NCBI GenBank assembly: GCA_026418275.1
Contig: JAOABQ010000049.1
Coordinates: 186,001-250,000, forward strand
From: Clostridia bacterium
GTDB lineage: Bacteria; Bacillota; Clostridia; Acetivibrionales; DSM-2933
Direction: 5' to 3'
Length of the DNA: 64,000 bases
Of the stretch, positions 1 through 64,000 are shown in pieces. The notes beneath the pieces are model-generated. The model saw only the letters and a program-made list of their open reading frames with translations, did not search any database and was not told where the DNA came from. The position numbers and the translations under genes are program-made. The stretch's first letter is position 1. Each line of letters opens with the position of its first letter.

Positions 1-138
1 AGAAGAATCAGGTTTTTAGATATTCCAAGAATGATTAAAGACGCAATGGAACATCATTCGGTTGTTGAGCATCCAAAGCTTCATGACATCATGGATGCAG
101 ACGGGTGGGCGAGGAAATTTTGCTTGGAATTCAGATAG
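1..138 (+). CDS. dxr: 1-deoxy-D-xylulose 5-phosphate reductoisomerase, C-terminal end (partial)
   Basis: The open frame runs from the first base to a TAG at 136-138 and encodes the last 45 residues of a protein. The pieces FLDIPRMI, then HPKLHDIMDADGWAR, match the C-terminal helical domain of Dxr, the NADPH-dependent enzyme that makes MEP in the non-mevalonate isoprenoid pathway. The following genes support this, because dxr-rseP-ispG is a common order in clostridia and ispG is in the same pathway. The start and catalytic part lie outside the window. The identification rests on a short tail plus gene order. Confidence 0.8.
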   Translation, partial: RRIRFLDIPRMIKDAMEHHSVVEHPKLHDIMDADGWARKFCLEFR

Positions 139-167
139 AAAAATTAATGTCGTGTGGAGGTGTATCT

Positions 168-1466
168 ATGTCTATTTTAATGGGAATTTTGGCACTTAGT
201 TTTTTGATCATTGTACATGAATTAGGGCATTTTACAGTCGCAAAGCTTGCAGGCATCAAGGTTTTGGAATTTGCGCTTTTTATGGGACCGAAGCTTATCA
301 GTTTCAAGCGTGGTGAAACCACATATTCCATTAGAGCCGTACCCTTAGGGGGGTTTGTAAAAATGGAAGGGGAAGAAGAGGCTTCGGAGGATGAAAGATC
401 ATACAGCAAGCAGCCTATCTGGGTCAGGTCTTTGGTTATTGCAGCGGGGCCGGTTATGAACCTTATCGTTGCCGTAATCTTAGTTGCGGTTATGTTTGGT
501 TTAAACGGTTATGGCACAACCAAAGTAACTGTACTGGAAGAGAATACGCCGCTGACTGCTGCCGGACTCAAGCAGGGAGATAAAATTTTAGAAATAAACG
601 GGAATAAGATTTACTCTTTAAAAGATTATGGATTATTTATGCATATAGCAAAAAGCAATCCCAGCCAAGTAAAAATTCTCCGGGATGGCGCAAGTACTCC
701 TGAAATCATTACCGTTATTCCTGAGAAAAAACGTGAAGTGGCTTTTTACCAGCTTGGCTTTATGCCAGAGCCAAGGCCGTCCAATATTGTAGGATCGGTT
801 GACCCTGATACCCCCGCTGCAAAAGCCGGGCTTCAAAAGGGCGATGTCATCATAAAACTTAACGACAGAGAGGTAAAAGACAAGCAAAGTATTGGTAAAT
901 ATCTAAACGAAAACAAAACAAATCCCGTTGCTATAACGGTAAACAGGAATGGTAATAATCTGGTATTAACATCGGTAGTTCCCAAGGAAATAAAAGGATC
1001 CTATGAAAATTACAGCGGTGCAATAAGGATGGGGCATGAAAAGGGCAATTTCAAAGAAACCATTGGGCAAGCCTTTGTCTATTCCTATTCCATTGCAAGG
1101 CAGGTATATTATTCCCTGGGCCTTCTTATTCAGGGAAAGGTTGGCTTGAATGAGATGATGGGACCTGTTGGGATTGTTTCTTTAATCGGGGATGTAATTG
1201 TAGTGCAGCAGTCGACGTTTGATAAATTTATCTGGCTTCTTGACTTTACTGCGTTGATCAGTATAAACCTGGGCCTTTTTAATTTGATTCCTTTCCCTGC
1301 ACTAGATGGAAGCAAGCTGGTGCTTTTGGGTATTGAGGGAATCAGGAGAAAAGCGCTGCCTCCCGAAAAGGAAGCCTATATTACCATGGTTGGACTGGTA
1401 TTGCTTATTATTTTGATGATATTTACCACTTCCAATGATATTATGCGGCTTATAACAGGTTATTAG
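168..1466 (+). CDS. rseP: RIP metalloprotease RseP (site-2 protease family)
   Basis: This is a 432-residue multi-pass membrane zinc protease that cuts anti-sigma factors and remnant signal peptides within the membrane. The zinc motif HELGH is at residues 17-21 in the first membrane helix, and the third ligand motif LDG is near 379-381 inside NLIPFPALDG. Two PDZ-like segments lie between (GLKQGDKILEING and GLQKGDVIIKLND). The ATG at 168 was chosen because GGAGG at 156-160 sits 7 bases upstream; an earlier in-frame start at 105 lies inside dxr and has no such site. It is 29 bases downstream of dxr and 18 bases ahead of ispG, so probably one operon. Length is normal for the family. Confidence 0.95.
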   Translation: MSILMGILALSFLIIVHELGHFTVAKLAGIKVLEFALFMGPKLISFKRGETTYSIRAVPLGGFVKMEGEEEASEDERSYSKQPIWVRSLVIAAGPVMNLIVAVILVAVMFGLNGYGTTKVTVLEENTPLTAAGLKQGDKILEINGNKIYSLKDYGLFMHIAKSNPSQVKILRDGASTPEIITVIPEKKREVAFYQLGFMPEPRPSNIVGSVDPDTPAAKAGLQKGDVIIKLNDREVKDKQSIGKYLNENKTNPVAITVNRNGNNLVLTSVVPKEIKGSYENYSGAIRMGHEKGNFKETIGQAFVYSYSIARQVYYSLGLLIQGKVGLNEMMGPVGIVSLIGDVIVVQQSTFDKFIWLLDFTALISINLGLFNLIPFPALDGSKLVLLGIEGIRRKALPPEKEAYITMVGLVLLIILMIFTTSNDIMRLITGY

Positions 1467-1484
1467 ATACCGAGGAGTTTCCAT

Positions 1485-2546
1485 ATGCATAGTGAGATAA
1501 AGAGGAGAAAGACCAAAAAAATTCTGGTAGGAAGCATCCCCATTGGGGGAGATTCACCGATTACAGTGCAGTCCATGACCAATACGGATACCCGTGATGT
1601 TAAAGCGACGGTTGAACAGATCAAAAGACTGGAGGATGCAGGATGTGATATAATCCGGGTTGCTGTTCCGGACAGGGAAGCTGCGGATGCGGTAAAATCC
1701 ATAAAAAGAGAGATAAAAATCCCCCTGGTCACCGATATACACTTTGATTACCGCCTTGCGCTTTCATGTATGGAAAATGGGGCTGATAAAGTAAGAATCA
1801 ACCCTGGAAATATAGGAGAGGTTGACCGGGTAAAAAAAGTTGTGGAAATGGCAAAGGAAAGGCAAATCCCCATAAGAATCGGGGTCAATGCGGGATCTTT
1901 GGAGAAACCGTTACTCGAAAAGTATGGTGGGATTACGCCTGAAGCAATGGTGGAAAGCGCCTTTAGCCATATTAAAATTCTTGAAAATTTGGATTATGAT
2001 CAAATTGCAGTATCCATTAAAGCATCCAGTGTCTCTATGACCATTGCGGCTTACCGGCTTATGTCCCAGGAGTCGGATTATCCCCTCCACATCGGGGTAA
2101 CCGAGGCGGGAACCCTCTATAAAGGGACCATCAAATCGGCTGTGGGTCTAGGGTGCCTTCTTGCGGAGGGAATCGGAGATACCCTTCGTGTATCCTTAAC
2201 AGGCGATCCGGTAGAGGAAATCCGGGTTGGGATGGAGGTACTGAAGTCCTTAGGACTTCGGCGCGGGGGAATTGAATTTGTATCCTGCCCTACCTGCGGG
2301 AGGTGCCGGGTCGATTTAATTACTATCGCAAACCGGGTAGAAGATAGGCTAAAAGAGATTGACAAGGATCTTAAGGTGGCTGTAATGGGGTGTGAGGTAA
2401 ATGGCCCGGGTGAAGCAAGAGAAGCAGATATCGGAATCGCAGGGGGCAATAAGGAAGTTCTGCTTTTTAAAAAAGGCCGGATTGTACGGAAAATACCCCA
2501 AGACCAGGCAGTGGAGGAACTCATTGCAGAGATTATGAAAATGTAA
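1485..2546 (+). CDS. ispG: 4-hydroxy-3-methylbut-2-en-1-yl diphosphate synthase (IspG/GcpE)
   Basis: The 353-residue protein is the 4Fe-4S enzyme that converts MEcPP to HMBPP in the MEP isoprenoid pathway. The iron-sulfur ligands are visible as CPTCGRC (Cys268 and Cys271) and the Cys303 in GCEVNGPGE, the conserved C-terminal motif. The N-terminal TIM-barrel part begins with the typical KRRKTKKILVGSIPIGG. Length fits the short bacterial form. It follows rseP closely and is followed by two hairpins, so the dxr-rseP-ispG unit probably ends here. Confidence 0.96.
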   Translation: MHSEIKRRKTKKILVGSIPIGGDSPITVQSMTNTDTRDVKATVEQIKRLEDAGCDIIRVAVPDREAADAVKSIKREIKIPLVTDIHFDYRLALSCMENGADKVRINPGNIGEVDRVKKVVEMAKERQIPIRIGVNAGSLEKPLLEKYGGITPEAMVESAFSHIKILENLDYDQIAVSIKASSVSMTIAAYRLMSQESDYPLHIGVTEAGTLYKGTIKSAVGLGCLLAEGIGDTLRVSLTGDPVEEIRVGMEVLKSLGLRRGGIEFVSCPTCGRCRVDLITIANRVEDRLKEIDKDLKVAVMGCEVNGPGEAREADIGIAGGNKEVLLFKKGRIVRKIPQDQAVEELIAEIMKM

Positions 2547-2570
2547 AAGGTTGGCATCCTGCCAGCCTTT
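2545..2570 (+). terminator. hairpin directly after ispG
   Basis: AAAAGGTTGGC and GCCAGCCTTT can pair, with one G-U pair, around a 5-base loop. It starts in the ispG stop codon region. There is no T-run after it, so it may protect the 3' end rather than terminate. Confidence 0.45.
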
Positions 2571-2600
2571 AAAATTAGCGGTATGGCGAAGCAATCACCC

Positions 2601-2634
2601 AAAATCATCTGTGTTTGATGCACAGATGATTTTT
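2601..2634 (+). terminator. Rho-independent terminator after ispG
   Basis: AAAATCATCTGTG (2601-2613) pairs with CACAGATGATTTT (2621-2633) around a 7-base loop, and the right arm runs into Ts. It lies between ispG and polC and separates the two transcription units. Confidence 0.8.
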
Positions 2635-2729
2635 ATGGATAAAAACCCTTAACAAATAGACCGGGTTCAAGTAAAATGATATTAAGCTGTAATTATTCAA
2701 AATGAAACAATTAAGAGGGGAATAAAAGA

Positions 2730-5700
2730 ATGCAAAATGTTGTTCTGAACCAAAAGCTATTTTTAGAGACATTCCCGGAAATTTCCCTGGATCCAGAGTC
2801 TTATGGAATGTTTAAAGATGTGAAGATATTGAGTGTGAACCTTTATAAGAAATCAAGGAAACTGGAAATCTTTGTTTCATCGGATTTATTGATCCCAACG
2901 AAGGTCTTTTTTTACATAGAACAAAAAATGAAGGAGATTTTTAAGCTGGATTCCATAAGCATCAAACCGAAGTTTAATCTCATCCTTTCTCTGGAAGAAA
3001 TAGTACGGGTTTATTGGGACAGCATTTTATTTTACATACATCAAAAAGTTGCCTTGAGCCGGGGCATTATGGCTGGAGCAAAAGCAATGTGTGCAGATAA
3101 AAAGCTTATTGTAAAGCTAAACACCAAAGGAAGCGAAATACTTAAGGCACAGTCCTGCCATACCATCCTGGAAAGCCTGTTGGAAGATTTTTTTGAGCAA
3201 AAAGCAAAGATAGAATTTGAAGATTACCAGATTAATGAGGAAGTAAAGGGAGAATACCTTGAAATTAAAGAAAATGAGGAAGCAAAGGCCGTAAGCAATG
3301 TAGTCGTTATACCCAAAGAGAAAAAAACTCCCGGCACAAAGAATTCATCCGGAGGTAAAGAAGGTACATCCCAAAGCGGTGCAAGTCTTGGAATCATACT
3401 GGGTAAAAACTTTAATGACAGCCGGATGGATATCCGGGACGTTACTCCCGATTCGGGAAAAGTTGCAGTCAGCGGGGAAATATTCAGTGTAGAGTTTAGG
3501 GAACTCCGTGGGGGTAAATTTTTATGCACCTTTGACATAACCGATTATACCAGTTCTCTTACCTGTAAAATATTTGTGGAAAAAGACAATGTCAATGCCA
3601 TGAAGGAGCGGATTAAACCCGGTATTGTTGCAAAGATCCGCGGTGAAGCCCAGTATGATAAATTTTCAAAGGAGCTTGCTGTCTTCACGTCAGATATCAT
3701 TGAACTGGAAAAGGAAGTAAAAATGGATAATGCAGAGGAAAAGAGAGTGGAGCTTCATTTGCATACCCAGATGAGTGCTATGGATGGAGTTACATCGGTA
3801 AAAGAACTGGTGAAGCGGGCCGCCCAATGGGGGCATAAGGCCATTGCCATTACCGACCATGGTGTGGTGCAAGCTTTCCCGGATGCCATGGATGCAGCGA
3901 AAAAGAATAAAATAAAGGTGATTTACGGTATTGAGTGCTATTTGCTGGATGACAGTGTACCGATTGTTTACCAGTCAAATGGACAAACGCTGGATGATGA
4001 GTTTGTTGTTTTGGATATTGAAACAACGGGACTCAATGCGGAAAAGGATAAAATTACCGAGATTGGGGCAGTAAAGATCAAAAATGGAAAAATCATCGGG
4101 AAATTCAGTTCCTTTGTCAACCCGGAAATCCCGATTCCAAGCATGATAGTAAAACTAACTGGGATTACCAATGAAATGGTTCAAGACTCACCTACCATCG
4201 AGCCGGTTTTGTTGGAACTTCTGGAGTTTATCAATGGTGCAACGGTGGTTGCCCATAATGCACCTTTTGATTTAGGATTTATCCGGCATAATGCAAAAAA
4301 GATCGGTGAGCATATCCATTGCCCTGTCGTTGATACACTGCAGCTTTGCCGGAGACTGTTTCCGGATCTTGGAAGGTACCGGCTCAATATTGTGGCAAAT
4401 CATTTGGGGATTAAACTGGAAAACCACCACCGTGCAATTGATGATTCAAAAGCCACAGCCGAGATCTTTATAAAGTGTTTGGAGCTTTTAAAGGAGAAGG
4501 GTGTAAGTACCATTAACGAAATTGAAGGCGTATTGGATCAAAACGAGGATTATAAAAAAGCTGCAAGCTACCATGCTGTAATACTTGTTAAAAACTATAC
4601 CGGGCTTAAAAACCTGTATAAAATTGTATCATACTCCCACTTGAAATATTTTCATAAAAGGCCGCGTGTACCCAAAAAGCTTTTGATGAAGTACAGGGAA
4701 GGACTCATTATCGGTACTGCCTGTGAGGCGGGCGAATTGTATACGGCTATCCTGGATCATAAAGGTGATGATGAAATCACCAAGCTGGTAAGATTCTATG
4801 ATTATTTGGAAATTCAGCCCCTGGGCAATAACCAGTTCCTTATTAATAACGGAAAAGTAAGGAGCCAGGAAGAGCTTAAAAATATTAACCGGAAGATTGT
4901 TAGACTTGGTGAAAAGTTTAAAAAGCCTGTGGTTGCAACCTGTGACGTTCACTTTATGGACCCCAGGGACGAGGTGTTCCGCCGGATCTTAATGGCAGGG
5001 AAGGGATTTAGTGACGCAGACAATCAAGCCCCCCTTTATTTTAGGACTACCGGTGAAATGCTTGATGAATTCCAGTACTTAGGAAATGAAAAAGCATACG
5101 AAGTGGTCGTAACCAATACAAATAAAATTGCGGATATGGTTGATGAAATTATACCTATTCCCGATGGAACGTTTCCCCCCAGGATTGAGGGGGCGGAGGA
5201 GGAAATTAAAAACCTTGCGGAAGGTAAAGCAAAAGAAATATATGGGGACCCGCTGCCCGAAGTTGTTGAGAAAAGGCTTGAAAAAGAACTGAACTCCATA
5301 ATAAAGAACGGGTTTTCCGTAATGTATATCATTGCCCAGAAACTGGTGTGGAAGTCTTTGAGTGATGGATACCTGGTAGGGTCCAGGGGATCGGTCGGTT
5401 CGTCCTTTGTGGCCTATCTTGTAGGAATTACAGAGGTTAATTCTCTTCCGCCCCATTATATCTGTCAAAATTGCGGTAAATCCGAATTTATACTGGATGG
5501 AAGCTTTGGCTGCGGATTTGACCTGCCCGAAAAGAACTGTCCGGAATGCGGGAGTGAAATGAAGAAAGACGGTTATGATATTCCATTTGAAACCTTTTTA
5601 GGTTTTGATGGAGACAAGGAACCGGATATTGACTTAAACTTCTCGGGAGAATACCAGCCAGTGGCTCATAAGTATACCGAAGAACTGTTTGGAGAGGGGC

Positions 5701-7043
5701 ATGTATATCGAGCGGGTACTATAGCAACGGTAGCTGAAAAGACAGCTTACGGGTATGTGAAAAATTACCTGGATGAAAGAGATATTATCGTTCCCAATGC
5801 GGAGATCAACAGGCTGGTGAAAGGGTGTACCGGAATTAAAAGAACCACCGGACAGCATCCCGGCGGTGTCATGATCGTACCCCAGGACAATGAAATATTT
5901 GAGTTCTGTCCTGTTCAAAGACCTGCGGATGACGTGGAATCCAATACCATTACCACCCATTTTGACTATCATTCCATCAGTGGAAGGCTATTAAAGCTCG
6001 ATATCCTCGGCCATGACGATCCAACGGTAATCAGGATGCTGGAGGATTTAACCGGTGTTAATGCCAGAACCATTCCCATCGGGGAGAAAAAGACCATGGG
6101 AATTTTCAGCAGTACCGAGCCTTTGGGTGTCAAGCCTGAGGATATCAACAGCGAGGTGGGTACCTTTGCGATTCCCGAATTCGGCACCAAGTTCGTTCGG
6201 CAGATGCTTGTAGATACAAAGCCGACCACCTTTTCAGAGCTTATCCGTATATCAGGACTTTCCCACGGTACCGATGTGTGGCTCAATAATGCGCAGGACC
6301 TGGTCAGAAACGGTGTCGCAGCACTCCCGGAGGTAATCTGTACCCGGGATGATATCATGCTGTATTTGATCTATTCAGGTCTTCCTCCGAAAACCTCCTT
6401 TAAGATTATGGAGGATGTAAGAAAAGGGAAGGGCCTAAAAGAGGAATATGAACAGATTATGCGGGAAAATAAGGTTCCTGAATGGTATATAGAATCATGT
6501 AAGAAGATTAAATACATGTTCCCGAAGGCTCATGCGGCGGCCTACGTAATGATGGCTTTTAGAATTGCCTGGTTTAAGGTGTATTATCCGGAGGCTTTCT
6601 ATGTAACCTACTTTACTGTTCGTGCGGATGAGTTTGATGCAGAGCTCATGACCCACGGACAGGACAAGGTAAGGAACAAGATTCGGCAAATGGAACAAAA
6701 AGGAAATGATTTGACCCAGAAGGAAAAGAATGTCCTCACCATTTTGGAAGTAACCAATGAAATGTATGCAAGGGGGATTCAATTCTTACCGGTGGACCTT
6801 TATAAATCCGATGCAATGAAGTTCCAAATTACACCCCAGGGGATCAGGCCGCCTTTGAATGCACTTCAGGGTCTTGGGGGGGCCGCGGCGCAGAATATTG
6901 TTGAAGCGCGGAAATACGGGAATTTCTTATCCATTGATGAGCTTCGAATCCGCGCAAAGATTAGTAAAGCGGTAATTGAAATACTGCAGCAGCAGGGCTG
7001 TCTGGATGGTCTGCCTGAAAGCAACCAACTTAGTTTGTTTTAA
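2730..7043 (+). CDS. polC: DNA polymerase III alpha subunit, PolC type
   Basis: The 1437-residue protein is the replicative DNA polymerase of low-GC Gram-positives. Visible parts in order are an OB-fold segment (about 235-330), a PHP domain starting VELHLHTQMSAMDGV near 339, a DEDDh proofreading exonuclease inserted in the PHP domain (VVLDIETTGL near 425, VAHNAPFDLGF, HRAIDDSKATAE), a four-Cys zinc module near 910-940, and the polymerase site DKEPDIDLNFSGEYQ near 960. The start has AGAGGGG about 11 bases upstream. It has its own upstream terminator. In most Firmicutes the next gene is rimP; here 28 kb of biosynthetic genes intervene. Confidence 0.98.
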   Translation: MQNVVLNQKLFLETFPEISLDPESYGMFKDVKILSVNLYKKSRKLEIFVSSDLLIPTKVFFYIEQKMKEIFKLDSISIKPKFNLILSLEEIVRVYWDSILFYIHQKVALSRGIMAGAKAMCADKKLIVKLNTKGSEILKAQSCHTILESLLEDFFEQKAKIEFEDYQINEEVKGEYLEIKENEEAKAVSNVVVIPKEKKTPGTKNSSGGKEGTSQSGASLGIILGKNFNDSRMDIRDVTPDSGKVAVSGEIFSVEFRELRGGKFLCTFDITDYTSSLTCKIFVEKDNVNAMKERIKPGIVAKIRGEAQYDKFSKELAVFTSDIIELEKEVKMDNAEEKRVELHLHTQMSAMDGVTSVKELVKRAAQWGHKAIAITDHGVVQAFPDAMDAAKKNKIKVIYGIECYLLDDSVPIVYQSNGQTLDDEFVVLDIETTGLNAEKDKITEIGAVKIKNGKIIGKFSSFVNPEIPIPSMIVKLTGITNEMVQDSPTIEPVLLELLEFINGATVVAHNAPFDLGFIRHNAKKIGEHIHCPVVDTLQLCRRLFPDLGRYRLNIVANHLGIKLENHHRAIDDSKATAEIFIKCLELLKEKGVSTINEIEGVLDQNEDYKKAASYHAVILVKNYTGLKNLYKIVSYSHLKYFHKRPRVPKKLLMKYREGLIIGTACEAGELYTAILDHKGDDEITKLVRFYDYLEIQPLGNNQFLINNGKVRSQEELKNINRKIVRLGEKFKKPVVATCDVHFMDPRDEVFRRILMAGKGFSDADNQAPLYFRTTGEMLDEFQYLGNEKAYEVVVTNTNKIADMVDEIIPIPDGTFPPRIEGAEEEIKNLAEGKAKEIYGDPLPEVVEKRLEKELNSIIKNGFSVMYIIAQKLVWKSLSDGYLVGSRGSVGSSFVAYLVGITEVNSLPPHYICQNCGKSEFILDGSFGCGFDLPEKNCPECGSEMKKDGYDIPFETFLGFDGDKEPDIDLNFSGEYQPVAHKYTEELFGEGHVYRAGTIATVAEKTAYGYVKNYLDERDIIVPNAEINRLVKGCTGIKRTTGQHPGGVMIVPQDNEIFEFCPVQRPADDVESNTITTHFDYHSISGRLLKLDILGHDDPTVIRMLEDLTGVNARTIPIGEKKTMGIFSSTEPLGVKPEDINSEVGTFAIPEFGTKFVRQMLVDTKPTTFSELIRISGLSHGTDVWLNNAQDLVRNGVAALPEVICTRDDIMLYLIYSGLPPKTSFKIMEDVRKGKGLKEEYEQIMRENKVPEWYIESCKKIKYMFPKAHAAAYVMMAFRIAWFKVYYPEAFYVTYFTVRADEFDAELMTHGQDKVRNKIRQMEQKGNDLTQKEKNVLTILEVTNEMYARGIQFLPVDLYKSDAMKFQITPQGIRPPLNALQGLGGAAAQNIVEARKYGNFLSIDELRIRAKISKAVIEILQQQGCLDGLPESNQLSLF

Positions 7044-7333
7044 GGCAAGTGCTCTTAGCGATTAACTACCTTGCTTTTTGGGTTACTCCCAAACCATTGG
7101 GTGGCTCAACGCCAAAGCGTAAGATTTTAGTGTGTAAAATAAAAAATGGGGTATTCTTTATTTGTCTTGAGTTGTTTTACTGCGTTTAGCATAAATATTA
7201 CAGTTTTAATTATAAGAGGCATTCTTAAATGGGGCTCTTTTTTTTTGAGAACAAACATGCTCCAAATTGCATTAAAAACTCAAAAAAGGTACACAAATCA
7301 ATATTAAACATTAATAAGTAACTAATCAAAATA

Positions 7334-7362
7334 TTGACAAAAATGCTAGATAAGTTTAAAAT
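7334..7362 (+). promoter_or_regulatory. candidate sigma-A promoter of the biosynthetic cluster
   Basis: TTGACA (7334-7339) is followed after exactly 17 bases by TAAAAT (7357-7362), five of six matches to the -10 consensus. It is the only strong promoter I see ahead of the first cluster gene at 7734, so a long untranslated leader follows. Confidence 0.65.
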
Positions 7363-7563
7363 ATAAAATAAATATAAATACATAATGTCGGGAAATTTTC
7401 CATAAAAATGGTTTAATGAAATATTATTTCAGTTCTTTGCGAATTTAATTATTTTAGGGGGCTTAAGCTGTATTGAGTTTATAGAGAGAATAACATTTGC
7501 AGTTGAATAATGGATTATAAAGCGTGATCAAATATCATACTTTTCTATAAACAGCCAAATAAA

Positions 7564-7606
7564 CGCTTACCCTCCTTACCATAGGATTGGGTAAGTTTTG
7601 TTTTTT
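7564..7606 (+). terminator. terminator-like hairpin in the cluster leader
   Basis: CTTACCC (7566-7572) pairs with GGGTAAG (7589-7595) and is followed by TTTTGTTTTTTG. The hairpin lies about 200 bases downstream of the promoter and 130 bases before the first gene, so it could act as an attenuator. The 16-base loop makes it a weak terminator. Confidence 0.4.
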
Positions 7607-7733
7607 GTGGGATAGACTATTTTTTTTATTAAACCTAATACCGCTTTTAGTTGTATGCCTGTATTAGTAGTGTTTTTCTATGTAATCGATTATAAGTATA
7701 GTTTTTATAAATTGAAATTACGTGGAGGTCTTT

Positions 7734-8990
7734 ATGGTTGTAAACAATACACGGCTGGAAAAAATTTTAAGGCATGCCTTTGATACTGTTCCCTTCTATA
7801 TGAAAATCAAAGAAACATCAGGTGGACAAGATATTCGATTTGAAGATCTTCCGCTTATCGGAAAGAAATTTATGATTGAAAATATGGACTTTTTTCTTTC
7901 CAATGCCTATAAAGATTATGATAGAACTGAAAATCAAAAAGAAATTGGGGATAAGCTTTTATATTTTGAATTTACTTCAGGTTCCAGCGGTTATCCTCTT
8001 CAGTGTTACAAGACGAAGGGGGAAAAAACAGAGTTCGGAGTAAGTCTATATAAAAAGCGTAAAGCAATTTTTAATGGTTTTACGAATGATAAGATGTTTT
8101 GCTTTATACATAACCATGAATTTGACCATAGCAGCTACAAAGATAGCCTCGGTAACCTTTCTGAAGAAAATATCGGCAAGATTTTAAACTATTTGAGGGA
8201 TGAGGCGAAACCTAAGGTACTGCATGGAAATACAATGCTTTTATTGTACTATGCCCGGTATATCAAGGATCATAACTTTGACTTGAAATCCTGGAAGATC
8301 GAATTCATTGAATCTGTTTCCGAGAGCATATCAAATGAACAAAAGGAATTTATAGGCGAGCAGTTTAAAACAAGGGTTTTTGATTGTTACGGTTGTTTGG
8401 AATGCTATAATGTGGCCTATGAATGTCCGGAAGGAGCCCTCCATTTAAATGAAAACGTAATCATCGAAATCATAGACCCCGATACATTAAAGCCGGTGAA
8501 TGAAAAAGGAAAAATAGGTGAAGTGGTATTAACATCTTTGGTAAACAAAGCCCAGCCCTTTATAAGATATAAAACCGGTGATATGGGATATATTGAAGGG
8601 ATTGATTGTTCTTGTGGCAATCCTAGGGATGTGATCTTCCTTACAGGAAAAAGGAAGATTGATTATCTTAAGCTGGTTTTCAAAACGACAGATGAAAAAC
8701 TTCATATTTGTGGATTCGATATCTTTATGACGGTTATGTACAGGCTGGTTAGAGAAGGGTATGACTGTGTAAGCTGGTATAACATTATTCAAACAGAGTT
8801 GGATGGTTTTGATGTTCTTTATACCAGGAAAAAGAATTTTTCAGATCAGTTTTTCGAACTCTTTAAAAAGTACACAGAAGAAGAGTTGAAGATGAGCGTA
8901 AAAATGAATTTTATTGAAAAAACAGAAGAAGAGGTTCTATTCATTAATAGAAAAAACCGCGTATTCAGGTCTAACATGCAAACAGATTAA
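7734..8990 (+). CDS. PaaK-like AMP-dependent synthetase (phenylacetate-CoA ligase family)
   Basis: This 418-residue protein belongs to the PaaK branch of adenylate-forming enzymes, which activate a carboxylic acid as acyl-AMP and pass it to a thiol. The P-loop-like motif TSGSSG is at 81-86 and the A8-type motif IRYKTGDMG is near 270. A Cys-rich stretch (CYGCLECYNVAYEC, near 205-220, then CSCG) resembles the metal-binding insert of some PaaK proteins. The ATG at 7734 was preferred because GTGGAGG at 7722-7728 is its ribosome site; an in-frame GTG at 7722 is part of that site. It is the first cluster gene, and I infer that it loads an acyl group on CoA or on a carrier protein. The substrate is unknown. 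Confidence 0.8.
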   Translation: MVVNNTRLEKILRHAFDTVPFYMKIKETSGGQDIRFEDLPLIGKKFMIENMDFFLSNAYKDYDRTENQKEIGDKLLYFEFTSGSSGYPLQCYKTKGEKTEFGVSLYKKRKAIFNGFTNDKMFCFIHNHEFDHSSYKDSLGNLSEENIGKILNYLRDEAKPKVLHGNTMLLLYYARYIKDHNFDLKSWKIEFIESVSESISNEQKEFIGEQFKTRVFDCYGCLECYNVAYECPEGALHLNENVIIEIIDPDTLKPVNEKGKIGEVVLTSLVNKAQPFIRYKTGDMGYIEGIDCSCGNPRDVIFLTGKRKIDYLKLVFKTTDEKLHICGFDIFMTVMYRLVREGYDCVSWYNIIQTELDGFDVLYTRKKNFSDQFFELFKKYTEEELKMSVKMNFIEKTEEEVLFINRKNRVFRSNMQTD

Positions 8991-9014
8991 TCAATTTATG
9001 AAAGGAGGAGTGAC

Positions 9015-9989
9015 ATGACAATCTTTAAAAATGTTGAGCTTTCGGAAAATACTGAGTTTAGGCTGGAGAGCCTTGAAGTCGGTTTGACGTCAAAGTGTAA
9101 TTTCAAGTGTGAGTATTGCTGTGCGTATATGAAGGATGACAGTGAGGTATTAAGAGGGGACCGGGTTATAGATATTATCAAGGAATTGAAATATTTAAAC
9201 AGAGTAAAACTTTCCGGAGGGGAAGTGCTCATGTACTTTGACGATTGTCTTAAGGTAGTGGATTTTTGTACGTCTAGAGAGATCCATTCTCAAATTAACT
9301 CCAACGGCAGTCTTTTAAATAAGGAAAAAATATATGAATTAAAAAACGCAGGATTGAAAACCTTGCACATTTCACTCAACTTTACAAATGCAAAAGACTT
9401 CTCCAGGTTTTATAAAGTAGATGAAACTGTATTTGACCGCATTATAGACAATATAAAAACCTCGGTTCAAAGCGGATTGGATACGGTTGTTGAGACCATT
9501 ATTTTTAGTGAGACGGAAAATAACATGAAAGAGGTATGCAACTTTGTATACGATTTGGGTGTGCGGAAAATGGAAATCCAGTACGGCGTTCCAACCATAC
9601 ACAGCGGTTGGAATAAGATCACTTTTGAGGACAAGCTGTCCGAGGTCATTGAGGGGATAATCAAAAATAAAAAAGATGATACCCAAATGTTCTTTAGTTG
9701 TATCGATATTACCCATTACCATGAATTCAATTCAAGGATCGATGAGTTAAATCAAAAAGGTGTATATTTTCCAAAGTGCATCGAAGGTAAAAAACAGTTA
9801 CATTTGCACAGCAATGGAGATGTCCTCATTTGCGAATTGGGGTATCCGGTGGTAATCGGAAATATATTTAGCGGGACATCTTTGGATGGAATATTTAAAA
9901 GTATGCCGGAGGAATTGATCCGCTTTTTAAACGACCACAACTGTCAAAAAAATTGTGTATATCAGAAGAAATCTGAAGTGACGGTATAA
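9015..9989 (+). CDS. radical SAM protein with SPASM-like C-terminus
   Basis: The 324-residue protein has the radical SAM cluster motif CNFKCEYC (Cys28, Cys32, Cys35) followed by KLSGGE, the SAM-binding GGE region. A C-terminal Cys set (FPKCIEG, then VLICELG, then HNCQKNC) suits a SPASM or twitch domain binding one or more extra Fe-S clusters. Such enzymes commonly modify peptides or carrier-bound substrates. GAAAGGAGG lies just upstream of the ATG, 24 bases after the previous gene. Substrate cannot be read from sequence. Confidence 0.88.
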   Translation: MTIFKNVELSENTEFRLESLEVGLTSKCNFKCEYCCAYMKDDSEVLRGDRVIDIIKELKYLNRVKLSGGEVLMYFDDCLKVVDFCTSREIHSQINSNGSLLNKEKIYELKNAGLKTLHISLNFTNAKDFSRFYKVDETVFDRIIDNIKTSVQSGLDTVVETIIFSETENNMKEVCNFVYDLGVRKMEIQYGVPTIHSGWNKITFEDKLSEVIEGIIKNKKDDTQMFFSCIDITHYHEFNSRIDELNQKGVYFPKCIEGKKQLHLHSNGDVLICELGYPVVIGNIFSGTSLDGIFKSMPEELIRFLNDHNCQKNCVYQKKSEVTV

Positions 9990-10112
9990 ATAATTCTTTA
10001 TAGATCATGAAAATGATTTGACATGAATGAGCTGAATTTCTACGATATGAGATCAAGAAAATGTAAGCGCGATGTAAATGTCTATCGCATTCAATATAAG
10101 TGAGGATTTAGG

Positions 10113-10970
10113 ATGGATACGAATATCGTTAATCAATATAATCTAGTAAAAATACCTTCAGGGACTTTTTTGATGGGAGATACTTTCGGTGACGGCTTCA
10201 AACAGGAACTGCCTGTTCACGAGGTTTATACAGACTCGTATTTCATTGGGAAGTACAACGTTACCGTTAAGGAATATTTTGATTTTATCCAAGATTCAGG
10301 GGATGAATTCCAGGAAATATGGTGTGATTTTATTGATCCTTGTTTTATTTTAAATGAGGGCGGAAAATACAAAATTTCAGAAGGTGCAGAGCATTTTCCC
10401 ATGGTTCAAGTGAGCTTTGTAGGTGCTGTGGCATACTGCAACTGGTGCTCCAAGAAAAACGGTCTTGAATCGGTCTATGATTTGGAAACACTGGAGGGAG
10501 ACCTAACTAAGAATGGTTTCAGGCTGCCTACTGAAGCACAGTGGGAGTATGCATGTGGAGGTCCTGAGGGTTTCAAATGCTTTTATGGTAATGAGTTTGA
10601 TGCTGAGCTCATTAACTTTAAAGGTTACTCCGGTAGTTACAAAGGCCGCCGGGCAAGTAATAAAAAAATCGGAGGGTTTGGGCTGGATGAGAATTCTCCG
10701 GTTCCGGTAGGAACGTTTCCTGCAAATGGCTTCGGGGTGCATGAAATGATTGGGAATGTCAACGAATGGTGTCATGACAAGTATGCAATATATAAAAAGG
10801 ATAGTGAAGTAAACCCATGGGGCGCAAGTGAAGGTACTTTTCGGGTTATCCGCGGGGGATGTTTTATTGATGGAAAGGAAAAAATGCGTAAATCCTACAG
10901 GCATGCCATACACCCCCATGCAAAATGTATGGTAGACGGGTTTAGGATTGCTTTGCCAAATCTATTCTAA
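10113..10970 (+). CDS. FGE/SUMF1-fold protein (formylglycine-generating enzyme family), copy 1
   Basis: The 285-residue protein has the whole FGE-sulfatase domain: IPSGTFLMGD at the start, GFRLPTEAQWEYAC in the middle, NVNEWCHDKY, and RVIRGGCF followed by DGFRIA at the end. In true FGE the segment after RGGSF carries two copper-binding cysteines; here that pattern is absent, with a single Cys in RGGCF. The DinB iron-site domain of EgtB is also missing. The fold is clear but the chemistry is open; oxidation of a carrier-bound group is one possibility. The next gene, 24 bases on, is a carrier protein, and the same FGE-carrier pair recurs at 14324-15369. Confidence 0.87.
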   Translation: MDTNIVNQYNLVKIPSGTFLMGDTFGDGFKQELPVHEVYTDSYFIGKYNVTVKEYFDFIQDSGDEFQEIWCDFIDPCFILNEGGKYKISEGAEHFPMVQVSFVGAVAYCNWCSKKNGLESVYDLETLEGDLTKNGFRLPTEAQWEYACGGPEGFKCFYGNEFDAELINFKGYSGSYKGRRASNKKIGGFGLDENSPVPVGTFPANGFGVHEMIGNVNEWCHDKYAIYKKDSEVNPWGASEGTFRVIRGGCFIDGKEKMRKSYRHAIHPHAKCMVDGFRIALPNLF

Positions 10971-10994
10971 CTATATTTTTGGAGGTGCTTATCA

Positions 10995-11249
10995 ATGAAA
11001 GAAAAAATTATTCTTGATATTACGGATTTTATCAAGAAAGAGATTATTAATAACAGCGAAACGGATATTGGGCCAGATGAAAATATTATTTCAAAGGGGT
11101 TAATTGATTCCATGGGAATTATCCGGCTTATGTCTTTCATTCAAGAAGCTTACAATATTAAGGAAATAAACAATAAAGACATGCTTTTGGATAATTTTCA
11201 GACAGTAGATAAAATTGCGGATTTGGTAAGCAAGTATATACAGAATTAG
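10995..11249 (+). CDS. acyl carrier protein 1
   Basis: This 84-residue stand-alone carrier protein has the phosphopantetheine site at Ser39 in KGLIDSMGII. The shape is typical: helix 1, a loop with DENII, the site, then helix 2 starting MSFIQEAYNI. TTGGAGG precedes the start. It follows the first FGE-fold gene and probably carries the substrate of the neighbouring tailoring enzymes. It differs from a housekeeping AcpP, which has DSLD in place of DSMG. Confidence 0.85.
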   Translation: MKEKIILDITDFIKKEIINNSETDIGPDENIISKGLIDSMGIIRLMSFIQEAYNIKEINNKDMLLDNFQTVDKIADLVSKYIQN

Positions 11250-11317
11250 TACTAGTGCTCTTTAACACAACAAATTTCTAGTTTTTTAAAAGTGTTAAAA
11301 ATGTACTTCATCTGTTT

Positions 11318-11358
11318 GTGCCTCGCATACTTTAGAAAAGAATTATGTTACGAGGCAC
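11318..11358 (+). promoter_or_regulatory. stem-loop between carrier protein 1 and the HemN-like gene
   Basis: GTGCCTCG (11318-11325) pairs perfectly with CGAGGCAC (11351-11358), and the inner CATA/TATG can extend the stem after a 3-base bulge. There is no T-run, so an mRNA-processing or stability element is as likely as a terminator. Confidence 0.45.
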
Positions 11359-11398
11359 TATCGGGTTAAGTAAAATTTAAGAGAAAAGGAAGATGATT

Positions 11399-12757
11399 AT
11401 GGCGAATCAAGTTGCTTTTACAGAAAAGCTTACAAATTTCTATAGATATCCATGTATTTGCGGTTTTCAAGATAAGGTCGAAAAACCGAAAGAATTTTTA
11501 GGCTATTTAAATACACCCAGTCCAAAAGACAGGGATACCATGATCTATATTCATATTCCCTTTTGCCGGAGTATGTGTATCTACTGTCCTTTCTACAAGG
11601 AACACCATAAAAACATCGATTATGAGACAAAAAGCAGGTTTGTGAATGCTTTGGTTAAAGAGTTGGAGATGTATTCCAAGGAACCCTATTTCAAAGATGT
11701 ACCCATCGTAAATGTAAACATGGGTGGGGGTACGCCCATGGTACTGGAAACCGAGCTCTTAATCAGGATCCTTGATGCAATTTATAAAAATTTCAATATG
11801 GAAAAGTGTGAGGTTATATCTATTGAGGGCGATCCTATTGCGCTTCAGGATGTGAATAAATTAAAGGCACTGAAGGAAATGGGGATGACAAGAACCTCCT
11901 TCGGTATTCAGACCTTTAATGAGCGTTTAAGGAAGAAACTGGGGGTTGAATCCTCTGTCCTTGATATATTCAAGGCATTGAATGCCCTAGAAAAAGCAGG
12001 GGTTGATGAATGGGGATGCGATATGCTTTACAACTGCCCGGATCAAAATGTAACTGAGATTAGGTATAATGTGGACCGGATCTGTGATCTGAAGCCTACC
12101 GTTGTGGATGTATACGACCTTAATATATCACCCAATACAAAGCTTCAAAAGCTTTTGGACACGGACTACTTTAAGTCAAAACCAAGCAATAAAAATGAGA
12201 TAGAAATGTTTGCCGCAATCATGGAAACCTTTGGTGAAAACGGATTTGACCATATCCGGAGTGTAAATTTCGAGCCTAAAGGTTATAAGCACAGCAAAAA
12301 GGGAATTCTTTATGCTTTTAGCGCAGACCTTCTGGCAATAGGCCCCTCTGCCAGAACATTCATGTACAGCGGCGGAATGAATTATAGAAACCACTGCTCA
12401 CTGGAGCGGTATATCGGAAGTCTGGAGGATGGCATTTATCCTGTGGAGGCTGGAAATATTGTTTCAAAGGAAGCCCTTGAAGAAAGGGATATAATCCTCT
12501 TCCCTTATTATATGAAGCTTAGAAAAGACGAAATCAATTACAACCGTTTTAAGGAAAAAATTGATGACATGATTATAAGCGGCTACATCAAAGACAATGG
12601 AGACAGCATTGAACTTACCGACTTAGGAAAGCTGTGGGCAGGGAATGTACAGTATTATTTCCACAGTGATTCTGAAAAGGAAAAAATGGCAAACAGCATA
12701 TTCAAGTGTCTATCGGAAAAGAAAAATTTCTTTAACCAGGACAATATAAACTGCTAA
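11399..12757 (+). CDS. HemN-like radical SAM protein
   Basis: The 452-residue protein has the HemN-type motif IPFCRSMCIYCPF (Cys56, Cys60, Cys63) with NMGGGTP as the SAM-binding region and a HemN C-terminal region. Relatives include coproporphyrinogen dehydrogenase, cyclopropanases and class C radical SAM methyltransferases. In a biosynthetic cluster a methylase or cyclase role is more likely than heme synthesis, but this is inference. ATG 11399 was chosen over ATG 11393 because GGAAG ends at 11392 and would be too close to the earlier codon. Confidence 0.83.
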   Translation: MANQVAFTEKLTNFYRYPCICGFQDKVEKPKEFLGYLNTPSPKDRDTMIYIHIPFCRSMCIYCPFYKEHHKNIDYETKSRFVNALVKELEMYSKEPYFKDVPIVNVNMGGGTPMVLETELLIRILDAIYKNFNMEKCEVISIEGDPIALQDVNKLKALKEMGMTRTSFGIQTFNERLRKKLGVESSVLDIFKALNALEKAGVDEWGCDMLYNCPDQNVTEIRYNVDRICDLKPTVVDVYDLNISPNTKLQKLLDTDYFKSKPSNKNEIEMFAAIMETFGENGFDHIRSVNFEPKGYKHSKKGILYAFSADLLAIGPSARTFMYSGGMNYRNHCSLERYIGSLEDGIYPVEAGNIVSKEALEERDIILFPYYMKLRKDEINYNRFKEKIDDMIISGYIKDNGDSIELTDLGKLWAGNVQYYFHSDSEKEKMANSIFKCLSEKKNFFNQDNINC

Positions 12758-12800
12758 TGTTTCCTAGAAGTAGTGGGACTAACTATAGGAGAAAACTTCC

Positions 12801-14294
12801 ATGATGGCAAAAAAGAATAAGATTCTCTTCATTGAACCGAGCGATTCATGGGTTACAAATAATAAAGCACTGATAAACTTTGAGCAGGTAATGATACCGA
12901 TTGGGTTGATGTACCTCAGTGCTTATATGAAAAAATATTTCAACAGACAAGTTGAGACAAAAATTCTAAGCACCATGACCGACTTCAACGGGAACGAGGA
13001 ATTTTCAAAGTTATTGGAATCATTTATGCCGGATATTGTGTGTATCCGAAGTGTGATTTTCTACACCGAAAAAGTGTTCCAGTTGGTTGATGTTATACGG
13101 GAGAAGAGCCCGGAATCTCTTATAATCCTCGGTGGACCCAATGTATCTTCTGATAATGCAGTTTTATTAAATAACCGTAAAATTGATATTTTCGTAGAGG
13201 GTGAAGGAGAAGAATCCTTAAAAGAGATTGTAAAAACATACATAGAACATGGAAAAACAATGCTTTTGGACTCTTTGGAGAGTCTAGGGGGAATCCTATT
13301 TTGGAAGAACGGCAAGGTGGTTGGGACACCGAAAAGGGCATGTCTCCGAAATTTGGACGAATTACCTTTTCCTGATTACCATGGGATTGACCTAGAAAAG
13401 TATACTTCTTTTTTAAATTACGGTTACAGCAGGAGAAAGATGGGGGTCCTCTTTACTTCCAGGGGATGCCCCTACCGTTGTACCTACTGTCATAATGTAT
13501 TCGGCAAAAGCTTTAGGGCCAGGAGTGCTGAGAATATATACGAGGAAGTTTCCTATTTGAATAGTGAGTTTGGGATATGCGATTTTTGCATTGTAGATGA
13601 CAATTTTACTTTTGACCGTAAACGGGTAGAAAAATTTACAGACATGATGATAACCAAGGGGCCCAAAGTGAATTTTTATTTTCCTAACGGCATCCGGGCG
13701 GATTCTTTAACAAAAGATTTGATGGACCGGCTTATAGCTTCAGGCGCCATATGGATGACATTTTCTTTGGAAACAGCATCAAAGAGGCTGCAAAAGCTCA
13801 TTAAAAAGAACATGGACATCGAAAAGCTTGAAGAAATGGTCCACTATGCCTGTGAAAAAAACGTCATAACGAATCTATGTCTTATGGTGGGTTTTCCTAC
13901 CGAAACGGTGGAAGAGGCGGAGGAATCCTTGAAATATTTTGCAGGCTTTAAAAAAGTAGTCCTTCCTTATTATTTTGCACTTAAGTATTATCCCGGAACA
14001 GAAATTTTTAAGGACGCAGGAAACTACGGGATCATGATTAATAAGGAAACCTACGAGGAAGCTTACCATCATGCCTCCTTTCAGGAGACGCCCCTCATCA
14101 AAAGGAGAGACTTTGAGCGGCTAAATCACTGGTATTTAAGAAATATATTCTTAAACCGTGAAAGGCTTAACAATTCGGTTGAGATTTTAGCAAAACATTT
14201 TAGTGTGGATGAAATCAAAGATATGTTTACCTTGTTCTTCAGAAGAAGAGTAAAGGATATTGATAAAGATGTTTTAAACTATATCATGTCATGA
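12801..14294 (+). CDS. B12-binding radical SAM protein 1
   Basis: This 497-residue protein has an N-terminal cobalamin-binding Rossmann-like domain (about 1-150; ILGGPN near 110 and VEGEGE near 133) and a radical SAM domain with CPYRCTYC at Cys223, Cys227 and Cys230. The DxHxxG cobalamin-ligand motif is not visible, as in many class B members. Such enzymes methylate unactivated carbons or rearrange and contract rings. It is a clear paralog of the protein at 16453-18009; both share MPIGLMYLS-like and NLDELPFPDY segments. AGGAG at 12787 decides the start. Confidence 0.9.
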   Translation: MMAKKNKILFIEPSDSWVTNNKALINFEQVMIPIGLMYLSAYMKKYFNRQVETKILSTMTDFNGNEEFSKLLESFMPDIVCIRSVIFYTEKVFQLVDVIREKSPESLIILGGPNVSSDNAVLLNNRKIDIFVEGEGEESLKEIVKTYIEHGKTMLLDSLESLGGILFWKNGKVVGTPKRACLRNLDELPFPDYHGIDLEKYTSFLNYGYSRRKMGVLFTSRGCPYRCTYCHNVFGKSFRARSAENIYEEVSYLNSEFGICDFCIVDDNFTFDRKRVEKFTDMMITKGPKVNFYFPNGIRADSLTKDLMDRLIASGAIWMTFSLETASKRLQKLIKKNMDIEKLEEMVHYACEKNVITNLCLMVGFPTETVEEAEESLKYFAGFKKVVLPYYFALKYYPGTEIFKDAGNYGIMINKETYEEAYHHASFQETPLIKRRDFERLNHWYLRNIFLNRERLNNSVEILAKHFSVDEIKDMFTLFFRRRVKDIDKDVLNYIMS

Positions 14295-14323
14295 TGGAGA
14301 GAAAATGAGTGGAGATGTGATTT

Positions 14324-15064
14324 ATGACAGATTGGATTGAGATTCCCGAATTGGTTCGATTGGAAGAGGATGATTTTATTATGGGGGATATTTGGGGAGA
14401 CGGGGATTTGGATGAGCTTCCCACCTACCAAGTCCATATGAAGCCCTTTTTCATCAGTAAATATACAATAACGAATCGTGCATTTCAATGTTTCCTCAAT
14501 GACATTAAGTCCGAGTTGGACCAGGATGGAAATAAAATCATTGATTTGGACAAGGCGGATTCTCTCATATTAAAGCGGAACGGGGAATTCCGGTGCAAGG
14601 AAGGCTACGAGGAGTATCCGGTGACCAGAATTTCCTGGTATGGTGCACGTGCTTACTGCCAATGGCTTGGAAATAAAGCCGGTAAAAAGTTTAAACTGCC
14701 TACCGAATGTCAGTGGCAATATGCCAGCATGGGGCCAAAGCGGCTAAAGTGGGCACTGGGAGACATATTCGACAGGTCGGAATATATCGTAAACTGTAAT
14801 GAACCGGAAAGTGCAAAGAGCGGGAAGGAATCGGACACCGGACTTTTTAATGTAACAGGAAATGTGTTTGAGTGGTGTGAAGATGAATACGCTTTCAAAC
14901 TTAACTGTAAAGAGGATGATAAAATCCTAAAAAAGCACAGGGTGATTAAGGGTGGGGCCTTCATTTTAGGTGAATCTCATAATCTTAGAAACGGAAAGCG
15001 GTTTTCCTGTTATGAAGCCAGCTGCCTCAATTGTATAGGATTTAGAGTTGTATCGGAAATTTAG
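14324..15064 (+). CDS. FGE/SUMF1-fold protein, copy 2
   Basis: The 246-residue protein repeats the FGE-sulfatase pattern: DDFIMGDIWGDGDLDELP at the start, KLPTECQWQYAS, NVFEWCEDEY, and RVIKGGAF with IGFRVV at the end. The copper cysteines of true FGE are missing from the RGGSF segment; the cysteines present (SCYEASCLNC) are placed differently. It is shorter than copy 1. The closest feature to use is context: it lies 20 bases before a carrier protein, exactly as copy 1 does. A duplicated carrier-acting cassette is likely. Confidence 0.85.
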   Translation: MTDWIEIPELVRLEEDDFIMGDIWGDGDLDELPTYQVHMKPFFISKYTITNRAFQCFLNDIKSELDQDGNKIIDLDKADSLILKRNGEFRCKEGYEEYPVTRISWYGARAYCQWLGNKAGKKFKLPTECQWQYASMGPKRLKWALGDIFDRSEYIVNCNEPESAKSGKESDTGLFNVTGNVFEWCEDEYAFKLNCKEDDKILKKHRVIKGGAFILGESHNLRNGKRFSCYEASCLNCIGFRVVSEI

Positions 15065-15084
15065 AATTTTGGAGGTCATGAAAA

Positions 15085-15369
15085 ATGAACAACAGGGATC
15101 ATGAATTATATAACAGCATCAGAAAAACCATACAGGAGTATATTGAAGAGAAATTTTTGGAGAACAATCCTGTAGAACTTACATATGAGTATCACTTGTT
15201 GGAGAATGGAATTATTGATTCCCTCTCCATGATGAATTTAATTTTGTTTATTGAAGACAAATACAAGTTGGATTTTTATAAAATCGAAGCCAACCGGGAT
15301 TCTTTCCAAAACATCAATACCATTGCCGATCTAATTTCCAACAACATGAAAGAGGAGATAAAAATGTGA
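15085..15369 (+). CDS. acyl carrier protein 2
   Basis: This 94-residue carrier protein has its attachment serine at Ser46 in NGIIDSLSMM, followed by ILFIEDKYKLDF, the usual second helix. GGAGG at 15071-15075 is 9 bases before the ATG. The stop codon overlaps the GTG start of the next gene by 4 bases (GTGA), so it is translationally coupled to the KAS III-like enzyme, its likely partner. Confidence 0.87.
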   Translation: MNNRDHELYNSIRKTIQEYIEEKFLENNPVELTYEYHLLENGIIDSLSMMNLILFIEDKYKLDFYKIEANRDSFQNINTIADLISNNMKEEIKM

Positions 15370-16367
15370 TTGATTCTGGTGAAAAGAATAAGGTTGGAAT
15401 TTTGGAGGCCCAATATAAACTGCCCCCAAAAACCATAAAGGTACGAGATTTGCTTGAGGAAAATAGGGATTATATCGAGAACTTTTGCAAGCCCAAACTC
15501 CTGATTCCCAAACTGAAGGAAGTTGACTTTTCAGAGATTGGGGAGGTCCATGGGTTTCAGGATGAAAAACCCGGTGAGTTGGTTTTACAATCCATTGAAG
15601 AGGTTTTAAAAAAGCGGAATCTAAAAGGCTCGGATATTTCTCTGATCATTGACTACAGCACCACATCAAGGGATGAAAACGGTTTATCCTTATGCTATAA
15701 AATCCAGGGGGAGATCGGTGCGGATCAAGCACTAGTCATTGCCCTAGGAAATGGCAGTTGTTCATCTTTTCAGATTGCATTGAAAACGGCTTCGGTATAC
15801 TTTAAATGCTTACACCATATAAAACATGCAATTTTGTTTTCTGAAGATAGGGTGGAGGGCAGCAGGGTTTACTTTCCGTCCAATATCGTAGGAGATGGGG
15901 CAAGTGTGCTGCTTTTAGGAAGAGAAGATAGTGAGAGCATTCTCATGGATACCGAGACCATGAGTATCGGTAAATTTCATTCTATCATGGGAATCCGTCA
16001 TGGACATATCAGAAACTTCGATGTTTCAGGATTTGAGCAAAGGGTTATTCCCATGCACTACAAAGTCGTAAACGACCTGGTAGGGAAGGTTTTAGAGTCC
16101 AATTGCCTGTCCTTGGAGGATATTGACCATGTACTTTATCAAAATATGAATATAAATGATTATATGGGTTTAATAGGATCCTTGCGGATCAGTAAGGAGA
16201 AAGTATTTTTAAACGGGTTAAAAGGTACAGGCCATATTTTTGGTGCGGATTTAGTCGTCAATTACTGTCGTGCTAAGGGTGAAGGCAGGTTTAAGGATGG
16301 GGAATACCTTCTTATGATCAGCAGCGGAGCAGGATTTTTGTGGGGAGTATCTCTGCTGAAGTTCTAA
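15366..16367 (+). CDS. KAS III-like (FabH-related) condensing enzyme with an altered catalytic triad
   Basis: The 333-residue protein has the thiolase fold of KAS III. The nucleophile is retained as Cys132 in GNGSCSSFQIA. By hand alignment the catalytic His of the HQAN motif is replaced by Tyr258 (YQNMNIND), and the GNTS motif with the catalytic Asn is replaced by KGTGHIFGAD, which holds His290. Such changes are seen in KAS III relatives that acylate rather than decarboxylate. I therefore expect acyl transfer or an unusual Claisen-type step. The GTG start overlaps the carrier-protein stop. Confidence 0.78.
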   Translation: MIDSGEKNKVGILEAQYKLPPKTIKVRDLLEENRDYIENFCKPKLLIPKLKEVDFSEIGEVHGFQDEKPGELVLQSIEEVLKKRNLKGSDISLIIDYSTTSRDENGLSLCYKIQGEIGADQALVIALGNGSCSSFQIALKTASVYFKCLHHIKHAILFSEDRVEGSRVYFPSNIVGDGASVLLLGREDSESILMDTETMSIGKFHSIMGIRHGHIRNFDVSGFEQRVIPMHYKVVNDLVGKVLESNCLSLEDIDHVLYQNMNINDYMGLIGSLRISKEKVFLNGLKGTGHIFGADLVVNYCRAKGEGRFKDGEYLLMISSGAGFLWGVSLLKF

Positions 16368-16452
16368 GAGTAATTAGCTACATGATAGGCGCTGTGAAGA
16401 GAGTGAACAAGAGGAAGCGGGGAAGATATTTTGAAGTGAGGCATAGGGTATT

Positions 16453-18009
16453 ATGGAAAAGACAAAAATTATACTCATTGACCTGCAAGGGAGGCTTTTC
16501 GCAAACCTTCAGGATATAAAAAACAACCAGATTGTACTGCCTATCGGGCTTATGTATTTGAGTTCGTACCTTAAAAGCAAATTAAAGGATGTTGAGATTC
16601 GGATTGTCAAGTCCTTTGTTGATTTTCAAAGTATAGAGGACTTATTGGAAATGATAAATCAAACTATGCCGGATATCATAGGCATCCGGTGTTTGTCCCT
16701 GGACAAGGAATATCTTCTGGAGTGTGCGGTGTCAATCCGGGAGAACTACCAAAAGACATCGTACCGCCTTATGCTGGGGGGGCCTATAACCAATGCCAAC
16801 ACCGGTGAAGTAGCCGAATGGGGTCTATTTGACCACATCTTTATAGGAGATGGTGAAAGAGCTTTTTACCAGGTGGTTGAGGATATTATCCAAAAAAGGG
16901 ATGTAAGAAAAGGGATAAAGGGCCTTTTATATGAGGACGGACAGTATGAAAAGGATTATATCGAAAACCTGGATGAACTTCCTTTTCCGGATTATGATGC
17001 ATTGGATCTAGGCAGGTACGACCACTTTATCAACTATGGCTACAACCGTTTACGCCAAGGTGTGCTGCTGACTTCCAGAGGATGCCCTTACAAATGTATT
17101 TACTGCCACAATATTTTCGGAAATAAGGCAAGGCTGAGGACGGCCGAAAACATATTTAACGAAATTGAATACCTATATAGGAAATATGATATCCGGGATT
17201 TCTTTATTATTGATGATATTTTCAATATTGACTATCAGCGTGCCATAGAGGTATTTAAGCGCATTATCGGGAGCGGATTTAAGATACGCTTGTATTTTCC
17301 AAATGGAATCAGGGGCGATATCATAGACAAAAACTATATCGATTATATGGTGGAAGCAGGAACAGTATTTGTAACCTATGCTGTAGAGACAGCATCCCAA
17401 GGTTTGCAAAAGCGTATACGAAAATATATTGATTTGGAAAAGCTAAGGCAAAATATTATTTATTCCTGCGAAAAGAACATATTGGTAAACGCATTCTTCC
17501 TGTTTGGTTTTCCTGGAGAGACGGAGGAAGAAGCTATACTTACATTAAAGTATGCTGAAAGCCTTGAGAAGCTTAACTTTCCCTTTATTTTCTTTGCCAG
17601 GTATTACCCGGGAACCGAAATGTATGAGCTTGCCAGGCAAGAAGGGTTTAGCGAGGAAATGTTAAGCCGTTCAACCAACCAATTATACCACAATGTGAAC
17701 GACTACTGCACCCCTACGTTAAGCAACCAGTTTGTCAACTATATCAAGGATTACTTTTTATATAAGATACTGCTTAATGAAAAAAGAGTGATGCATATGT
17801 TAAACATTCAAAGTCAGATCTATGAGAATGAGGAAATCGTTCATTTTATCAATTCCATGTATAACATGAAGGTAAAAAATATAGATCAGTTTAAAAGTTA
17901 CATCCAGGCCATCAATAAGTCCAATTACATTAAAAGGCTTGTATTAAGGGAACCTGGAGGATCAGAAGAACCCATAATTCAAAATAGTAAGGAAAAAGAG
18001 GTGATATAA
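16453..18009 (+). CDS. B12-binding radical SAM protein 2
   Basis: This 518-residue paralog of the 12801-14294 protein has the same layout: a B12-binding-like N-terminus (LGGPIT near 109) and radical SAM motif CPYKCIYC at Cys211, Cys215 and Cys218. Shared stretches include LPIGLMYLSSYL and NLDELPFPDY. The C-terminal 120 residues diverge and may hold substrate specificity. It ends one base before the next gene. The ribosome site is weak (GAGG at 16438). Confidence 0.9.
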   Translation: MEKTKIILIDLQGRLFANLQDIKNNQIVLPIGLMYLSSYLKSKLKDVEIRIVKSFVDFQSIEDLLEMINQTMPDIIGIRCLSLDKEYLLECAVSIRENYQKTSYRLMLGGPITNANTGEVAEWGLFDHIFIGDGERAFYQVVEDIIQKRDVRKGIKGLLYEDGQYEKDYIENLDELPFPDYDALDLGRYDHFINYGYNRLRQGVLLTSRGCPYKCIYCHNIFGNKARLRTAENIFNEIEYLYRKYDIRDFFIIDDIFNIDYQRAIEVFKRIIGSGFKIRLYFPNGIRGDIIDKNYIDYMVEAGTVFVTYAVETASQGLQKRIRKYIDLEKLRQNIIYSCEKNILVNAFFLFGFPGETEEEAILTLKYAESLEKLNFPFIFFARYYPGTEMYELARQEGFSEEMLSRSTNQLYHNVNDYCTPTLSNQFVNYIKDYFLYKILLNEKRVMHMLNIQSQIYENEEIVHFINSMYNMKVKNIDQFKSYIQAINKSNYIKRLVLREPGGSEEPIIQNSKEKEVI

Positions 18010-18010
18010 G

Positions 18011-19378
18011 TTGGTGAAGGCTCTTTTTTATCACCCGCCCATAGAGAATAACCCACTTACGACAATGCCCCTGGCGTATTTGTATCTTGCAACTTCATTA
18101 AAGCAAACCGGGCACCAGCTTGAACTGATTGACGCAAGAGTGGTAAAAAACTCCATTGATGTTTTGCACCATAAGCTGGAAGGGAAGGATGTAATGCTTG
18201 TAACGGCTATGCCCGGATCACAGATTTCATCTGCCCTATCAGCCTGTAAAGCGGTGAAGGAAGTATATCCCAAGCTGCGCATTATTTGGGGTGGATCCCA
18301 TGTTAGTCTTGATCCCAAAAGGTCTATTGCTTCCGAATATGTGGATATGGTGATATTGGGAAGGGGGGACGGGATTATAAAGCACATCTTTGATTGTCTT
18401 TGGGATTTTGAAAAAATGAAGGAAATTCCCAACCTCTTATATAAGGATGAAAATGGAGAAGTTATTGAAACCAAAAGAGAAAATGGTATGCATAAAAAGC
18501 TTAATCCTCCGGATTTTGATCTTTTGGACTCCATAGAGCCCTATGTATGTCAAACTAGGCGAAGTAAAAGAATGATAGATTATTTGTCCAGCTTCGGATG
18601 CCCCCATAAATGCACTTTCTGCTGTGAGCCCATCATATCCGGCTCCAAATGGAATGCGATTCATGCCAATGAGCTGGTGGAGCATATTCTTGATCTTAAA
18701 AATAAATATGGGATTGATGGCGTACTGTTCCAAGACGCGAATTTTGTAGCCGACCGGAGAAGGCTGAGGGACTTTTGCAATTTGCTCATTGAAAAGAATG
18801 TGAAGGTGAACTGGATTTCCACTGCACGTACATCGGATATTGAGGAATTCCATAACAAGGGCACTTTAAAGCTGATGCAGGAATCGGGATGTGAAATGCT
18901 GTTCATGGGTGCGGAGGCAGCAGCAGAGGACACTATCCAAAAGTACCAAAAAGGAATCCAACCCTTTGATACCCTTGGGATAGCAGAGCTATTGTGGAAG
19001 GAGTATCACATATTCCCGCATTTTTCCTATGTGATAAGCTTCCCTATCGAAGATATGGATGCTGTAAGAAAAACCTTAGACCTCCGATTGAGTGTCTCAA
19101 AAATCGTAAGCGCGCCAACAGGGGAATTGGGATTTTATAATCCTACACCAGGTACTTTATTCCTTGAGGAAAACAAGGAGTTTTTCGATGTACCCGATAC
19201 GCTGGAAGGTTGGTCAAGGTTTGATTTTTTAAAGCAGAATCTCTATAAAAATCCTTCCAAGGAGCTAAACGGTGTAGTGCTGAAACATCACATCACGCTG
19301 CAAAGGTTATTTCCCAATGTGAAAAGCTTCATGATCTTTGATATTTGGCAGGGTGGTGTACAGGGTGAAACCGGATAA
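18011..19378 (+). CDS. B12-binding radical SAM protein 3
   Basis: The 455-residue protein opens with YHPPIENNPLTTMPLAYLYL, the classical start of B12-binding radical SAM enzymes, has WGGSHVSLDP near 93, and carries CPHKCTFC at Cys197, Cys201 and Cys204. It is more distant from the other two copies. The start is TTG at 18011 or GTG at 18014; GAGGTG at 17998 suits both. A C-methylation or radical rearrangement role is inferred from the family. Confidence 0.88.
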   Translation: MVKALFYHPPIENNPLTTMPLAYLYLATSLKQTGHQLELIDARVVKNSIDVLHHKLEGKDVMLVTAMPGSQISSALSACKAVKEVYPKLRIIWGGSHVSLDPKRSIASEYVDMVILGRGDGIIKHIFDCLWDFEKMKEIPNLLYKDENGEVIETKRENGMHKKLNPPDFDLLDSIEPYVCQTRRSKRMIDYLSSFGCPHKCTFCCEPIISGSKWNAIHANELVEHILDLKNKYGIDGVLFQDANFVADRRRLRDFCNLLIEKNVKVNWISTARTSDIEEFHNKGTLKLMQESGCEMLFMGAEAAAEDTIQKYQKGIQPFDTLGIAELLWKEYHIFPHFSYVISFPIEDMDAVRKTLDLRLSVSKIVSAPTGELGFYNPTPGTLFLEENKEFFDVPDTLEGWSRFDFLKQNLYKNPSKELNGVVLKHHITLQRLFPNVKSFMIFDIWQGGVQGETG

Positions 19379-19433
19379 ATGTTGGGAATAGCCTTAAAAC
19401 ATTGGACTACCTGGTAAACACGGAGGAGATAAA

Positions 19434-20618
19434 ATGGGTGAAGATACTATTGAAATAAAGGTTAACTTGAAAGAACTGCTTCACGAAAGCATGGACCCTG
19501 CTTATTTTTCAAACGCCATATCCTATTCCAGTACAAAAATTAAGTCTGTGGAATTGGAACAGGACAATAAAATTTTAAAAGTTAGCTTTTGCGGACAGGA
19601 AAGTGAATTCAATGAACTGGTAAATTTAATCGTAACCAAAATCGGAAGAAGTGTCATGAATAAGGAGAATAAGACCCTCTTCCAAAATATGTCCCTCTTG
19701 GAATATCCGGGAGAGAACATATGGGAGAAGTTGAAAGCGGAAGGGATGGTTTACGATTACGGAAGCGGGCATTTGAGCTATAATGGTTTGTTTTTGGATT
19801 TGATAAACGAAATGGAAGGGGTATTTAAAAAGCTTGCCCAAAAACTTAATGCCAAAGAAGTTCATTTACCTAATTTTATTCCATGGGACCGGATCAAATT
19901 ACTTGGTTTGGTAGATGAATTTCCACAATACTTGTTTTTTATTTCGCCTTTGGTAAATGATCTACATACAATAGAGAGCTTTCAAAAAGAGGAGACTATT
20001 GACTGCTGCCATATAAAGAGTTACATGGATGATCCTCAATACTGTTTAAAGACATCCGCTTGTTCCTTATTGTATCCGACCCTTGAAAATATGGATTTTA
20101 ATGAATACGGCTATTTTACGGTGTTGGGGCATTGTACCCGGCGTGAGACTATGAATGTGGTAGCTTTTGAAAGGTTAACCGAATTTCAAATGCGTGAAAT
20201 TATTTTTGTAGGGGATCCTGAAGGGGTTAACCAATTTTACGCTTTCTCGACGGAATTTTTGACGGATTTAATCAAATACTTTGATCTTACGGCTGATATT
20301 TCGATGGCGAACGATTCCTTTTTTGTAGCAAACTATAACAAGTTCAAGCTGATGCAGCTATTGGGCTGCAATAAGTATGAAGCCAATGTTTTGGTTCCCC
20401 ATACAGGCTCCAAAATTGCCTTTGCTTCCTTTAACAACCATCAAAACTTTTTCGGAAGAAGGTTTAATTTTACCTATCAGGGCAAAACGGCTGTTTCCGC
20501 GTGCATCGGATTTGGCCTGGAAAGGCTGGTATATGGGATCTTAAGCCAGCGGAACCTTGATAGGGATAAAATTTATAATATGCTGGGCTTTTTAAAGGAA
20601 AAGTATGAGTTAAATTAA
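19434..20618 (+). CDS. amino acid:[carrier protein] ligase, class II aaRS-like
   Basis: The 394-residue protein resembles the catalytic core of the unusual archaeal seryl-tRNA synthetase. Motif 2 is GHCTRRE followed by ERLTEFQMREI, and motif 3 is ACIGFGLERLVYG. Cys210, Glu255 and Cys357 have the spacing of the zinc ligands in bacterial amino acid:carrier protein ligases, which lack the tRNA-binding arm and load Gly or Ala on a carrier protein instead of tRNA. The first 80 residues are not alike anything I recognise. The next gene, 43 bases away, is a carrier protein and the obvious acceptor. The amino acid is unknown. GGAGGAG precedes the start. Confidence 0.85.
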   Translation: MGEDTIEIKVNLKELLHESMDPAYFSNAISYSSTKIKSVELEQDNKILKVSFCGQESEFNELVNLIVTKIGRSVMNKENKTLFQNMSLLEYPGENIWEKLKAEGMVYDYGSGHLSYNGLFLDLINEMEGVFKKLAQKLNAKEVHLPNFIPWDRIKLLGLVDEFPQYLFFISPLVNDLHTIESFQKEETIDCCHIKSYMDDPQYCLKTSACSLLYPTLENMDFNEYGYFTVLGHCTRRETMNVVAFERLTEFQMREIIFVGDPEGVNQFYAFSTEFLTDLIKYFDLTADISMANDSFFVANYNKFKLMQLLGCNKYEANVLVPHTGSKIAFASFNNHQNFFGRRFNFTYQGKTAVSACIGFGLERLVYGILSQRNLDRDKIYNMLGFLKEKYELN

Positions 20619-20661
20619 TTACATCCATGCTGTAGAATGTGAACTGAAGGGAGACTATCAA

Positions 20662-20907
20662 ATGAATGAGAATTACGAAAAAATTGTAAACCTTATCAGA
20701 AGTATATCGGTATTTCACGATAAGGAATTGGAAATTGACAGAGATACAAACCTTATGGAAGATTTGGGGTTTGATTCCATACGATATATTCAGCTCATTG
20801 CGGATTTGGAGAGTGAATTCGGTTTCGAAGCCAGTGAAGAGGATTTGCAAATAGAGAATCTTCAGACAGTCGGAGATTTTGTTTTGCTGGTGGAATCTAA
20901 AAAATAA
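20662..20907 (+). CDS. carrier protein 3, likely acceptor of the amino acid ligase
   Basis: This 81-residue carrier protein has its phosphopantetheine serine at Ser39 in DLGFDSIRYIQL, followed by ADLESEFGFEASEEDL. It resembles the small carrier proteins that are encoded next to amino acid:carrier protein ligases. The tight pairing with that gene suggests it holds an aminoacyl thioester in the pathway. Confidence 0.87.
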   Translation: MNENYEKIVNLIRSISVFHDKELEIDRDTNLMEDLGFDSIRYIQLIADLESEFGFEASEEDLQIENLQTVGDFVLLVESKK

Positions 20908-20960
20908 GGATGCTTAAAACAAAGATTTGCATAAAATTTAGATGATTCTGGAGGGACCCA

Positions 20961-22370
20961 ATGTCGGTTATTTCTTTTTTTGATGATTTGTATATTGATC
21001 AAACCTTTAAAATGACACGTACGCTTCACTACCCGGAAAAGTGCGCGTCAAATCCTGTAATTAAGCCAACAGAGTCCTGGGAAGGTACCTTTTCCATGTA
21101 TGGGAGTGTTATATTGGATGAAGGTGTGTATAAGGCATATTATACCATGTGGTGGCTTAATAAGGAGCCTCCCTATGATTGCATCAATGAGGGCATTGCC
21201 CTTGCCCTAAGCCGGGATGGGGTGAACTGGGAAAAGCCTTGCCTAAACGTTGTAAATGAGATCAATAACGGGAATAACAATCTTATTTTCCTAGGCAAAT
21301 ATGCGGATCAGCCCTGCGTTGTAAAATTGGAGAAGCCGGTAAATGAGAATCGATATGCAATGGCTTACTATGCCGATTTGGGTGAATCCGGCCCCGGAAT
21401 CCGGCTTTGTTTTTCAACCGATGGAATCCACTGGAACTGGCCCGGAGATTTAATATGGCAAACGCCCATTGATGCGGTACAAAATACCATTGAATTTTTT
21501 GCTGCCGACGATACCATCAATTTTTGCTTTGATGCTTCAAGTAAAAAATATGTTTTGCTGCGGAAAGTGATGCAAGACTTTGATTTGGTGTATGACCCGA
21601 AGAAACATGGCAATTGGAAGCCAGTGGAGGATGAGACCCAACGGATGATTGCCCAATGTGACAGCAAAGACCTTGGGGTATGGGAAAATCATAGGATTAT
21701 TTTGAAACCGGATATGGAAGATCCTTTGGATATTGATTTCCACAGGTTTGGATACACTGTTTATGAGAATCAATATATGGGACTCCTTGAAAAGCACGAC
21801 GCGAATCCTCTAAAAAGAAATACAGAGATTGATTTGGTTGTGAGTAGAGACGGAGAAACCTGGACGAGGCCGAAAAGAGGCAGCCAGCCTTTTATAAAAA
21901 ACGGGGACAAAGGGGATTGGGATCATGGAGTACTATTTGTAACACCTCAAATGATCCAAAAGTATGATGAAGTTTTAATCTATTACGGGGGGATGGAATC
22001 CAGCCTTGCAGCAGACCAGTTGGCCGGTTGCGAAAACTTCGGCATAGGTCTGGCCAAAATCGGCATGGATCGGTTTTTAAGCTTAAGGTCTTCGGAAAAT
22101 ATCGGTTTTGTCCGGACAAAGCCCCTAGAAGTAAAAAACGGGATTGCGGTAAACGCAGTTGTCAATGAAGATGGGTTTCTTAAAGCGGCGGTATTGGATG
22201 AAAAGGGAATGGAGATAGAGGGATTCGGATGGAAGGATTGTGATCCTTTGATAGGGGATATGAAAAGCATGGAAGTTACCTGGCGGGGAAAACCCTTTGA
22301 CAGAAAAGGCCGCTTTTCTCTTAATATTGCTTCAAAAGCTTCCGACCTTTTTGCAGTATATTTGCTTTAA
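20961..22370 (+). CDS. beta-propeller protein, glycoside hydrolase 43/32-like
   Basis: The 469-residue protein shows several repeats of the propeller-blade motif SxDGxxW: SRDGVNWEKP, STDGIHWNWP and SRDGETWTRP, with interleaved Trp/Tyr-rich strands. This is typical of five-bladed propellers of the GH43/GH32/GH62 superfamily and sialidase-like folds. There is no signal peptide, so it is cytoplasmic, which is odd for a polysaccharide-degrading enzyme. In the cluster it might process a glycosylated intermediate or act as a binding scaffold. Catalytic residues cannot be assigned by eye. Confidence 0.65.
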   Translation: MSVISFFDDLYIDQTFKMTRTLHYPEKCASNPVIKPTESWEGTFSMYGSVILDEGVYKAYYTMWWLNKEPPYDCINEGIALALSRDGVNWEKPCLNVVNEINNGNNNLIFLGKYADQPCVVKLEKPVNENRYAMAYYADLGESGPGIRLCFSTDGIHWNWPGDLIWQTPIDAVQNTIEFFAADDTINFCFDASSKKYVLLRKVMQDFDLVYDPKKHGNWKPVEDETQRMIAQCDSKDLGVWENHRIILKPDMEDPLDIDFHRFGYTVYENQYMGLLEKHDANPLKRNTEIDLVVSRDGETWTRPKRGSQPFIKNGDKGDWDHGVLFVTPQMIQKYDEVLIYYGGMESSLAADQLAGCENFGIGLAKIGMDRFLSLRSSENIGFVRTKPLEVKNGIAVNAVVNEDGFLKAAVLDEKGMEIEGFGWKDCDPLIGDMKSMEVTWRGKPFDRKGRFSLNIASKASDLFAVYLL

Positions 22371-22389
22371 AAAAGAAGTAAACATTTTC

Positions 22390-22418
22390 CTGACAAGGCA
22401 ATAAATAAGTGTTATGAT
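22390..22418 (+). promoter_or_regulatory. internal promoter before the homocysteine methyltransferase gene
   Basis: CTGACA (22390-22395) and TATGAT (22413-22418) are separated by exactly 17 bases. They lie in a 294-base gap between 20961-22370 and the gene starting at 22665, leaving a leader of about 240 bases. I see no cobalamin or SAM riboswitch core in that leader. The second half of the cluster may be transcribed from here. Confidence 0.55.
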
Positions 22419-22664
22419 CTATATACAACTAAGGAAAATCTATACCATTATGACTTATGTTTTACCTCAAAAACTTGGGATGACAGAGGAGCCAGTGGAA
22501 GGCTTTTAATGCGTTGTATATGGAATTCGATAAGTATGAGCCGTTTGGAGAATAATGAGGCGAACACTTTAACGACAATACTATGGAACGGTGTCTGGAT
22601 TTATCGTAATTTCTATTATAAAACTGTATATCATTTGAAGAAAAATCGGAAAGGTGTGAGCTTT

Positions 22665-23984
22665 TTGAAAACTTTAAAGGAACAAGTTCGTGAAAAAGTA
22701 TTGGTATATGACGGGGCTAAGGGAGTTATGCTCCAAAGAAGAGGTTTAAAAGGCGGGGAAACCAGTGAATATTGGAATATCATAAAGCCCGATGTAGTAA
22801 AAGAAGTTTATGCGCTCTATAAGGAGGCCGGATCGGATGTGCTGCAGGCAAACACTTTCCCTGGCAATAGAGCATACCTTGAAAAGTACCAATTGGGGGA
22901 TAAGACCTATGATATCAACTATATGGGGGTTAAGCTTGCTAAAGAAGTTGCCGGTGACAGCCATTTTGTGGCTGCTTCTGTGGGGGCTACAGGTGAAATA
23001 TTCGAGCCTGCCGGAGAGTTGACTTTTGAGACTGCCTATGATGTTTATAAGGAGCAGGTAAATGCCATTGAGGCTGCAGGGGCTGACTGTGTCAACTTTG
23101 AGACATTTAGCGATATTGCGGAAATGCGGGCGGCAATCCTTGCAGCAAAAGAAAACACCCGTCAAATGATTGTTGCGTCCTTTTCCTTTGAAAAAAACGG
23201 GAGAACCTTAAGCGGTAATTCACCGGAGGTATGTGCGATTGTATCCCAGGCGCTGGGGGCCGAACTGGTTGGGGCGAGCTGTTCTGAAGGACCTGCTCAA
23301 TTGTCCGGGGTCATAGAAAAGATGTACCGGGTTGCAAAAGTGCCTTTGGTAGTAAAACCCAATGCGGGCTTACCCAAAGTGTCTGAAGGAAAGGTCATTT
23401 ATGAAGGGTCCCCTGAAGAATTCGGTACCTATACAAAGACCTTCCTGGAAAACGGTGTAAGATTGATTGGCGGGTGCTGCGGTTCCACGCCTGAATATGT
23501 TTGTGAAATCAAAAAAGAAGTGGAGCAGTATAAAGTAGGGGCATTTATTCCCAAGGAAGGTATAACCATAGCTTCACCCTACAACTATCTGGTTATGGAT
23601 TCGGGTGATTATGAGATCGGACTCATTGATCAGAATGGATTAGACCTTGAGAAACTGCTGTCAACCGGAGATTATCAGGGAATCGTAGATTATGCCTTGG
23701 ACTTAACTGGAGAAGGGGCGCAGATCATCATGCTTGACTTCGTTCAGGTAAAAAAAGGCTTTGACGTAAAGGAATTTATCGTAAATATGTCTCTTTTCAT
23801 AAAGCAGCCGGTGATTTTAAAAACAGAGGATAAAAGCTTACTTGAGCAATTTTTGCGGTTTTATCCCGGGCAGGCTGGGGTTGCTGCTATTTTTAACGGA
23901 GATGGAGAAATGGTTTCGGTTGTAAAACACTATGGCGCAACCCTTATTAAGGAAGAGTATATTGAAAGAAATATTATAAAGTAG
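22665..23984 (+). CDS. MetH-like homocysteine S-methyltransferase domain protein, shortened
   Basis: The 439-residue protein begins with the homocysteine-binding barrel: VYDGAKGVMLQRRG, ANTFPGNR, a zinc ligand in GASCSEGP, and the zinc pair in GGCCGSTPE. The last 110 residues (LLSTGDYQGIVDYALDLTGEGAQIIMLDF onward, split here as GDYQGIVDYA and GAQIIMLDF) match only the first part of the MetH pterin-binding barrel. No cobalamin or reactivation domain follows. It could take methyl groups to or from a corrinoid used by the B12 radical SAM enzymes, or regenerate methionine. The TTG at 22665 follows AAGGTG; a longer frame from 22509 has no ribosome site. Confidence 0.8.
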   Translation: MKTLKEQVREKVLVYDGAKGVMLQRRGLKGGETSEYWNIIKPDVVKEVYALYKEAGSDVLQANTFPGNRAYLEKYQLGDKTYDINYMGVKLAKEVAGDSHFVAASVGATGEIFEPAGELTFETAYDVYKEQVNAIEAAGADCVNFETFSDIAEMRAAILAAKENTRQMIVASFSFEKNGRTLSGNSPEVCAIVSQALGAELVGASCSEGPAQLSGVIEKMYRVAKVPLVVKPNAGLPKVSEGKVIYEGSPEEFGTYTKTFLENGVRLIGGCCGSTPEYVCEIKKEVEQYKVGAFIPKEGITIASPYNYLVMDSGDYEIGLIDQNGLDLEKLLSTGDYQGIVDYALDLTGEGAQIIMLDFVQVKKGFDVKEFIVNMSLFIKQPVILKTEDKSLLEQFLRFYPGQAGVAAIFNGDGEMVSVVKHYGATLIKEEYIERNIIK

Positions 23985-24009
23985 AATTTTATTGAAGGGG
24001 TATCTTACA

Positions 24010-25524
24010 ATGAAACTATTTAACCTTCTTGAAGATGCTGCTCTTTCAAACCCCGGAAAAACAGCTGTAGAATGTGATGGAATCAAAATTTGCTATAGGG
24101 AGCTTTTAAGAAGGGTTAAAGCCTTCGGCAGCTGGCTTGGATCAAACAGTATTGGTATCAAAGGAAATGTAGCCATCATGATGGAGAACTCCATTGAGTT
24201 TATCATTGCCCTGTTTGCTGTGAACTACGGTAATGTGGCGGCTGCAATCCTTTATCCCAATATTGGCGCCGAAAGGCTTAAAAGAATAGTAAAAACCTAC
24301 CATATCAAAGCGGTTTTGACAACCGGAAGGGTTTTAGGCTATTTAAGTAAAGTGGATTTTGAGGATTCTGGCGTTTTGGAAAAAATGATTTGTGTACGTA
24401 ATGAAGTGAAGGACCTTGAAATCGAAGAAATCCATTCTATAAACGGGAAAGAAGATTACCAGGAAGAGAACGCCGTATGTATAAAAGATACGGCCCTTAT
24501 TCTCTTTTCATCGGGAACAACAAACATTCCTAAAGGGATCAGGCTTTCGGACAGAAACATTATTAGCAATGTTAAGGCAATATCCAAGTATTTAAAGCTT
24601 GATAACCGGGATAAAATTTTACTGGTTAAAAATATGAATCATGTATCAAGCATTACGGGAGAATTGCTTGTTTCGGTTTTTAACGGGTGCAAGCTCTTCA
24701 TAACAAGAAAAATACCTACAGAATCACTTATTTTAAATCTCATGGATCAAAAACGGATCACGGTATTTTTTGCTGTTCCTACCATCATGAATGCACTGAA
24801 GAGTTACAAGCATCTTGATCAATTTGGATTGGAGCATTTAAGAGTAATCAATCTTTACGGCGCCAATATGCCGTATTCCCACATCAAAGCGTTTTCAGAG
24901 CGTTTCCCTTGGGTTCAATTGATTTATTCATACGGGCTGACTGAGGCATCACCAAGGGTTACTTATATCTATAAAGAGGATTGGATGAAAAAGGATAAAT
25001 CCTGTGGAAAGCCTCTTGAGGGGGTTGAGGTATTTATCCATGGCAGTGAAGGGCAGATTCTGGAACCCGGTTGTATCGGAGAGGTCGTTGTAAAAGGTGA
25101 GAATGTGATGCAAGGCTATTACCGAGAAGAAGAGCTCTACTCCAGGACTATAAAGAATGGCTTTCTTTATACCGGGGATTTAGGATACCTTGACGGGGAA
25201 GGGTATTTATATATTACCGGGAGGAAGGATAATATGATTGTCCAGTCGGGCAGAAATATTTACCCTGAAGAAATTGAAAGCCTTTTGTATGAGTTTGAAG
25301 GAGTTAAGGATGTTTTGGTAAAGGCTGAGGAAGATGAATTGCTTGGAAAGAAACTGGTTGCTTACATTGTTCCCCAGGATGAAGCTAAAACCTGCTTGAA
25401 GGAAATCATAAGCTTTTGTAAAACGGAGCTTGAGGATTATAAAATACCGAGGGAATTTTTATTCGTTGAAAGCTTGGAAAAGACAAGCAGCGGGAAAATG
25501 ATAAGGAAACCAGATGCAATATAG
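24010..25524 (+). CDS. acyl-AMP ligase (class I adenylate-forming enzyme)
   Basis: The 504-residue protein has all ANL motifs: LILFSSGTTNIPKG, YSYGLTEASPR, YTGDLGYLDGEGYLYITGR, and the catalytic lysine in SSGKMIRKP. It is full length and distinct from the PaaK-like enzyme at 7734 and the NRPS adenylation domain. Position just before luxE suggests it activates a fatty or other acid for a carrier protein or CoA feeding the reductase complex. ATG 24010 was chosen because GAAGGGG ends 9 bases upstream. Confidence 0.88.
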   Translation: MKLFNLLEDAALSNPGKTAVECDGIKICYRELLRRVKAFGSWLGSNSIGIKGNVAIMMENSIEFIIALFAVNYGNVAAAILYPNIGAERLKRIVKTYHIKAVLTTGRVLGYLSKVDFEDSGVLEKMICVRNEVKDLEIEEIHSINGKEDYQEENAVCIKDTALILFSSGTTNIPKGIRLSDRNIISNVKAISKYLKLDNRDKILLVKNMNHVSSITGELLVSVFNGCKLFITRKIPTESLILNLMDQKRITVFFAVPTIMNALKSYKHLDQFGLEHLRVINLYGANMPYSHIKAFSERFPWVQLIYSYGLTEASPRVTYIYKEDWMKKDKSCGKPLEGVEVFIHGSEGQILEPGCIGEVVVKGENVMQGYYREEELYSRTIKNGFLYTGDLGYLDGEGYLYITGRKDNMIVQSGRNIYPEEIESLLYEFEGVKDVLVKAEEDELLGKKLVAYIVPQDEAKTCLKEIISFCKTELEDYKIPREFLFVESLEKTSSGKMIRKPDAI

Positions 25525-25600
25525 ATCGTGAAATATTTTTTAGAAACCATTTTTAGAGAGATACCAAATAGTATTTTTATTAAATTGATGGGAGGTTATT

Positions 25601-26722
25601 ATGGGGGTTATAAAAAAAGCCGGTTCGATTCCGACAATCGAAATAGAAATTTTTCAGAAAGAGGATGCTTTTTTTCCGAGTCCCTATGACCGGGAAATGC
25701 AGCAAAAACAATTTTTAATCGATGCTTTTAAGATGCATTATCTCAATAATATGACCTATAAGGCGTTTTGCGACCATAAGGGTATCGGAATCCGGGATAT
25801 TGAAGAAAACCATAGAAATATTCCCCTCATTCCCAGTACGGTCTTCAAAACAAAAAGTATCCGGACCGAAAGCGGTGAGGATACGGTCAAAACCTGCTTT
25901 AGCAGCGGCACCCAAGGGATTGCAAGCACCGTAGAGAGAGACAATACTACACTGGAGCGATTTTTAGGATCTGTGCGAAATGCCATTGACCATGTCTATG
26001 GAGTAGAGGATGCCATCGTATTTAACCTTGGACCTTCTGCAGAAGAAGCGAAAGATATATGGTTTTCATATGTCATGAGTGTTTCCGACCTGGTATTTCC
26101 TACCTTGGATTATGTCCAAAACGGAATATTCCGGATGGACGCTCTTATAAACGATATGGAAAAGTACAAAAATGAATACCAGGATATCATGCTAATCGGG
26201 GCTCCACCTATGTTGGTTGAATTCTTCAAATACTTAAAGAAAGAAGGAATCAGCATTGATTATGGTCAAAAGATTTTTGCCATAACTGCAGGAGGCTGGA
26301 AAAAGCAAGAATTACAATCTTTGAGTCGGGATGAATTCAGTAAGAACTGTATGGATATACTTCAGGGAATCCAAAAGCAAAGAATAAGAGATGCGTTTAA
26401 TATGGTTGAATTAAATACGGTAATTCCTGAATGCGAATGCGGTTCAAAACATGTTCCCTTATGGCTGGATGCTTTTGTTATCGACTTGGATACATATGAG
26501 AGGGTTTCCGGGGAAGGAAGCTTCGGCCTGTTATGTTTTTTGGATGCAAGCCCGACAAGTTATCCCGGCTTCATTATGTCGGGGGACTTGGGAAAAATCA
26601 CGTATGTGGATAACTGCCCCTGCGGAAGAAACGGTGTGTGCATCGATATTGTAAGAAGGGTCAACACCATAGAATCCAGGGGATGCGCTTTGAAAATTGA
26701 AAAGGAATATTTAGAGAGATGA
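25601..26722 (+). CDS. luxE: LuxE-like acyl-protein synthetase
   Basis: The 373-residue protein matches LuxE, the ATP-dependent subunit that activates a fatty acid and passes the acyl group to LuxC. Typical pieces are FKTKSIRT, CFSSGTQGIASTVERD, LIGAPPMLVEF, ITAGGWKKQEL and SYPGFIMSGDLG. A Cys cluster (CECG, then CPCGRNGVC) lies near the C-terminus. GGGAGG precedes the ATG. It is followed directly by luxD and luxC homologs, which makes a full fatty-acid-reductase set. Confidence 0.85.
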   Translation: MGVIKKAGSIPTIEIEIFQKEDAFFPSPYDREMQQKQFLIDAFKMHYLNNMTYKAFCDHKGIGIRDIEENHRNIPLIPSTVFKTKSIRTESGEDTVKTCFSSGTQGIASTVERDNTTLERFLGSVRNAIDHVYGVEDAIVFNLGPSAEEAKDIWFSYVMSVSDLVFPTLDYVQNGIFRMDALINDMEKYKNEYQDIMLIGAPPMLVEFFKYLKKEGISIDYGQKIFAITAGGWKKQELQSLSRDEFSKNCMDILQGIQKQRIRDAFNMVELNTVIPECECGSKHVPLWLDAFVIDLDTYERVSGEGSFGLLCFLDASPTSYPGFIMSGDLGKITYVDNCPCGRNGVCIDIVRRVNTIESRGCALKIEKEYLER

Positions 26723-26735
26723 GGTGAGACAAACG

Positions 26736-27677
26736 ATGAATACATCCTATTTTGAAATAAGCACTCAGAAAGGCTCCTTGTGGTGTGCCTATGATTATTT
26801 GGATTCACATGACAAAGGTTCACCCTTGGTTATCGTTGCTCCGGGTTATGAGAAGACGGCCAGAGATTCACTAATGATTTCAAAATATTTGGTTTTGAAT
26901 GGGTTTCGCGTTTTAAGGTTTGATGCCAGCAACTGCTGCGGACTAAGCAGCGGTTCTATAGAAAAATTCACTTTATCCGGCTTAACAGAGGATATAAGGA
27001 ATGTTGTAAGATATTCCATTATGAACCTGAAAGGAGTCAAGCCTTTGGCGCTTGTATCCTTGAGCCTTTCGTCCAGGTGTGTACTGAAGTATCTGGCTAC
27101 TGCTTTAGAGGATATTCAACATATAGAAGCTGCTGTTTCCATTGTTGGCGTAGTAGATGTTCGTTATACAATTGCTCAAATTACAGGAGTTGATTATTTT
27201 AAACAATTTGATGAAGGAAACAGGTTTGGTGTAAGAAAGATGCTTACATATGAAATCGATTGGGATTGTTTTGCCAGTGATTCTCTAGCAAATCATTACG
27301 ATTCCCTTGAAACTGCAAGAGAGGATGCTAAAAGACTTAAACTAAAGCACTACTGCTCTATCTTCAGTGAAAAGGATGAATGGAATGATGTAAAACACCA
27401 ACAGAGTATTCAGGAATGTTTTAGGAGTACAAACTCAGAGCAGCTTGTAATAGAAGGGGCCTCCCATCAAATATGGAAAAACCCTCGAAGTGGGGAAATT
27501 GCAATGAAGAACTGTGTTGGCTTTATCAAAAGACATCTACTGGGATCGGATGAAAGTGGGTATGTTTTAAAGCCGAATATTACCGAAGTAATTGAACTCA
27601 ACCGCAAAGAACGAAAGGTGATATTGAACTGGCCGAAAAGTACAGGAAAAGAAGTATGCGAGGGGGTGTCGGTTTGA
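26736..27677 (+). CDS. luxD: LuxD-like acyltransferase/thioesterase (alpha/beta hydrolase)
   Basis: The 313-residue protein resembles LuxD, which releases fatty acid from acyl-ACP for reduction. The nucleophile region is LVSLSLSSRC with the active serine near Ser110, followed by acid candidates in EKDEWND and a His in GASHQIWKNPR. In bacterial luminescence LuxD diverts acyl groups from fatty-acid synthesis; here it may take them from a cluster carrier protein. ATG 26736 is preceded by GAGGTGA; a GTG at 26724 is part of that site. Its end overlaps luxC by 4 bases. Confidence 0.83.
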   Translation: MNTSYFEISTQKGSLWCAYDYLDSHDKGSPLVIVAPGYEKTARDSLMISKYLVLNGFRVLRFDASNCCGLSSGSIEKFTLSGLTEDIRNVVRYSIMNLKGVKPLALVSLSLSSRCVLKYLATALEDIQHIEAAVSIVGVVDVRYTIAQITGVDYFKQFDEGNRFGVRKMLTYEIDWDCFASDSLANHYDSLETAREDAKRLKLKHYCSIFSEKDEWNDVKHQQSIQECFRSTNSEQLVIEGASHQIWKNPRSGEIAMKNCVGFIKRHLLGSDESGYVLKPNITEVIELNRKERKVILNWPKSTGKEVCEGVSV

Positions 27678-29137
27678 TTATTGACTTACCTATTATTGTG
27701 TGTGGAAAAGTGATCCGGGGCGATGGGAGAGAAAAGATTCTTATCAAAACTGAAACTGGGATTGAAGTTAGGCTGCCGGCCCTTAATGAAGAAGATGTGG
27801 ATAATATAATCCGGAGTAGGCTAAATACGGGTCTTCATACGACTCATTTTGATGATATAACTATCTTCTTTAATAAACTTTCCCATTTTTGGCTAAGTAA
27901 AGAATGTCCATTGAGGGATGAAGCGGCAAGATACAGTGCCATGCTAACCGGATATCCTGAAGAAATTGTTCTTAGAGATTATCTCTTGTTTTTATACCTA
28001 TTTAAAGAGCGGGCGGAAATGTATGACCAATTGGAAGCTGAACTTGGAAACAGATGGTATATTGATGAATGGGTACCTTCTCAAACCTGTCTTGTACATG
28101 CAGTACCAAGGGGATTGGTCACAAACATTTTAGTCGGTAACATTCCTGTTGCATCCACATTTGGTGTCTACAGAAGTTTGATTGTTAAAAACAACACTTT
28201 ATGTAAATTGCCCAAAAGAGATCCTATAGGTGCACTTTATTTTGCATTATCATTTCTTGAAATCGATCCCGAACATCCTCTAACAAAAAGTTTGTCAGTA
28301 GCATATTGGGAGCGGGAGTCATGGCAGGAGGAAAGACTTTTGGGCGAGTCGGATGCAGTTTGCGTCTGGGGAGGAGAAACTGCCATCAATGAGATTAAGA
28401 AAAAGGTAAAGATGGGAACAAAAGTATTGGAGTACGGTCCCAAGAGAAGCTTGTCATTAGTCGATTTAACCACTATGGATCCGACAGATAATTTAAATGA
28501 TATAGCCCTAAGAATCGGACATGATTTTAGTGTTTATAATCAGGAAGCTTGCTTTACTTCGCAGGAGTTATACCTTGTTGCAGATAATGATACTTTTGAA
28601 AAATTTTTAGAACATTTAACTGAAGCTATGGAGCACTACCTTTCGGTATATAAAAAAGGACAGCTTATGAGTGACAGTAAAGCACATGTTCTAATGACAA
28701 GAGAAGAATATCTGTTAGAGGGGGACAGGGTAATTTCAACGAAGGACCATGGATTCACAATTATTGTAACGAAGGATGATAGACGTGTTCGTTCACATCC
28801 TTTAAACAGAACGGTCATTATCCACCGGATTGATAGATTGGAAGAGGCTGTAAAACACATAACGAAATATACCCAAACTGTAACATTGTATCCATGGAAA
28901 GCACAAGAACGTTTGAGGGACATGATCGCGATTAGGGGAGCGGACAGAATTGTTGCTGTTGGAATGGCTAATTTCCCCCGGACAGGGTTCCCCCATGATG
29001 GCATTTGGACATTGAACGAGCTGGTTCGGTGGGTAAATATAGAGAGGGATTTAGATTTTAAAGGAAAGTATTACTCAAATACAAAAGAAGAACTTATTGA
29101 TGTTTTGTTCCGGACGAAAAAGATTAACTTGTTTTAG
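27674..29137 (+). CDS. luxC: LuxC-like acyl-CoA/acyl-protein reductase
   Basis: The 487-residue protein matches LuxC, the NADPH-dependent reductase that turns a bound acyl thioester into an aldehyde. The nucleophile is in YNQEACFTSQEL (Cys293). VGNIPVASTFG and LCKLPKRDP are further family landmarks. The TTG at 27674 follows AGGGGG and overlaps the luxD stop as TTGA; an in-frame ATG at 27656 inside luxD has no ribosome site. With luxE and luxD it forms a complete complex, but no luciferase genes are nearby. Confidence 0.87.
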   Translation: MIIDLPIIVCGKVIRGDGREKILIKTETGIEVRLPALNEEDVDNIIRSRLNTGLHTTHFDDITIFFNKLSHFWLSKECPLRDEAARYSAMLTGYPEEIVLRDYLLFLYLFKERAEMYDQLEAELGNRWYIDEWVPSQTCLVHAVPRGLVTNILVGNIPVASTFGVYRSLIVKNNTLCKLPKRDPIGALYFALSFLEIDPEHPLTKSLSVAYWERESWQEERLLGESDAVCVWGGETAINEIKKKVKMGTKVLEYGPKRSLSLVDLTTMDPTDNLNDIALRIGHDFSVYNQEACFTSQELYLVADNDTFEKFLEHLTEAMEHYLSVYKKGQLMSDSKAHVLMTREEYLLEGDRVISTKDHGFTIIVTKDDRRVRSHPLNRTVIIHRIDRLEEAVKHITKYTQTVTLYPWKAQERLRDMIAIRGADRIVAVGMANFPRTGFPHDGIWTLNELVRWVNIERDLDFKGKYYSNTKEELIDVLFRTKKINLF

Positions 29138-29441
29138 TGAGGGAAATGCATAACTGCCAATTGTTTTATATGTGTGATTTATTATTAAACCCCCGTCATA
29201 AACAAACAGGCAAAGGAAGGCAGAGAAGGGATTTGAGCTTATATTCGGATGGATATATAGGTGAATTACTTTAACAGAAGCATGAGAAAGGATTTTTAAG
29301 AATATAATTGACTGAAAGCACATTGAATACTCATTTGCGTTATAAAGTAGTATTAACCGGTCTCAAAAAGCGATATCAAAGCCATTTGGTTTGCAAAATA
29401 TTGCTATATTTAACGCAAATGAGTTTATGAGAGGTTTTGAT
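29138..29441 (+). other. 304-base gap between luxC and the NRPS gene
   Basis: No gene or clear terminator is visible. TTGACT at 29308 lacks a good -10 partner at 16-18 bases, so I do not call a promoter. The NRPS ribosome site GAGAGG is at 29429-29434. Confidence 0.6.
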
Positions 29442-32400
29442 ATGATTCAAGAGGAGCAATTGGTCAAAAATCAGGAGGAACAAGTAGAATTAAGAAGGGA
29501 AAGGGATTATTGGCTCCAAAAATTGAGCGGTAATTTTACTAAAAGTACTTTTCCCCATTCATATAAAGCAGATGAATCCAGTAAAAAATCAATGAAGAAG
29601 CTGGAGTTTGATATGGAAGGGGAGGTTTACTCACGTCTTAACCAATTGGCTAAAGGGTCGGATCATAGTTTATACATTTTGTTTGTGACAGAAGTGGTCT
29701 TGCTTTTGACCAGGTATACCTCTCAAAATGATATTATAGTGGGAATTCCTGTGGCAAAGGATATCGAAGAGGAACGGCCGGAGAATATCCTGCTTCCTTT
29801 AAGAAATCAGGCTGATGAAAAGGGATCTTTTAAAGATCTTTTAATCAATGTAAAACAATCCATTGTTGAAGCATTGAAAAATCAGAATTATTCCATGAAA
29901 AAACTGCTTTACCAGCTTAATATGGTGTATGACGAGGATTCTTTTCCTCTCTTTGACGTGGTAATCCTTTTTGAAAATATACATGACAAAAAAAGTTTAG
30001 CATCCATAAAACCCAATTTTGTAATCTCTTTGGTTAAAAATGACCACCGGATCCGGGTGACATTGGAATATAACGAAGCCTTTTATGCCCCTTACTTCAT
30101 TGGAAAAATAAAAACCCACTTTTTAAAGTTAACTGAGGAAACGCTTAACAATCTCAACATGCCTCTTGAAGAAATTCAAATGCTGTCTAAAGAAGAACTG
30201 CATGAAATCCTTTTTGGTTTTAACGATACAAAGACGGATTACCCAAAACATGAAACCATAGCGTCGCTGTTTAAACAACAGGCAGAAAAAACGCCGGGCC
30301 ACACGGCTGTAGTATTTGAAGGAGAGACGATTACCTATGCCCAGTTGGATAAAGAGTCGGACCGGCTTGCGGGCTACCTGTTCCATGAAAAAAAGATCAA
30401 GCCCGATGACCGGGTAGGAATACTCATGGACCGGTCGTTGAGCCGGATTGTATCCATCCTGGGAGTTTTAAAATCCGGAGGCTGCTATGTACCCATGGAC
30501 CCTGCACTTACGGAAGAGAGGTTGAGAGTTATCATTGAAGATGCGGGTATCGGTGTCCTGGTGTCCGAAAGGAAATATATCCGGCTTTTAAACAGGCTTC
30601 AATGGGAGTGCAAAGCCTTGCATACCTTTGTTTGTATGGACAGCAGCGATATTGACTCAGAGGACGAAATGGAAAAAAGCGAACTGATGAATGAGAAAGT
30701 GTGGCATTATGTTGCGGAGAAGGCGGAAGACGATGTAGATGGAGGCGGTTGGGTCAGCAGTTATACAGGAGAGCCTTTCAGCAAGAGGGAAGTTGATGAA
30801 TGTGCGGAAAATGCGGTAATAAAGATTTCCCATATTTTAAGAAAAGACATGAAGGTATTGGAAATCGGCTGTGCTACAGGTGTAAGCATGTTTAAGATCG
30901 CTCCTAAAGTAGGCTTGTATTACGGCACCGACCTTTCATCGCTGATTATAGAGCGGAACAAAGAAAAAATCGAAAAGGAAGGCTATAAGAATATTCGGCT
31001 CCAATGTTTGCAGGCCCACGAAATGGATCGGGTGGAAGAAAGGAATTTTGACCTTGTTTTTATGAATAGTGTTGTTCAATGCTTCCACGGTCATAATTAC
31101 CTGAGGAAGTTTATCCGAGAAGCAGTGGATTTACTGGGGGAGAATGGGCACATCTTTATAGGAGATGTCATGGACCAGGACTTAAAGGAAGAACTGCTCC
31201 GTGAATTGAAGCAGTTTAAAATAAACAATAGGGGAAAAGGCTATAAAACAAAAACCGACTTTAGTACTGAATTGTTTTTATCCAGAGAGTTTTTTGAAGA
31301 TTTAAAGGTCGATATACCCGGGTTAATAAACCTGGAATTTTCCAAGAAGATTTATTCAGTAGAAAACGAACTGACAAAGTTTAGGTATGATGTCCTTATT
31401 ACGGTGGATAAGAAAAGCGATGCTAAGAGGTCCTGCTTAAGCAAAAACAAATACCGGAACGATTTAAGAGCCATTAAAAACAGTAATATAGAGGAAATCA
31501 ACCCAAAAACCCAACCCGGCAATCTGGCCTATGTAATTTATACGTCCGGTTCTACCGGAAAACCCAAAGGGACACTCATCAAGCAGTTTAATGTAGTCCG
31601 GATTGTAAAGAATACCAATTATATTGATATTTCAAGCCAGGACAGGATTCTTCAATGGTCCAACTATGCATTTGACGGATCTGTCTTTGATATCTTGGGT
31701 GCCTTGTTAAATGGTGCTGGATTGGTTATTCCCAAAAGGGAAGATACTTTCATTTCCCACCGGCTGGCGGATATTCTGGAAAGAGAAAGGATTTCGGTTG
31801 TCTTCATGACCACTGCATTTTTTAACACACTGGTAGATTTAAATATTGAATGCTTAAGAAACCTTAGAAAGATCTTGTTTGGAGGAGAGAGGGTTTCCTT
31901 TGAACATGCAGGAAAAGCTTATCAATATCTAGGGAGCGGCAAGCTTGTACATATGTACGGTCCTACGGAAACCACAGTCTTTTCAACCTTTTACAACATC
32001 AACGGGACGGATGAAAATCTGGGGACGGTCCCCATCGGTAAGCCGGTTTCAAACACAACGGTCTATATTTTGGACCATCACCTAAACATCGTACCGGTAG
32101 GCGTAAGCGGAGAAATCTATATTGGCGGAGATGGTGTGGGAGCCGGATATCTTAATAACGCCGTGCTTACCCGAGAGAAGTTTGTAAAAAACCCTCATAT
32201 AGAGGGAGAAATCCTATATAAAACAGGAGATTATGCCCGTTGGCTGCCGGATGGAAATGTTGAGTTTTTAGCGAGAAAAGATGATCAGGTTAAGATTCGA
32301 GGGTTTAGAATAGAACTTGGTGAAATCAAAAACCAGATATTAAAATTTGAAGGAATCACCGATGCGGTTCTAGTGGTAATAGAGGAGAAGGATAAAGCTA

Positions 32401-34142
32401 TCTGTGCTTATTTTACAGCTGGTGCACAAGTTGACCTTGTGGATTTGAAATCATATTTATCCATGAAGCTTCCGGAATATATGGTACCTGCATTTCTTGT
32501 TCAACTGGATAAAATTCCTCTGAATGCAAATGGAAAAATCAATAAGGATGCCCTGCCGCTGCCTGAAAATACACTTAGGAAGAATATCATAAAACCAAGG
32601 GATGGGGTGGAAAAAAATCTTGCTCACATTTGGGCGGAGGTTTTAAATCTTAAACTGGAGAATATCAGCATAGACGATAACTTTTTTGATTATGGTGGAC
32701 ATTCGCTAAAGGCGTCGATTTTTATTTCAAAGATTTATGGAAGCTTGGGCATGAAGATTCCTTTAGATATCATATTCAAAATGCCTACTATTATGGAGCT
32801 TTCCGGTTATGTAAAAAAGGTAAAGGGAGAAGCTTTTATACCTATCGGGAAAGCTCCGAGAAAAGACTATTACGTTCTGTCCCCCGAGCAAACAAGGTAC
32901 TATTCCCTTCAAAAGACCAATCCGGTGAATATGAGCAATAATGTTCCCTGGGCATGGACTATGGAAGGAAAGTTTGATATTGAAAGATTGAACGATGCCA
33001 TCAACCTTTTGATTGAAAGGCATGAGAGCCTGAGGACCTATTTTAAAGAAGTCAATGGTGAGCCTGTACAAATTGTCCTGGATCAAGTTGATTTTAGTCT
33101 GGATTTCATGGAAATGGATGAAGCTGAGGCCATGGAACAGATTAGGAATTCCATAAAGCCCTTTGATCTAAGCAAGGCTCCTATTTTGAGGGGAATGGTT
33201 ATCAAGGTCGGACAGGAAAAGCACATTCTATTTATGGATATGCACCATATTATTTGTGACGGGACATCCATCGGAATTATGTTTAAAGAAATCAATAAGG
33301 CATATAATAGAGAGGAGCTTCCGGAAGTAAAGGTTCAATATCAGGACTTTGCCCAGTGGTTGAGAGGGCTCAATGATTCCGATGAAATGAAAAAACAAAT
33401 GGATTATTGGCACAACCAGTTTAAAACAATTCCTGTTTTAAATATGCCTACAGATTTTGAAAGACCTAAGGTTCAGAGTTTCGATGGAGATACCATCAGC
33501 AGGGAACTGGAAGACCATCTTTACATAAAGCTTAAAGATATTGCAAAGGAGACCCGGTCTACACTCTACATTGTGATGTTGGCCGCATTCAATATACTTC
33601 TTCATAAATATACGGGGGATGAAGACATTATTGTAGGTTCTCCCATATCAGGCAGAAGGCATCCGGATTTTAATAACACCATTGGGCTTCTCATTAATAT
33701 GATTGGCATGAGGAATTATCCTAGTGGGGAGAAAACCTATGCCCAATTTCTTGAGGAGGTAAAAAAGACTGCCTTTCACGCCTATGAAAACCAGGACTAC
33801 AAGTATGAAGAATTAATAAAAGCGGTTTTGAATAAAAAGGATCCTTCGAGAAATCCGCTGTTTGATGTGGTATTTGTCTTGCAGAATATGGAGATCGGAG
33901 GAATTGATCTTCAGGGACTTAAGTCAACCTCTCATAAAATAAAGCATGACATAGCAAGAATTGATATATTTTTCCAAGTTTATGAGATCGATGATTGCGT
34001 GAAGCTTTCCCTGGAGTATGCAACTGCTTTATTTAAGAGGGACACCGCCCGAAAAATGCTGGACGATTTTAGCGGCATATTAAAACAGGTTGTTGAAAAT
34101 ATGTATATAAAAATAGAGGATATCACATTGGTGCAATCATAG
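29442..34142 (+). CDS. NRPS: partial C - A (interrupted by methyltransferase) - PCP - C
   Basis: The 1566-residue protein starts with only the second half of a condensation domain (about 1-260; no HHxxxDG). The adenylation domain starts near 270 but is split after the A2 motif KSGGCYVPMDP by a methyltransferase of about 250 residues (VLEIGCATGVSMF near 472), then resumes with A3 YVIYTSGSTGKPKG and runs to NANGKINKD. A PCP follows (GGHSLK, Ser1088), then a complete condensation domain with HHIICDG near 1268. There is no thioesterase. Hand-derived specificity residues read roughly D-G-F-F-L-G-M-V-F-K, near published Ile codes. ATG 29442 was chosen for GAGAGG 7 bases upstream. Confidence 0.93.
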   Translation: MIQEEQLVKNQEEQVELRRERDYWLQKLSGNFTKSTFPHSYKADESSKKSMKKLEFDMEGEVYSRLNQLAKGSDHSLYILFVTEVVLLLTRYTSQNDIIVGIPVAKDIEEERPENILLPLRNQADEKGSFKDLLINVKQSIVEALKNQNYSMKKLLYQLNMVYDEDSFPLFDVVILFENIHDKKSLASIKPNFVISLVKNDHRIRVTLEYNEAFYAPYFIGKIKTHFLKLTEETLNNLNMPLEEIQMLSKEELHEILFGFNDTKTDYPKHETIASLFKQQAEKTPGHTAVVFEGETITYAQLDKESDRLAGYLFHEKKIKPDDRVGILMDRSLSRIVSILGVLKSGGCYVPMDPALTEERLRVIIEDAGIGVLVSERKYIRLLNRLQWECKALHTFVCMDSSDIDSEDEMEKSELMNEKVWHYVAEKAEDDVDGGGWVSSYTGEPFSKREVDECAENAVIKISHILRKDMKVLEIGCATGVSMFKIAPKVGLYYGTDLSSLIIERNKEKIEKEGYKNIRLQCLQAHEMDRVEERNFDLVFMNSVVQCFHGHNYLRKFIREAVDLLGENGHIFIGDVMDQDLKEELLRELKQFKINNRGKGYKTKTDFSTELFLSREFFEDLKVDIPGLINLEFSKKIYSVENELTKFRYDVLITVDKKSDAKRSCLSKNKYRNDLRAIKNSNIEEINPKTQPGNLAYVIYTSGSTGKPKGTLIKQFNVVRIVKNTNYIDISSQDRILQWSNYAFDGSVFDILGALLNGAGLVIPKREDTFISHRLADILERERISVVFMTTAFFNTLVDLNIECLRNLRKILFGGERVSFEHAGKAYQYLGSGKLVHMYGPTETTVFSTFYNINGTDENLGTVPIGKPVSNTTVYILDHHLNIVPVGVSGEIYIGGDGVGAGYLNNAVLTREKFVKNPHIEGEILYKTGDYARWLPDGNVEFLARKDDQVKIRGFRIELGEIKNQILKFEGITDAVLVVIEEKDKAICAYFTAGAQVDLVDLKSYLSMKLPEYMVPAFLVQLDKIPLNANGKINKDALPLPENTLRKNIIKPRDGVEKNLAHIWAEVLNLKLENISIDDNFFDYGGHSLKASIFISKIYGSLGMKIPLDIIFKMPTIMELSGYVKKVKGEAFIPIGKAPRKDYYVLSPEQTRYYSLQKTNPVNMSNNVPWAWTMEGKFDIERLNDAINLLIERHESLRTYFKEVNGEPVQIVLDQVDFSLDFMEMDEAEAMEQIRNSIKPFDLSKAPILRGMVIKVGQEKHILFMDMHHIICDGTSIGIMFKEINKAYNREELPEVKVQYQDFAQWLRGLNDSDEMKKQMDYWHNQFKTIPVLNMPTDFERPKVQSFDGDTISRELEDHLYIKLKDIAKETRSTLYIVMLAAFNILLHKYTGDEDIIVGSPISGRRHPDFNNTIGLLINMIGMRNYPSGEKTYAQFLEEVKKTAFHAYENQDYKYEELIKAVLNKKDPSRNPLFDVVFVLQNMEIGGIDLQGLKSTSHKIKHDIARIDIFFQVYEIDDCVKLSLEYATALFKRDTARKMLDDFSGILKQVVENMYIKIEDITLVQS

Positions 34143-34297
34143 CTATGGATGCTCCAAAATAAACAAGTGAATTCCGGTGTAAAATCATTAAAAGCAGTTT
34201 GGAAGCCGGAACTCACTTTTGGATGAGGTTTGTTGGTTTACATTCATTACCGTGATGGCATAATCAGGGTTTATGTTTTGGAATGGAGGGGAGATGG

Positions 34298-35785
34298 GTG
34301 CAGGAAGTATATTGGCCTACAGGCAAATGGCAGTATTCCGAGCCGGAGGAACAGGGGTTGGATGCAGAAATACTGGAGAAAATGTTTCAATATATCCATG
34401 ATACAAACATAAATCTTCATAGTTTGCTCATTGTAAAGAATGGATATATGGTGGTGGAAAAGTTTTTTGATCCCTATACCAAGGAGGACAAACATAATAT
34501 ATTTTCCATCACAAAAGGTGTCATATCTTCCTTGGTAGGGATTGCACTCCATGAAGGCTATTTTGAAACCCTTTCCCAAAAAGTAAAGGGTTTTTTTCCA
34601 GATGTGGCAATAGATCGTTCCAGCAGTTTGGAGAACATTACGGTGAAAAATCTTTTAACCATGACAACCGGAATCAAAGACGGACAAGCAAGCAAGCCGG
34701 GGGTGTTTATAAGAAACTGGATTAAACACTTTTTTTCCTTGCCCGTAGAAGAAAAAAAGAGGGGGGCATTTTGCTATAACAATGAAAATGCACATATGCT
34801 TTCTATCCTGCTGCAGAGAGTAACCGGTGAAAATACTTTGGAGTTTGCCAAAAGGAAACTCTTCAAGCCCTTAGAAATCGAAGATGTAGAATGGGAATTG
34901 GGGCCGGAACGGGCAAATGCAGGAGGTTGGGGGATGAAAATGCTGCCCCATGATGTTGCAAAACTTGGTTTGCTCTATTTAAGAAAGGGAAGCTGGAAGC
35001 ATACACAAATACTTCCCGGGAAATGGATTGAGGAAGCATGGACTCCCCACATCAAGCTGGATTTTTACGAGCTCAGGCCTTCCATCAAAGGCTATGGATA
35101 TATGTGGTGGCTGAACGCGTTTTCCGGGTATAGGGTGAATGGGTTTGGTGGGCAGTACCTTTGGGTTTTTCCGGAGCATGATATGGTGATGGTTGTAAAT
35201 GGGGGCCTTACCTATGGGGAACAGGCGCAGCCGGTAAAAATGGCTGAAAAATATCTGATTCCCTCGGTAAAGCCAAAAAGCTTGAGCTCTTCTTATAGTC
35301 AGAAGCTGAAGGCTTTTAAGCATGCGCAATCGGTTACACTTGGGAAAAAGAGTGTATTTCCTTATTTCCCAGAGAAATGGAGCAGTTTTTCCGGGAAAAA
35401 ATTTTTAATGGAACTAAACAAGTACCAGTTTAAATCCTTTTGCTTTACATTTAACAATCTCTTCGATTGTACCTTGGAAATATGTCAGGGGAAAGGCCCC
35501 TTGCAGACCTTGAAAATGCAGTTTAACGGTACCTTTGCCAGAAGTACTGTTTTTAGGCTGGGAACAGCGGTTCAGGGCGCCGGAGAGTTTGAAGTCGGGA
35601 TTCGAGGCCAATGGCGGAGTGATAATGAACTGTTTTTGGAATGGAAAAATATTGGTGAGCCCTTTGAGGAAGAGTATGTATTTACTTTTTATGATGAAAC
35701 TCTTAAGGTTGAAATAAAGGAAAAGGCAGCCATCGACCCTGAGAATGAGAATTCTGTTTTCGTTTTATGGGGGAGAGTGGAATAA
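34298..35785 (+). CDS. beta-lactamase-fold serine hydrolase (class C / NylB-like)
   Basis: The protein of about 495 residues has the SxxK motif SITK (Ser70, Lys73), a YNNEN segment in the place of YxN, and WGMKMLPHDVAKLGLLYL, all typical of serine hydrolases related to beta-lactamase class C. The last 130 residues form a beta-rich tail. No signal peptide is seen, so a cytoplasmic role such as acylase, transesterase or release enzyme is likely. As the last cluster gene, and with no thioesterase in the NRPS, it is a candidate release or maturation enzyme. GTG 34298 follows GGAGGGGAG; ATG 34283 is possible. Confidence 0.78.
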   Translation: MQEVYWPTGKWQYSEPEEQGLDAEILEKMFQYIHDTNINLHSLLIVKNGYMVVEKFFDPYTKEDKHNIFSITKGVISSLVGIALHEGYFETLSQKVKGFFPDVAIDRSSSLENITVKNLLTMTTGIKDGQASKPGVFIRNWIKHFFSLPVEEKKRGAFCYNNENAHMLSILLQRVTGENTLEFAKRKLFKPLEIEDVEWELGPERANAGGWGMKMLPHDVAKLGLLYLRKGSWKHTQILPGKWIEEAWTPHIKLDFYELRPSIKGYGYMWWLNAFSGYRVNGFGGQYLWVFPEHDMVMVVNGGLTYGEQAQPVKMAEKYLIPSVKPKSLSSSYSQKLKAFKHAQSVTLGKKSVFPYFPEKWSSFSGKKFLMELNKYQFKSFCFTFNNLFDCTLEICQGKGPLQTLKMQFNGTFARSTVFRLGTAVQGAGEFEVGIRGQWRSDNELFLEWKNIGEPFEEEYVFTFYDETLKVEIKEKAAIDPENENSVFVLWGRVE

Positions 35786-35800
35786 AAACATTTTTTTCTA

Positions 35801-35826
35801 TTCCCATTGATTGGGAAATTCTTTTT
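35801..35826 (+). terminator. weak terminator at the end of the cluster
   Basis: TTCCCA (35801-35806) pairs with TGGGAA (35812-35817), followed by ATTCTTTTT. The stem is short, but its place right after the last cluster gene fits. Confidence 0.45.
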
Positions 35827-35865
35827 GTTTTTATTAAAAATATTATTAAAAAATTAATAAATTGG

Positions 35866-35894
35866 TTGATAACGGTGAAAAATAGTGATATAAT
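35866..35894 (+). promoter_or_regulatory. promoter of the rimP-nusA-infB operon
   Basis: TTGATA (35866-35871), a 17-base spacer and TATAAT (35889-35894) with an extended TGA before the -10 form a near-perfect vegetative promoter. The translation operon therefore has its own promoter despite the upstream insertion. Confidence 0.8.
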
Positions 35895-35930
35895 ACATCT
35901 GGGTTAAAGCAAATAGTTTTTGAAACATTC

Positions 35931-35955
35931 AAAGAGTGGGGAAGTCCCACTCTTT
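35931..35955 (+). promoter_or_regulatory. rimP leader stem-loop
   Basis: AAAGAGTGGG (35931-35940) and CCCACTCTTT (35946-35955) form a perfect 10-base-pair stem with a 5-base loop, about 60 bases before rimP. Comparable stems precede rimP in many Firmicutes; a control role is inferred. Confidence 0.6.
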
Positions 35956-36015
35956 CGTATTATTATTTGAGTTTTACTTGTGATTTTAAAGTAGTATGTT
36001 TATTTGGAGGTAATT

Positions 36016-36480
36016 ATGGCAAGAAAAAAGATAGAAGAATTGGTTGCGGATTTTGCTTTGCCGATAACGGAAAAACATTCTGTTGAACTGGTTGATGTGG
36101 AATTTTTAAAAGAGGGTACCAATTGGTACTTGAGAGTATATATTGATAAGCCGGGCGGTGTCACTTTGGATGACTGCCAGGCAGTAAGTGAAGATATTAG
36201 CGACGAACTGGATAAAACAGATCCTATACAACAAAGTTATTTTCTTGAAGTTTCATCTCCCGGACTTGACCGGCCGCTTAAGAAGGAAAAGGATTTCGAA
36301 AAATTCAAGGGTGAATTGGTCGAAGTAAAACTTTTTCAGCCAATCAACGGTAAGAAAATTTTTGAGGGTGAGCTTCTGGGATTAAAAGATGGCGTCATTT
36401 CTATCAAACAAAATGAAGATGCACCGTTGGAGTTTGAAAAAGATAAGGTTGCTATGGTACGAAGAGCAGTGAAATTTTAA
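36016..36480 (+). CDS. rimP: ribosome maturation factor RimP
   Basis: The 154-residue protein is RimP (YlxS), needed for 30S subunit maturation. Typical segments are VDVEFLKEGTNWYLRVYIDK, DDCQAVSEDISDELD and LEVSSPGLDRPLKK. The ATG at 36016 follows GGAGG at 36006-36010. It opens the nusA-infB operon. Confidence 0.95.
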   Translation: MARKKIEELVADFALPITEKHSVELVDVEFLKEGTNWYLRVYIDKPGGVTLDDCQAVSEDISDELDKTDPIQQSYFLEVSSPGLDRPLKKEKDFEKFKGELVEVKLFQPINGKKIFEGELLGLKDGVISIKQNEDAPLEFEKDKVAMVRRAVKF

Positions 36481-36512
36481 AGAAACCGAATTTGGGAGGG
36501 GTATAGAAAAAA

Positions 36513-37640
36513 ATGAGTGCGGAATTAATACTAGCGTTAGATCAGTTGGAGAGGGAAAAAGGTATTGATAAGGAAGTTTTGATCGAAGCGATTGAAGCAG
36601 CTCTGATTTCTGCATATAAGAGGAATTTTGGTTTGTCGCAGAATGTTAAGGTTACCATTGACCGTGGAAACGGAGAAGTAAAAGTTTTTGCGATAAAAAA
36701 GGTTACTGAAAATCCGATCAACGACTTGCTTGAGGTATCTTTGGAAAATGCGAAAAAGATCAATAAAAAGCTTGAAGTTGAAGATGTTGTAGAGATTGAA
36801 GTAACGCCTAAGAAATTCGGAAGGATTGCGGCCCAAACGGCAAAACAGGTCGTTGTCCAGAGAATACGGGAAGCCGAAAGAGGCATTATCTTCGATGAAT
36901 TTTTGAATAAGGAAAGTGATATTGTTACCGGTATTATCCAAAGGGCAGAAAAGAAAAATATCGTGATCGACCTGGGAAAAACCGAGGCGGTATTACCTCC
37001 TACCGAGCAGACACCGGATGAAGAGTACCGTTTTAATGACAGGGTTAAAACCTATATCATAGAAGTGAAAAAGACTACCAAGGGGCCCCAGATTGTCGTT
37101 TCCAGAACACATCCCGGATTGGTTAAACGTCTTTTTGAACTGGAAGTTCCCGAGATACATGATGGAACGGTTGAAATTAAAAGCATATCCAGGGAACCGG
37201 GATCAAGAACAAAAATCGCTGTGTATTCAAAAGATCCCAATGTGGATCCTGTGGGTGCATGCGTGGGTCAAAAAGGGACCCGGGTGCAGGCCATTGTGGA
37301 TGAATTGAGAGGCGAAAAAATCGATATCATAAAATGGAGCAGTGATGCGGAAGAGTATATTTCCAGCAGCTTAAGTCCGGCAAAAGTAATCAGGGTGGAT
37401 ATCAACGAACAGGAAAAGTCAGCAAAAGTTACGGTTCCTGATTACCAGTTGTCCCTTGCCATCGGGAAGGAAGGCCAGAATGCGAGACTGGCCGCAAAGC
37501 TTACCGGATGGAAAATCGATATTAAGAGTGAATCACAGCTGAGGGCCACAATAGAGCAGCAGCTCTTAAACTTTGACGGCAGTTATCAAAGCGAAAGTCA
37601 AAGTGATGAAACGAGTGATGAAGAACAAGAAATCAATTAA
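36513..37640 (+). CDS. nusA: transcription termination/antitermination protein NusA
   Basis: The 375-residue protein has the NusA N-terminal domain, an S1 domain (about 130-200) and two KH domains marked by GACVGQKGTRVQAI and IGKEGQNARLAAKLTGW. It binds RNA polymerase and controls pausing, termination and antitermination. The short acidic tail and lack of extra C-terminal repeats are normal for Firmicutes. GGGAGGGG precedes the ATG. Confidence 0.97.
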   Translation: MSAELILALDQLEREKGIDKEVLIEAIEAALISAYKRNFGLSQNVKVTIDRGNGEVKVFAIKKVTENPINDLLEVSLENAKKINKKLEVEDVVEIEVTPKKFGRIAAQTAKQVVVQRIREAERGIIFDEFLNKESDIVTGIIQRAEKKNIVIDLGKTEAVLPPTEQTPDEEYRFNDRVKTYIIEVKKTTKGPQIVVSRTHPGLVKRLFELEVPEIHDGTVEIKSISREPGSRTKIAVYSKDPNVDPVGACVGQKGTRVQAIVDELRGEKIDIIKWSSDAEEYISSSLSPAKVIRVDINEQEKSAKVTVPDYQLSLAIGKEGQNARLAAKLTGWKIDIKSESQLRATIEQQLLNFDGSYQSESQSDETSDEEQEIN

Positions 37641-37683
37641 TCATATAATATTGAAATGTTCTACTTTAAGGAAGGGGTTTTAA

Positions 37684-37959
37684 GTGAAGCAGCGTAAGAT
37701 ACCTTTGCGCATGTGCCTAGGATGCCAGGAAATGAAGCCCAAGAAGGAATTAATCCGAATTGTGAAAAACAAGGAAAATGAAATCTCGGTTGATTTGGTA
37801 GGCAAAAAGCCGGGACGGGGGGCTTATATATGTCATTCGGTTTCATGTTTTGAAAAAGCCAGAAAGACAAAAAAGCTTGAAAGGGCTTTTGAATCACAAA
37901 TCAGCGAGGAAATATATGATACATTAAAGCAGCAAATGGAGGAGTCTAATGGAGAATAA
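37684..37959 (+). CDS. ylxR: YlxR/RnpM family RNA-binding protein
   Basis: The 91-residue protein has the YlxR signature RMCLGCQEMKPKKELIRIV and GRGAYICHSVSC. The family binds RNA and in Bacillus modulates RNase P. The start is GTG after AAGGAAGGGG, and the end overlaps the next gene by 11 bases. Confidence 0.9.
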   Translation: MKQRKIPLRMCLGCQEMKPKKELIRIVKNKENEISVDLVGKKPGRGAYICHSVSCFEKARKTKKLERAFESQISEEIYDTLKQQMEESNGE

Positions 37960-38290
37960 AATATACTCCTTTCTTGGTTTGGCAATGAAAGCAGGTAAAC
38001 TGATATCCGGAGAAGAACCCTGTGAAAGGGCTTTAAAATCGGGAAAGGTTTTTCTTATTATATTGGCGGAGGATACGTCCTATAATAACAGAAAGAAATT
38101 TGCTGATATGTGTCAATATAGAAATGTTGCAATTCGGTTTTTCGGTGAAAAAGAGAAAATTGGGAGGTATATAGGAAAAAGCGTGCGGACGGTAATTGCA
38201 GTTTCAGATGAGGGATTTTCTAAGCGTTTGATTGAATTGATTGATACTCAGGACTACGAAGGTGGGGGTGAACAGGTTGGAGAAAGTTAG
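37949..38290 (+). CDS. ylxQ: L7Ae/L30e-family ribosomal protein (YlxQ)
   Basis: The 113-residue protein has the L7Ae fold: [22 protein letters not shown] and [15 protein letters not shown]. It is the usual YlxQ protein between ylxR and infB and probably binds a kink-turn RNA. It overlaps both neighbours. Confidence 0.9.
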
Positions 38291-41200
38291 AGTTTATGAA
38301 CTTGCAAAAGAATTGAATACGACCAGTAAACGGCTGATGGAAAAGTTGGCCGAGATCAATGTTGTCGTAAAGAATCATATGAGTCTTTTAGAGGATAATG
38401 AGCTGCAAGCTTTGTATAATCATATAGGCGTTATCCGGCATGACGGCAAGAAGAATGAGACTGAGGAGAAAAAGGTTGCAACACCCGTTCCTGTGCATAC
38501 TGAAGCGAAAACAGAAGCCAAAAAGGATGGGAAGAAGGATGGGAAAAGTGCTCCCAGAATCATAAGAACCACGGAAATTATTATAGATACAAAGAACGAA
38601 GCGAAGGAAGAGAAAACTTCTTTAAAGCCTGAAATCCAAAGAAATGATGTGCGTGGGGACGTACGTGGGGACGTTCGTGGGAATAACCAAAGAGTCAATA
38701 CCAAGAGGGATATGGTAAGGTCGGCGGATAGCAATTCAGGATTAAGAGCAGGCTTTGTGAGGGATCGGGGTGTAGATTACCTCAAGGCAATTCCCAACAA
38801 AGAGCAAAATCCTGTTATTAAACCAGAGGTGCAGGGCACGATGGCAAAGGAGCAGCTAAAAGCTGATGTAGGCCAGGAGATTAAGAATCACGAAAAACAG
38901 GAAATAAAACAGATCGTCAAGGAGCCCATTAACGAGAAAGAAGAAGCGGTGCAGATAAAAAATATAGAATCAAGTGGCGTGCAGGCAGAGAGGGTAAACG
39001 AAGTGAAGCAAGAAATAAAAGTGGATGAAAAAGCGGAAGTGAAACCGGAAATTATAGCAGCAGAGAAAGTAGAAGAAGCTGTTGAAAACAAACCTGTAGT
39101 TCAAAATAGGCATACGGATAACAAGGGAGCCTATGAAAGATCACAGAATGCACATTCAGGCAGGGAACAGAGCGAGAATCAGGATCATAATCCTCAACGG
39201 CAGAATTATGATAAAGGCGCCTATAATCGAGGTCAGGGTGGACAGCAGGGCGATTATAACAGAGGCCCGCAGCAGGGCGGTTACAATCGCAGCCAAGGTG
39301 GACAGCAAGGCGGCTACAACAGAGGACCACAGCAAGGTGGCTACAATCGGGGTCAGGATGGCCAACAAGGCGGTTACAACCGCGGCCCGCAGCAAGGCGG
39401 CTACAACCGTGGTCAAGGTGCAGGACAGCAGGGCGGTTACAACCGTGGCCCGCAGCAAGGCGGCTACAACCGCGGGCCGGGAGGCCAACAAGGTGGCTAC
39501 AACCGTGGGCCGGGAGGCCAGCAGGGACAGTTCGAAAGAAGGGGACCAGGCGGTACAGCTGCTCCTTCAGACAGACCGAGAAACTTCAATAATAACAACA
39601 GGCCGCAGGGCGGTGGTTTCAGGACGGGTCCTAAAACACTGGAAATACCAAAGCCTGAATTGTCTGCTGCTCAGAAAGAGGAAATGAATTCCCAAAAGAG
39701 TGAATTGAGACGTGAGTATCAGAATAAAGACATGGATAAAGATGTTAAGCGTGAACAAAGAAAAGATACAGCAAGGACTCAAACCACTCCGGATAAAAAT
39801 AAAAAATTCAAACCGCAAAAAATGGTATTGGGCGAGAAAAAAGGCGTATCTGAAGTTCTGTCAGAGGATTATATACTGGAAGAGTTTTATGATGACGACG
39901 GCGTAAAGAAAAAGAAAACGGTAAAAGGTAAAAAAGGCCAGCCTGAAGTAAAACACATACCGCCAAAAGCCGTTTTAACATCCATAACCATTCCTGAAAG
40001 CATTACGGTAAAGGATTTGTCCGAGGCTTTAAAGAAAACTTCAACAGAGGTTATTAAGAAGCTGATGATGGGATATGGCATCATGGCCACACTCAATCAT
40101 GAGGTGGATTTTGATACAGCCACTTTAATCGCGGATGAATTTGGCGTAAAGACAGAAAAAGAGGTTGTAGTGAGTGAAGAAGATATTCTGTTTGACGATG
40201 CGGAAGACAAAGCAGCGGATTTGGAGTCAAGACCTCCTGTAGTTGTCGTAATGGGCCATGTTGACCATGGTAAGACTTCCTTGCTTGATGCAATTCGGTC
40301 GGCAAATGTTATAGAGAGTGAAGCAGGGGGGATAACGCAGCATATTGGTGCGTATATGGTTAAGATCAACAATCGGAATATTACCTTCCTGGACACACCC
40401 GGCCACGAGGCGTTTACTGCCATGAGAGCAAGGGGGGCGCAGGTAACCGATATCGCGATTCTGGTAGTTGCAGCGGACGACGGTGTAATGCCGCAGACGG
40501 TTGAAGCCATCAATCATGCAAAAGCAGCCAATGTATCCATTATTGTAGCTGTAAATAAGATCGACAAACCGGGTGCCAATCCGGATAAAGTAAAGCAGGA
40601 GTTGACCGAATACGGTTTGGTTGCTGAAGAGTGGGGCGGAGATACGATTTTTGTCAATGTTTCCGCAAAGAAAAGGGAAAATATCGATCATTTGCTTGAG
40701 ATGGTACTGCTTGCTGCAGACATGCTTGAACTCAAATCCAACCCGAACAGCCAGGCAAAAGGTACTGTTGTAGAAGCGAAGCTTGATAAAGATAGAGGTC
40801 CGATTGCTACCATGCTGGTACAAAGAGGTACACTCAATGTGGGTGATTCCATTGTAACCGGAACAACAGTGGGCAGAATCAGGGCAATGGTAGATGACAA
40901 GGGGCACAGGATCAAAAAGGCAGGGCCTTCAACCCCTGTAGAAATTCTTGGTTTGCCTGAAGTACCCGAAGCAGGAGAGATCTTCTATGCGATCACCGAT
41001 GAAAAGGTTGCGAAACAGCTGGCAGAAAAGAGAAGATTAAAACAAAGAGAACAGCAGCTTAAATCTTCGGCCAAAGTTTCGCTGGATGATTTGTTTACCC
41101 AGATTAAAGAAGGTAAGGTAAAGGATTTAAATATCATTGTAAAAGCGGACGTACAAGGTTCTGTTGAAGCTGTAAAGCAGTCTCTTGAGAAACTGACCAA

Positions 41201-41726
41201 TGACGAAGTCAGGGTTAAGATTATTCATGGCGGTGTAGGTGCTATCACTGAGGCGGATGTTACCCTTGCAATGGTTTCCAATGCCATTATTATCGGATTT
41301 AATGTAAGGCCGGGTGTAAACGTCTCTGAAGCGGCTAAAAACGCAGGTGTTGATTTAAGGCTTTACAGGGTAATATATAATGCGATTGAGGATATTCAAG
41401 CTGCCATGAAAGGGTTGCTTGATCCTACATTTAAAGAAGTTGTGCAAGGCCATATAGAAGTAAGAAAGATATTTAAGGTATCCGGGATCGGCACCATCGG
41501 CGGAGGGTATGTTACCGATGGTAAAGTATTTAGAAATTCCGAAATCCGGGTTGTCCGGGACGGTATTGTTATCCATGAAGGCAAACTAGCATCCCTCAAA
41601 AGATTTAAGGATGATGCAAAGGAAGTTGCGCAAGGATTTGAATGCGGTCTTTCGGTAGAGAAGTTTAACGACATAAAAGAAGGGGATATCATAGAATCCT
41701 TTGTTATGGAAGAAGTCGAAAGATAA
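38277..41726 (+). CDS. infB: translation initiation factor IF-2
   Basis: The protein of about 1149 residues is IF-2, the GTPase that places initiator tRNA on the 30S subunit. It starts [14 protein letters not shown] (IF2_N), and the GTPase motifs are [17 protein letters not shown] and NKIDKPGA, followed by the IF-2 C-terminal domains. The linker is unusually long and holds an [11 protein letters not shown] repeat, Lys/Glu-rich sequence and a Gly-Gln-Tyr-Asn-Arg repeat tract near residues 311-420. TTG 38277 is preceded by GGGGGTG and overlaps the previous gene; an earlier frame start at 38241 has no ribosome site. Confidence 0.96.
39210..39530 (+). repeat. in-frame tandem repeats in the IF-2 linker
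   Basis: Around ten imperfect units of GGYNRG(P/Q)QQ-type sequence (DNA theme GGCGGTTACAACCG) are arranged in tandem within infB. They keep the reading frame, and differ by synonymous changes, so selection acts on the protein. Confidence 0.9.
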
Positions 41727-41762
41727 GTGTGGGGTTATTTATAACTAGGAGTTGGTCTTAAA

Positions 41763-42119
41763 ATGGATAGAATTCATCGGATATCCGAAGAAATGAAAAA
41801 GGAAGTTAGCAGTATTATTCAAAATGAACTGAAAGATCCCAGACTTCCTAAATTGATTAGTGTTGTTGCGGTAAATGTTACGAAGGATTTGCGGTATGCT
41901 AAAATACATGTAAGTGTTCTTGGGAATGAGGAAGAAAAGAAGAATGCGATTCATGGGCTAAAAAGCGCTGCCGGTTTTATCCGAAGAGAAGTGGGACACC
42001 GGATGCAGCTTAGGTACACTCCTGAAATGCAGTTTGAGCTGGATACCTCTATTGAGCATGGTGTCTATATCACAAAGCTGATCAATGATGCTGTAAGCAA
42101 AGATGAAAATAATAGTTAA
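41763..42119 (+). CDS. rbfA: ribosome-binding factor A
   Basis: The 118-residue protein is RbfA, a 30S assembly factor binding near helix 1 of 16S rRNA. Typical sequence includes KEVSSIIQNELKDPRLPKL and VTKDLRYAKIHVSVLG, ending with the charged tail after DTSIEHGVYITKLI. AGGAGTTGG lies before the start. Confidence 0.95.
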   Translation: MDRIHRISEEMKKEVSSIIQNELKDPRLPKLISVVAVNVTKDLRYAKIHVSVLGNEEEKKNAIHGLKSAAGFIRREVGHRMQLRYTPEMQFELDTSIEHGVYITKLINDAVSKDENNS

Positions 42120-42122
42120 TAT

Positions 42123-42150
42123 AACGAACGGCCTTAAAAGGCCGTTTGTT
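42123..42150 (+). terminator. hairpin after rbfA
   Basis: AACGAACGGCC and GGCCGTTTGTT pair around TTAAAA. The T-run is poor, so it may terminate partly and set the level of the downstream nrnA-truB-ribF genes. Confidence 0.55.
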
Positions 42151-42314
42151 GTAAATTAAGGTTAATTTCGTAATATGTGAGGTTGAATATAAATAGCAAA
42201 ATCATAACCCAAGTTATGGTTTTTAGTACATCTTTATGGACACTTACTTTTCACAAGATGGTGAATACCTTGTATGATAAATAGATATAAGGTAACTGCG
42301 AAAGAGGTTTAGGC

Positions 42315-43268
42315 ATGATTATAAATAAAATTATCTCAATTTTAAAAGAAGCAGGGAGTATTGCGATACTGCCACATGTTTCGGCAGATGGAGACGCTTT
42401 GGGATCCAGTTTTGCACTGGCCTTGGCACTTCAAAAAATGGGAAAAAACGTAAAAGTTTATATTGAGGAAGAAGTGCCTTATATATATGGCTTTTTACCT
42501 GGAAAGGACTTTTCAGAAGTTTACCGTGGCGATAAGGAACACTTTGATGTTGTTGTGGCTCTGGATACGGGAGATATGGACCGGCTTGGTAAACGGAGGG
42601 AAATTTTTAGCAGGGCAGAAAAAACGGTGAATATCGATCATCATACCACAAACTCTATGTTTGCTTTGGTTAATTACGTCAACACAAGTTCTTCGGCAGT
42701 GGGAGAAATTATATACCAACTGATTAAAGACATGGGTGTTGATTTGGACGAAGAAATATCTTTGGATCTTTATGTAGCGATTGCAACCGATACAGGAGGG
42801 TTCAGGTACAGTAATACTACTTCCCTGACTCACCAAATATCAGCCCACTTGGTAGGAAACGGTGTAAATGTATCTGAAGTATCGCAAAAAGTTTTTGAAA
42901 CGACCTCTTTTGAAAAATTAAAGCTCATGAGTTTGGCAATTGATTCTATAGAACTCTTGGAAAACGGAAAGGTAGCTTTTATGGCTGTCACAGATGAGAT
43001 GATAAAAAAATCCGGAGTGAGGGAAGAGGATTGTGATATTATAGGACTGGCCAGAAATATCCGGGGTGTTGAAGTGGCCGTAATGATTCGGCAGAAGTTA
43101 AACGGTGAAGTTAAAGTTAATTTAAGGTCCAATACCCATATCGATGTTTCCGCAATTGCCATGAAGCATTCCGGTGGGGGACATAAAAAGGCGGCAGGTT
43201 TTTCAAAGGCGGCTTCCATGGAAGCTGTAAAGGAAATGATTATGAATGATATTAGGGAAGTGCTTTAA
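42315..43268 (+). CDS. nrnA: DHH-family bifunctional oligoribonuclease/PAP phosphatase NrnA
   Basis: The 317-residue protein has the DHH phosphoesterase motifs HVSADGDALGS, ALDTGDMDRLG and NIDHHTTN, and the DHHA1 motif SGGGHKKAAGF. NrnA degrades nanoRNAs and dephosphorylates pAp. Its stop codon abuts truB. GAGGTTTAGG lies before the start. Confidence 0.92.
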   Translation: MIINKIISILKEAGSIAILPHVSADGDALGSSFALALALQKMGKNVKVYIEEEVPYIYGFLPGKDFSEVYRGDKEHFDVVVALDTGDMDRLGKRREIFSRAEKTVNIDHHTTNSMFALVNYVNTSSSAVGEIIYQLIKDMGVDLDEEISLDLYVAIATDTGGFRYSNTTSLTHQISAHLVGNGVNVSEVSQKVFETTSFEKLKLMSLAIDSIELLENGKVAFMAVTDEMIKKSGVREEDCDIIGLARNIRGVEVAVMIRQKLNGEVKVNLRSNTHIDVSAIAMKHSGGGHKKAAGFSKAASMEAVKEMIMNDIREVL

Positions 43269-44195
43269 ATGAACGGAATCATAAGTGTTTTGAAACCTCC
43301 GGGAATGACATCCTTTGATGTTGTTGCTTTTTTGAGAGGGGTCTTGAAGGTCAGAAAAATCGGACATACAGGAACTTTGGATCCTGGCGCAGTGGGGGTT
43401 TTACCTGTTTGTGTGGGAAGTGCTACGAAAGCTATCGAATTTATGATGGATAAGGACAAGGTCTACCGGGCAGAAATGACCTTAGGTCTTACTACCGATA
43501 CGGAGGACAGCTCCGGTGAAATCCTTGCTGTAAATAATGTGGTTGCAGGCAGAGAAGAAATTGAATCTGCCGTAAAATCCTTTATCGGAAAGTATGCACA
43601 AACTCCACCCATGTATTCTGCTGTAAAAGTAGGAGGAAAAAAGCTTTATGAGCTTGCCAGGAGCGGGATTACAGTAGACCGTGAGGAACGGGTTGTTGAG
43701 GTTTACTCTGTTAGAATCCTTCAAATCCGTGAGGAACAGGCAATAATAGCTAATCAGGAATATAGGATAGTCAAGGTAGTATTCGATGTAGCGTGTTCTA
43801 AAGGCACCTATATTAGGACCCTTTGTGCAGATATCGGTAACCGGCTTGGGTGCGGGGGCCTGATGTCATTTTTGATCCGGCTTAGAGCGGGGAGCTTTGA
43901 TATATCATCAGCCTTAACTGTAGAGGAGATAATTGAGGCAGCCAATAACCAAACTTTGAAAGATAAATTTTTTAGTATAGATAAAGCCTTCATGGATTTT
44001 CCAGAGGTAATTTTAAACGAAAGTGAAGAAAAAAGGTTTTTAAACGGACAATTTTTGGATTTTTCTGAAAAGCCCTATGCATTGAATGCTGTTTTGAAGG
44101 TATATAGTAAAAATAAACTTTTTATTGCATTGGGAGAAGTTATTAAAAGTCAGGGAAAGCCAATGCTTAAATCAAAAAAGATTTTCAGCAGGTGA
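43269..44195 (+). CDS. truB: tRNA pseudouridine(55) synthase TruB
   Basis: The 308-residue protein makes the universal pseudouridine 55 in tRNA. KPPGMTSFDVV and the catalytic GHTGTLDPGAVGVLPV (nucleophile Asp) are clear. The start codon directly follows the nrnA stop, so translation is probably coupled. The C-terminal PUA-like region is short. Confidence 0.95.
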   Translation: MNGIISVLKPPGMTSFDVVAFLRGVLKVRKIGHTGTLDPGAVGVLPVCVGSATKAIEFMMDKDKVYRAEMTLGLTTDTEDSSGEILAVNNVVAGREEIESAVKSFIGKYAQTPPMYSAVKVGGKKLYELARSGITVDREERVVEVYSVRILQIREEQAIIANQEYRIVKVVFDVACSKGTYIRTLCADIGNRLGCGGLMSFLIRLRAGSFDISSALTVEEIIEAANNQTLKDKFFSIDKAFMDFPEVILNESEEKRFLNGQFLDFSEKPYALNAVLKVYSKNKLFIALGEVIKSQGKPMLKSKKIFSR

Positions 44196-44200
44196 TCATC

Positions 44201-45133
44201 ATGGAAGTGATATACGGCAGTATGGATAATAACATTATAAAAGGAAATACCGGTGTAGGCCTGGGGAATTTTGACGGGCTTCATATCGGCCATATGGCAT
44301 TGGTTAATACACTTATCAGTGAATCAAGGCTCAATGGCCTGGATCCCATTGTGTATACATTTACCAAGCATCCGGAAAACATTTTGAGAAAAAAGCTTTT
44401 CACACCTCTTCTTATACCGAAAGAGAAGAAAATTCAGTTATTGAGTGAAATGCCCTTGAGTTTCCTTTGTTTTGACGAATTTGACGAGCGCTTTTCCAGG
44501 ATGAAACCGGAGACTTTCGTGAAGGATATTCTAGTTGCAAAACTTAAAGCAAAGCTTGCCGTTGCGGGTTTTGATTACCGTTTTGGGTTTAAGGGAGAGG
44601 GAGATGCAAAGCTTTTAAAGGAACTGGGCAAAGTTTATAACTTTAAAGTAGTGATTATTCCACCTGTAAAACTGGAGGATAAAATAATAAGCAGCACACT
44701 GATCAGGGAGAATGTTGCCAAAGGAAAAATGGATGACGTGTTTAAACTCTTGGGAAGGCACTTTTCTATTATGGGTGAGGTGGAAAAAGGAAGAAGGATT
44801 GGAAATACAATTGGGTTTCCAACGGCCAACCTAAATCCGGAAGGTTATCTTATTTTGCCTCATGACGGAGTCTATATCACCAGGACCCTGCTCGATGGCA
44901 AACGCTATGACAGTGTGACCAATATTGGAAATAATCCTACCTTCGAAGGACTCTCAAAACCTGTGGTTGAAACGCATTTGTTAGATTTTGAGGGGGATAT
45001 CTACGGAAAGAAAATTGAGGTGTTTTTCATTTCCAAAATCCGCGGTGAAAAGAAGTTTGATGGCAAGGATGAACTTGTTAAACAGATCCGGAAAGATGTA
45101 AAAAAGGCAAAGGAATACTTTGGTAACGGTTAG
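44201..45133 (+). CDS. ribF: bifunctional riboflavin kinase/FAD synthetase RibF
   Basis: The protein of about 310 residues makes FMN and FAD. The nucleotidyltransferase domain has GLGNFDGLHIGHMAL and FDYRFGFKGEGD; the kinase domain has GRRIGNTIGFPTANL and NIGNNPTFEG. ATG 44201 was chosen because AGGTGAT lies at 44189-44195; a GTG at 44192 is inside that site. The gene overlaps the end of the truB region in position only by the ribosome site. Confidence 0.95.
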   Translation: MEVIYGSMDNNIIKGNTGVGLGNFDGLHIGHMALVNTLISESRLNGLDPIVYTFTKHPENILRKKLFTPLLIPKEKKIQLLSEMPLSFLCFDEFDERFSRMKPETFVKDILVAKLKAKLAVAGFDYRFGFKGEGDAKLLKELGKVYNFKVVIIPPVKLEDKIISSTLIRENVAKGKMDDVFKLLGRHFSIMGEVEKGRRIGNTIGFPTANLNPEGYLILPHDGVYITRTLLDGKRYDSVTNIGNNPTFEGLSKPVVETHLLDFEGDIYGKKIEVFFISKIRGEKKFDGKDELVKQIRKDVKKAKEYFGNG

Positions 45134-45150
45134 TTAATAGATAAAGAATA

Positions 45151-45195
45151 AAATCCTTGGTAGGATGGTTTACCGTCCAACCAGGGATTTTTATT
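45151..45195 (+). terminator. terminator after ribF
   Basis: AAATCCTTGGT pairs with ACCAGGGATTT-like sequence, with an inner stem around GGTTTACC, and is followed by TTTATTTTT. It ends the translation operon. Confidence 0.7.
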
Positions 45196-45372
45196 TTTAG
45201 TCTATTGTTCTTATAAAATTTAAGGAGAAGTGCTTTTTGAGAATTTAACTATGTTTATACTCCGTTATCTGTAAGTATAGGTATGACAAGAAGTAGTAAT
45301 TTTTATGAGTAAAAGTCCCGCAAATGGAAAAGATATTTAAAAGTATTGAATATTTTGTCAGGATGGTAAGGC

Positions 45373-46980
45373 ATGAAGGATAATAAAAACTTTCTAAAGG
45401 CAATGTTATCATATATCACATATAAAAAGAAAAAGGAAGTAAAAAAATTTACCCTTTTAGAAACAAACGAAGACAGTGATAGGAAGCAGGAGGATGATCA
45501 ATATACTCAAAGTGCCGACAATGTGTTTGAAGAAAAAATGATAAAGGGTGTAAAAAAGCCCATCCCTGCTTCAGAATATCATAAAGAAAAGAAAAAAATA
45601 GGGCTTCAGCCGGATGAAAAAGCCATTTCAACCGATATAAGCATAAACATGGATTTCATATTGAGGAAGTTTAACGCACCGGTCAATAAGGACATTGTGA
45701 TCCGGGAACTTAAAATTACAGGAAAATATAAAGCCTTTATCGTTTATTTGGATGGCATGGTGGATAAGATGGTCATCAATAACTTTATTCTGCGGCCGCT
45801 GCTTAGGAGCGAAAATTTTCTAAAAGCGCAAGAACTCTCCCAGCTTCATTTTACTTTAGAGAACATACTTGAGACAAACCAGACGAAAAAAATTTATAAT
45901 CACGATGATGTAATATCTGAAATTCTGGTAGGGAATACATGTCTTTATGTAGAAGGCAGCAGCTTCTACATTTCCAGTGAAACCAAAGGGTTTGAAAAAA
46001 GGGGAGTTGCAACACCTCAGACCGAGGGAGTGGTGAAAGGTCCTCAGGAAGCTTTTAATGAAAATTTACGTACGAATATAACACTGGTTCGAAGGATTAT
46101 TAAAAATAACAACCTTACTACCGAATTTTTAAAGGTTGGTGAAGAGAGCAATTCCATGTGCGCCATTTGTATGTACGTGGCATTGTCAATCCTGCCGTTG
46201 TGAAAGAAGTGAAAAGACGGGTACAGAGTATTAAAACGGATGCTTTATACAGTATGGGAATGCTTGAAGAATTTATCGATGAAAACCCATGGTCTTTGCT
46301 TCCCAGTATGTTAAATACCGAAAGACCGGACCGGACAGCATCGCATATTGTTGAAGGCCGGGTTGCCATATTTCTGGATGGAACACCTTTTGCCGTAATT
46401 GTCCCGGTTACACTGCATTCTCTTTTTCACTCACCGGAGGATGCAGCTCTGAAATGGCAGTTTGCAACACTCCTGCGGTATGTCCGCCTGTTAGCCGTGT
46501 TCATAGCAACACTACTTCCGGGAATTTATGTAGCGCTGACAACCTATCACAGAGAAATGATTCCCACAGACCTTCTGATTGCCATTGCAAAAGCAAAAGA
46601 AAATGTACCTTTTCCTACAATCTTTGAACTGCTCCTTATGGAAGTTTCTTTTGAACTGATCCGTGAAGCCGGAATCAGGGTGCCGGGGATTATCGGAAAT
46701 ACCTTGGGAATTATCGGTGCTCTAATCTTAGGGCAGGCTGCGGTTGAGGCCAAGTATTGATCATCGTTATTGCTGCAGGCGGATTTTTAGGGTTCTTTGG
46801 GATTGCTGCTGCTGTTATTGTTTTGGGTGCATTTGTTATGGATATGAAGTCTTTCGGAGTGCCTTTCTATGCGGGCTCAATGTCAGCATAAAAGTGAATG
46901 TCCGAAGAACTGGGCTGATGTTTGAGGCGTACCCGATTTCTGAGGAACTTCAAAGCGAAAAGCTATCGGGAGGAAAAGAA
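45373..46980 (+). pseudogene. gerAA: gerAA-type spore germination receptor gene, frameshifted
   Basis: Fragments in three frames together spell a GerA-family receptor A subunit, an inner-membrane protein sensing germinants in spores. 45373-46203 gives the soluble N-terminal domain up to FLKVGEESNSMCAIC; 46158-46760 continues in another frame with VRGIVNPAVVKEVKRR and the first membrane helices to GQAAVEA; from 46754 a third frame gives the last helices (VLIIVIAAGGFLGF, then KSFGVPFY) and stops at SMSA. The first break looks like a one-base loss near 46167, the second a loss of about a dozen bases near 46752, and the tail is also disturbed. Decay, or assembly errors, are the two explanations. 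Confidence 0.8.
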
Positions 46981-46982
46981 AA

Positions 46983-47150
46983 ATGATATATCTGTTTGTA
47001 CTTGTAATGCTTGCCAGCGGCTATTATACTCTAACATATGGGCTAAGTCTTTGGAAAGAGGATAATGAAAAACAGGCGGGAGCAGGTGTGATAGCCATTG
47101 CGTGGCTGGGCAGCCTGGCTCCTATTGTAGTGATGTTTTTAAAAAGGTAG
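46983..47150 (+). CDS. small membrane protein after gerAA
   Basis: This 55-residue protein has two predicted membrane segments (MIYLFVLVMLASGYYTLTYG and AGVIAIAWLGSLAPIVVMFL). A small membrane protein in this position is common after germination-receptor genes. The function is unknown. No strong ribosome site is visible apart from GGGAGG at 46969-46974. Confidence 0.6.
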   Translation: MIYLFVLVMLASGYYTLTYGLSLWKEDNEKQAGAGVIAIAWLGSLAPIVVMFLKR

Positions 47151-47568
47151 CACTAATCCAGGGTCTATGCCCTCTATTGATGATTTTTAATTAAACTTAT
47201 TATTTCATTATTTATAACACCATTTTTCCAGCAGGAGGATATGCTTTTGTGGCATTGTACCCTCCAATTTTTTCATACAGAATATAGTATTTTTAGTATT
47301 TTTATTTTTTACAGACTAATAAAATGACCTGTCAAAATGAGAGCCAAAGCACTAAATGCGTTACCAAATATTCAGTATATTGGATAAGTAAAAAATATTT
47401 TAACATAAAAACCATATATGCCTAAATAGTTTTATTCCAGCTTAATAATATTTTACCGTGCATGTACAATGCTGATTTATCCTTATATATCACAATTAGC
47501 TGCGTGTTTACATAATATATACTATGTGAATTTGCTGTCTAAAAAAAGAGTGAAAGGAAGGATATGAA
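47151..47568 (+). other. 418-base gap before the multicopper oxidase
   Basis: No gene is seen. The sequence is AT-rich. The right end carries a candidate sporulation promoter (47492-47519) and the ribosome site GAAAGGAAGG at 47551-47560. Confidence 0.6.
47492..47519 (+). promoter_or_regulatory. candidate sigma-K sporulation promoter
   Basis: CATAATATA (47511-47519) fits the sigma-K -10 pattern CATAnnnTA, and the AC at 47492-47493 lies 17 bases upstream as the -35. The coding start is about 45 bases farther on. The match fits a late mother-cell gene such as a coat oxidase, but the consensus is short. Confidence 0.45.
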
Positions 47569-49434
47569 ATGCTATTTCCAGACATTCCAAACAATATTTG
47601 TCCAAACATTAACTTTTCAAGAGATGACATAGTAAATTTACTGCTCAATTCCATTGCCTTTGAGGAGCTTGGCATAGCCCATCTTATCAATGAAGAAGCT
47701 GAAATGATACAATCTGCTTTAGGGACACTAAAAGGTCAGCATGTAAAAAATCCTGTGATTGATGAACTCTTAAGAATTGATAAAGCCGTAGGACAAGTGT
47801 TGGAAGATATAATTAAAAAAGAGATTCTTCTTGGATTTAAGTTTGAGGATATACTTGAAGTATTGAAGAACATTCCCCAATGCGAGCCGTCAAAACCAAA
47901 ATCGATTCCCAAGTATAAAGATCCGCTTCCTATTCCTCGGGTACTTGAGCCGAAGAGAACAGACCAAGGCGCTACCTATTATGAAGTTGAGATGAGAGAG
48001 GTCAGACAAAAATTACACAAGTGCTTTCCCGAGACAACGGTATGGGGCTATGAAGGCTCATATCCAGGCCCTACCATAGAAGCAAGAAGAAATGAACTTG
48101 TCAGAGTTAAATGGATAAACAACCTACCTGATAAACATATACTGCCGGTGGATAAAACCATTCATGGTGCGGAACCCCAATATCCTGAAGTTAGGGCAGT
48201 GGTACACCTGCATGACGGCAACACCCCTGCAGACAGTGATGGTCATCCTGATGCATGGTTTACGAGAGACTTTGCAGTAAAGGGGCCTAAATGGGTACAT
48301 GAGGTATACGAGTACCCCAATGATCAGGAAGCTACAACACTCTGGTACCATGATCACGCACTTGGAATTACCCGACTTAATGTCTATGCAGGATTGGCAG
48401 CTTTTTATATTCTGCGTGATGATAACGAAGACTCTCTCAATCTGCCCAAAGGAAAATATGAAATTCCAATAGTTATTCAAGATAGATTATTCAATGATGA
48501 TGGTTCCCTGTTTTATCCAAGACAGCCTGATCCACCTATACCGGGAGTGGACCCTTCTATTGTGCCGGAATTCTTTGGGGAAATAGCTGTGGTAAACGGC
48601 AAAGTATGGCCATTCCTTAATGTAGAACCCCGAAAATACCGTTTCAGGCTCTTAAATGGGTCTGATTCCAGGTTTTATAGATTGAGTCTTTCCTCAGGAC
48701 AGCCGTTTATCCAGATTGGTGTAGACGGCGGCCTGCTAGAAAAACCGGTATTGGTTAATGAGCTTCTGCTTGCTCCTGCAGAACGGGCGGATGTAGTTTT
48801 AGATTTCTCGGCCTTTAAAGACCAGTGTATTCTTCTTACCAATGATGCTGCATCACCATTCCCGAATGGTGATGCACCGGATCCTGATACAATAGGTCAG
48901 ATTATGCAGTTTAGGGTGGCTCTTCCTCTTTCATCACCCGATACAAGTACAGTACCCCCCAATTTAAATACAATTTCATGGTTAAAAGAATCCGATGCAG
49001 TTTTGACAAGAGACCTGACTCTTGTAGAGAGTGAGGATCCGTTTGGTCGCTTAATACTTTTGCTGAATGGATTGGAATGGGATGCACCGGTCACAGAAAA
49101 CCCTAAACTAGGTTCAGTCGAAATCTGGCGTCTCATAAACGCAACACCGGATACACACCCGATCCATCCGCATTTGATCAGATTTCAGATTCTTGACCGT
49201 CAGCCCTTTAATATATCTCAATTTGAGGATACCGGTGAAATAGTTTTTACCGGACCTGCTGTTCCTCCTGAGCCAAATGAAAAGGGATTCAAGGATACCG
49301 TTAGGGCAAATCCCGGTGAAGTGACCCGTTTTATTGCCCGTTTTGGTGACTTTTCCGGGCATTATGTCTGGCACTGTCACATATTAGAGCATGAGGATCA
49401 TGAAATGATGCGGCCCTTTGATGTAATACCTTGA
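47569..49434 (+). CDS. CotA/bilirubin-oxidase-like multicopper oxidase with N-terminal spore-type domain
   Basis: The 621-residue protein has all four copper motifs: HLHDG near 212, WYHDHALG near 258, HPIHPH near 529 and WHCHILEHEDHEM near 600. This is the CotA laccase/bilirubin oxidase type, without a signal peptide. The first 110 residues are an extra helical domain (SIAFEELGIAHLINEEAEMI and VGQVLEDIIKKEILLGFKFE) of a kind seen on clostridial spore-surface proteins. I infer targeting of the oxidase to the spore coat or exosporium. GAAAGGAAGG precedes the start. Confidence 0.92.
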   Translation: MLFPDIPNNICPNINFSRDDIVNLLLNSIAFEELGIAHLINEEAEMIQSALGTLKGQHVKNPVIDELLRIDKAVGQVLEDIIKKEILLGFKFEDILEVLKNIPQCEPSKPKSIPKYKDPLPIPRVLEPKRTDQGATYYEVEMREVRQKLHKCFPETTVWGYEGSYPGPTIEARRNELVRVKWINNLPDKHILPVDKTIHGAEPQYPEVRAVVHLHDGNTPADSDGHPDAWFTRDFAVKGPKWVHEVYEYPNDQEATTLWYHDHALGITRLNVYAGLAAFYILRDDNEDSLNLPKGKYEIPIVIQDRLFNDDGSLFYPRQPDPPIPGVDPSIVPEFFGEIAVVNGKVWPFLNVEPRKYRFRLLNGSDSRFYRLSLSSGQPFIQIGVDGGLLEKPVLVNELLLAPAERADVVLDFSAFKDQCILLTNDAASPFPNGDAPDPDTIGQIMQFRVALPLSSPDTSTVPPNLNTISWLKESDAVLTRDLTLVESEDPFGRLILLLNGLEWDAPVTENPKLGSVEIWRLINATPDTHPIHPHLIRFQILDRQPFNISQFEDTGEIVFTGPAVPPEPNEKGFKDTVRANPGEVTRFIARFGDFSGHYVWHCHILEHEDHEMMRPFDVIP

Positions 49435-49564
49435 ATAAGATATTCGAATAAAAAAATTCAATCTGAATTAAATAAACCATATTCTGAATGAAAAACATTA
49501 GCCAATCCAATTACCTGTTTTGTTTAGCTTGTTAGTGGAGTAATTGAAAATACTATAGCATAAA

Positions 49565-49599
49565 AACAAGGGTTTCAGTTCAAAACTGAAACCCCTGTT
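49565..49599 (-). terminator. terminator for the hydrolase remnant
   Basis: GGGTTTCAGTT and AACTGAAACCC form an 11-base-pair stem with a 3-base loop; the minus strand continues into a T-rich stretch. It may work in both directions. Confidence 0.75.
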
Positions 49600-49605
49600 A
49601 CATCT

Positions 49606-49848
49606 CTATTCCTGATTTTTTACTAAGTTTATTATTTCATTATTCACAATATCAGGAGAGTAATGAGGTATTGAATGCCTTGAGCCCTTAACAATCATTT
49701 GTTTACTATCCGTAGACCATTCTTTTAAAGCTTCCTGGCTATTTTTCCACTCAGATATCAAGCTGTTACTTTCAGAAGTAAGTATTCTAAGTGGTAGATT
49801 ACCTAATTTCCCATTATCTAAAACCGTTTTTGCATTAGGGCTTGCCAT
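49606..49848 (-). pseudogene. alpha/beta hydrolase, C-terminal remnant
   Basis: The 80-residue frame contains PLRILTSESNS, LKEWSTDSKQMIVKGSRHSI and an end typical of an alpha/beta hydrolase: the late catalytic His sits in GSRHSIP. The N-terminal two thirds, with the nucleophile, are missing, and an in-frame stop lies just before the ATG. It looks like a truncated gene. Confidence 0.6.
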
Positions 49849-49889
49849 TCTAGCCTAAGAAATGTAATCTGGACAGCCTTAATAACTCC

Positions 49890-50228
49890 CTACTCATTCA
49901 AGGATTTGGCGAATGCTTTTAAATGTTTTAATCCAGTATTGATTGTTGTGGGATTATCCAAGACTTCTAGTAGATGTGAAACATAGTCATAGATTGTATT
50001 CTGGATTAGCAACATAATATCTGTATCATCCCCAAAATACTGAAAGAACTTCGCCAAATGATGCCTGTAACTCTTAATTGTAGCTTCTGAAAGGTTTTTC
50101 CTTTTACAATGTTTGATAAAATCTTCAAAGCACTGCGACAGTGTTTTTACTTCCTGTTTTTGAACAGCCATTTTAATTCTTGCCATAATCTTAGTCCACT
50201 CCTTTGTAACTGGATTATTTGCTGCCAA
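49890..50228 (-). pseudogene. tyrosine integrase, N-terminal (core-binding) remnant
   Basis: The 112-residue frame resembles a phage-integrase SAM-like domain: LSQCFEDFIKHCKRKNLSEA and IKSYRHHLAKFFQYFG. The catalytic domain is absent. It abuts the hydrolase remnant, so both may have been cut by one deletion. It could be the relic of an older element at this tRNA site. Confidence 0.6.
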
Positions 50229-50262
50229 CAGAAAATCCAGTGGTCAAGGTTATAAAAGCAAA

Positions 50263-50291
50263 AAACCCTGTAACTGTTTAGTTACAAGGTT
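50263..50291 (-). terminator. terminator of the original tRNA-Leu gene
   Basis: On the minus strand AACCTTGTAAC pairs with GTTACAGGGTT around TAAACA, followed by TTTTTTGCTTTT. It lies 12 bases after the tRNA 3' end. Confidence 0.75.
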
Positions 50292-50302
50292 CTTAAGAAG
50301 TT

Positions 50303-50360
50303 TGGTGCCGAAGGCCGGACTCGAACCGGCATGTACTCACGTACGCTGGATTTTGAGTCC
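50303..50360 (-). other. 3' fragment of tRNA-Leu (CAA) = left attachment site of the integrated element
   Basis: Read on the minus strand, the 58 bases run from GGACTCAAAATCC (anticodon CAA) through a long variable arm and the T-arm CCGGTTCGAGTCCGG to GGCACCA with an encoded CCA. The D-arm and 5' acceptor strand are missing, so it is not a working tRNA. The adjoining integrase shows what happened: an element entered the tRNA 3' half. The intact tRNA should be restored at the right end, outside the window. Confidence 0.82.
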
Positions 50361-50644
50361 CATGGATGATATGTTATTTAGCTTTCTCATAGTACTTTTC
50401 TTTTTATTAAAATTTACAAAACACAGATATAAAGCCTATTGTAGGATTATTATATTTTATCATTGTTTAAAGCATGTTATTATTAATTTTTGTTTTTAGT
50501 AGAAAATTAGTAGATGATTTTTATATTGAGTTGGCAGGACCTATAAAACTATTCTTCAGTCATAGAGATGCTTACATATACCTTCCTGTTCATCAGCAAG
50601 ATTTCCACCGAAATGAAAGTACTTCATCGTTGGGCGCACACAGA

Positions 50645-50673
50645 AAAGAGAGGATTGTAAGAATCCTCTCTTT
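50645..50673 (-). terminator. terminator after the integrase gene
   Basis: AAAGAGAGGATT and AATCCTCTCTTT form a perfect 12-base-pair stem with a 5-base loop, 12 bases past the integrase stop on the minus strand. Confidence 0.75.
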
Positions 50674-50684
50674 AAGCCCTAAAT

Positions 50685-51827
50685 TTAGCTCTGCAATATA
50701 TCTTCCAAAACACCTACAGCTTCATCTTCCATTTCAGCTAAAACATGTCCATAAATATTAAATAAAGTATATATATTTGAATGTCCCAACATTTGCTGTA
50801 CAGTTTTATGGTCAATTCCACGTTTTAACATAATGGTTGCAAAAGTATGTCTCAAATCATGAAGTCTAATTTTGGATAAATCATTTTTTGCAAGGAAATT
50901 AGAAAATAAATGGGTTAAAGTACCTGGATCTATAAGTTCCCCGTCTTGGTTCTTAAAAACAAAATCATTACTAATATATTTTTCACCATATAATAATTTG
51001 TATTCCATTTGTTTCTTTCTTTCATTCTTTAATAGTGTTAATAAAGTAGTCCCAATCTTTAATTTCCGATTACTGGATTTATTTTTTGTTCTAGGCTTAG
51101 TTTCAAACCCATTACTTGTATGTACTCTTGTATTTTTAATATGAATTGTACCTTTGATCAAATCAACATTTTGCCATTGCAATCCACAAATTTCACTTCT
51201 ACGTAACCCCAGTATCAATCCTAAAAATACTGGTATTTCTAAACGTGTATCTTTTACTTTTGATAGTAAAGTTTTCATCTGTTCTTCATTATAACTTTGG
51301 CTAACATCAGAGCTTTCTTTTTTAGGAATTTCTATGGCTTCCATTATATTACGATAAATAATTTCGTTTTTTAAAGCATATTTTAATGCTTTATTTAATA
51401 AAGCATAATGTTTGTGAATAGTATTTGCTGATAACCCACCCTTACCATCACAACGACCTTCAATTTTTAATTTGTTAAAATAGTCTTGAACTGTCATAAT
51501 ATTTAATTTTTGAAGCTTTAAGTGTCCTAATTGAGGAATTAGGTGTACATTGATAATACTTTTATAGCCATCGTATGTAGTAATTTCTTTTGCAGGTTTA
51601 ATAATTGTTTCTAACCAGTATTCAAGAAACTCTTTAACAGTCATATTATCAGGGGCAACAAAAATACCTTTGTAAATTTTTGATTGAATATCTGTCAACT
51701 TTTTATTTGCTTCAGACATTTTTGTTTCTCCAAGAGTAATCCATATTTTTTTGTACTTCCCATCCGGCATCTTTTTATTATACGTTACATAATAGTTATT
51801 TCCTTTCTTCGTTAAGCTGCACTTCAT
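50685..51827 (-). CDS. int: site-specific tyrosine integrase (Tn916 type)
   Basis: The 380-residue enzyme has an N-terminal arm-binding domain (about 1-55), a core-binding domain (60-160) and a catalytic domain with Arg209/210 in LGLRRSEICGL, HDLR at 323-326, His349 in MLGHSN and the nucleophile Tyr359 in NIYGHV. It cuts and joins DNA at the tRNA-Leu att site 325 bases away. The minus-strand ATG at 51827 follows GGAGGAATT; the longer frame from 51842 contains that site. Confidence 0.95.
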   Translation of the reverse strand: MKCSLTKKGNNYYVTYNKKMPDGKYKKIWITLGETKMSEANKKLTDIQSKIYKGIFVAPDNMTVKEFLEYWLETIIKPAKEITTYDGYKSIINVHLIPQLGHLKLQKLNIMTVQDYFNKLKIEGRCDGKGGLSANTIHKHYALLNKALKYALKNEIIYRNIMEAIEIPKKESSDVSQSYNEEQMKTLLSKVKDTRLEIPVFLGLILGLRRSEICGLQWQNVDLIKGTIHIKNTRVHTSNGFETKPRTKNKSSNRKLKIGTTLLTLLKNERKKQMEYKLLYGEKYISNDFVFKNQDGELIDPGTLTHLFSNFLAKNDLSKIRLHDLRHTFATIMLKRGIDHKTVQQMLGHSNIYTLFNIYGHVLAEMEDEAVGVLEDILQS

Positions 51828-51860
51828 AATTAATTCCTCCAATATTTTTTAAAAATTCGA

Positions 51861-51904
51861 ATAGGTGGGTGACATCCTGATTATAAGATATGTCACCCAC
51901 CTAT
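51861..51904. repeat. 15-base perfect inverted repeat between xis and int
   Basis: ATAGGTGGGTGACAT (51861-51875) and ATGTCACCCACCTAT (51890-51904) form a strong hairpin with a 14-base loop. On the minus strand it follows the xis stop and is followed by a short T-run, so it may be a terminator or attenuator that limits int expression, or an operator. Confidence 0.7.
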
Positions 51905-51905
51905 G

Positions 51906-52100
51906 TCAATCAAACTTCATAAGTTGATCAGCTTGTTTTTCTGCATATGCAATCACTTTAGATTTTAGAATACGATGTGGCTTTGTCAGAAATGGCGGTA
52001 TTTGTCCAGAATTCACTAACTCATATGCCTTATTTCTACCGATTCTTAACATTTTCATTAAATCTTCTATTGATAATACTTCTGGATAACTTTCAAACAT
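51906..52100 (-). CDS. xis: excisionase (helix-turn-helix, MerR-like)
   Basis: The 64-residue protein has the excisionase helix-turn-helix: SIEDLMKMLRIGRNKAYELV followed by a wing with PPFLTKPHRI. Such proteins help int remove the element. The ATG at 52100 follows AAAGGGGAATC on the minus strand. A promoter-like repeat lies about 175 bases upstream. Confidence 0.85.
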   Translation of the reverse strand: MFESYPEVLSIEDLMKMLRIGRNKAYELVNSGQIPPFLTKPHRILKSKVIAYAEKQADQLMKFD

Positions 52101-52272
52101 TTTGATTCCCCTTTTATATTTTATATAATTCAATATCCTTACTTTTGAGCAATGTTCTAACTGGCAGCTTTCTTGTAAAGAATTCTCATAAGGTTTCTTT
52201 AGCTACTTTGTCTTCTCATGCAATAAAACAAAAGCTTCACCTCCAATTTTGTTTTTGAAAATCAGAAAAATC

Positions 52273-52341
52273 CCTCTATAGTTAGGTCAGCTACAAGTGC
52301 AAAAATTCGGGTTTTTAAAAATTTTTTTAAATTTCATAAAG
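52273..52341 (-). promoter_or_regulatory. direct repeat copy 1: promoter-leader of xis-int
   Basis: About 69 bases nearly identical to 55000-55071. On the minus strand it contains TTGCAC, 16 bases and TATAGA, a plausible promoter pointing at xis. It shares GTAGCTGACCTAACTATAGA with the other copy. Confidence 0.6.
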
Positions 52342-52737
52342 GAGATAAATGGAAGTCCCCAATATAACAAATATATATAGGGCTTGCTTGTAATTCTGCT
52401 TAATAAGAATTAAATACACCCCTGTATATTTACAGTTATGTAAAAAAATATTATGTATAACATTTGTTATACACTTTTGGGTTTTGTTATACACGTTGAA
52501 CGCTTTGCGTTCAAGATGTTTCATGGCGAATGTAATACGCCTGTTCCTGCCTTACGAAATCCTCTCGCCTTAACTCGGAAATTTCGTTGCGTAAAGAATG
52601 GTTATTGAGAGAAAAGTATTAAATACAAAAGAAAACGTGTAACTATTTACATGTTTTGCAATAGTATCTTTATTATTGCCTTGTGATAATATCCTTCAAT
52701 AAAATTTTTACTCAACCTTTTAATTGAGTACAGTATT

Positions 52738-52758
52738 TTTGTCGCAACTTGCGACAAA
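52738..52758. repeat. stem-loop a: GTCGC-AACTT-GCGAC
   Basis: TTTGTCGC and GCGACAAA give an 8-base-pair stem with the 5-base loop AACTT. It is one of four related stem-loops in the region. Confidence 0.8.
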
Positions 52759-52872
52759 CCGTCAAAGACATTACTATAAGTCGGTTTGAAGTCTTTTATC
52801 TCATTTATTAAGTCTCTTTTTACTGGCAATATAACCGTTTAATAAATGATGTCTTGTTTAGAAAACAACTTT

Positions 52873-52887
52873 GCCCTAAGTTGGGGC
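52873..52887. repeat. stem-loop b: GCCCT-AAGTT-GGGGC
   Basis: A 5-base-pair stem including one G-T pair encloses AAGTT, the complement of the AACTT loop. Confidence 0.6.
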
Positions 52888-53021
52888 TATGACTCATAAA
52901 GGATTACAGAGAAAAATTCGGGAGGGTTGGGCTAGAAGTTCTGAGTTGTTAGACAACTGAAATTTTCTCTCTCAATATCATACCAAGAGAGAAGAAACGA
53001 CCTAGAAAATTCGTAAAAGGA

Positions 53022-53042
53022 TTTTGGCCAAGTTGGCCAAAA
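53022..53042. repeat. stem-loop c: TGGCC-AAGTT-GGCCA
   Basis: TTTTGGCC and GGCCAAAA form an 8-base-pair stem with loop AAGTT. Confidence 0.8.
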
Positions 53043-53265
53043 CCCTCACAAGCTTTTGAATATAGCAACCAATATGCCATCAATCTATATTTAAGTTTAT
53101 TCGTTTTTTGTAAATTTTGATTTTTTTAGTTAGTCCTATATTCATAAGACATTTTCACACCTCAATATCATATAAATGATGGTGAATTATATACTATGTA
53201 GATCTTGGTTTTACCGTCATTTTCTGCTGGTATCACATTTTTTGTTTCTGGTAACAGCATAACTT

Positions 53266-53286
53266 TTTGTCCCAACTTGGGACAAA
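53266..53286. repeat. stem-loop d: GTCCC-AACTT-GGGAC
   Basis: TTTGTCCC and GGGACAAA form an 8-base-pair stem with loop AACTT. Compared with stem-loop a, the C-G/G-C pair has changed on both sides. Confidence 0.8.
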
Positions 53287-53412
53287 CCGCTAAACCCGTT
53301 GCTATCAGTAACTCTTCAGGCCTTTTTATTTCATTTTCAATTTTTTATTTTTTATTTTTATAGTTAGTCTTACATTCCTTCATAAAGCATTCTTTTATCT
53401 CAATATAAAATT

Positions 53413-53448
53413 AATGACGGTGTGTCGATAATGACGGTAAATTATATA
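53413..53448 (+). repeat. 36-base inverted repeat, left copy
   Basis: The sequence AATGACGGTGTGTCG...GGTAAATTATATA recurs in reverse complement at 55209-55244 with one mismatch. The left copy covers the stop codon of the RepA-like gene. A shorter relative lies at 53175-53193. Confidence 0.85.
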
Positions 53449-54806
53449 CCGGGTTGTAGTTCCAAATTTCCGTCATTTACTTGGATTAAAGAGATAATCT
53501 TCCTCTGACTTGTCCGCCTGTAATTATACTTGATGCCAGCTTGTAGCAAGCTCCCACTGCATTGATTCAATGTCTTTGAAAGAAGACTGGGATGGATCGA
53601 AAGCTCTTTTATATCTTCCTGAATTTTCTCAAGAAGTTCCGATGCTGTACCTTGCCAATCACCTTGAGAATTTATCAGCTTTACTACAGAGTTAATAACA
53701 GGATTCTCCCTTACAATAGAGGTTTTATTATCATTAATAGCATCGCAGTCTATTAGTTCCCAAACGTGCTCCTTTTGAAATTCTAAGGCCATTTCTTTAT
53801 ATTCAATATCCCTACCCACAGCATAAAGTATTGCTTTATTTGTGTTTCGCTTGTCTTTTATCAATACAAGACTTCCATCCACAGCCCCCGTCAGTCCGGT
53901 TGTACCTGAAACCATATTAAAAGGATCATTGTCACTCATCTTCCGAAGATGATGTACAAGTAGGATTGCAATCCTATATCGGTCAGCAATTTCCTTAAGA
54001 ATATTGATATCCTTGTAGTCATTTGCATAGGCATTGCCATCATTTTCATAACCTCTTATCCTTTGTAATGTATCAATAACAATTAACACTGTATCTGGAT
54101 ATTGATATATGAAATTTTCTATCTGCTCCACTAACCCATTTTCTATATTCTCTGCCATAGTAGCAAAGTGAATACTTTGAGGTGCTTCATCCGTCAAAAG
54201 TAACAGCCTGTTCTGTATTCGCTGAATACTATCCTCCAGACATAGATATAGAGTAGTTCCTTTTTGAACCTCAAAATTCCAAATAGGCTTTCCTTTTGCA
54301 ATTTGTAGACATATCCAAAGTGTCAGCCATGACTTACCGATTTTTGGACTGCCCGCCAACAAGTGCAACCCCTGTGGTATCAGTCCTGGAACAATATTTT
54401 TTATTGGATCAATAGGCATGGCTAAAAGACTTTCGCCGTCAATAGTTTGAAAGAACTTTTTTGATTTATCAATTGAAATGTTAAATCTTTCAGCTAAATC
54501 CGGTATTATTGAAGCCTTGTCTTTCGGCAATTCTGCAAGTTCATACAAGTCAAATATATCACCTCGGAAGCCACATTGCGTACAACTCCAGATTTCGTTG
54601 TTAGTGAAATATTCTATTTGAGCCGTAGCATAGTATTCTGTTCGGCTCTTCATGTTTTTACTGCTACACTTAAAACAGCGGAATCTGCCTTCTGAATCCT
54701 CAAGTCTCATTTCTTTTATGTACTGAGGTAGTTTTGCACGTATCTTTGCAATCAGCATTTGTTTTTCAGTTTTCAATAACCATTCCTCCATTTGCTGGAG
54801 TGACAA
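53442..54806 (-). CDS. RepA-like AAA/RecA-fold ATPase with zinc ribbon
   Basis: The protein of up to 454 residues has a four-Cys zinc ribbon (CFKC at 44-47, CTQC at 75-78), then a RecA-type ATPase: Walker A AGSPKIGKSW at 151-160, Walker B TVLIVIDTLQRI and VHHLRKM. It resembles hexameric RepA-type helicases/ATPases of plasmids, ICEs and phages, so an element replication role is likely. The start is uncertain: ATG 54806, the ATG five codons on, or a TTG about ten codons on preceded by GGAGG. Confidence 0.82.
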   Translation of the reverse strand: MSLQQMEEWLLKTEKQMLIAKIRAKLPQYIKEMRLEDSEGRFRCFKCSSKNMKSRTEYYATAQIEYFTNNEIWSCTQCGFRGDIFDLYELAELPKDKASIIPDLAERFNISIDKSKKFFQTIDGESLLAMPIDPIKNIVPGLIPQGLHLLAGSPKIGKSWLTLWICLQIAKGKPIWNFEVQKGTTLYLCLEDSIQRIQNRLLLLTDEAPQSIHFATMAENIENGLVEQIENFIYQYPDTVLIVIDTLQRIRGYENDGNAYANDYKDINILKEIADRYRIAILLVHHLRKMSDNDPFNMVSGTTGLTGAVDGSLVLIKDKRNTNKAILYAVGRDIEYKEMALEFQKEHVWELIDCDAINDNKTSIVRENPVINSVVKLINSQGDWQGTASELLEKIQEDIKELSIHPSLLSKTLNQCSGSLLQAGIKYNYRRTSQRKIISLIQVNDGNLELQPGI

Positions 54807-54999
54807 TTATTTTGACCGTCACTCCTAAAACTATGTTAAAAAAAGATTTACCTCCATGCATTCAATTCAACTACACTACCCATGCAACAAACCCGAAACT
54901 TTCAAAACACGAATGCGATAGAACATTAACATTTTTAAAATCTAATATTTGTGTCCATACAATTCCTCCCAAGAATTTAATTTTTGAGTACAAAAAAAG

Positions 55000-55071
55000 C
55001 CTCTATAGTTAGGTCAGCTACGATAGCAAAAATTCGGTTTTTTAAAAATATATTTTTTAAACTTTATGAAA
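55000..55071 (-). promoter_or_regulatory. direct repeat copy 2: promoter-leader of the RepA-like gene
   Basis: Near-identical to 52273-52341. On the minus strand it reads TTGCTA, 16 bases, TATAGA and points at the RepA-like gene about 190 bases on. The differing bases lie in the -35 and the A/T-rich flank, while the spacer core is unchanged. Confidence 0.6.
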
Positions 55072-55208
55072 CGCAAAAGAAAAAAATAAGAGAATGTAAA
55101 TCTATCGGAATTATAATTGAATCGGCTATCAACTGATATGACATCATAATTAAATGCACGCAAAAGAATGTTGAAAGTTGTTTTGGGGTAAAATACATAT
55201 ATCCCCAC

Positions 55209-55244
55209 TATATAATTTACCGTCATTACCGACACACCGTCATT
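55209..55244 (-). repeat. 36-base inverted repeat, right copy
   Basis: TATATAATTTACCGTCATTA...CGACACACCGTCATT is the reverse complement of 53413-53448 except one base. The pair encloses the whole RepA-like gene. Confidence 0.85.
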
Positions 55245-55498
55245 TTGATTCAAAACCTTGTCAGTTCCGCATACATATAAGTCCAAAGTCAATTCTATAT
55301 ATTCTAAAATTGATTTTACATGAGTATTCCAATTTTCTTGAACGCATGTTTGATTTTTTGCAAATTTTTTTGTATAATTATAAAGGATAATATAGGGATT
55401 TAATGTCGATAAAAGTTTCTAATATTATGTCTAATACTAATATTTAACTTTAATATATCAAGGAGTCAAAGATTATGTATTTTTAGGGGGTTGGACTT

Positions 55499-55879
55499 AT
55501 GTCTATAATATGGAGCCCAGAACTAAATATAAGTCTAAGAATTATTCTTCTGTCTTTAGTTGGTGGAAATAAACTTAATTTAGAAAGCATCGCTAAAGAA
55601 CTTAATATTGAATTGCATGGCTCAAAAGATAAAGATTTTTTAAAACGAAAAATGAGATATTTGGCAAATACCGATAATGATTTGAAGTTTCTTGGTTACT
55701 TTAAGGGAAAGTATTTAATAGCTGAAACCGAAACATTAAGGAAAGAAATTGCTATTCGCTTTTTAAACACAAGTACAACATATAAAATAAAAGCAACTAC
55801 TTGGTTTGAAGGTGCAGAAAATGCAAAAAATTATGATAAATATGAACAACTATCACTATTAGAGGAAGGAATTAAATGA
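55499..55879 (+). CDS. hypothetical protein upstream of ParB
   Basis: This 126-residue protein has no motif I recognise. The middle (LNLESIAKELNIELHG and FLKRKMRYLANT) looks like a winged-helix or similar DNA-binding segment, by impression only. AGGGGG precedes the ATG, and the stop overlaps the parB start by 4 bases (ATGA), so the two are coupled and may act together. Confidence 0.7.
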   Translation: MSIIWSPELNISLRIILLSLVGGNKLNLESIAKELNIELHGSKDKDFLKRKMRYLANTDNDLKFLGYFKGKYLIAETETLRKEIAIRFLNTSTTYKIKATTWFEGAENAKNYDKYEQLSLLEEGIK

Positions 55880-56910
55880 TGAATGTAGCGAACATTACTA
55901 TCGAATTAATTGACGAAGATGATGGACAACCAAGAAATAGCTATAATGAAGAGTCTATGTCTGATTTAGTACAAAGTATTAGAGAAATCGGATTACAAAG
56001 TCCAATAAAAGTAAGACAAACAGAAAATGGCCGATACAAAATCATTTTCGGCCATAGACGCTATAGGGCTCATAAAATATTAGGTATTCCTACAATTGCT
56101 GCTATACTCTCTGTTAATGAAAGTGAGCAGGATATTTTTTTTCAGCAACTAGCTGAAAACATTCAAAGGGATGATTTTACACCTATTGAAGAGGCTAACG
56201 CATTTAAAAAAGCACTGGATAATGATAAATGGAGTATTTCTATTAAGTATCTTGCTGGAAAACTTGGTAAACAAGAAAAGTATATTTCAGACAAAATTCA
56301 TCTTTTAGGTTTCGGCAGTTCTGTAAAAAATATTATACATAGTAAGAAAGAAATAATTCCTGATAAACTTAGTGAGCAGCAAGTATTACCGCTTAAAGAT
56401 TTACCAATTGAGTACAAAGACCGAGTTGCATTAAAAGTTGCATCTGAACAAATTCCTGTCAATGATGTCAAGAAAATAGCTTCACTATTTTCTTCAAAAG
56501 ACATATCAGAGGCAAATAAGGAATCATTTTTGGAGTATAGTTCTTTTAAGCTGATTGAAATATTTAAAGATTATGATTTGGAATTAAAAAAAAGACGAGA
56601 GCCCGAAAGTAAAAAAGGAATTCCTGCTAAACCTAAAATAGTAGATGACAATTATATTGATGCTAATAATTCGATTGAATTTAAGGTACTCCCAATTGAG
56701 GAGGAAGTACATAATTTATTAAAAAGAGTTCCTCCAGCACATCCAATATCTGAAAAAGATATTTTATCTTTTAAAGAAATGAAATTAGATGGTAGAAAGG
56801 AACTTAACTTTGCTATTGACTGTTTAATTGGTAACCTTGAAGGTCAATTAGCTCAATGGAAAAAAATCAGAGAAATGATTCAAAAAGATGGTATACAACG
56901 TGTAAAATAG
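55876..56910 (+). CDS. parB: ParB/Spo0J-family CTPase, DNA-binding
   Basis: The 344-residue protein has the ParB N-terminal domain: GQPRNSYNEESMSDLVQSIR, then IIFGHRRYRAHK (the nucleotide-binding GHRR box) and LAENIQRDDFTPIEEANAF, followed by a helix-turn-helix region. No parA lies nearby. It may serve partition or gene control of the element; the hypothetical protein before it could be a partner. Confidence 0.88.
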   Translation: MMNVANITIELIDEDDGQPRNSYNEESMSDLVQSIREIGLQSPIKVRQTENGRYKIIFGHRRYRAHKILGIPTIAAILSVNESEQDIFFQQLAENIQRDDFTPIEEANAFKKALDNDKWSISIKYLAGKLGKQEKYISDKIHLLGFGSSVKNIIHSKKEIIPDKLSEQQVLPLKDLPIEYKDRVALKVASEQIPVNDVKKIASLFSSKDISEANKESFLEYSSFKLIEIFKDYDLELKKRREPESKKGIPAKPKIVDDNYIDANNSIEFKVLPIEEEVHNLLKRVPPAHPISEKDILSFKEMKLDGRKELNFAIDCLIGNLEGQLAQWKKIREMIQKDGIQRVK

Positions 56911-56990
56911 GCTATTACCGTGGGTTTTCATATTCGAGTTTCTCAACTTTGGTCCAAAAAGTCTAAAGCCAATAAAGGAGGCTATCCCAA

Positions 56991-57164
56991 ATGGATAAAA
57001 TCACTGATGCCAAAACTGAATTCCGGCTAAGGCAGTGGACTCAAATCATCTAAGACTGCCAAGCGAGTGGTATGACAGTTGTATATCAACTCAAAGAAAA
57101 TCATGAAAAACTGCGGGTATGGCTTCCAAATAGTTATAGTGCTATTGTAAAAGGATTTTGCTAA
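56991..57164 (+). pseudogene. IS66-family tnpA-like remnant with a nonsense codon
   Basis: The frame MDKITDAKTEFRLRQWTQII-stop-DCQASGMTV resembles the start of the small IS66 accessory protein; the stop is TAA where a CAA codon would keep the frame. The rest diverges and no transposase follows. AAAGGAGG precedes the start. It is a relic. Confidence 0.55.
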
Positions 57165-57792
57165 TATCTTTAGCTTTTCTTTTGGGAACTGTAATTTCAA
57201 GTCTTATTATTGTGGCAGTCTTTGCAAGTCTTAGGGTGAGAAGCAGGGGGGGATCTCTGTTTCTCTTGGAATGTTCCTAGCCGCAAGTATCCTGATTGAG
57301 CATACCTATAGATATTGACGAAGCAAATATGTTATTTTGCTTTCTATTTTTACTTTTCTAACAAGTTTACCCATTTCAAAAGTATGCTCAAAGGGATACA
57401 CCAATAGGCCAATCATTGACCCTCTGGAAATAAGGAGATTTAAAATAAAAGGCGGTCAATTATTCATATGTGTATATTTTTTATTGTATGCTTAATCTTA
57501 ATATCCTTAAATCCTTAAATAAAAATTCATATGTGTTTTTCGGGTGTTTGGGAATTTTGCTGGAGTTGTTTGCAATCTCTAATTTAGGGCATAAGTTTTT
57601 GATAGAATTAGTGGAAAATCAAGTATTTAAATTTAATCAAAGGAAACGTTTTGTTACAGTTTATTGAATATTATGTCGAAAAATGGGAATATAAACAAAA
57701 CAATACATTCCATTTACTAATTGCTTTATACTTAAAGGGTTTAATATTTTTATGTTGAGTTATAAAAATTTTTGTGAGGTGTAGTTGTATAT
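57165..57792. other. 628-base stretch with decayed sequence
   Basis: Near 57165-57310 two frames give hydrophobic pieces (LGTVISSLIIVAVFASLRV, then SLGMFLAASILIEHTY) broken by a shift, possibly a dead membrane-protein gene. A 65-codon frame at 57470-57667 has no good ribosome site. I see no functional gene. GAGGTG near 57776 serves the next gene. Confidence 0.5.
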
Positions 57793-58500
57793 ATGGATAA
57801 GATGAGTTTATTTAGTATTTTGTTAGTATCAGTTCCAGAAGCGATTTGTAATATCTTTGTGGGTTTTGTTCTAACAGGTCAAAGAAACAAGCTGTACTTG
57901 AATGATTTTTTAAATATAATCCGGTTTGTGGCTGCTGTAATTCTAATGGTTTTAACAGCGGTCGTCTCAAGATCTCTGTTTAGCAATCTTTTATTGATTT
58001 TGTTATGCAATGTGGTTTTGTATACGATTACATTGAAATATGTCTATAATATAAAATGGCTTGATGCATTTCTGAGTGTTTTTCTTTTTTGTGGGCTTCT
58101 CATAACTGCCGAAATACTTTATCTCCCGCCATATGCAAAGTTTCTTAATAAAAATATCTCCGAGTTGATTTCAAGCGATGTTATTAGATTTCTAACTTGT
58201 ATCCCGGAGAGAGCTATCCAAATCTGGGTTGCGATATCCTTTTGGAAATGGGATTTAGTCTACTTGTATTTGAAACTAAAGGGTCATAAAAAAATCCTAT
58301 ACACCTTTTTTGTACTTGCCATTATTCTATTATCAACCGAAGTTTTTTTTGCATATGCTACTATGCATAACTTAGATAAAATGACCAACTCATTTGCGAT
58401 TCTTTATGCAGCAGGAAACTCAATGTTTGCAGTGGTTAATTATCTGATTTGTAAGCTTATTATCATGCTTGCAAAAAATATCAATCCCCCCAATGAATAA
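57793..58500 (+). CDS. seven-TM protein resembling the sensor part of AgrC, without kinase domain
   Basis: The 235-residue protein is almost all membrane: about seven hydrophobic segments, from LFSILLVSVPEAICNIFVGF to AVVNYLICKLIIMLAK. It looks like the N-terminal peptide-sensing half of AgrC-type histidine kinases, but the kinase half is absent, and the His/Cys pair of AgrB peptidases is not seen. The next gene encodes an AgrD-like peptide 79 bases on. A receptor, immunity or export-helper role is inferred. Confidence 0.6.
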   Translation: MDKMSLFSILLVSVPEAICNIFVGFVLTGQRNKLYLNDFLNIIRFVAAVILMVLTAVVSRSLFSNLLLILLCNVVLYTITLKYVYNIKWLDAFLSVFLFCGLLITAEILYLPPYAKFLNKNISELISSDVIRFLTCIPERAIQIWVAISFWKWDLVYLYLKLKGHKKILYTFFVLAIILLSTEVFFAYATMHNLDKMTNSFAILYAAGNSMFAVVNYLICKLIIMLAKNINPPNE

Positions 58501-58579
58501 TCAAAACTTTTAAATAAATTGTCCTGTTGGCTTTAAGTAATCAAGAAAGGAGTGGATGTATAAAAAAGGAGGTGGAAGA

Positions 58580-58723
58580 ATGAAAGGAAAAATGAAACTG
58601 CTCGGTATTACTCTATTAACATTTTTAAGCACATTCATTATGCTCTTATCTCAAATTAAAGCAGCCCATGCCTGTACTTTGTTTCTTTATCAGCCTAAGG
58701 TTCCAAAATCTTTAAGAAAATAA
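58580..58723 (+). CDS. agrD: AgrD-like cyclic lactone autoinducer peptide precursor
   Basis: This 47-residue peptide has an amphipathic/hydrophobic leader (MKGKMKLLGITLLTFLSTFI), a short core starting at Cys32 in HACTLFLYQ, and the conserved tail QPKVPKSLRK. That is the pattern of clostridial AgrD-type cyclic peptide signals, where the Cys closes a thiolactone ring after AgrB cleavage. AAAGGAGGTGG is an excellent ribosome site. No AgrB is visible in the window. Confidence 0.75.
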   Translation: MKGKMKLLGITLLTFLSTFIMLLSQIKAAHACTLFLYQPKVPKSLRK

Positions 58724-58742
58724 CTTAATATCAAATTGGCTG

Positions 58743-58776
58743 AAATCACAAATAATAAACTAATTATTTGTGATTT
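58743..58776. terminator. shared bidirectional terminator
   Basis: AAATCACAAATAAT (58743-58756) and ATTATTTGTGATTT (58763-58776) form a perfect 14-base-pair stem between the convergent agrD-like and Xre genes, followed by Ts on the + strand. Confidence 0.8.
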
Positions 58777-59122
58777 TTTTGATCAATAGAGCATTATCTA
58801 TCATTTTCTCTATGGCTTCAATATCCAAATCGTTTTCTATGATTTTCGTGACAAGACCTAAAAAATTCTTGTCCTTCATCAGTTGCTCAACCTTATCATT
58901 TTGGGAATAATGATTTCTAACATTTGTTCTACCGAAAAGGTAATCTACCGAAACATCGAAGTAGTCAGTCAGCATAGCAACTGCTTGCCGATCCGGTTCT
59001 CTATCGTTATGCTCGTATTTTGATAAGGCGCTTCTGCTTAGTCCCAATAATTCAGCAATTTCCTGTTGTGTTTTTCCCTTTTCTTCTCTCAATAGCTTTA
59101 ATCTTTCTCCGAAACTAGCCAC
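58760..59122 (-). CDS. Xre-family transcriptional repressor
   Basis: The 120-residue protein has a classical helix-turn-helix: FGERLKLLREEKGKTQQEIA, LLGLSRSALSKYEHNDREPD, then DYFDVSVDYLFGRT. The C-terminal 50 residues are helical and probably dimerise. The GTG at 59122 follows GGGGTGGG; ATG 59137 is possible. It faces a divergent gene across an operator-like inverted repeat (59215-59256), a usual set-up for self-control. Confidence 0.88.
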   Translation of the reverse strand: MASFGERLKLLREEKGKTQQEIAELLGLSRSALSKYEHNDREPDRQAVAMLTDYFDVSVDYLFGRTNVRNHYSQNDKVEQLMKDKNFLGLVTKIIENDLDIEAIEKMIDNALLIKKITNN

Positions 59123-59207
59123 TAAAACCCACCCCATATATTAAAAGTGAAACAAAATATATTCTTCATACATTCACATAAATGTAAAAAAATTGTATGA
59201 ATAATAT

Positions 59208-59256
59208 TGACTAATTCCATTTTGTCAATTATAATTACAAATGTGACAAAATGGAA
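59208..59256. promoter_or_regulatory. promoter with Xre operator-like inverted repeat
   Basis: TTGACT (59208-59213), 16 bases and TATAAT (59230-59235) form a + strand promoter. TTCCATTTTGTCA (59215-59227) and TGACAAAATGGAA (59244-59256) are a perfect 13-base inverted repeat that covers the spacer and the start region. A dimeric repressor bound there would block the rightward gene and probably its own transcription. Confidence 0.7.
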
Positions 59257-59361
59257 CTAAAGTGTTTATAATACTATAATTATTTAGTATATCGCAAAAA
59301 TTAAAAAACTGCAAAACGTAATTGAAAAATATTTTGTAAAAGAAAAAGGAAGGTGAAATAT

Positions 59362-59706
59362 ATGCAAAGTCTAAAAAAGCCTGTATCTTATTATTTTGAT
59401 AGGATTGATAAAATTATTACAGAAATTGAAGCAACAAGTGAATGCAAAGAAGTTAATAAGAAAATAAAACAATACTTTACAGAAATCCAAAAATACCTCC
59501 CAAAAGATAAAAAAAATCTAACAGTTTTAATAGATGACTGTATCACAGAAATGCTTATTATATATGAAAAATTATACGATAGTGGTTTTGTTGATGGGAT
59601 AAGTTTATACAGTAATCATTCTTGTAAATCATATCATTCGGATTTTAAAAGCCAACCGGATATCTATAATGGAAATGAAAAAAGTGATCGTTCAACTAAA
59701 CATTAA
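59362..59706 (+). CDS. hypothetical protein (small helical, DUF6809-like)
   Basis: This 114-residue protein is mainly charged helix and has a central IDDCITEMLIIYEKLYDSGF, then VDGISLYSN. Small proteins of this look are frequent in clostridial accessory regions and some are grouped as DUF6809; that match is from memory. ATG 59362 follows GGAAGGTG; a GTG at 59353 lies inside the site. It is the target of the divergent Xre operator. Confidence 0.6.
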   Translation: MQSLKKPVSYYFDRIDKIITEIEATSECKEVNKKIKQYFTEIQKYLPKDKKNLTVLIDDCITEMLIIYEKLYDSGFVDGISLYSNHSCKSYHSDFKSQPDIYNGNEKSDRSTKH

Positions 59707-59782
59707 TGCAATATGAATATCATTAAATTTTGAACACAGTGTTCATAAGTGCATACTTGAATATCTAAGTTCTCTAAAAAAA

Positions 59783-59867
59783 GTGACTTCAGCTAAAAAT
59801 TAATGACTATCAGCTATAAGAAAATGACTTTTGGCAAATGGTAATTAAATTATAAATAGGTTATATT
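59783..59867 (+). promoter_or_regulatory. promoter with three direct repeats ahead of the response regulator gene
   Basis: GTGACTTCAGC, ATGACTATCAG and ATGACTTTTGGCA start at 59783, 59803 and 59824, spacing 20 and 21 bases. TATATT at 59862 lies 38 bases after the third. The same spacing recurs at 60566-60650. Confidence 0.65.
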
Positions 59868-59903
59868 ATACACAGTGCAGTTGCTAGGAGAGGGAGGATT
59901 AAA

Positions 59904-60545
59904 ATGATTAAGGTTCTAATTGTCGATGATGAAAGAATTTTAACCGAAAGTTTAAAAGTCATTATTGAACAAGATATTGATATTAACGTAGTGGGTATTG
60001 CTGATAATGGCTTTCAAGCTGCTGATATGGTTGAAAAGTTTAAACCTGACATTGTATTGATGGACTTGAAAATGCCTGAGTGTGATGGGATAGAAAGCAC
60101 CAAATTAATTAAGCAAAAGAACAAAACCATTAAAATTATTATTATGTCAACCAATTGTACAAATACTGATATTTCGGAAACAATATCTAATGGTGTAAAT
60201 GGGTATATAATGAAGGATATTTTTCCGGATGAGTTAATCATGGCTATTAAAAGTGTGCAAAGCGGTTTAAATGTATTTGACCCTTCGGTTTTTAACAATA
60301 AAGGTGGCATTGTTGTTACTCGATCAAAATTAGATACAAAGAATATACTTGATTTTGAATTAAATGATAGGGAGAAAATAATTTTGAAATTAATATCGGA
60401 AGGAAAGGATAACAAACAGATTGCAGAAAGTATTGACTTATCTGTGGGTACAGTTGCAAATACTATTTCAAATATGTTAAAAACACTTAACCTTGATAAT
60501 AGAATAAGCTTGGCAGTATATGCTGTTAAAAATGGTCTTGTTTAA
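59904..60545 (+). CDS. NarL/FixJ-family response regulator
   Basis: The 213-residue protein has a receiver domain with Asp8-Asp9, phospho-acceptor Asp54 in VLMDLKMPE and a Lys in GYIMKD, and a LuxR-type helix-turn-helix at about 150-195 (LNDREKIILKLISEGKDNKQ and VGTVANTISNML). No histidine kinase gene is nearby. Matching repeats upstream of this gene and of 60900-61934 suggest control of both, perhaps by this protein. Confidence 0.92.
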   Translation: MIKVLIVDDERILTESLKVIIEQDIDINVVGIADNGFQAADMVEKFKPDIVLMDLKMPECDGIESTKLIKQKNKTIKIIIMSTNCTNTDISETISNGVNGYIMKDIFPDELIMAIKSVQSGLNVFDPSVFNNKGGIVVTRSKLDTKNILDFELNDREKIILKLISEGKDNKQIAESIDLSVGTVANTISNMLKTLNLDNRISLAVYAVKNGLV

Positions 60546-60565
60546 TTTATGTGGTATTACCAAAA

Positions 60566-60650
60566 GTGAAACCTTTCACAAAAAAGTGAAACCTTTCACA
60601 AAAGTTGTGACTTTCGGCATATGGAAATTCTGGAATTAATCTATTATAAT
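60566..60650 (+). promoter_or_regulatory. promoter with three direct repeats ahead of the secreted protein gene
   Basis: GTGAAACCTTTCAC starts at 60566 and again at 60586, then GTGACTTTCGGCA at 60607: spacing 20 and 21. TATAAT at 60645-60650 lies 38 bases after the third repeat. The third repeat and its flank (TGACTTTCGGCATATGG) nearly equal the one at 59825. A leader of about 250 bases with no visible gene follows. Confidence 0.7.
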
Positions 60651-60899
60651 AAATAACAGATAAATTAAAAACTTAATGATAAACCATCCCCATACAAAAC
60701 GTTTAAGGTAAGAGACTTTTTGTATCTTAGCAGTGAGTATTTACTATGAGTAGCTTTGATGAAATAAAAACCTTTTCCCTAATATTGGAATCTTGAATCT
60801 ATGAACAACAAATATCTGGCCAGATAGTTTGTATATAACCCCTAATTTTACCGTATCTGTAACTTTCAATAATTTAATTGATTAACAAAGGAGGATATT

Positions 60900-61934
60900 A
60901 TGAAAATTAAAACATTAACAAAAGTAATCTCTATATTTCTGGTAATTGTGTTTTTCTCATGTAACAGTTTTGCGGTTGAGGATACCAGTAATTCATTAAG
61001 TATAACTGAAGCGGAAAAAGTACTCTTAGATAAAGGATTTATAAAGGAATATATAGAAAGAATGAAATATGAAGATAAGATTGAACTAGCAACTGCCATA
61101 GTAAATGAACCGGAAAAAGTCCAAATTTCTAAGACAGTTGTGCAGTTTGATGAACTGAGTGCAATTGAAACTATGGTTAATACTGATGATAAGGAATTAA
61201 AAGAATTATATAAACTAAAGGATGAAGATATAAAAGAGACTAAAGAAAATATTAAGAAATTGCAGGATGCTTCTGATAGTGAGTTGCAAAAAAGATTTGG
61301 AAGAAGTAACTCAGAAATTAGATTGCTCCGAAAAGCACTAAAGAAAAATAAAGACTTTAAAAAAGTAAAAAAAGAAGGGAATATAGTAACTGCATCAGGT
61401 TCAGTTATTGGCACCAATACATTAACGTATAATATGGTTGCCCATAATGATTCATCTGCTCCAGTAAGTTATAAGATTTATTCAAGTTTTTATTGGAGTT
61501 CTGCCCCTTACATACATTGGCTTGATGATAATATTGCTTATGCTTGGGGGGGGAATTTAGCTTTAGATGATCGTTCTATTAGTTCATATGTACAATATAA
61601 ACATATGGGGCCATTCCCAAAGATAGATAGCTATTTCGGGACTCCTAACTTTACAGAAAACCCTGTTAATGCCGGACTAATTGCTGAATTTGATCAATCC
61701 CAAGACCACAATGGGCTAGCATACCAAGCACAAACTGGAGGTATTAGTTTTAGAATATATCAATATGCAAAGAATAATCCGGCGATTGCTACAAAAATAC
61801 TTTCTGCTTATGCACATCAGGTATTAGTAATTGGATTAACCATTTCCATCTCAAAAGATGGTCCAGAAGTTGGTTTGTCATTTGGTTATGGTTTTGACAC
61901 ATCACCTCAAGTTAGGCAAACCATTCTATATTAA
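60900..61934 (+). CDS. secreted protein of unknown function
   Basis: The 344-residue protein has a signal peptide (MKIKTLTKVISIFLVIVFFS, cleavage probably near FAVED). A highly charged helical part covers about 80-160. From about 165 a beta-rich, Ser/Tyr/Trp-rich part follows (YKIYSSFYWSSAPYIHWLDD) with a Gly-rich end (DGPEVGLSFGYGFD). I do not recognise the family. A pro-region plus mature toxin or peptide-like domain is one reading. AAAGGAGG precedes the ATG. It is probably activated through the triple repeats upstream. Confidence 0.75.
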   Translation: MKIKTLTKVISIFLVIVFFSCNSFAVEDTSNSLSITEAEKVLLDKGFIKEYIERMKYEDKIELATAIVNEPEKVQISKTVVQFDELSAIETMVNTDDKELKELYKLKDEDIKETKENIKKLQDASDSELQKRFGRSNSEIRLLRKALKKNKDFKKVKKEGNIVTASGSVIGTNTLTYNMVAHNDSSAPVSYKIYSSFYWSSAPYIHWLDDNIAYAWGGNLALDDRSISSYVQYKHMGPFPKIDSYFGTPNFTENPVNAGLIAEFDQSQDHNGLAYQAQTGGISFRIYQYAKNNPAIATKILSAYAHQVLVIGLTISISKDGPEVGLSFGYGFDTSPQVRQTILY

Positions 61935-62051
61935 TTTCTTTTGAAGAAATAAGTAAAAAATGGTTAACATATCACTAGAATAATCATATAATATTTAAAG
62001 TACAGATGGGTAATGTAAATTATTTGAAATTGTGGTATAATAAAATATAAT

Positions 62052-62080
62052 AAAGAGGTATGGGAAAATCATACCTCTTT
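62052..62080 (+). terminator. terminator between the secreted protein and the anchored protein
   Basis: AAAGAGGTAT and ATACCTCTTT form a perfect 10-base-pair stem with a 9-base loop, followed by ATTAAAATTTT. Confidence 0.65.
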
Positions 62081-62105
62081 ATTAAAATTTTAGGAGGTGG
62101 AATTT

Positions 62106-62744
62106 TTGAACAAATCTAGAAAAAATTCAATAGTTATTTTGTCCTTATTAGCATTTATTTTAGTTGTGGGTACAATAGTAGTTTTCAGTAGTTCAAAAAA
62201 CGAGGGGGAAATAAATAAAAGTGATTTAATACAAGTCACAAATGATGTGAAGCCACTAGTTCTAGATCATATTAAAAATAAATCGATTTTTATCAATGAA
62301 AATGTAGATTTTACTTTGGATTATATTGATACAATGAAAACCTTAAATAATAAAGTATATGTATTTTATACATTTAAAGCAAGGGGTCAAAGTAGAATAC
62401 CGAAAGAAATTTTAGAAAGAAGTACTTATTATGGTTTTAATGAAATGAAAGCCCAAGCCAATGGTAAATATAAATTTATTGATAGTGGTTTTGGTAGTTA
62501 TGATAGTGTTCTAAAGAATGACCTAAAGTTTATTAGTTATTCTGGTCAGGGTGATACTGACTTCGGACTGATACTTAATAAAGATGTTGATAGACTAGAG
62601 TTTTATATAGATGATGAATTGTCTGGGAAACTGAACGTTGCAGGAAAAGCCTATTATTTAATGAATCTACCCGATACAGGAAGCAAAAAACATAAAATTA
62701 AAGTTTATGATAAGCATGGAAAGTTGCTTTTTACACAATTTTAG
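62106..62744 (+). CDS. membrane-anchored protein of unknown function
   Basis: This 212-residue protein has one N-terminal membrane helix (SIVILSLLAFILVVGTIVVF) and an extracellular beta-rich part with no motif I know. The TTG at 62106 follows AGGAGGTGG by 6 bases; a GTG at 62097 lies in that site. It precedes the subtilase gene by 39 bases and is probably transcribed with it, so it may be its substrate, inhibitor or partner. Confidence 0.65.
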   Translation: MNKSRKNSIVILSLLAFILVVGTIVVFSSSKNEGEINKSDLIQVTNDVKPLVLDHIKNKSIFINENVDFTLDYIDTMKTLNNKVYVFYTFKARGQSRIPKEILERSTYYGFNEMKAQANGKYKFIDSGFGSYDSVLKNDLKFISYSGQGDTDFGLILNKDVDRLEFYIDDELSGKLNVAGKAYYLMNLPDTGSKKHKIKVYDKHGKLLFTQF

Positions 62745-62783
62745 ATGTAAGTACTAACTTTTTTAAGGAGTATTGATATACCA

Positions 62784-63881
62784 ATGTATAAACAAAAAAT
62801 TATTGTCGGGACTTTTTTTGTTGGAGTTTTTGTTCTACTCTCCTTTATTGTATCAGGCTCTAGTAATAATAAAGTTAAGGAAACTATTAAACTTCCCAAA
62901 GATGATATATTTTTTAGAGAATGGGGGTTATATAATAATGCCCAGGAAGTTGAGGGGCAAAAGGGAGACGTCGGGGTAGATATTAATATTTTAAAGGCAT
63001 GGAATCTAACAAAGGGTTCTAATAGAGTTGTAATAGGTGTTTTAGATACTGGAATTGATATAAAACATCGTGAAATTTCCAATAATATCTTTATTAACAG
63101 AAATGAAATTCCAGATAACAAGATTGATGATGATAAAAATGGTTTTATAGATGATATTAATGGTTGGGATTTCTATAATAATGATAACACAGTATATGAT
63201 TACGAATTGGCTGATTATCATGGAACAAGTGTAGCTGGCATAATTGCATCTGCTATTAATGGTGATGGAATTTGTGGAGTTTCACCAAATGTTAAAATAC
63301 TACCTCTCAAATTTATGAATGGAAGTTCTGGTAGTGTAAAAGATGCGATAAGAGCAATTGAGTATGCAAGTTCTCTTGGTGTAAAAATAATTAATTGTAG
63401 TTGGGATAATAACGTTTTTGATAAGGAACTAAAAAGAGTTATAGAAAAACATGAGGATATACTATTTATCTGCTCAGCAGGAAAACAAGGGGCTGATTTA
63501 GATAAAACACCAGCATATCCCGCATGTTATAATCTACCCAATATACTAACAGTAGCTGCAATTAATAATAAAGGAGAATTATATAAAATTTCTGGTTATG
63601 GAAGTAAAGCTGATGTTGCAGCGCCAGGGGAGAATATAGTAAGTATAATGCCTGATAATAACTATGATATTTCAAGTGGAACTTCTATAGCTGCACCTTT
63701 TGTAACAGGAACAGCCGCTTTAATAAAAAGTTGCAAATATAATATTAGCCCAAAAGAAATGTGTGCTGTAATAAAACAAAATGTGAAGTTGATTAAGTCG
63801 TTACAGGGAAAAGTGTCAACAGGTGGAATTGTGGATGCATATGCTGCGGTAAAAAGTGTCTCAACGAAGGAAAAAAAGTAA
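62784..63881 (+). CDS. membrane-anchored or secreted subtilisin-like protease (S8), altered oxyanion residue
   Basis: The 365-residue protein has an N-terminal hydrophobic helix (IIVGTFFVGVFVLLSFIVSG) and the S8 triad: Asp88 in VLDTGID, His146 in YHGTSVAGI and Ser301 in SSGTSIAAPFVTG. There is no long pro-region. Where subtilisins have the oxyanion-hole Asn in AAGN, this protein has SAGK (Lys234), by hand alignment. It may be a specialised maturation protease or a weak enzyme. TTTAAGGAG lies upstream. Confidence 0.88.
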   Translation: MYKQKIIVGTFFVGVFVLLSFIVSGSSNNKVKETIKLPKDDIFFREWGLYNNAQEVEGQKGDVGVDINILKAWNLTKGSNRVVIGVLDTGIDIKHREISNNIFINRNEIPDNKIDDDKNGFIDDINGWDFYNNDNTVYDYELADYHGTSVAGIIASAINGDGICGVSPNVKILPLKFMNGSSGSVKDAIRAIEYASSLGVKIINCSWDNNVFDKELKRVIEKHEDILFICSAGKQGADLDKTPAYPACYNLPNILTVAAINNKGELYKISGYGSKADVAAPGENIVSIMPDNNYDISSGTSIAAPFVTGTAALIKSCKYNISPKEMCAVIKQNVKLIKSLQGKVSTGGIVDAYAAVKSVSTKEKK

Positions 63882-63921
63882 TTAGTTAGTTTAGATATGT
63901 CATAAGGTGGAGGATGTAAAA

Positions 63922-64000
63922 ATGATTTTAAAAAAGTATATCCCTTTAATATTTGTCAGTGCACTTATTTGCATTAGTATCCCAATATTCGCAACTGTCT
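63922..64000 (+). CDS. start of a secreted or anchored protein (partial)
   Basis: The frame runs off the window. The 26 visible residues are a signal peptide (MILKKYIPLIFVSALICISI, then PIFATV). GGTGGAGGATG lies before the ATG. It follows the subtilase by 40 bases and is probably in the same operon. Confidence 0.65.
   Translation, partial: MILKKYIPLIFVSALICISIPIFATV

Follow-up and report, generated by a model that had tools for sequence, protein, structure and literature searches.

A 28-kb block of 21 genes in a Clostridia bacterium may join a portable carrier-protein cassette to local NRPS and LuxCDE-type genes

We analyze a 28-kb block of 21 co-directional genes (A-U; positions 7722-35785, 95.6% coding) on a contig of a Clostridia bacterium, lying in a 64,000-nucleotide stretch that we call the window. 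Counterparts of 12 genes out of the 14 in A-N, 41-60% identical, lie on two contigs of a single Blastocatellia MAG, and as this half recurs in the same gene order in another phylum, it appears to be a real, movable and undescribed building-block pathway for a natural product. By a slight preference, drawn from sequence, we read the block as two functional halves, in which A-N would be a portable building-block cassette and O-U the local users of its product. A more ambitious reading, which we hold tentatively and at less than even confidence, is that A-N forms an “aminoacyl-carrier radical factory” that is so far undescribed, complete in itself and moves horizontally; its loader would charge free carriers, its five radical SAM enzymes would rebuild the tethered amino acid, its KAS III-fold Cys-Gln-His enzyme would move or join it, and the finished unit would plug into the NRPS and release system of the host. 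Equally tentative are the outlets that this reading would assign to it, namely LuxCDE aldehyde release here and P450-type genes with another NRPS in the second phylum. If true, a transferable module making heavily modified amino acids outside NRPS would be common to two phyla, and loader L, carriers D and H and enzymes F and J would form a test set for radical reactions of amino acids bound to carriers.

The block is flanked by polC and rimP. Pfam and NCBIfam scans of its ORFs give five radical SAM proteins, three free carriers, an aaRS-like loader, LuxCDE and one NRPS, together with a PaaK-like ligase (7722), a glycosidase-like protein (20961), a homocysteine methyltransferase (22509), an AMP-dependent ligase (23992) and a serine hydrolase (34283). 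The families named in the original prediction are borne out by the ORF lists and these scans, and open-licence PMC papers yielded no described cluster of the same gene content, in keeping with its claim of novelty. Its start at 7734 is an in-frame ATG; the same ORF also has a GTG at 7722. All 21 frames are open and the checked motifs are intact. The features are as follows.

7334..7362, + strand: promoter-like site upstream of A (11/12; consensus match only)
7722..8990, + strand: A, PaaK-like acyl-activating ligase, core (TSGSSG and TGD motifs; 60% to MAG orthologue)
9015..9989, + strand: B, radical SAM/SPASM protein, core (Pfam 74.5 bits; CX3CX2C; 48% to MAG orthologue)
10113..10970, + strand: C, FGE-fold protein 1, without copper cysteines (Pfam 174.6 bits; alignment)
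10995..11249, + strand: D, free carrier 1, core (Pfam 19.8 bits; DS motif; 49% to MAG orthologue)
11393..12757, + strand: E, HemN-type radical SAM protein, core (60% to MAG orthologue)
12801..14294, + strand: F, B12-binding radical SAM protein 1, core (56% to MAG orthologue; tree)
14324..15064, + strand: G, FGE-fold protein 2, core, without copper cysteines (Pfam 122.8 bits; 52% to MAG; alignment)
15085..15369, + strand: H, free carrier 2, core (DS motif; NCBIfam carrier models under cut-off; 41% to MAG)
15366..16367, + strand: I, KAS III-like enzyme, Cys132-Gln259-His290, core (44% to MAG orthologue)
16453..18009, + strand: J, B12-binding radical SAM protein 2, core (53% to MAG orthologue; tree)
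18011..19378, + strand: K, B12-binding radical SAM protein 3, core (55% to MAG orthologue)
19434..20618, + strand: L, aaRS-like relative of amino acid:carrier ligases, core (47% to MAG orthologue)
20662..20907, + strand: M, free carrier 3 (Pfam 43 bits; DS motif)
20961..22370, + strand: N, glycosidase-like protein, core (50% to MAG; weak NCBIfam phosphorylase match)
22509..23984, + strand: O, homocysteine S-methyltransferase (Pfam 217.4 bits; cysteine motifs)
23992..25524, + strand: P, AMP-dependent acyl ligase (Pfam 232.6 bits)
25601..26722, + strand: Q, LuxE-type acyl-protein synthetase (Pfam 221.1 bits; motif)
26724..27677, + strand: R, LuxD-type acyl transferase (Pfam 76.5 bits; motif)
27656..29137, + strand: S, LuxC-type acyl reductase (Pfam 243.2 bits; motif)
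29391..34142, + strand: T, NRPS with split A domain, PCP and C-terminal condensation domain (domain scan, motifs)
34283..35785, + strand: U, beta-lactamase-fold serine hydrolase (Pfam 97.1 bits; SxxK at 75, YNN at 165)
35801..35817, + strand: terminator-like hairpin after U (consensus match only)
35866..35894, + strand: promoter-like site before rimP (11/12, extended; consensus match only)

The single strand, the coding density, the short gaps within A-U (-22 to 253 bp) and the collinearity of 12 genes with a set in another phylum place the block beyond chance. The region around the promoter-like site upstream of A holds 2 such sites versus 4.2 in shuffles. No transporter or regulator is annotated among A-U, and an Rfam scan of the window at gathering thresholds gave no match and so no known RNA control. 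A tRNA-linked insertion was rejected, as the window is without any tRNA, and so was a plasmid origin, as the plasmid matches of L, I and A (10, 5 and 5 rows listed, 22.6-29.5% identity) all fall below 60%. For N, no Pfam family and no PDB relative were found, and its single-sequence fold model was set aside (pLDDT 30); A scored 95.4 bits against the NCBIfam DVU1553 AMP-ligase family, under the cut-off.

The Blastocatellia counterpart (MAG nzgw74) lies on two unjoined contigs, JAHFUG010000295.1 and C482. One carries counterparts of A, B, E, F, I, J, K and N in the order and strand of the window; the other carries those of D, G, H and L, again in the order of the window. Neither C as a separate gene nor M was seen on the two contigs, and besides the source and this MAG we saw the cassette in no other genome. 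For C482, the contig checked in this way, mis-binning was rejected on its MetH matches. Of 58 kin, 47 had a match to this MetH at E<=1e-100; for its N-terminal part the six genomes listed first after the MAG itself reached 59-66% identity and four others 55-59%, and the remaining listed first-half or full-length matches 36-45%, where listing order stands for nearness by assumption, since the search itself gives no kinship.

None of the seven genes O-U has an orthologue-level match on these contigs, and LuxC has no match in the MAG, although an empty result there is weak; in place of LuxCDE and NRPS T, the MAG has genes of P450 type and a different NRPS, whose N-terminal part holds an AMP-ligase and a carrier. 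The original prediction had treated the whole gene set as one pathway unit. In that form this is not supported, as the half with the aaRS, carrier, radical SAM, KAS III-like, FGE2, PaaK and glycosidase-like genes exists in another phylum without LuxCDE and without this NRPS. One could still argue for a single indivisible pathway, in which all 21 genes serve a single product and the Blastocatellia set represents a related pathway with some parts exchanged. The strand, density and gaps given above would fit it, and no terminator-like site was reported on the + strand in the scanned stretch 28900-35785; however, the contrast between 12/14 of A-N and 0/7 of O-U, along with the missing LuxC, weighs against it, and we regard it as rather unlikely. 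We give very little credence to the idea that the block is an insertion into a housekeeping operon that is silent or decaying and makes no product. This idea would agree with the rarity of the loader, present in 7 of 294 relatives including the own genome (the others only 27-31% identical), and with polC and rimP lying close to each other in 2 of the 8 relatives looked at, but it sits poorly with 21 open frames, intact motifs and catalytic residues that recur in a distant orthologue.

The reactions, the order of steps and the product that we now describe for A-U are ones that we infer. Under the two-halves reading, L would activate an amino acid and then load it onto free carrier D or H, perhaps M, while A would activate or reactivate an acyl group. 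Like the amino acid:[carrier protein] ligases (Bll0957; PDB 3mey and 4h2s), L has a carrier gene alongside and a class II aaRS catalytic core, which both phmmer and Foldseek match to the two PDB entries, and its C210, E238 and C357, invariant in 39 sequences, align with those of the glycine:carrier-protein ligase (phmmer E 4.6e-10); we take these residues to be zinc ligands. Unlike these ligases, L has an extra N-terminal domain (~90 residues, folded in the model) and scores far under the NCBIfam amino acid:ACP ligase cut-off (99.9 versus 357 bits); its Pfam score is likewise below threshold (21.3 versus 29.3 bits). An alignment-based loader scan took 82 relatives from 88 stretches, of which 80 were kept; a search by peptide patterns of the loader itself found nothing. 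All three carriers have a DS(M/L/I) motif and match NCBIfam carrier models below cut-off; with Pfam PP-binding, M passes, D falls just under (19.8 versus 20.8 bits) and H has no match.

The confident structure model of L (pLDDT 89.7) has as its best Foldseek match a methanogen-type SerRS (E 3.5e-24), which, with the N-terminal domain, would suit an enzyme that charges tRNA or another acceptor, leaving the carriers to the acyl ligases only. We consider this very unlikely, as the core is close to the carrier-bound ligase 4h2s (TM 0.86 by target length) and carrier genes flank the loader in both genomes (M 43 bp after L here, H before L in the MAG).

On the two-halves reading, the radical SAM enzymes would alter the residue on its carrier: F and J, which are paralogues, would most likely C-methylate or otherwise modify its side chain, B, E and K would add further radical steps, and O would recycle methionine for the SAM-consuming steps. 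All five radical SAM proteins (starting at 9015, 11393, 12801, 16453 and 18011) have CX3CX2C, and three of them, F, J and K, have a B12-binding domain, which places them among the B12-rSAM enzymes. Searching 294 relatives with F and J gave four non-own genomes at E<=1e-40, all with the match within an NRPS. These units, embedded in adenylation domains (G030, G004, G054, G031; L035-L038), are the nearest relatives of F and J in that set and their sister group in the tree (support 95/93 for F/J together with these units); they are fused, with the rSAM part ahead of the B12 part. The stretches fetched for the four loci gave no match to the loader or to a free carrier. Excerpts of PMC11355689 describe methylation domains inserted in A domains as active only after the residue sits on the T domain. 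A cluster of Anaerobacterium chartisolvens (G029; L012/L049) has a similar layout, in which an NRPS module adjoins three B12-rSAM genes, a carrier gene and an aaRS-like ligase. Its aaRS is 26-31% identical to L, its rSAMs group with neither the F/J nor the K clade, and its 20-kb stretch gave no KAS III-like, FGE-like or Lux match.

Peptides or free acids are frequent substrates of B12-rSAM enzymes, and the block has several acyl-activating enzymes (A, L, P, Q). Both points would be compatible with A and L working on separate substrates and with radical SAM enzymes that modify the finished NRPS product rather than a carrier-bound amino acid. In the other phylum, however, the radical SAM genes again accompany the loader and the carriers although the NRPS there is a different one, and F and J are sister to A-domain-embedded units; we judge this alternative unlikely.

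The labels “KAS III” and “FGE”, as used in the original prediction, stand for folds and not for enzymes, because the class-defining catalytic residues are replaced. Protein I has the KAS III fold and its nucleophilic cysteine (Cys132, conserved; 22 PDB sequences at E<=1e-3), with Gln259 and His290 in place of the catalytic His and Asn, which puts it outside KAS III (FabH) proper. The Cys-Gln-His set is identical in both phyla, and an altered site conserved in two phyla sets these enzymes apart as a subgroup. FabH condensation by I was dropped on these residues; I would probably move the residue between carriers or acylate it. Both C and G have the FGE fold. At the positions of the copper cysteines, a pair that we take to be copper-binding in formylglycine-generating enzymes, C has Asp and Met, and G and its MAG orthologue have no Cys (alignments). 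A copper-oxidase reading of C and G was dropped on the same grounds, and G may be a carrier-associated accessory or catalyst.

For the O-U half, T would activate a second amino acid, probably branched and hydrophobic, and methylate it, and its C-terminal condensation domain would couple it to the residue held on a free carrier. LuxD, LuxE and LuxC would then release the acyl chain and convert it by reduction into an aldehyde, so that release here is probably as an aldehyde. The analysis supports the original view that the pathway runs on carrier proteins, includes an NRPS and probably ends in reductive release; a peptide aldehyde, if made, would be a candidate protease inhibitor. LuxE, LuxD and LuxC (25601-29137) are above Pfam cut-offs and, like LuxCDE of luminous bacteria, comprise the same three subunits with their motifs, which are presumably active-site motifs. 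They differ from the luminous-bacteria proteins in falling below the NCBIfam equivalog cut-offs (268.6/550, 80.3/420 and 297.1/750 bits), and a plain fatty acid is an unlikely substrate.

T has an interrupted A domain, with A2 at 360, a methyltransferase at 484-605, A3 at 717, later A motifs and a PCP. Its single HHxxxDG (HHIICDG at 1285) lies in the C-terminal condensation domain, so the first condensation-like stretch is without an active motif; Pfam found no thioesterase or reductase domain in T. Compared with the Ile reference code, the binding pocket is presumably Ile-like; it was read by eye, with code positions from excerpts of PMC11253843. According to excerpts of PMC11355689, the interrupted A domains of TioN and MarQ share the methyltransferase position between A2 and A3 with T. 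The pocket of T differs in that it reads as Ile-like and not as one for Cys. By analogy, the methyltransferase of T would be an S-methylase, which misfits the pocket as we read it. Some Clostridia NRPSs carry a similar rSAM-B12 unit inside the adenylation domain itself.

The 21 genes A-U all lie on the + strand at 7722-35785; neighbouring genes are separated by -22 to 253 bp, and 95.6% of the block is coding. The genome measures 5.80 Mb on 115 contigs. The original prediction saw here a single hybrid pathway matching no characterised cluster. That observation is confirmed as real and beyond chance, and neither a characterised cluster with this set nor a description of it was found in open-licence PMC papers, including the portions available of PMC9259500, PMC11253843, PMC11355689 and PMC10204066. 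The interpretation holds in part: the carrier/NRPS hybrid is real and rare, but it is better described in two parts, as 12/14 of genes A-N versus 0/7 of O-U have orthologues on contigs of a Blastocatellia MAG. The most plausible reading of A-U pairs a mobile cassette for building blocks (A-N) with a half that handles assembly and release locally (O-U); all chemistry that we assign to either part we infer.

Pfam and NCBIfam scans of A-U bore out the named families. All five radical SAM proteins carry CX3CX2C, and a DS(M/L/I) motif occurs in each of the three free carriers; carrier 1 (D) scored slightly under the Pfam cut-off and carrier 2 (H) had no Pfam match. The PaaK-like ligase A and aaRS-like loader L were also under Pfam cut-offs, their identity coming from NCBIfam and PDB relatives. 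The NRPS, T, has a single HHxxxDG, located in its C-terminal condensation domain, and its adenylation domain is interrupted as predicted, with a methyltransferase between A2 (at 360) and A3 (at 717). Other labels held in part. The KAS III-like enzyme I, aligned to FabH, keeps Cys132, but the FabH His and Asn are replaced by Gln259 and His290, all three residues being identical in the MAG orthologue. The FGE fold of C and G was confirmed, but neither has the copper cysteines in alignment: at what we take to be those positions of FGE, C has Asp and Met, and G and its MAG orthologue have no Cys.

A loader 47% identical to L was located on contig L039 (JAHFUG010000295.1; 9,882 bp) of the MAG titled Blastocatellia bacterium nzgw74. 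The order there is carrier 1, FGE2, carrier 2 and loader, then P450s (one by Pfam, preceded by a second P450-like frame read by eye), followed by an ORF resembling an ATPase and by an NRPS that combines AMP-ligase, carrier and condensation domains. A KAS III-like gene 44% identical to I lies on contig C482, which carries A, B, E, F, I, J, K and N in the same order and strand as the window. Judging from the orthologues on these two contigs, the Clostridia genome has 12 of the 14 cassette genes in common with a MAG that bears the label Acidobacteriota.

Identity of cassette genes to their MAG orthologues
A, PaaK-like ligase: 60%
B, radical SAM/SPASM protein: 48%
D, carrier 1: 49%
E, HemN-type radical SAM protein: 60%
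F, B12-radical SAM protein 1: 56%
G, FGE-fold protein 2 (FGE2): 52%
H, carrier 2: 41%
I, KAS III-like enzyme: 44%
J, B12-radical SAM protein 2: 53%
K, B12-radical SAM protein 3: 55%
L, aaRS-like loader: 47%
N, glycosidase-like protein: 50%

C and carrier 3 (M) were not found as separate genes on L039 or C482, C being 33% identical to the sole FGE gene there. For O-U, these contigs hold no orthologue-level match to any of the seven genes: the match for the homocysteine methyltransferase O is a 1,205-aa methionine synthase (26%), and the AMP-dependent ligase P and T match generic domains. LuxC had no match anywhere in the MAG, an empty answer that carries little weight in such a search. Mis-binning of C482 seems disfavoured, because the methionine synthase adjoining the cassette most resembles those from the genomes at the head of the list of the MAG's kin; this check covered C482.

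N was matched at E<=1e-3 in 20/247 genomes of an Acidobacteriota sample, orthologue-like only in nzgw74 (50%, full length; other long matches 27-33%). K at E<=1e-40 was found in 2/127 kin of the MAG, namely the MAG itself (55%) and one at 29-31%, and LuxC at E<=1e-30 in 3/197 genomes, own genome counted.

L is a relative of the amino acid:carrier ligase family rather than a member, because it has an additional N-terminal domain and, at 99.9 bits, falls far short of the NCBIfam cut-off of 357. In alignment its C210, E238 and C357 line up with the glycine:carrier-protein ligase, and they do not vary across 39 sequences. The best match of its confident structure model (pLDDT 89.7) by E-value is a methanogen-type SerRS; against the carrier-bound glycine ligase, TM is 0.86 by target length. 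With its own genome counted, L was matched in 7/294 relatives at E<=1e-3, with 27-31% identity outside its own genome, and in 2/398 phylum genomes at E<=1e-30. Scanning genome contigs with one pattern from alignment A1, which can miss relatives, gave 82 relatives from 88 stretches; 80 were kept, one 47% identical to L (best segment) and the other 79 at 23-35%.

Because an NRPS-like match (1e-20) lies near 44 of these 80 loaders (L039-L118; flanks <=10 kb), many in Actinomycetota, the association of aaRS-like ligases with NRPSs is wide. A carrier was near 18/80, a B12-radical SAM relative near 4/80 and an FGE-fold protein near one, on L039; LuxC, LuxD, LuxE and N had no match within these flanks. 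Elsewhere, an Acetivibrio-type locus (L010 8683-14081) has, in adjoining positions, two HemN-type radical SAM genes (E 1e-91 to 1e-93 against window gene E), a carrier and two aaRS-like ligases. A further locus (L013 1987-10379, - strand) places an aaRS-like ligase and carrier next to genes for a PLP decarboxylase, ATP-grasp enzyme, BtrH-like transferase and ABC transporter, and is putatively another aminoacyl-carrier pathway.

With the best five candidates per genome scored, J was matched at E<=1e-40 in 5/294 genomes; one is its own, and in the other four the matching segment is part of an NRPS.

NRPSs with a radical SAM plus B12-binding unit between A2 and A3
L035, 10830-17258
L036, 8876-15325
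L037, 8005-14415
L038, 3-3572, - strand

Pfam scans of L035, L037 and L038 place a radical SAM domain and then a B12-binding domain inside the A domain; all four have A3 after the insert, and in L036, L037 and L038 a strict A2 match comes before it. No description of A domains so interrupted was found in a search of open-licence PMC papers. Three of the four also have ~400 or more extra residues between motifs A8 and A10, which in L037 show a weak resemblance to QueC. A tree was built from 23 radical SAM domains after 10 duplicate or window copies had been removed. In it, window and MAG copies pair for F (support 100/100) and J (99/98), F and J group together (96/95) and then with the NRPS-embedded units (95/93), and K is separate. 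The substrates of F and J are probably aminoacyl groups attached to a carrier, because the two are sister to these units and because methylation domains inserted in A domains, in the part of PMC11355689 available, act on no free substrate and are active after the residue has been attached to the T domain. C-methylation, we infer, would be their likeliest reaction.

The T pocket code, DGFFLGMVFK, was read by eye and looks near to what we take to be the Ile code. Pocket positions follow the available part of PMC11253843. TioN and MarQ have methyltransferases at the same A2-A3 site as T, but these are S-methylases (PMC11355689, in part), and S-methylation misfits the Ile-like pocket. Anaerobacterium chartisolvens (G029) has a LuxD-LuxC-LuxE set (L142 10856-14552). 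Its contig also holds three B12-radical SAM relatives (L144) but no match to T or L, which raises the possibility that LuxCDE is linked to such pathways in its own right. Motifs are present in the window's LuxE, LuxD and LuxC, in roles that we presume.

Upstream of the block are genes with domains of rseP, ispG and polC, and downstream of the block are genes with domains of rimP, nusA, an L7Ae-type ribosomal protein and infB, gene names that we assigned to the matched domains. Consensus matches near its ends are:

7334-7362, promoter-like site
35801-35817, terminator-like hairpin, 3' of the serine hydrolase gene U
35866-35894, promoter-like site, 5' of rimP

The region of the first holds 2 promoter-like sites; shuffles average 4.2. 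Rfam families and tRNAs were not found anywhere in the 64-kb window. All eight relatives queried have rimP. In two (G029, G030) polC lies <=1.5 kb upstream; for the other six, rimP stretches of ~20 kb (five relatives) or 10 kb (one) include polC in G002 and G056 but not in the remaining four. The polC-rimP junction thus varies among these relatives, and given this spacing A-U may be an insertion there.

Between the promoter-like site and rimP, a perfect-looking hairpin lies at 35931-35955, and the 86 nt around it fold better than 197/200 shuffles. Farther on, G+C falls from ~40% to ~31% (about 50000-64000) after a multicopper-oxidase-like gene at 47569-49434.
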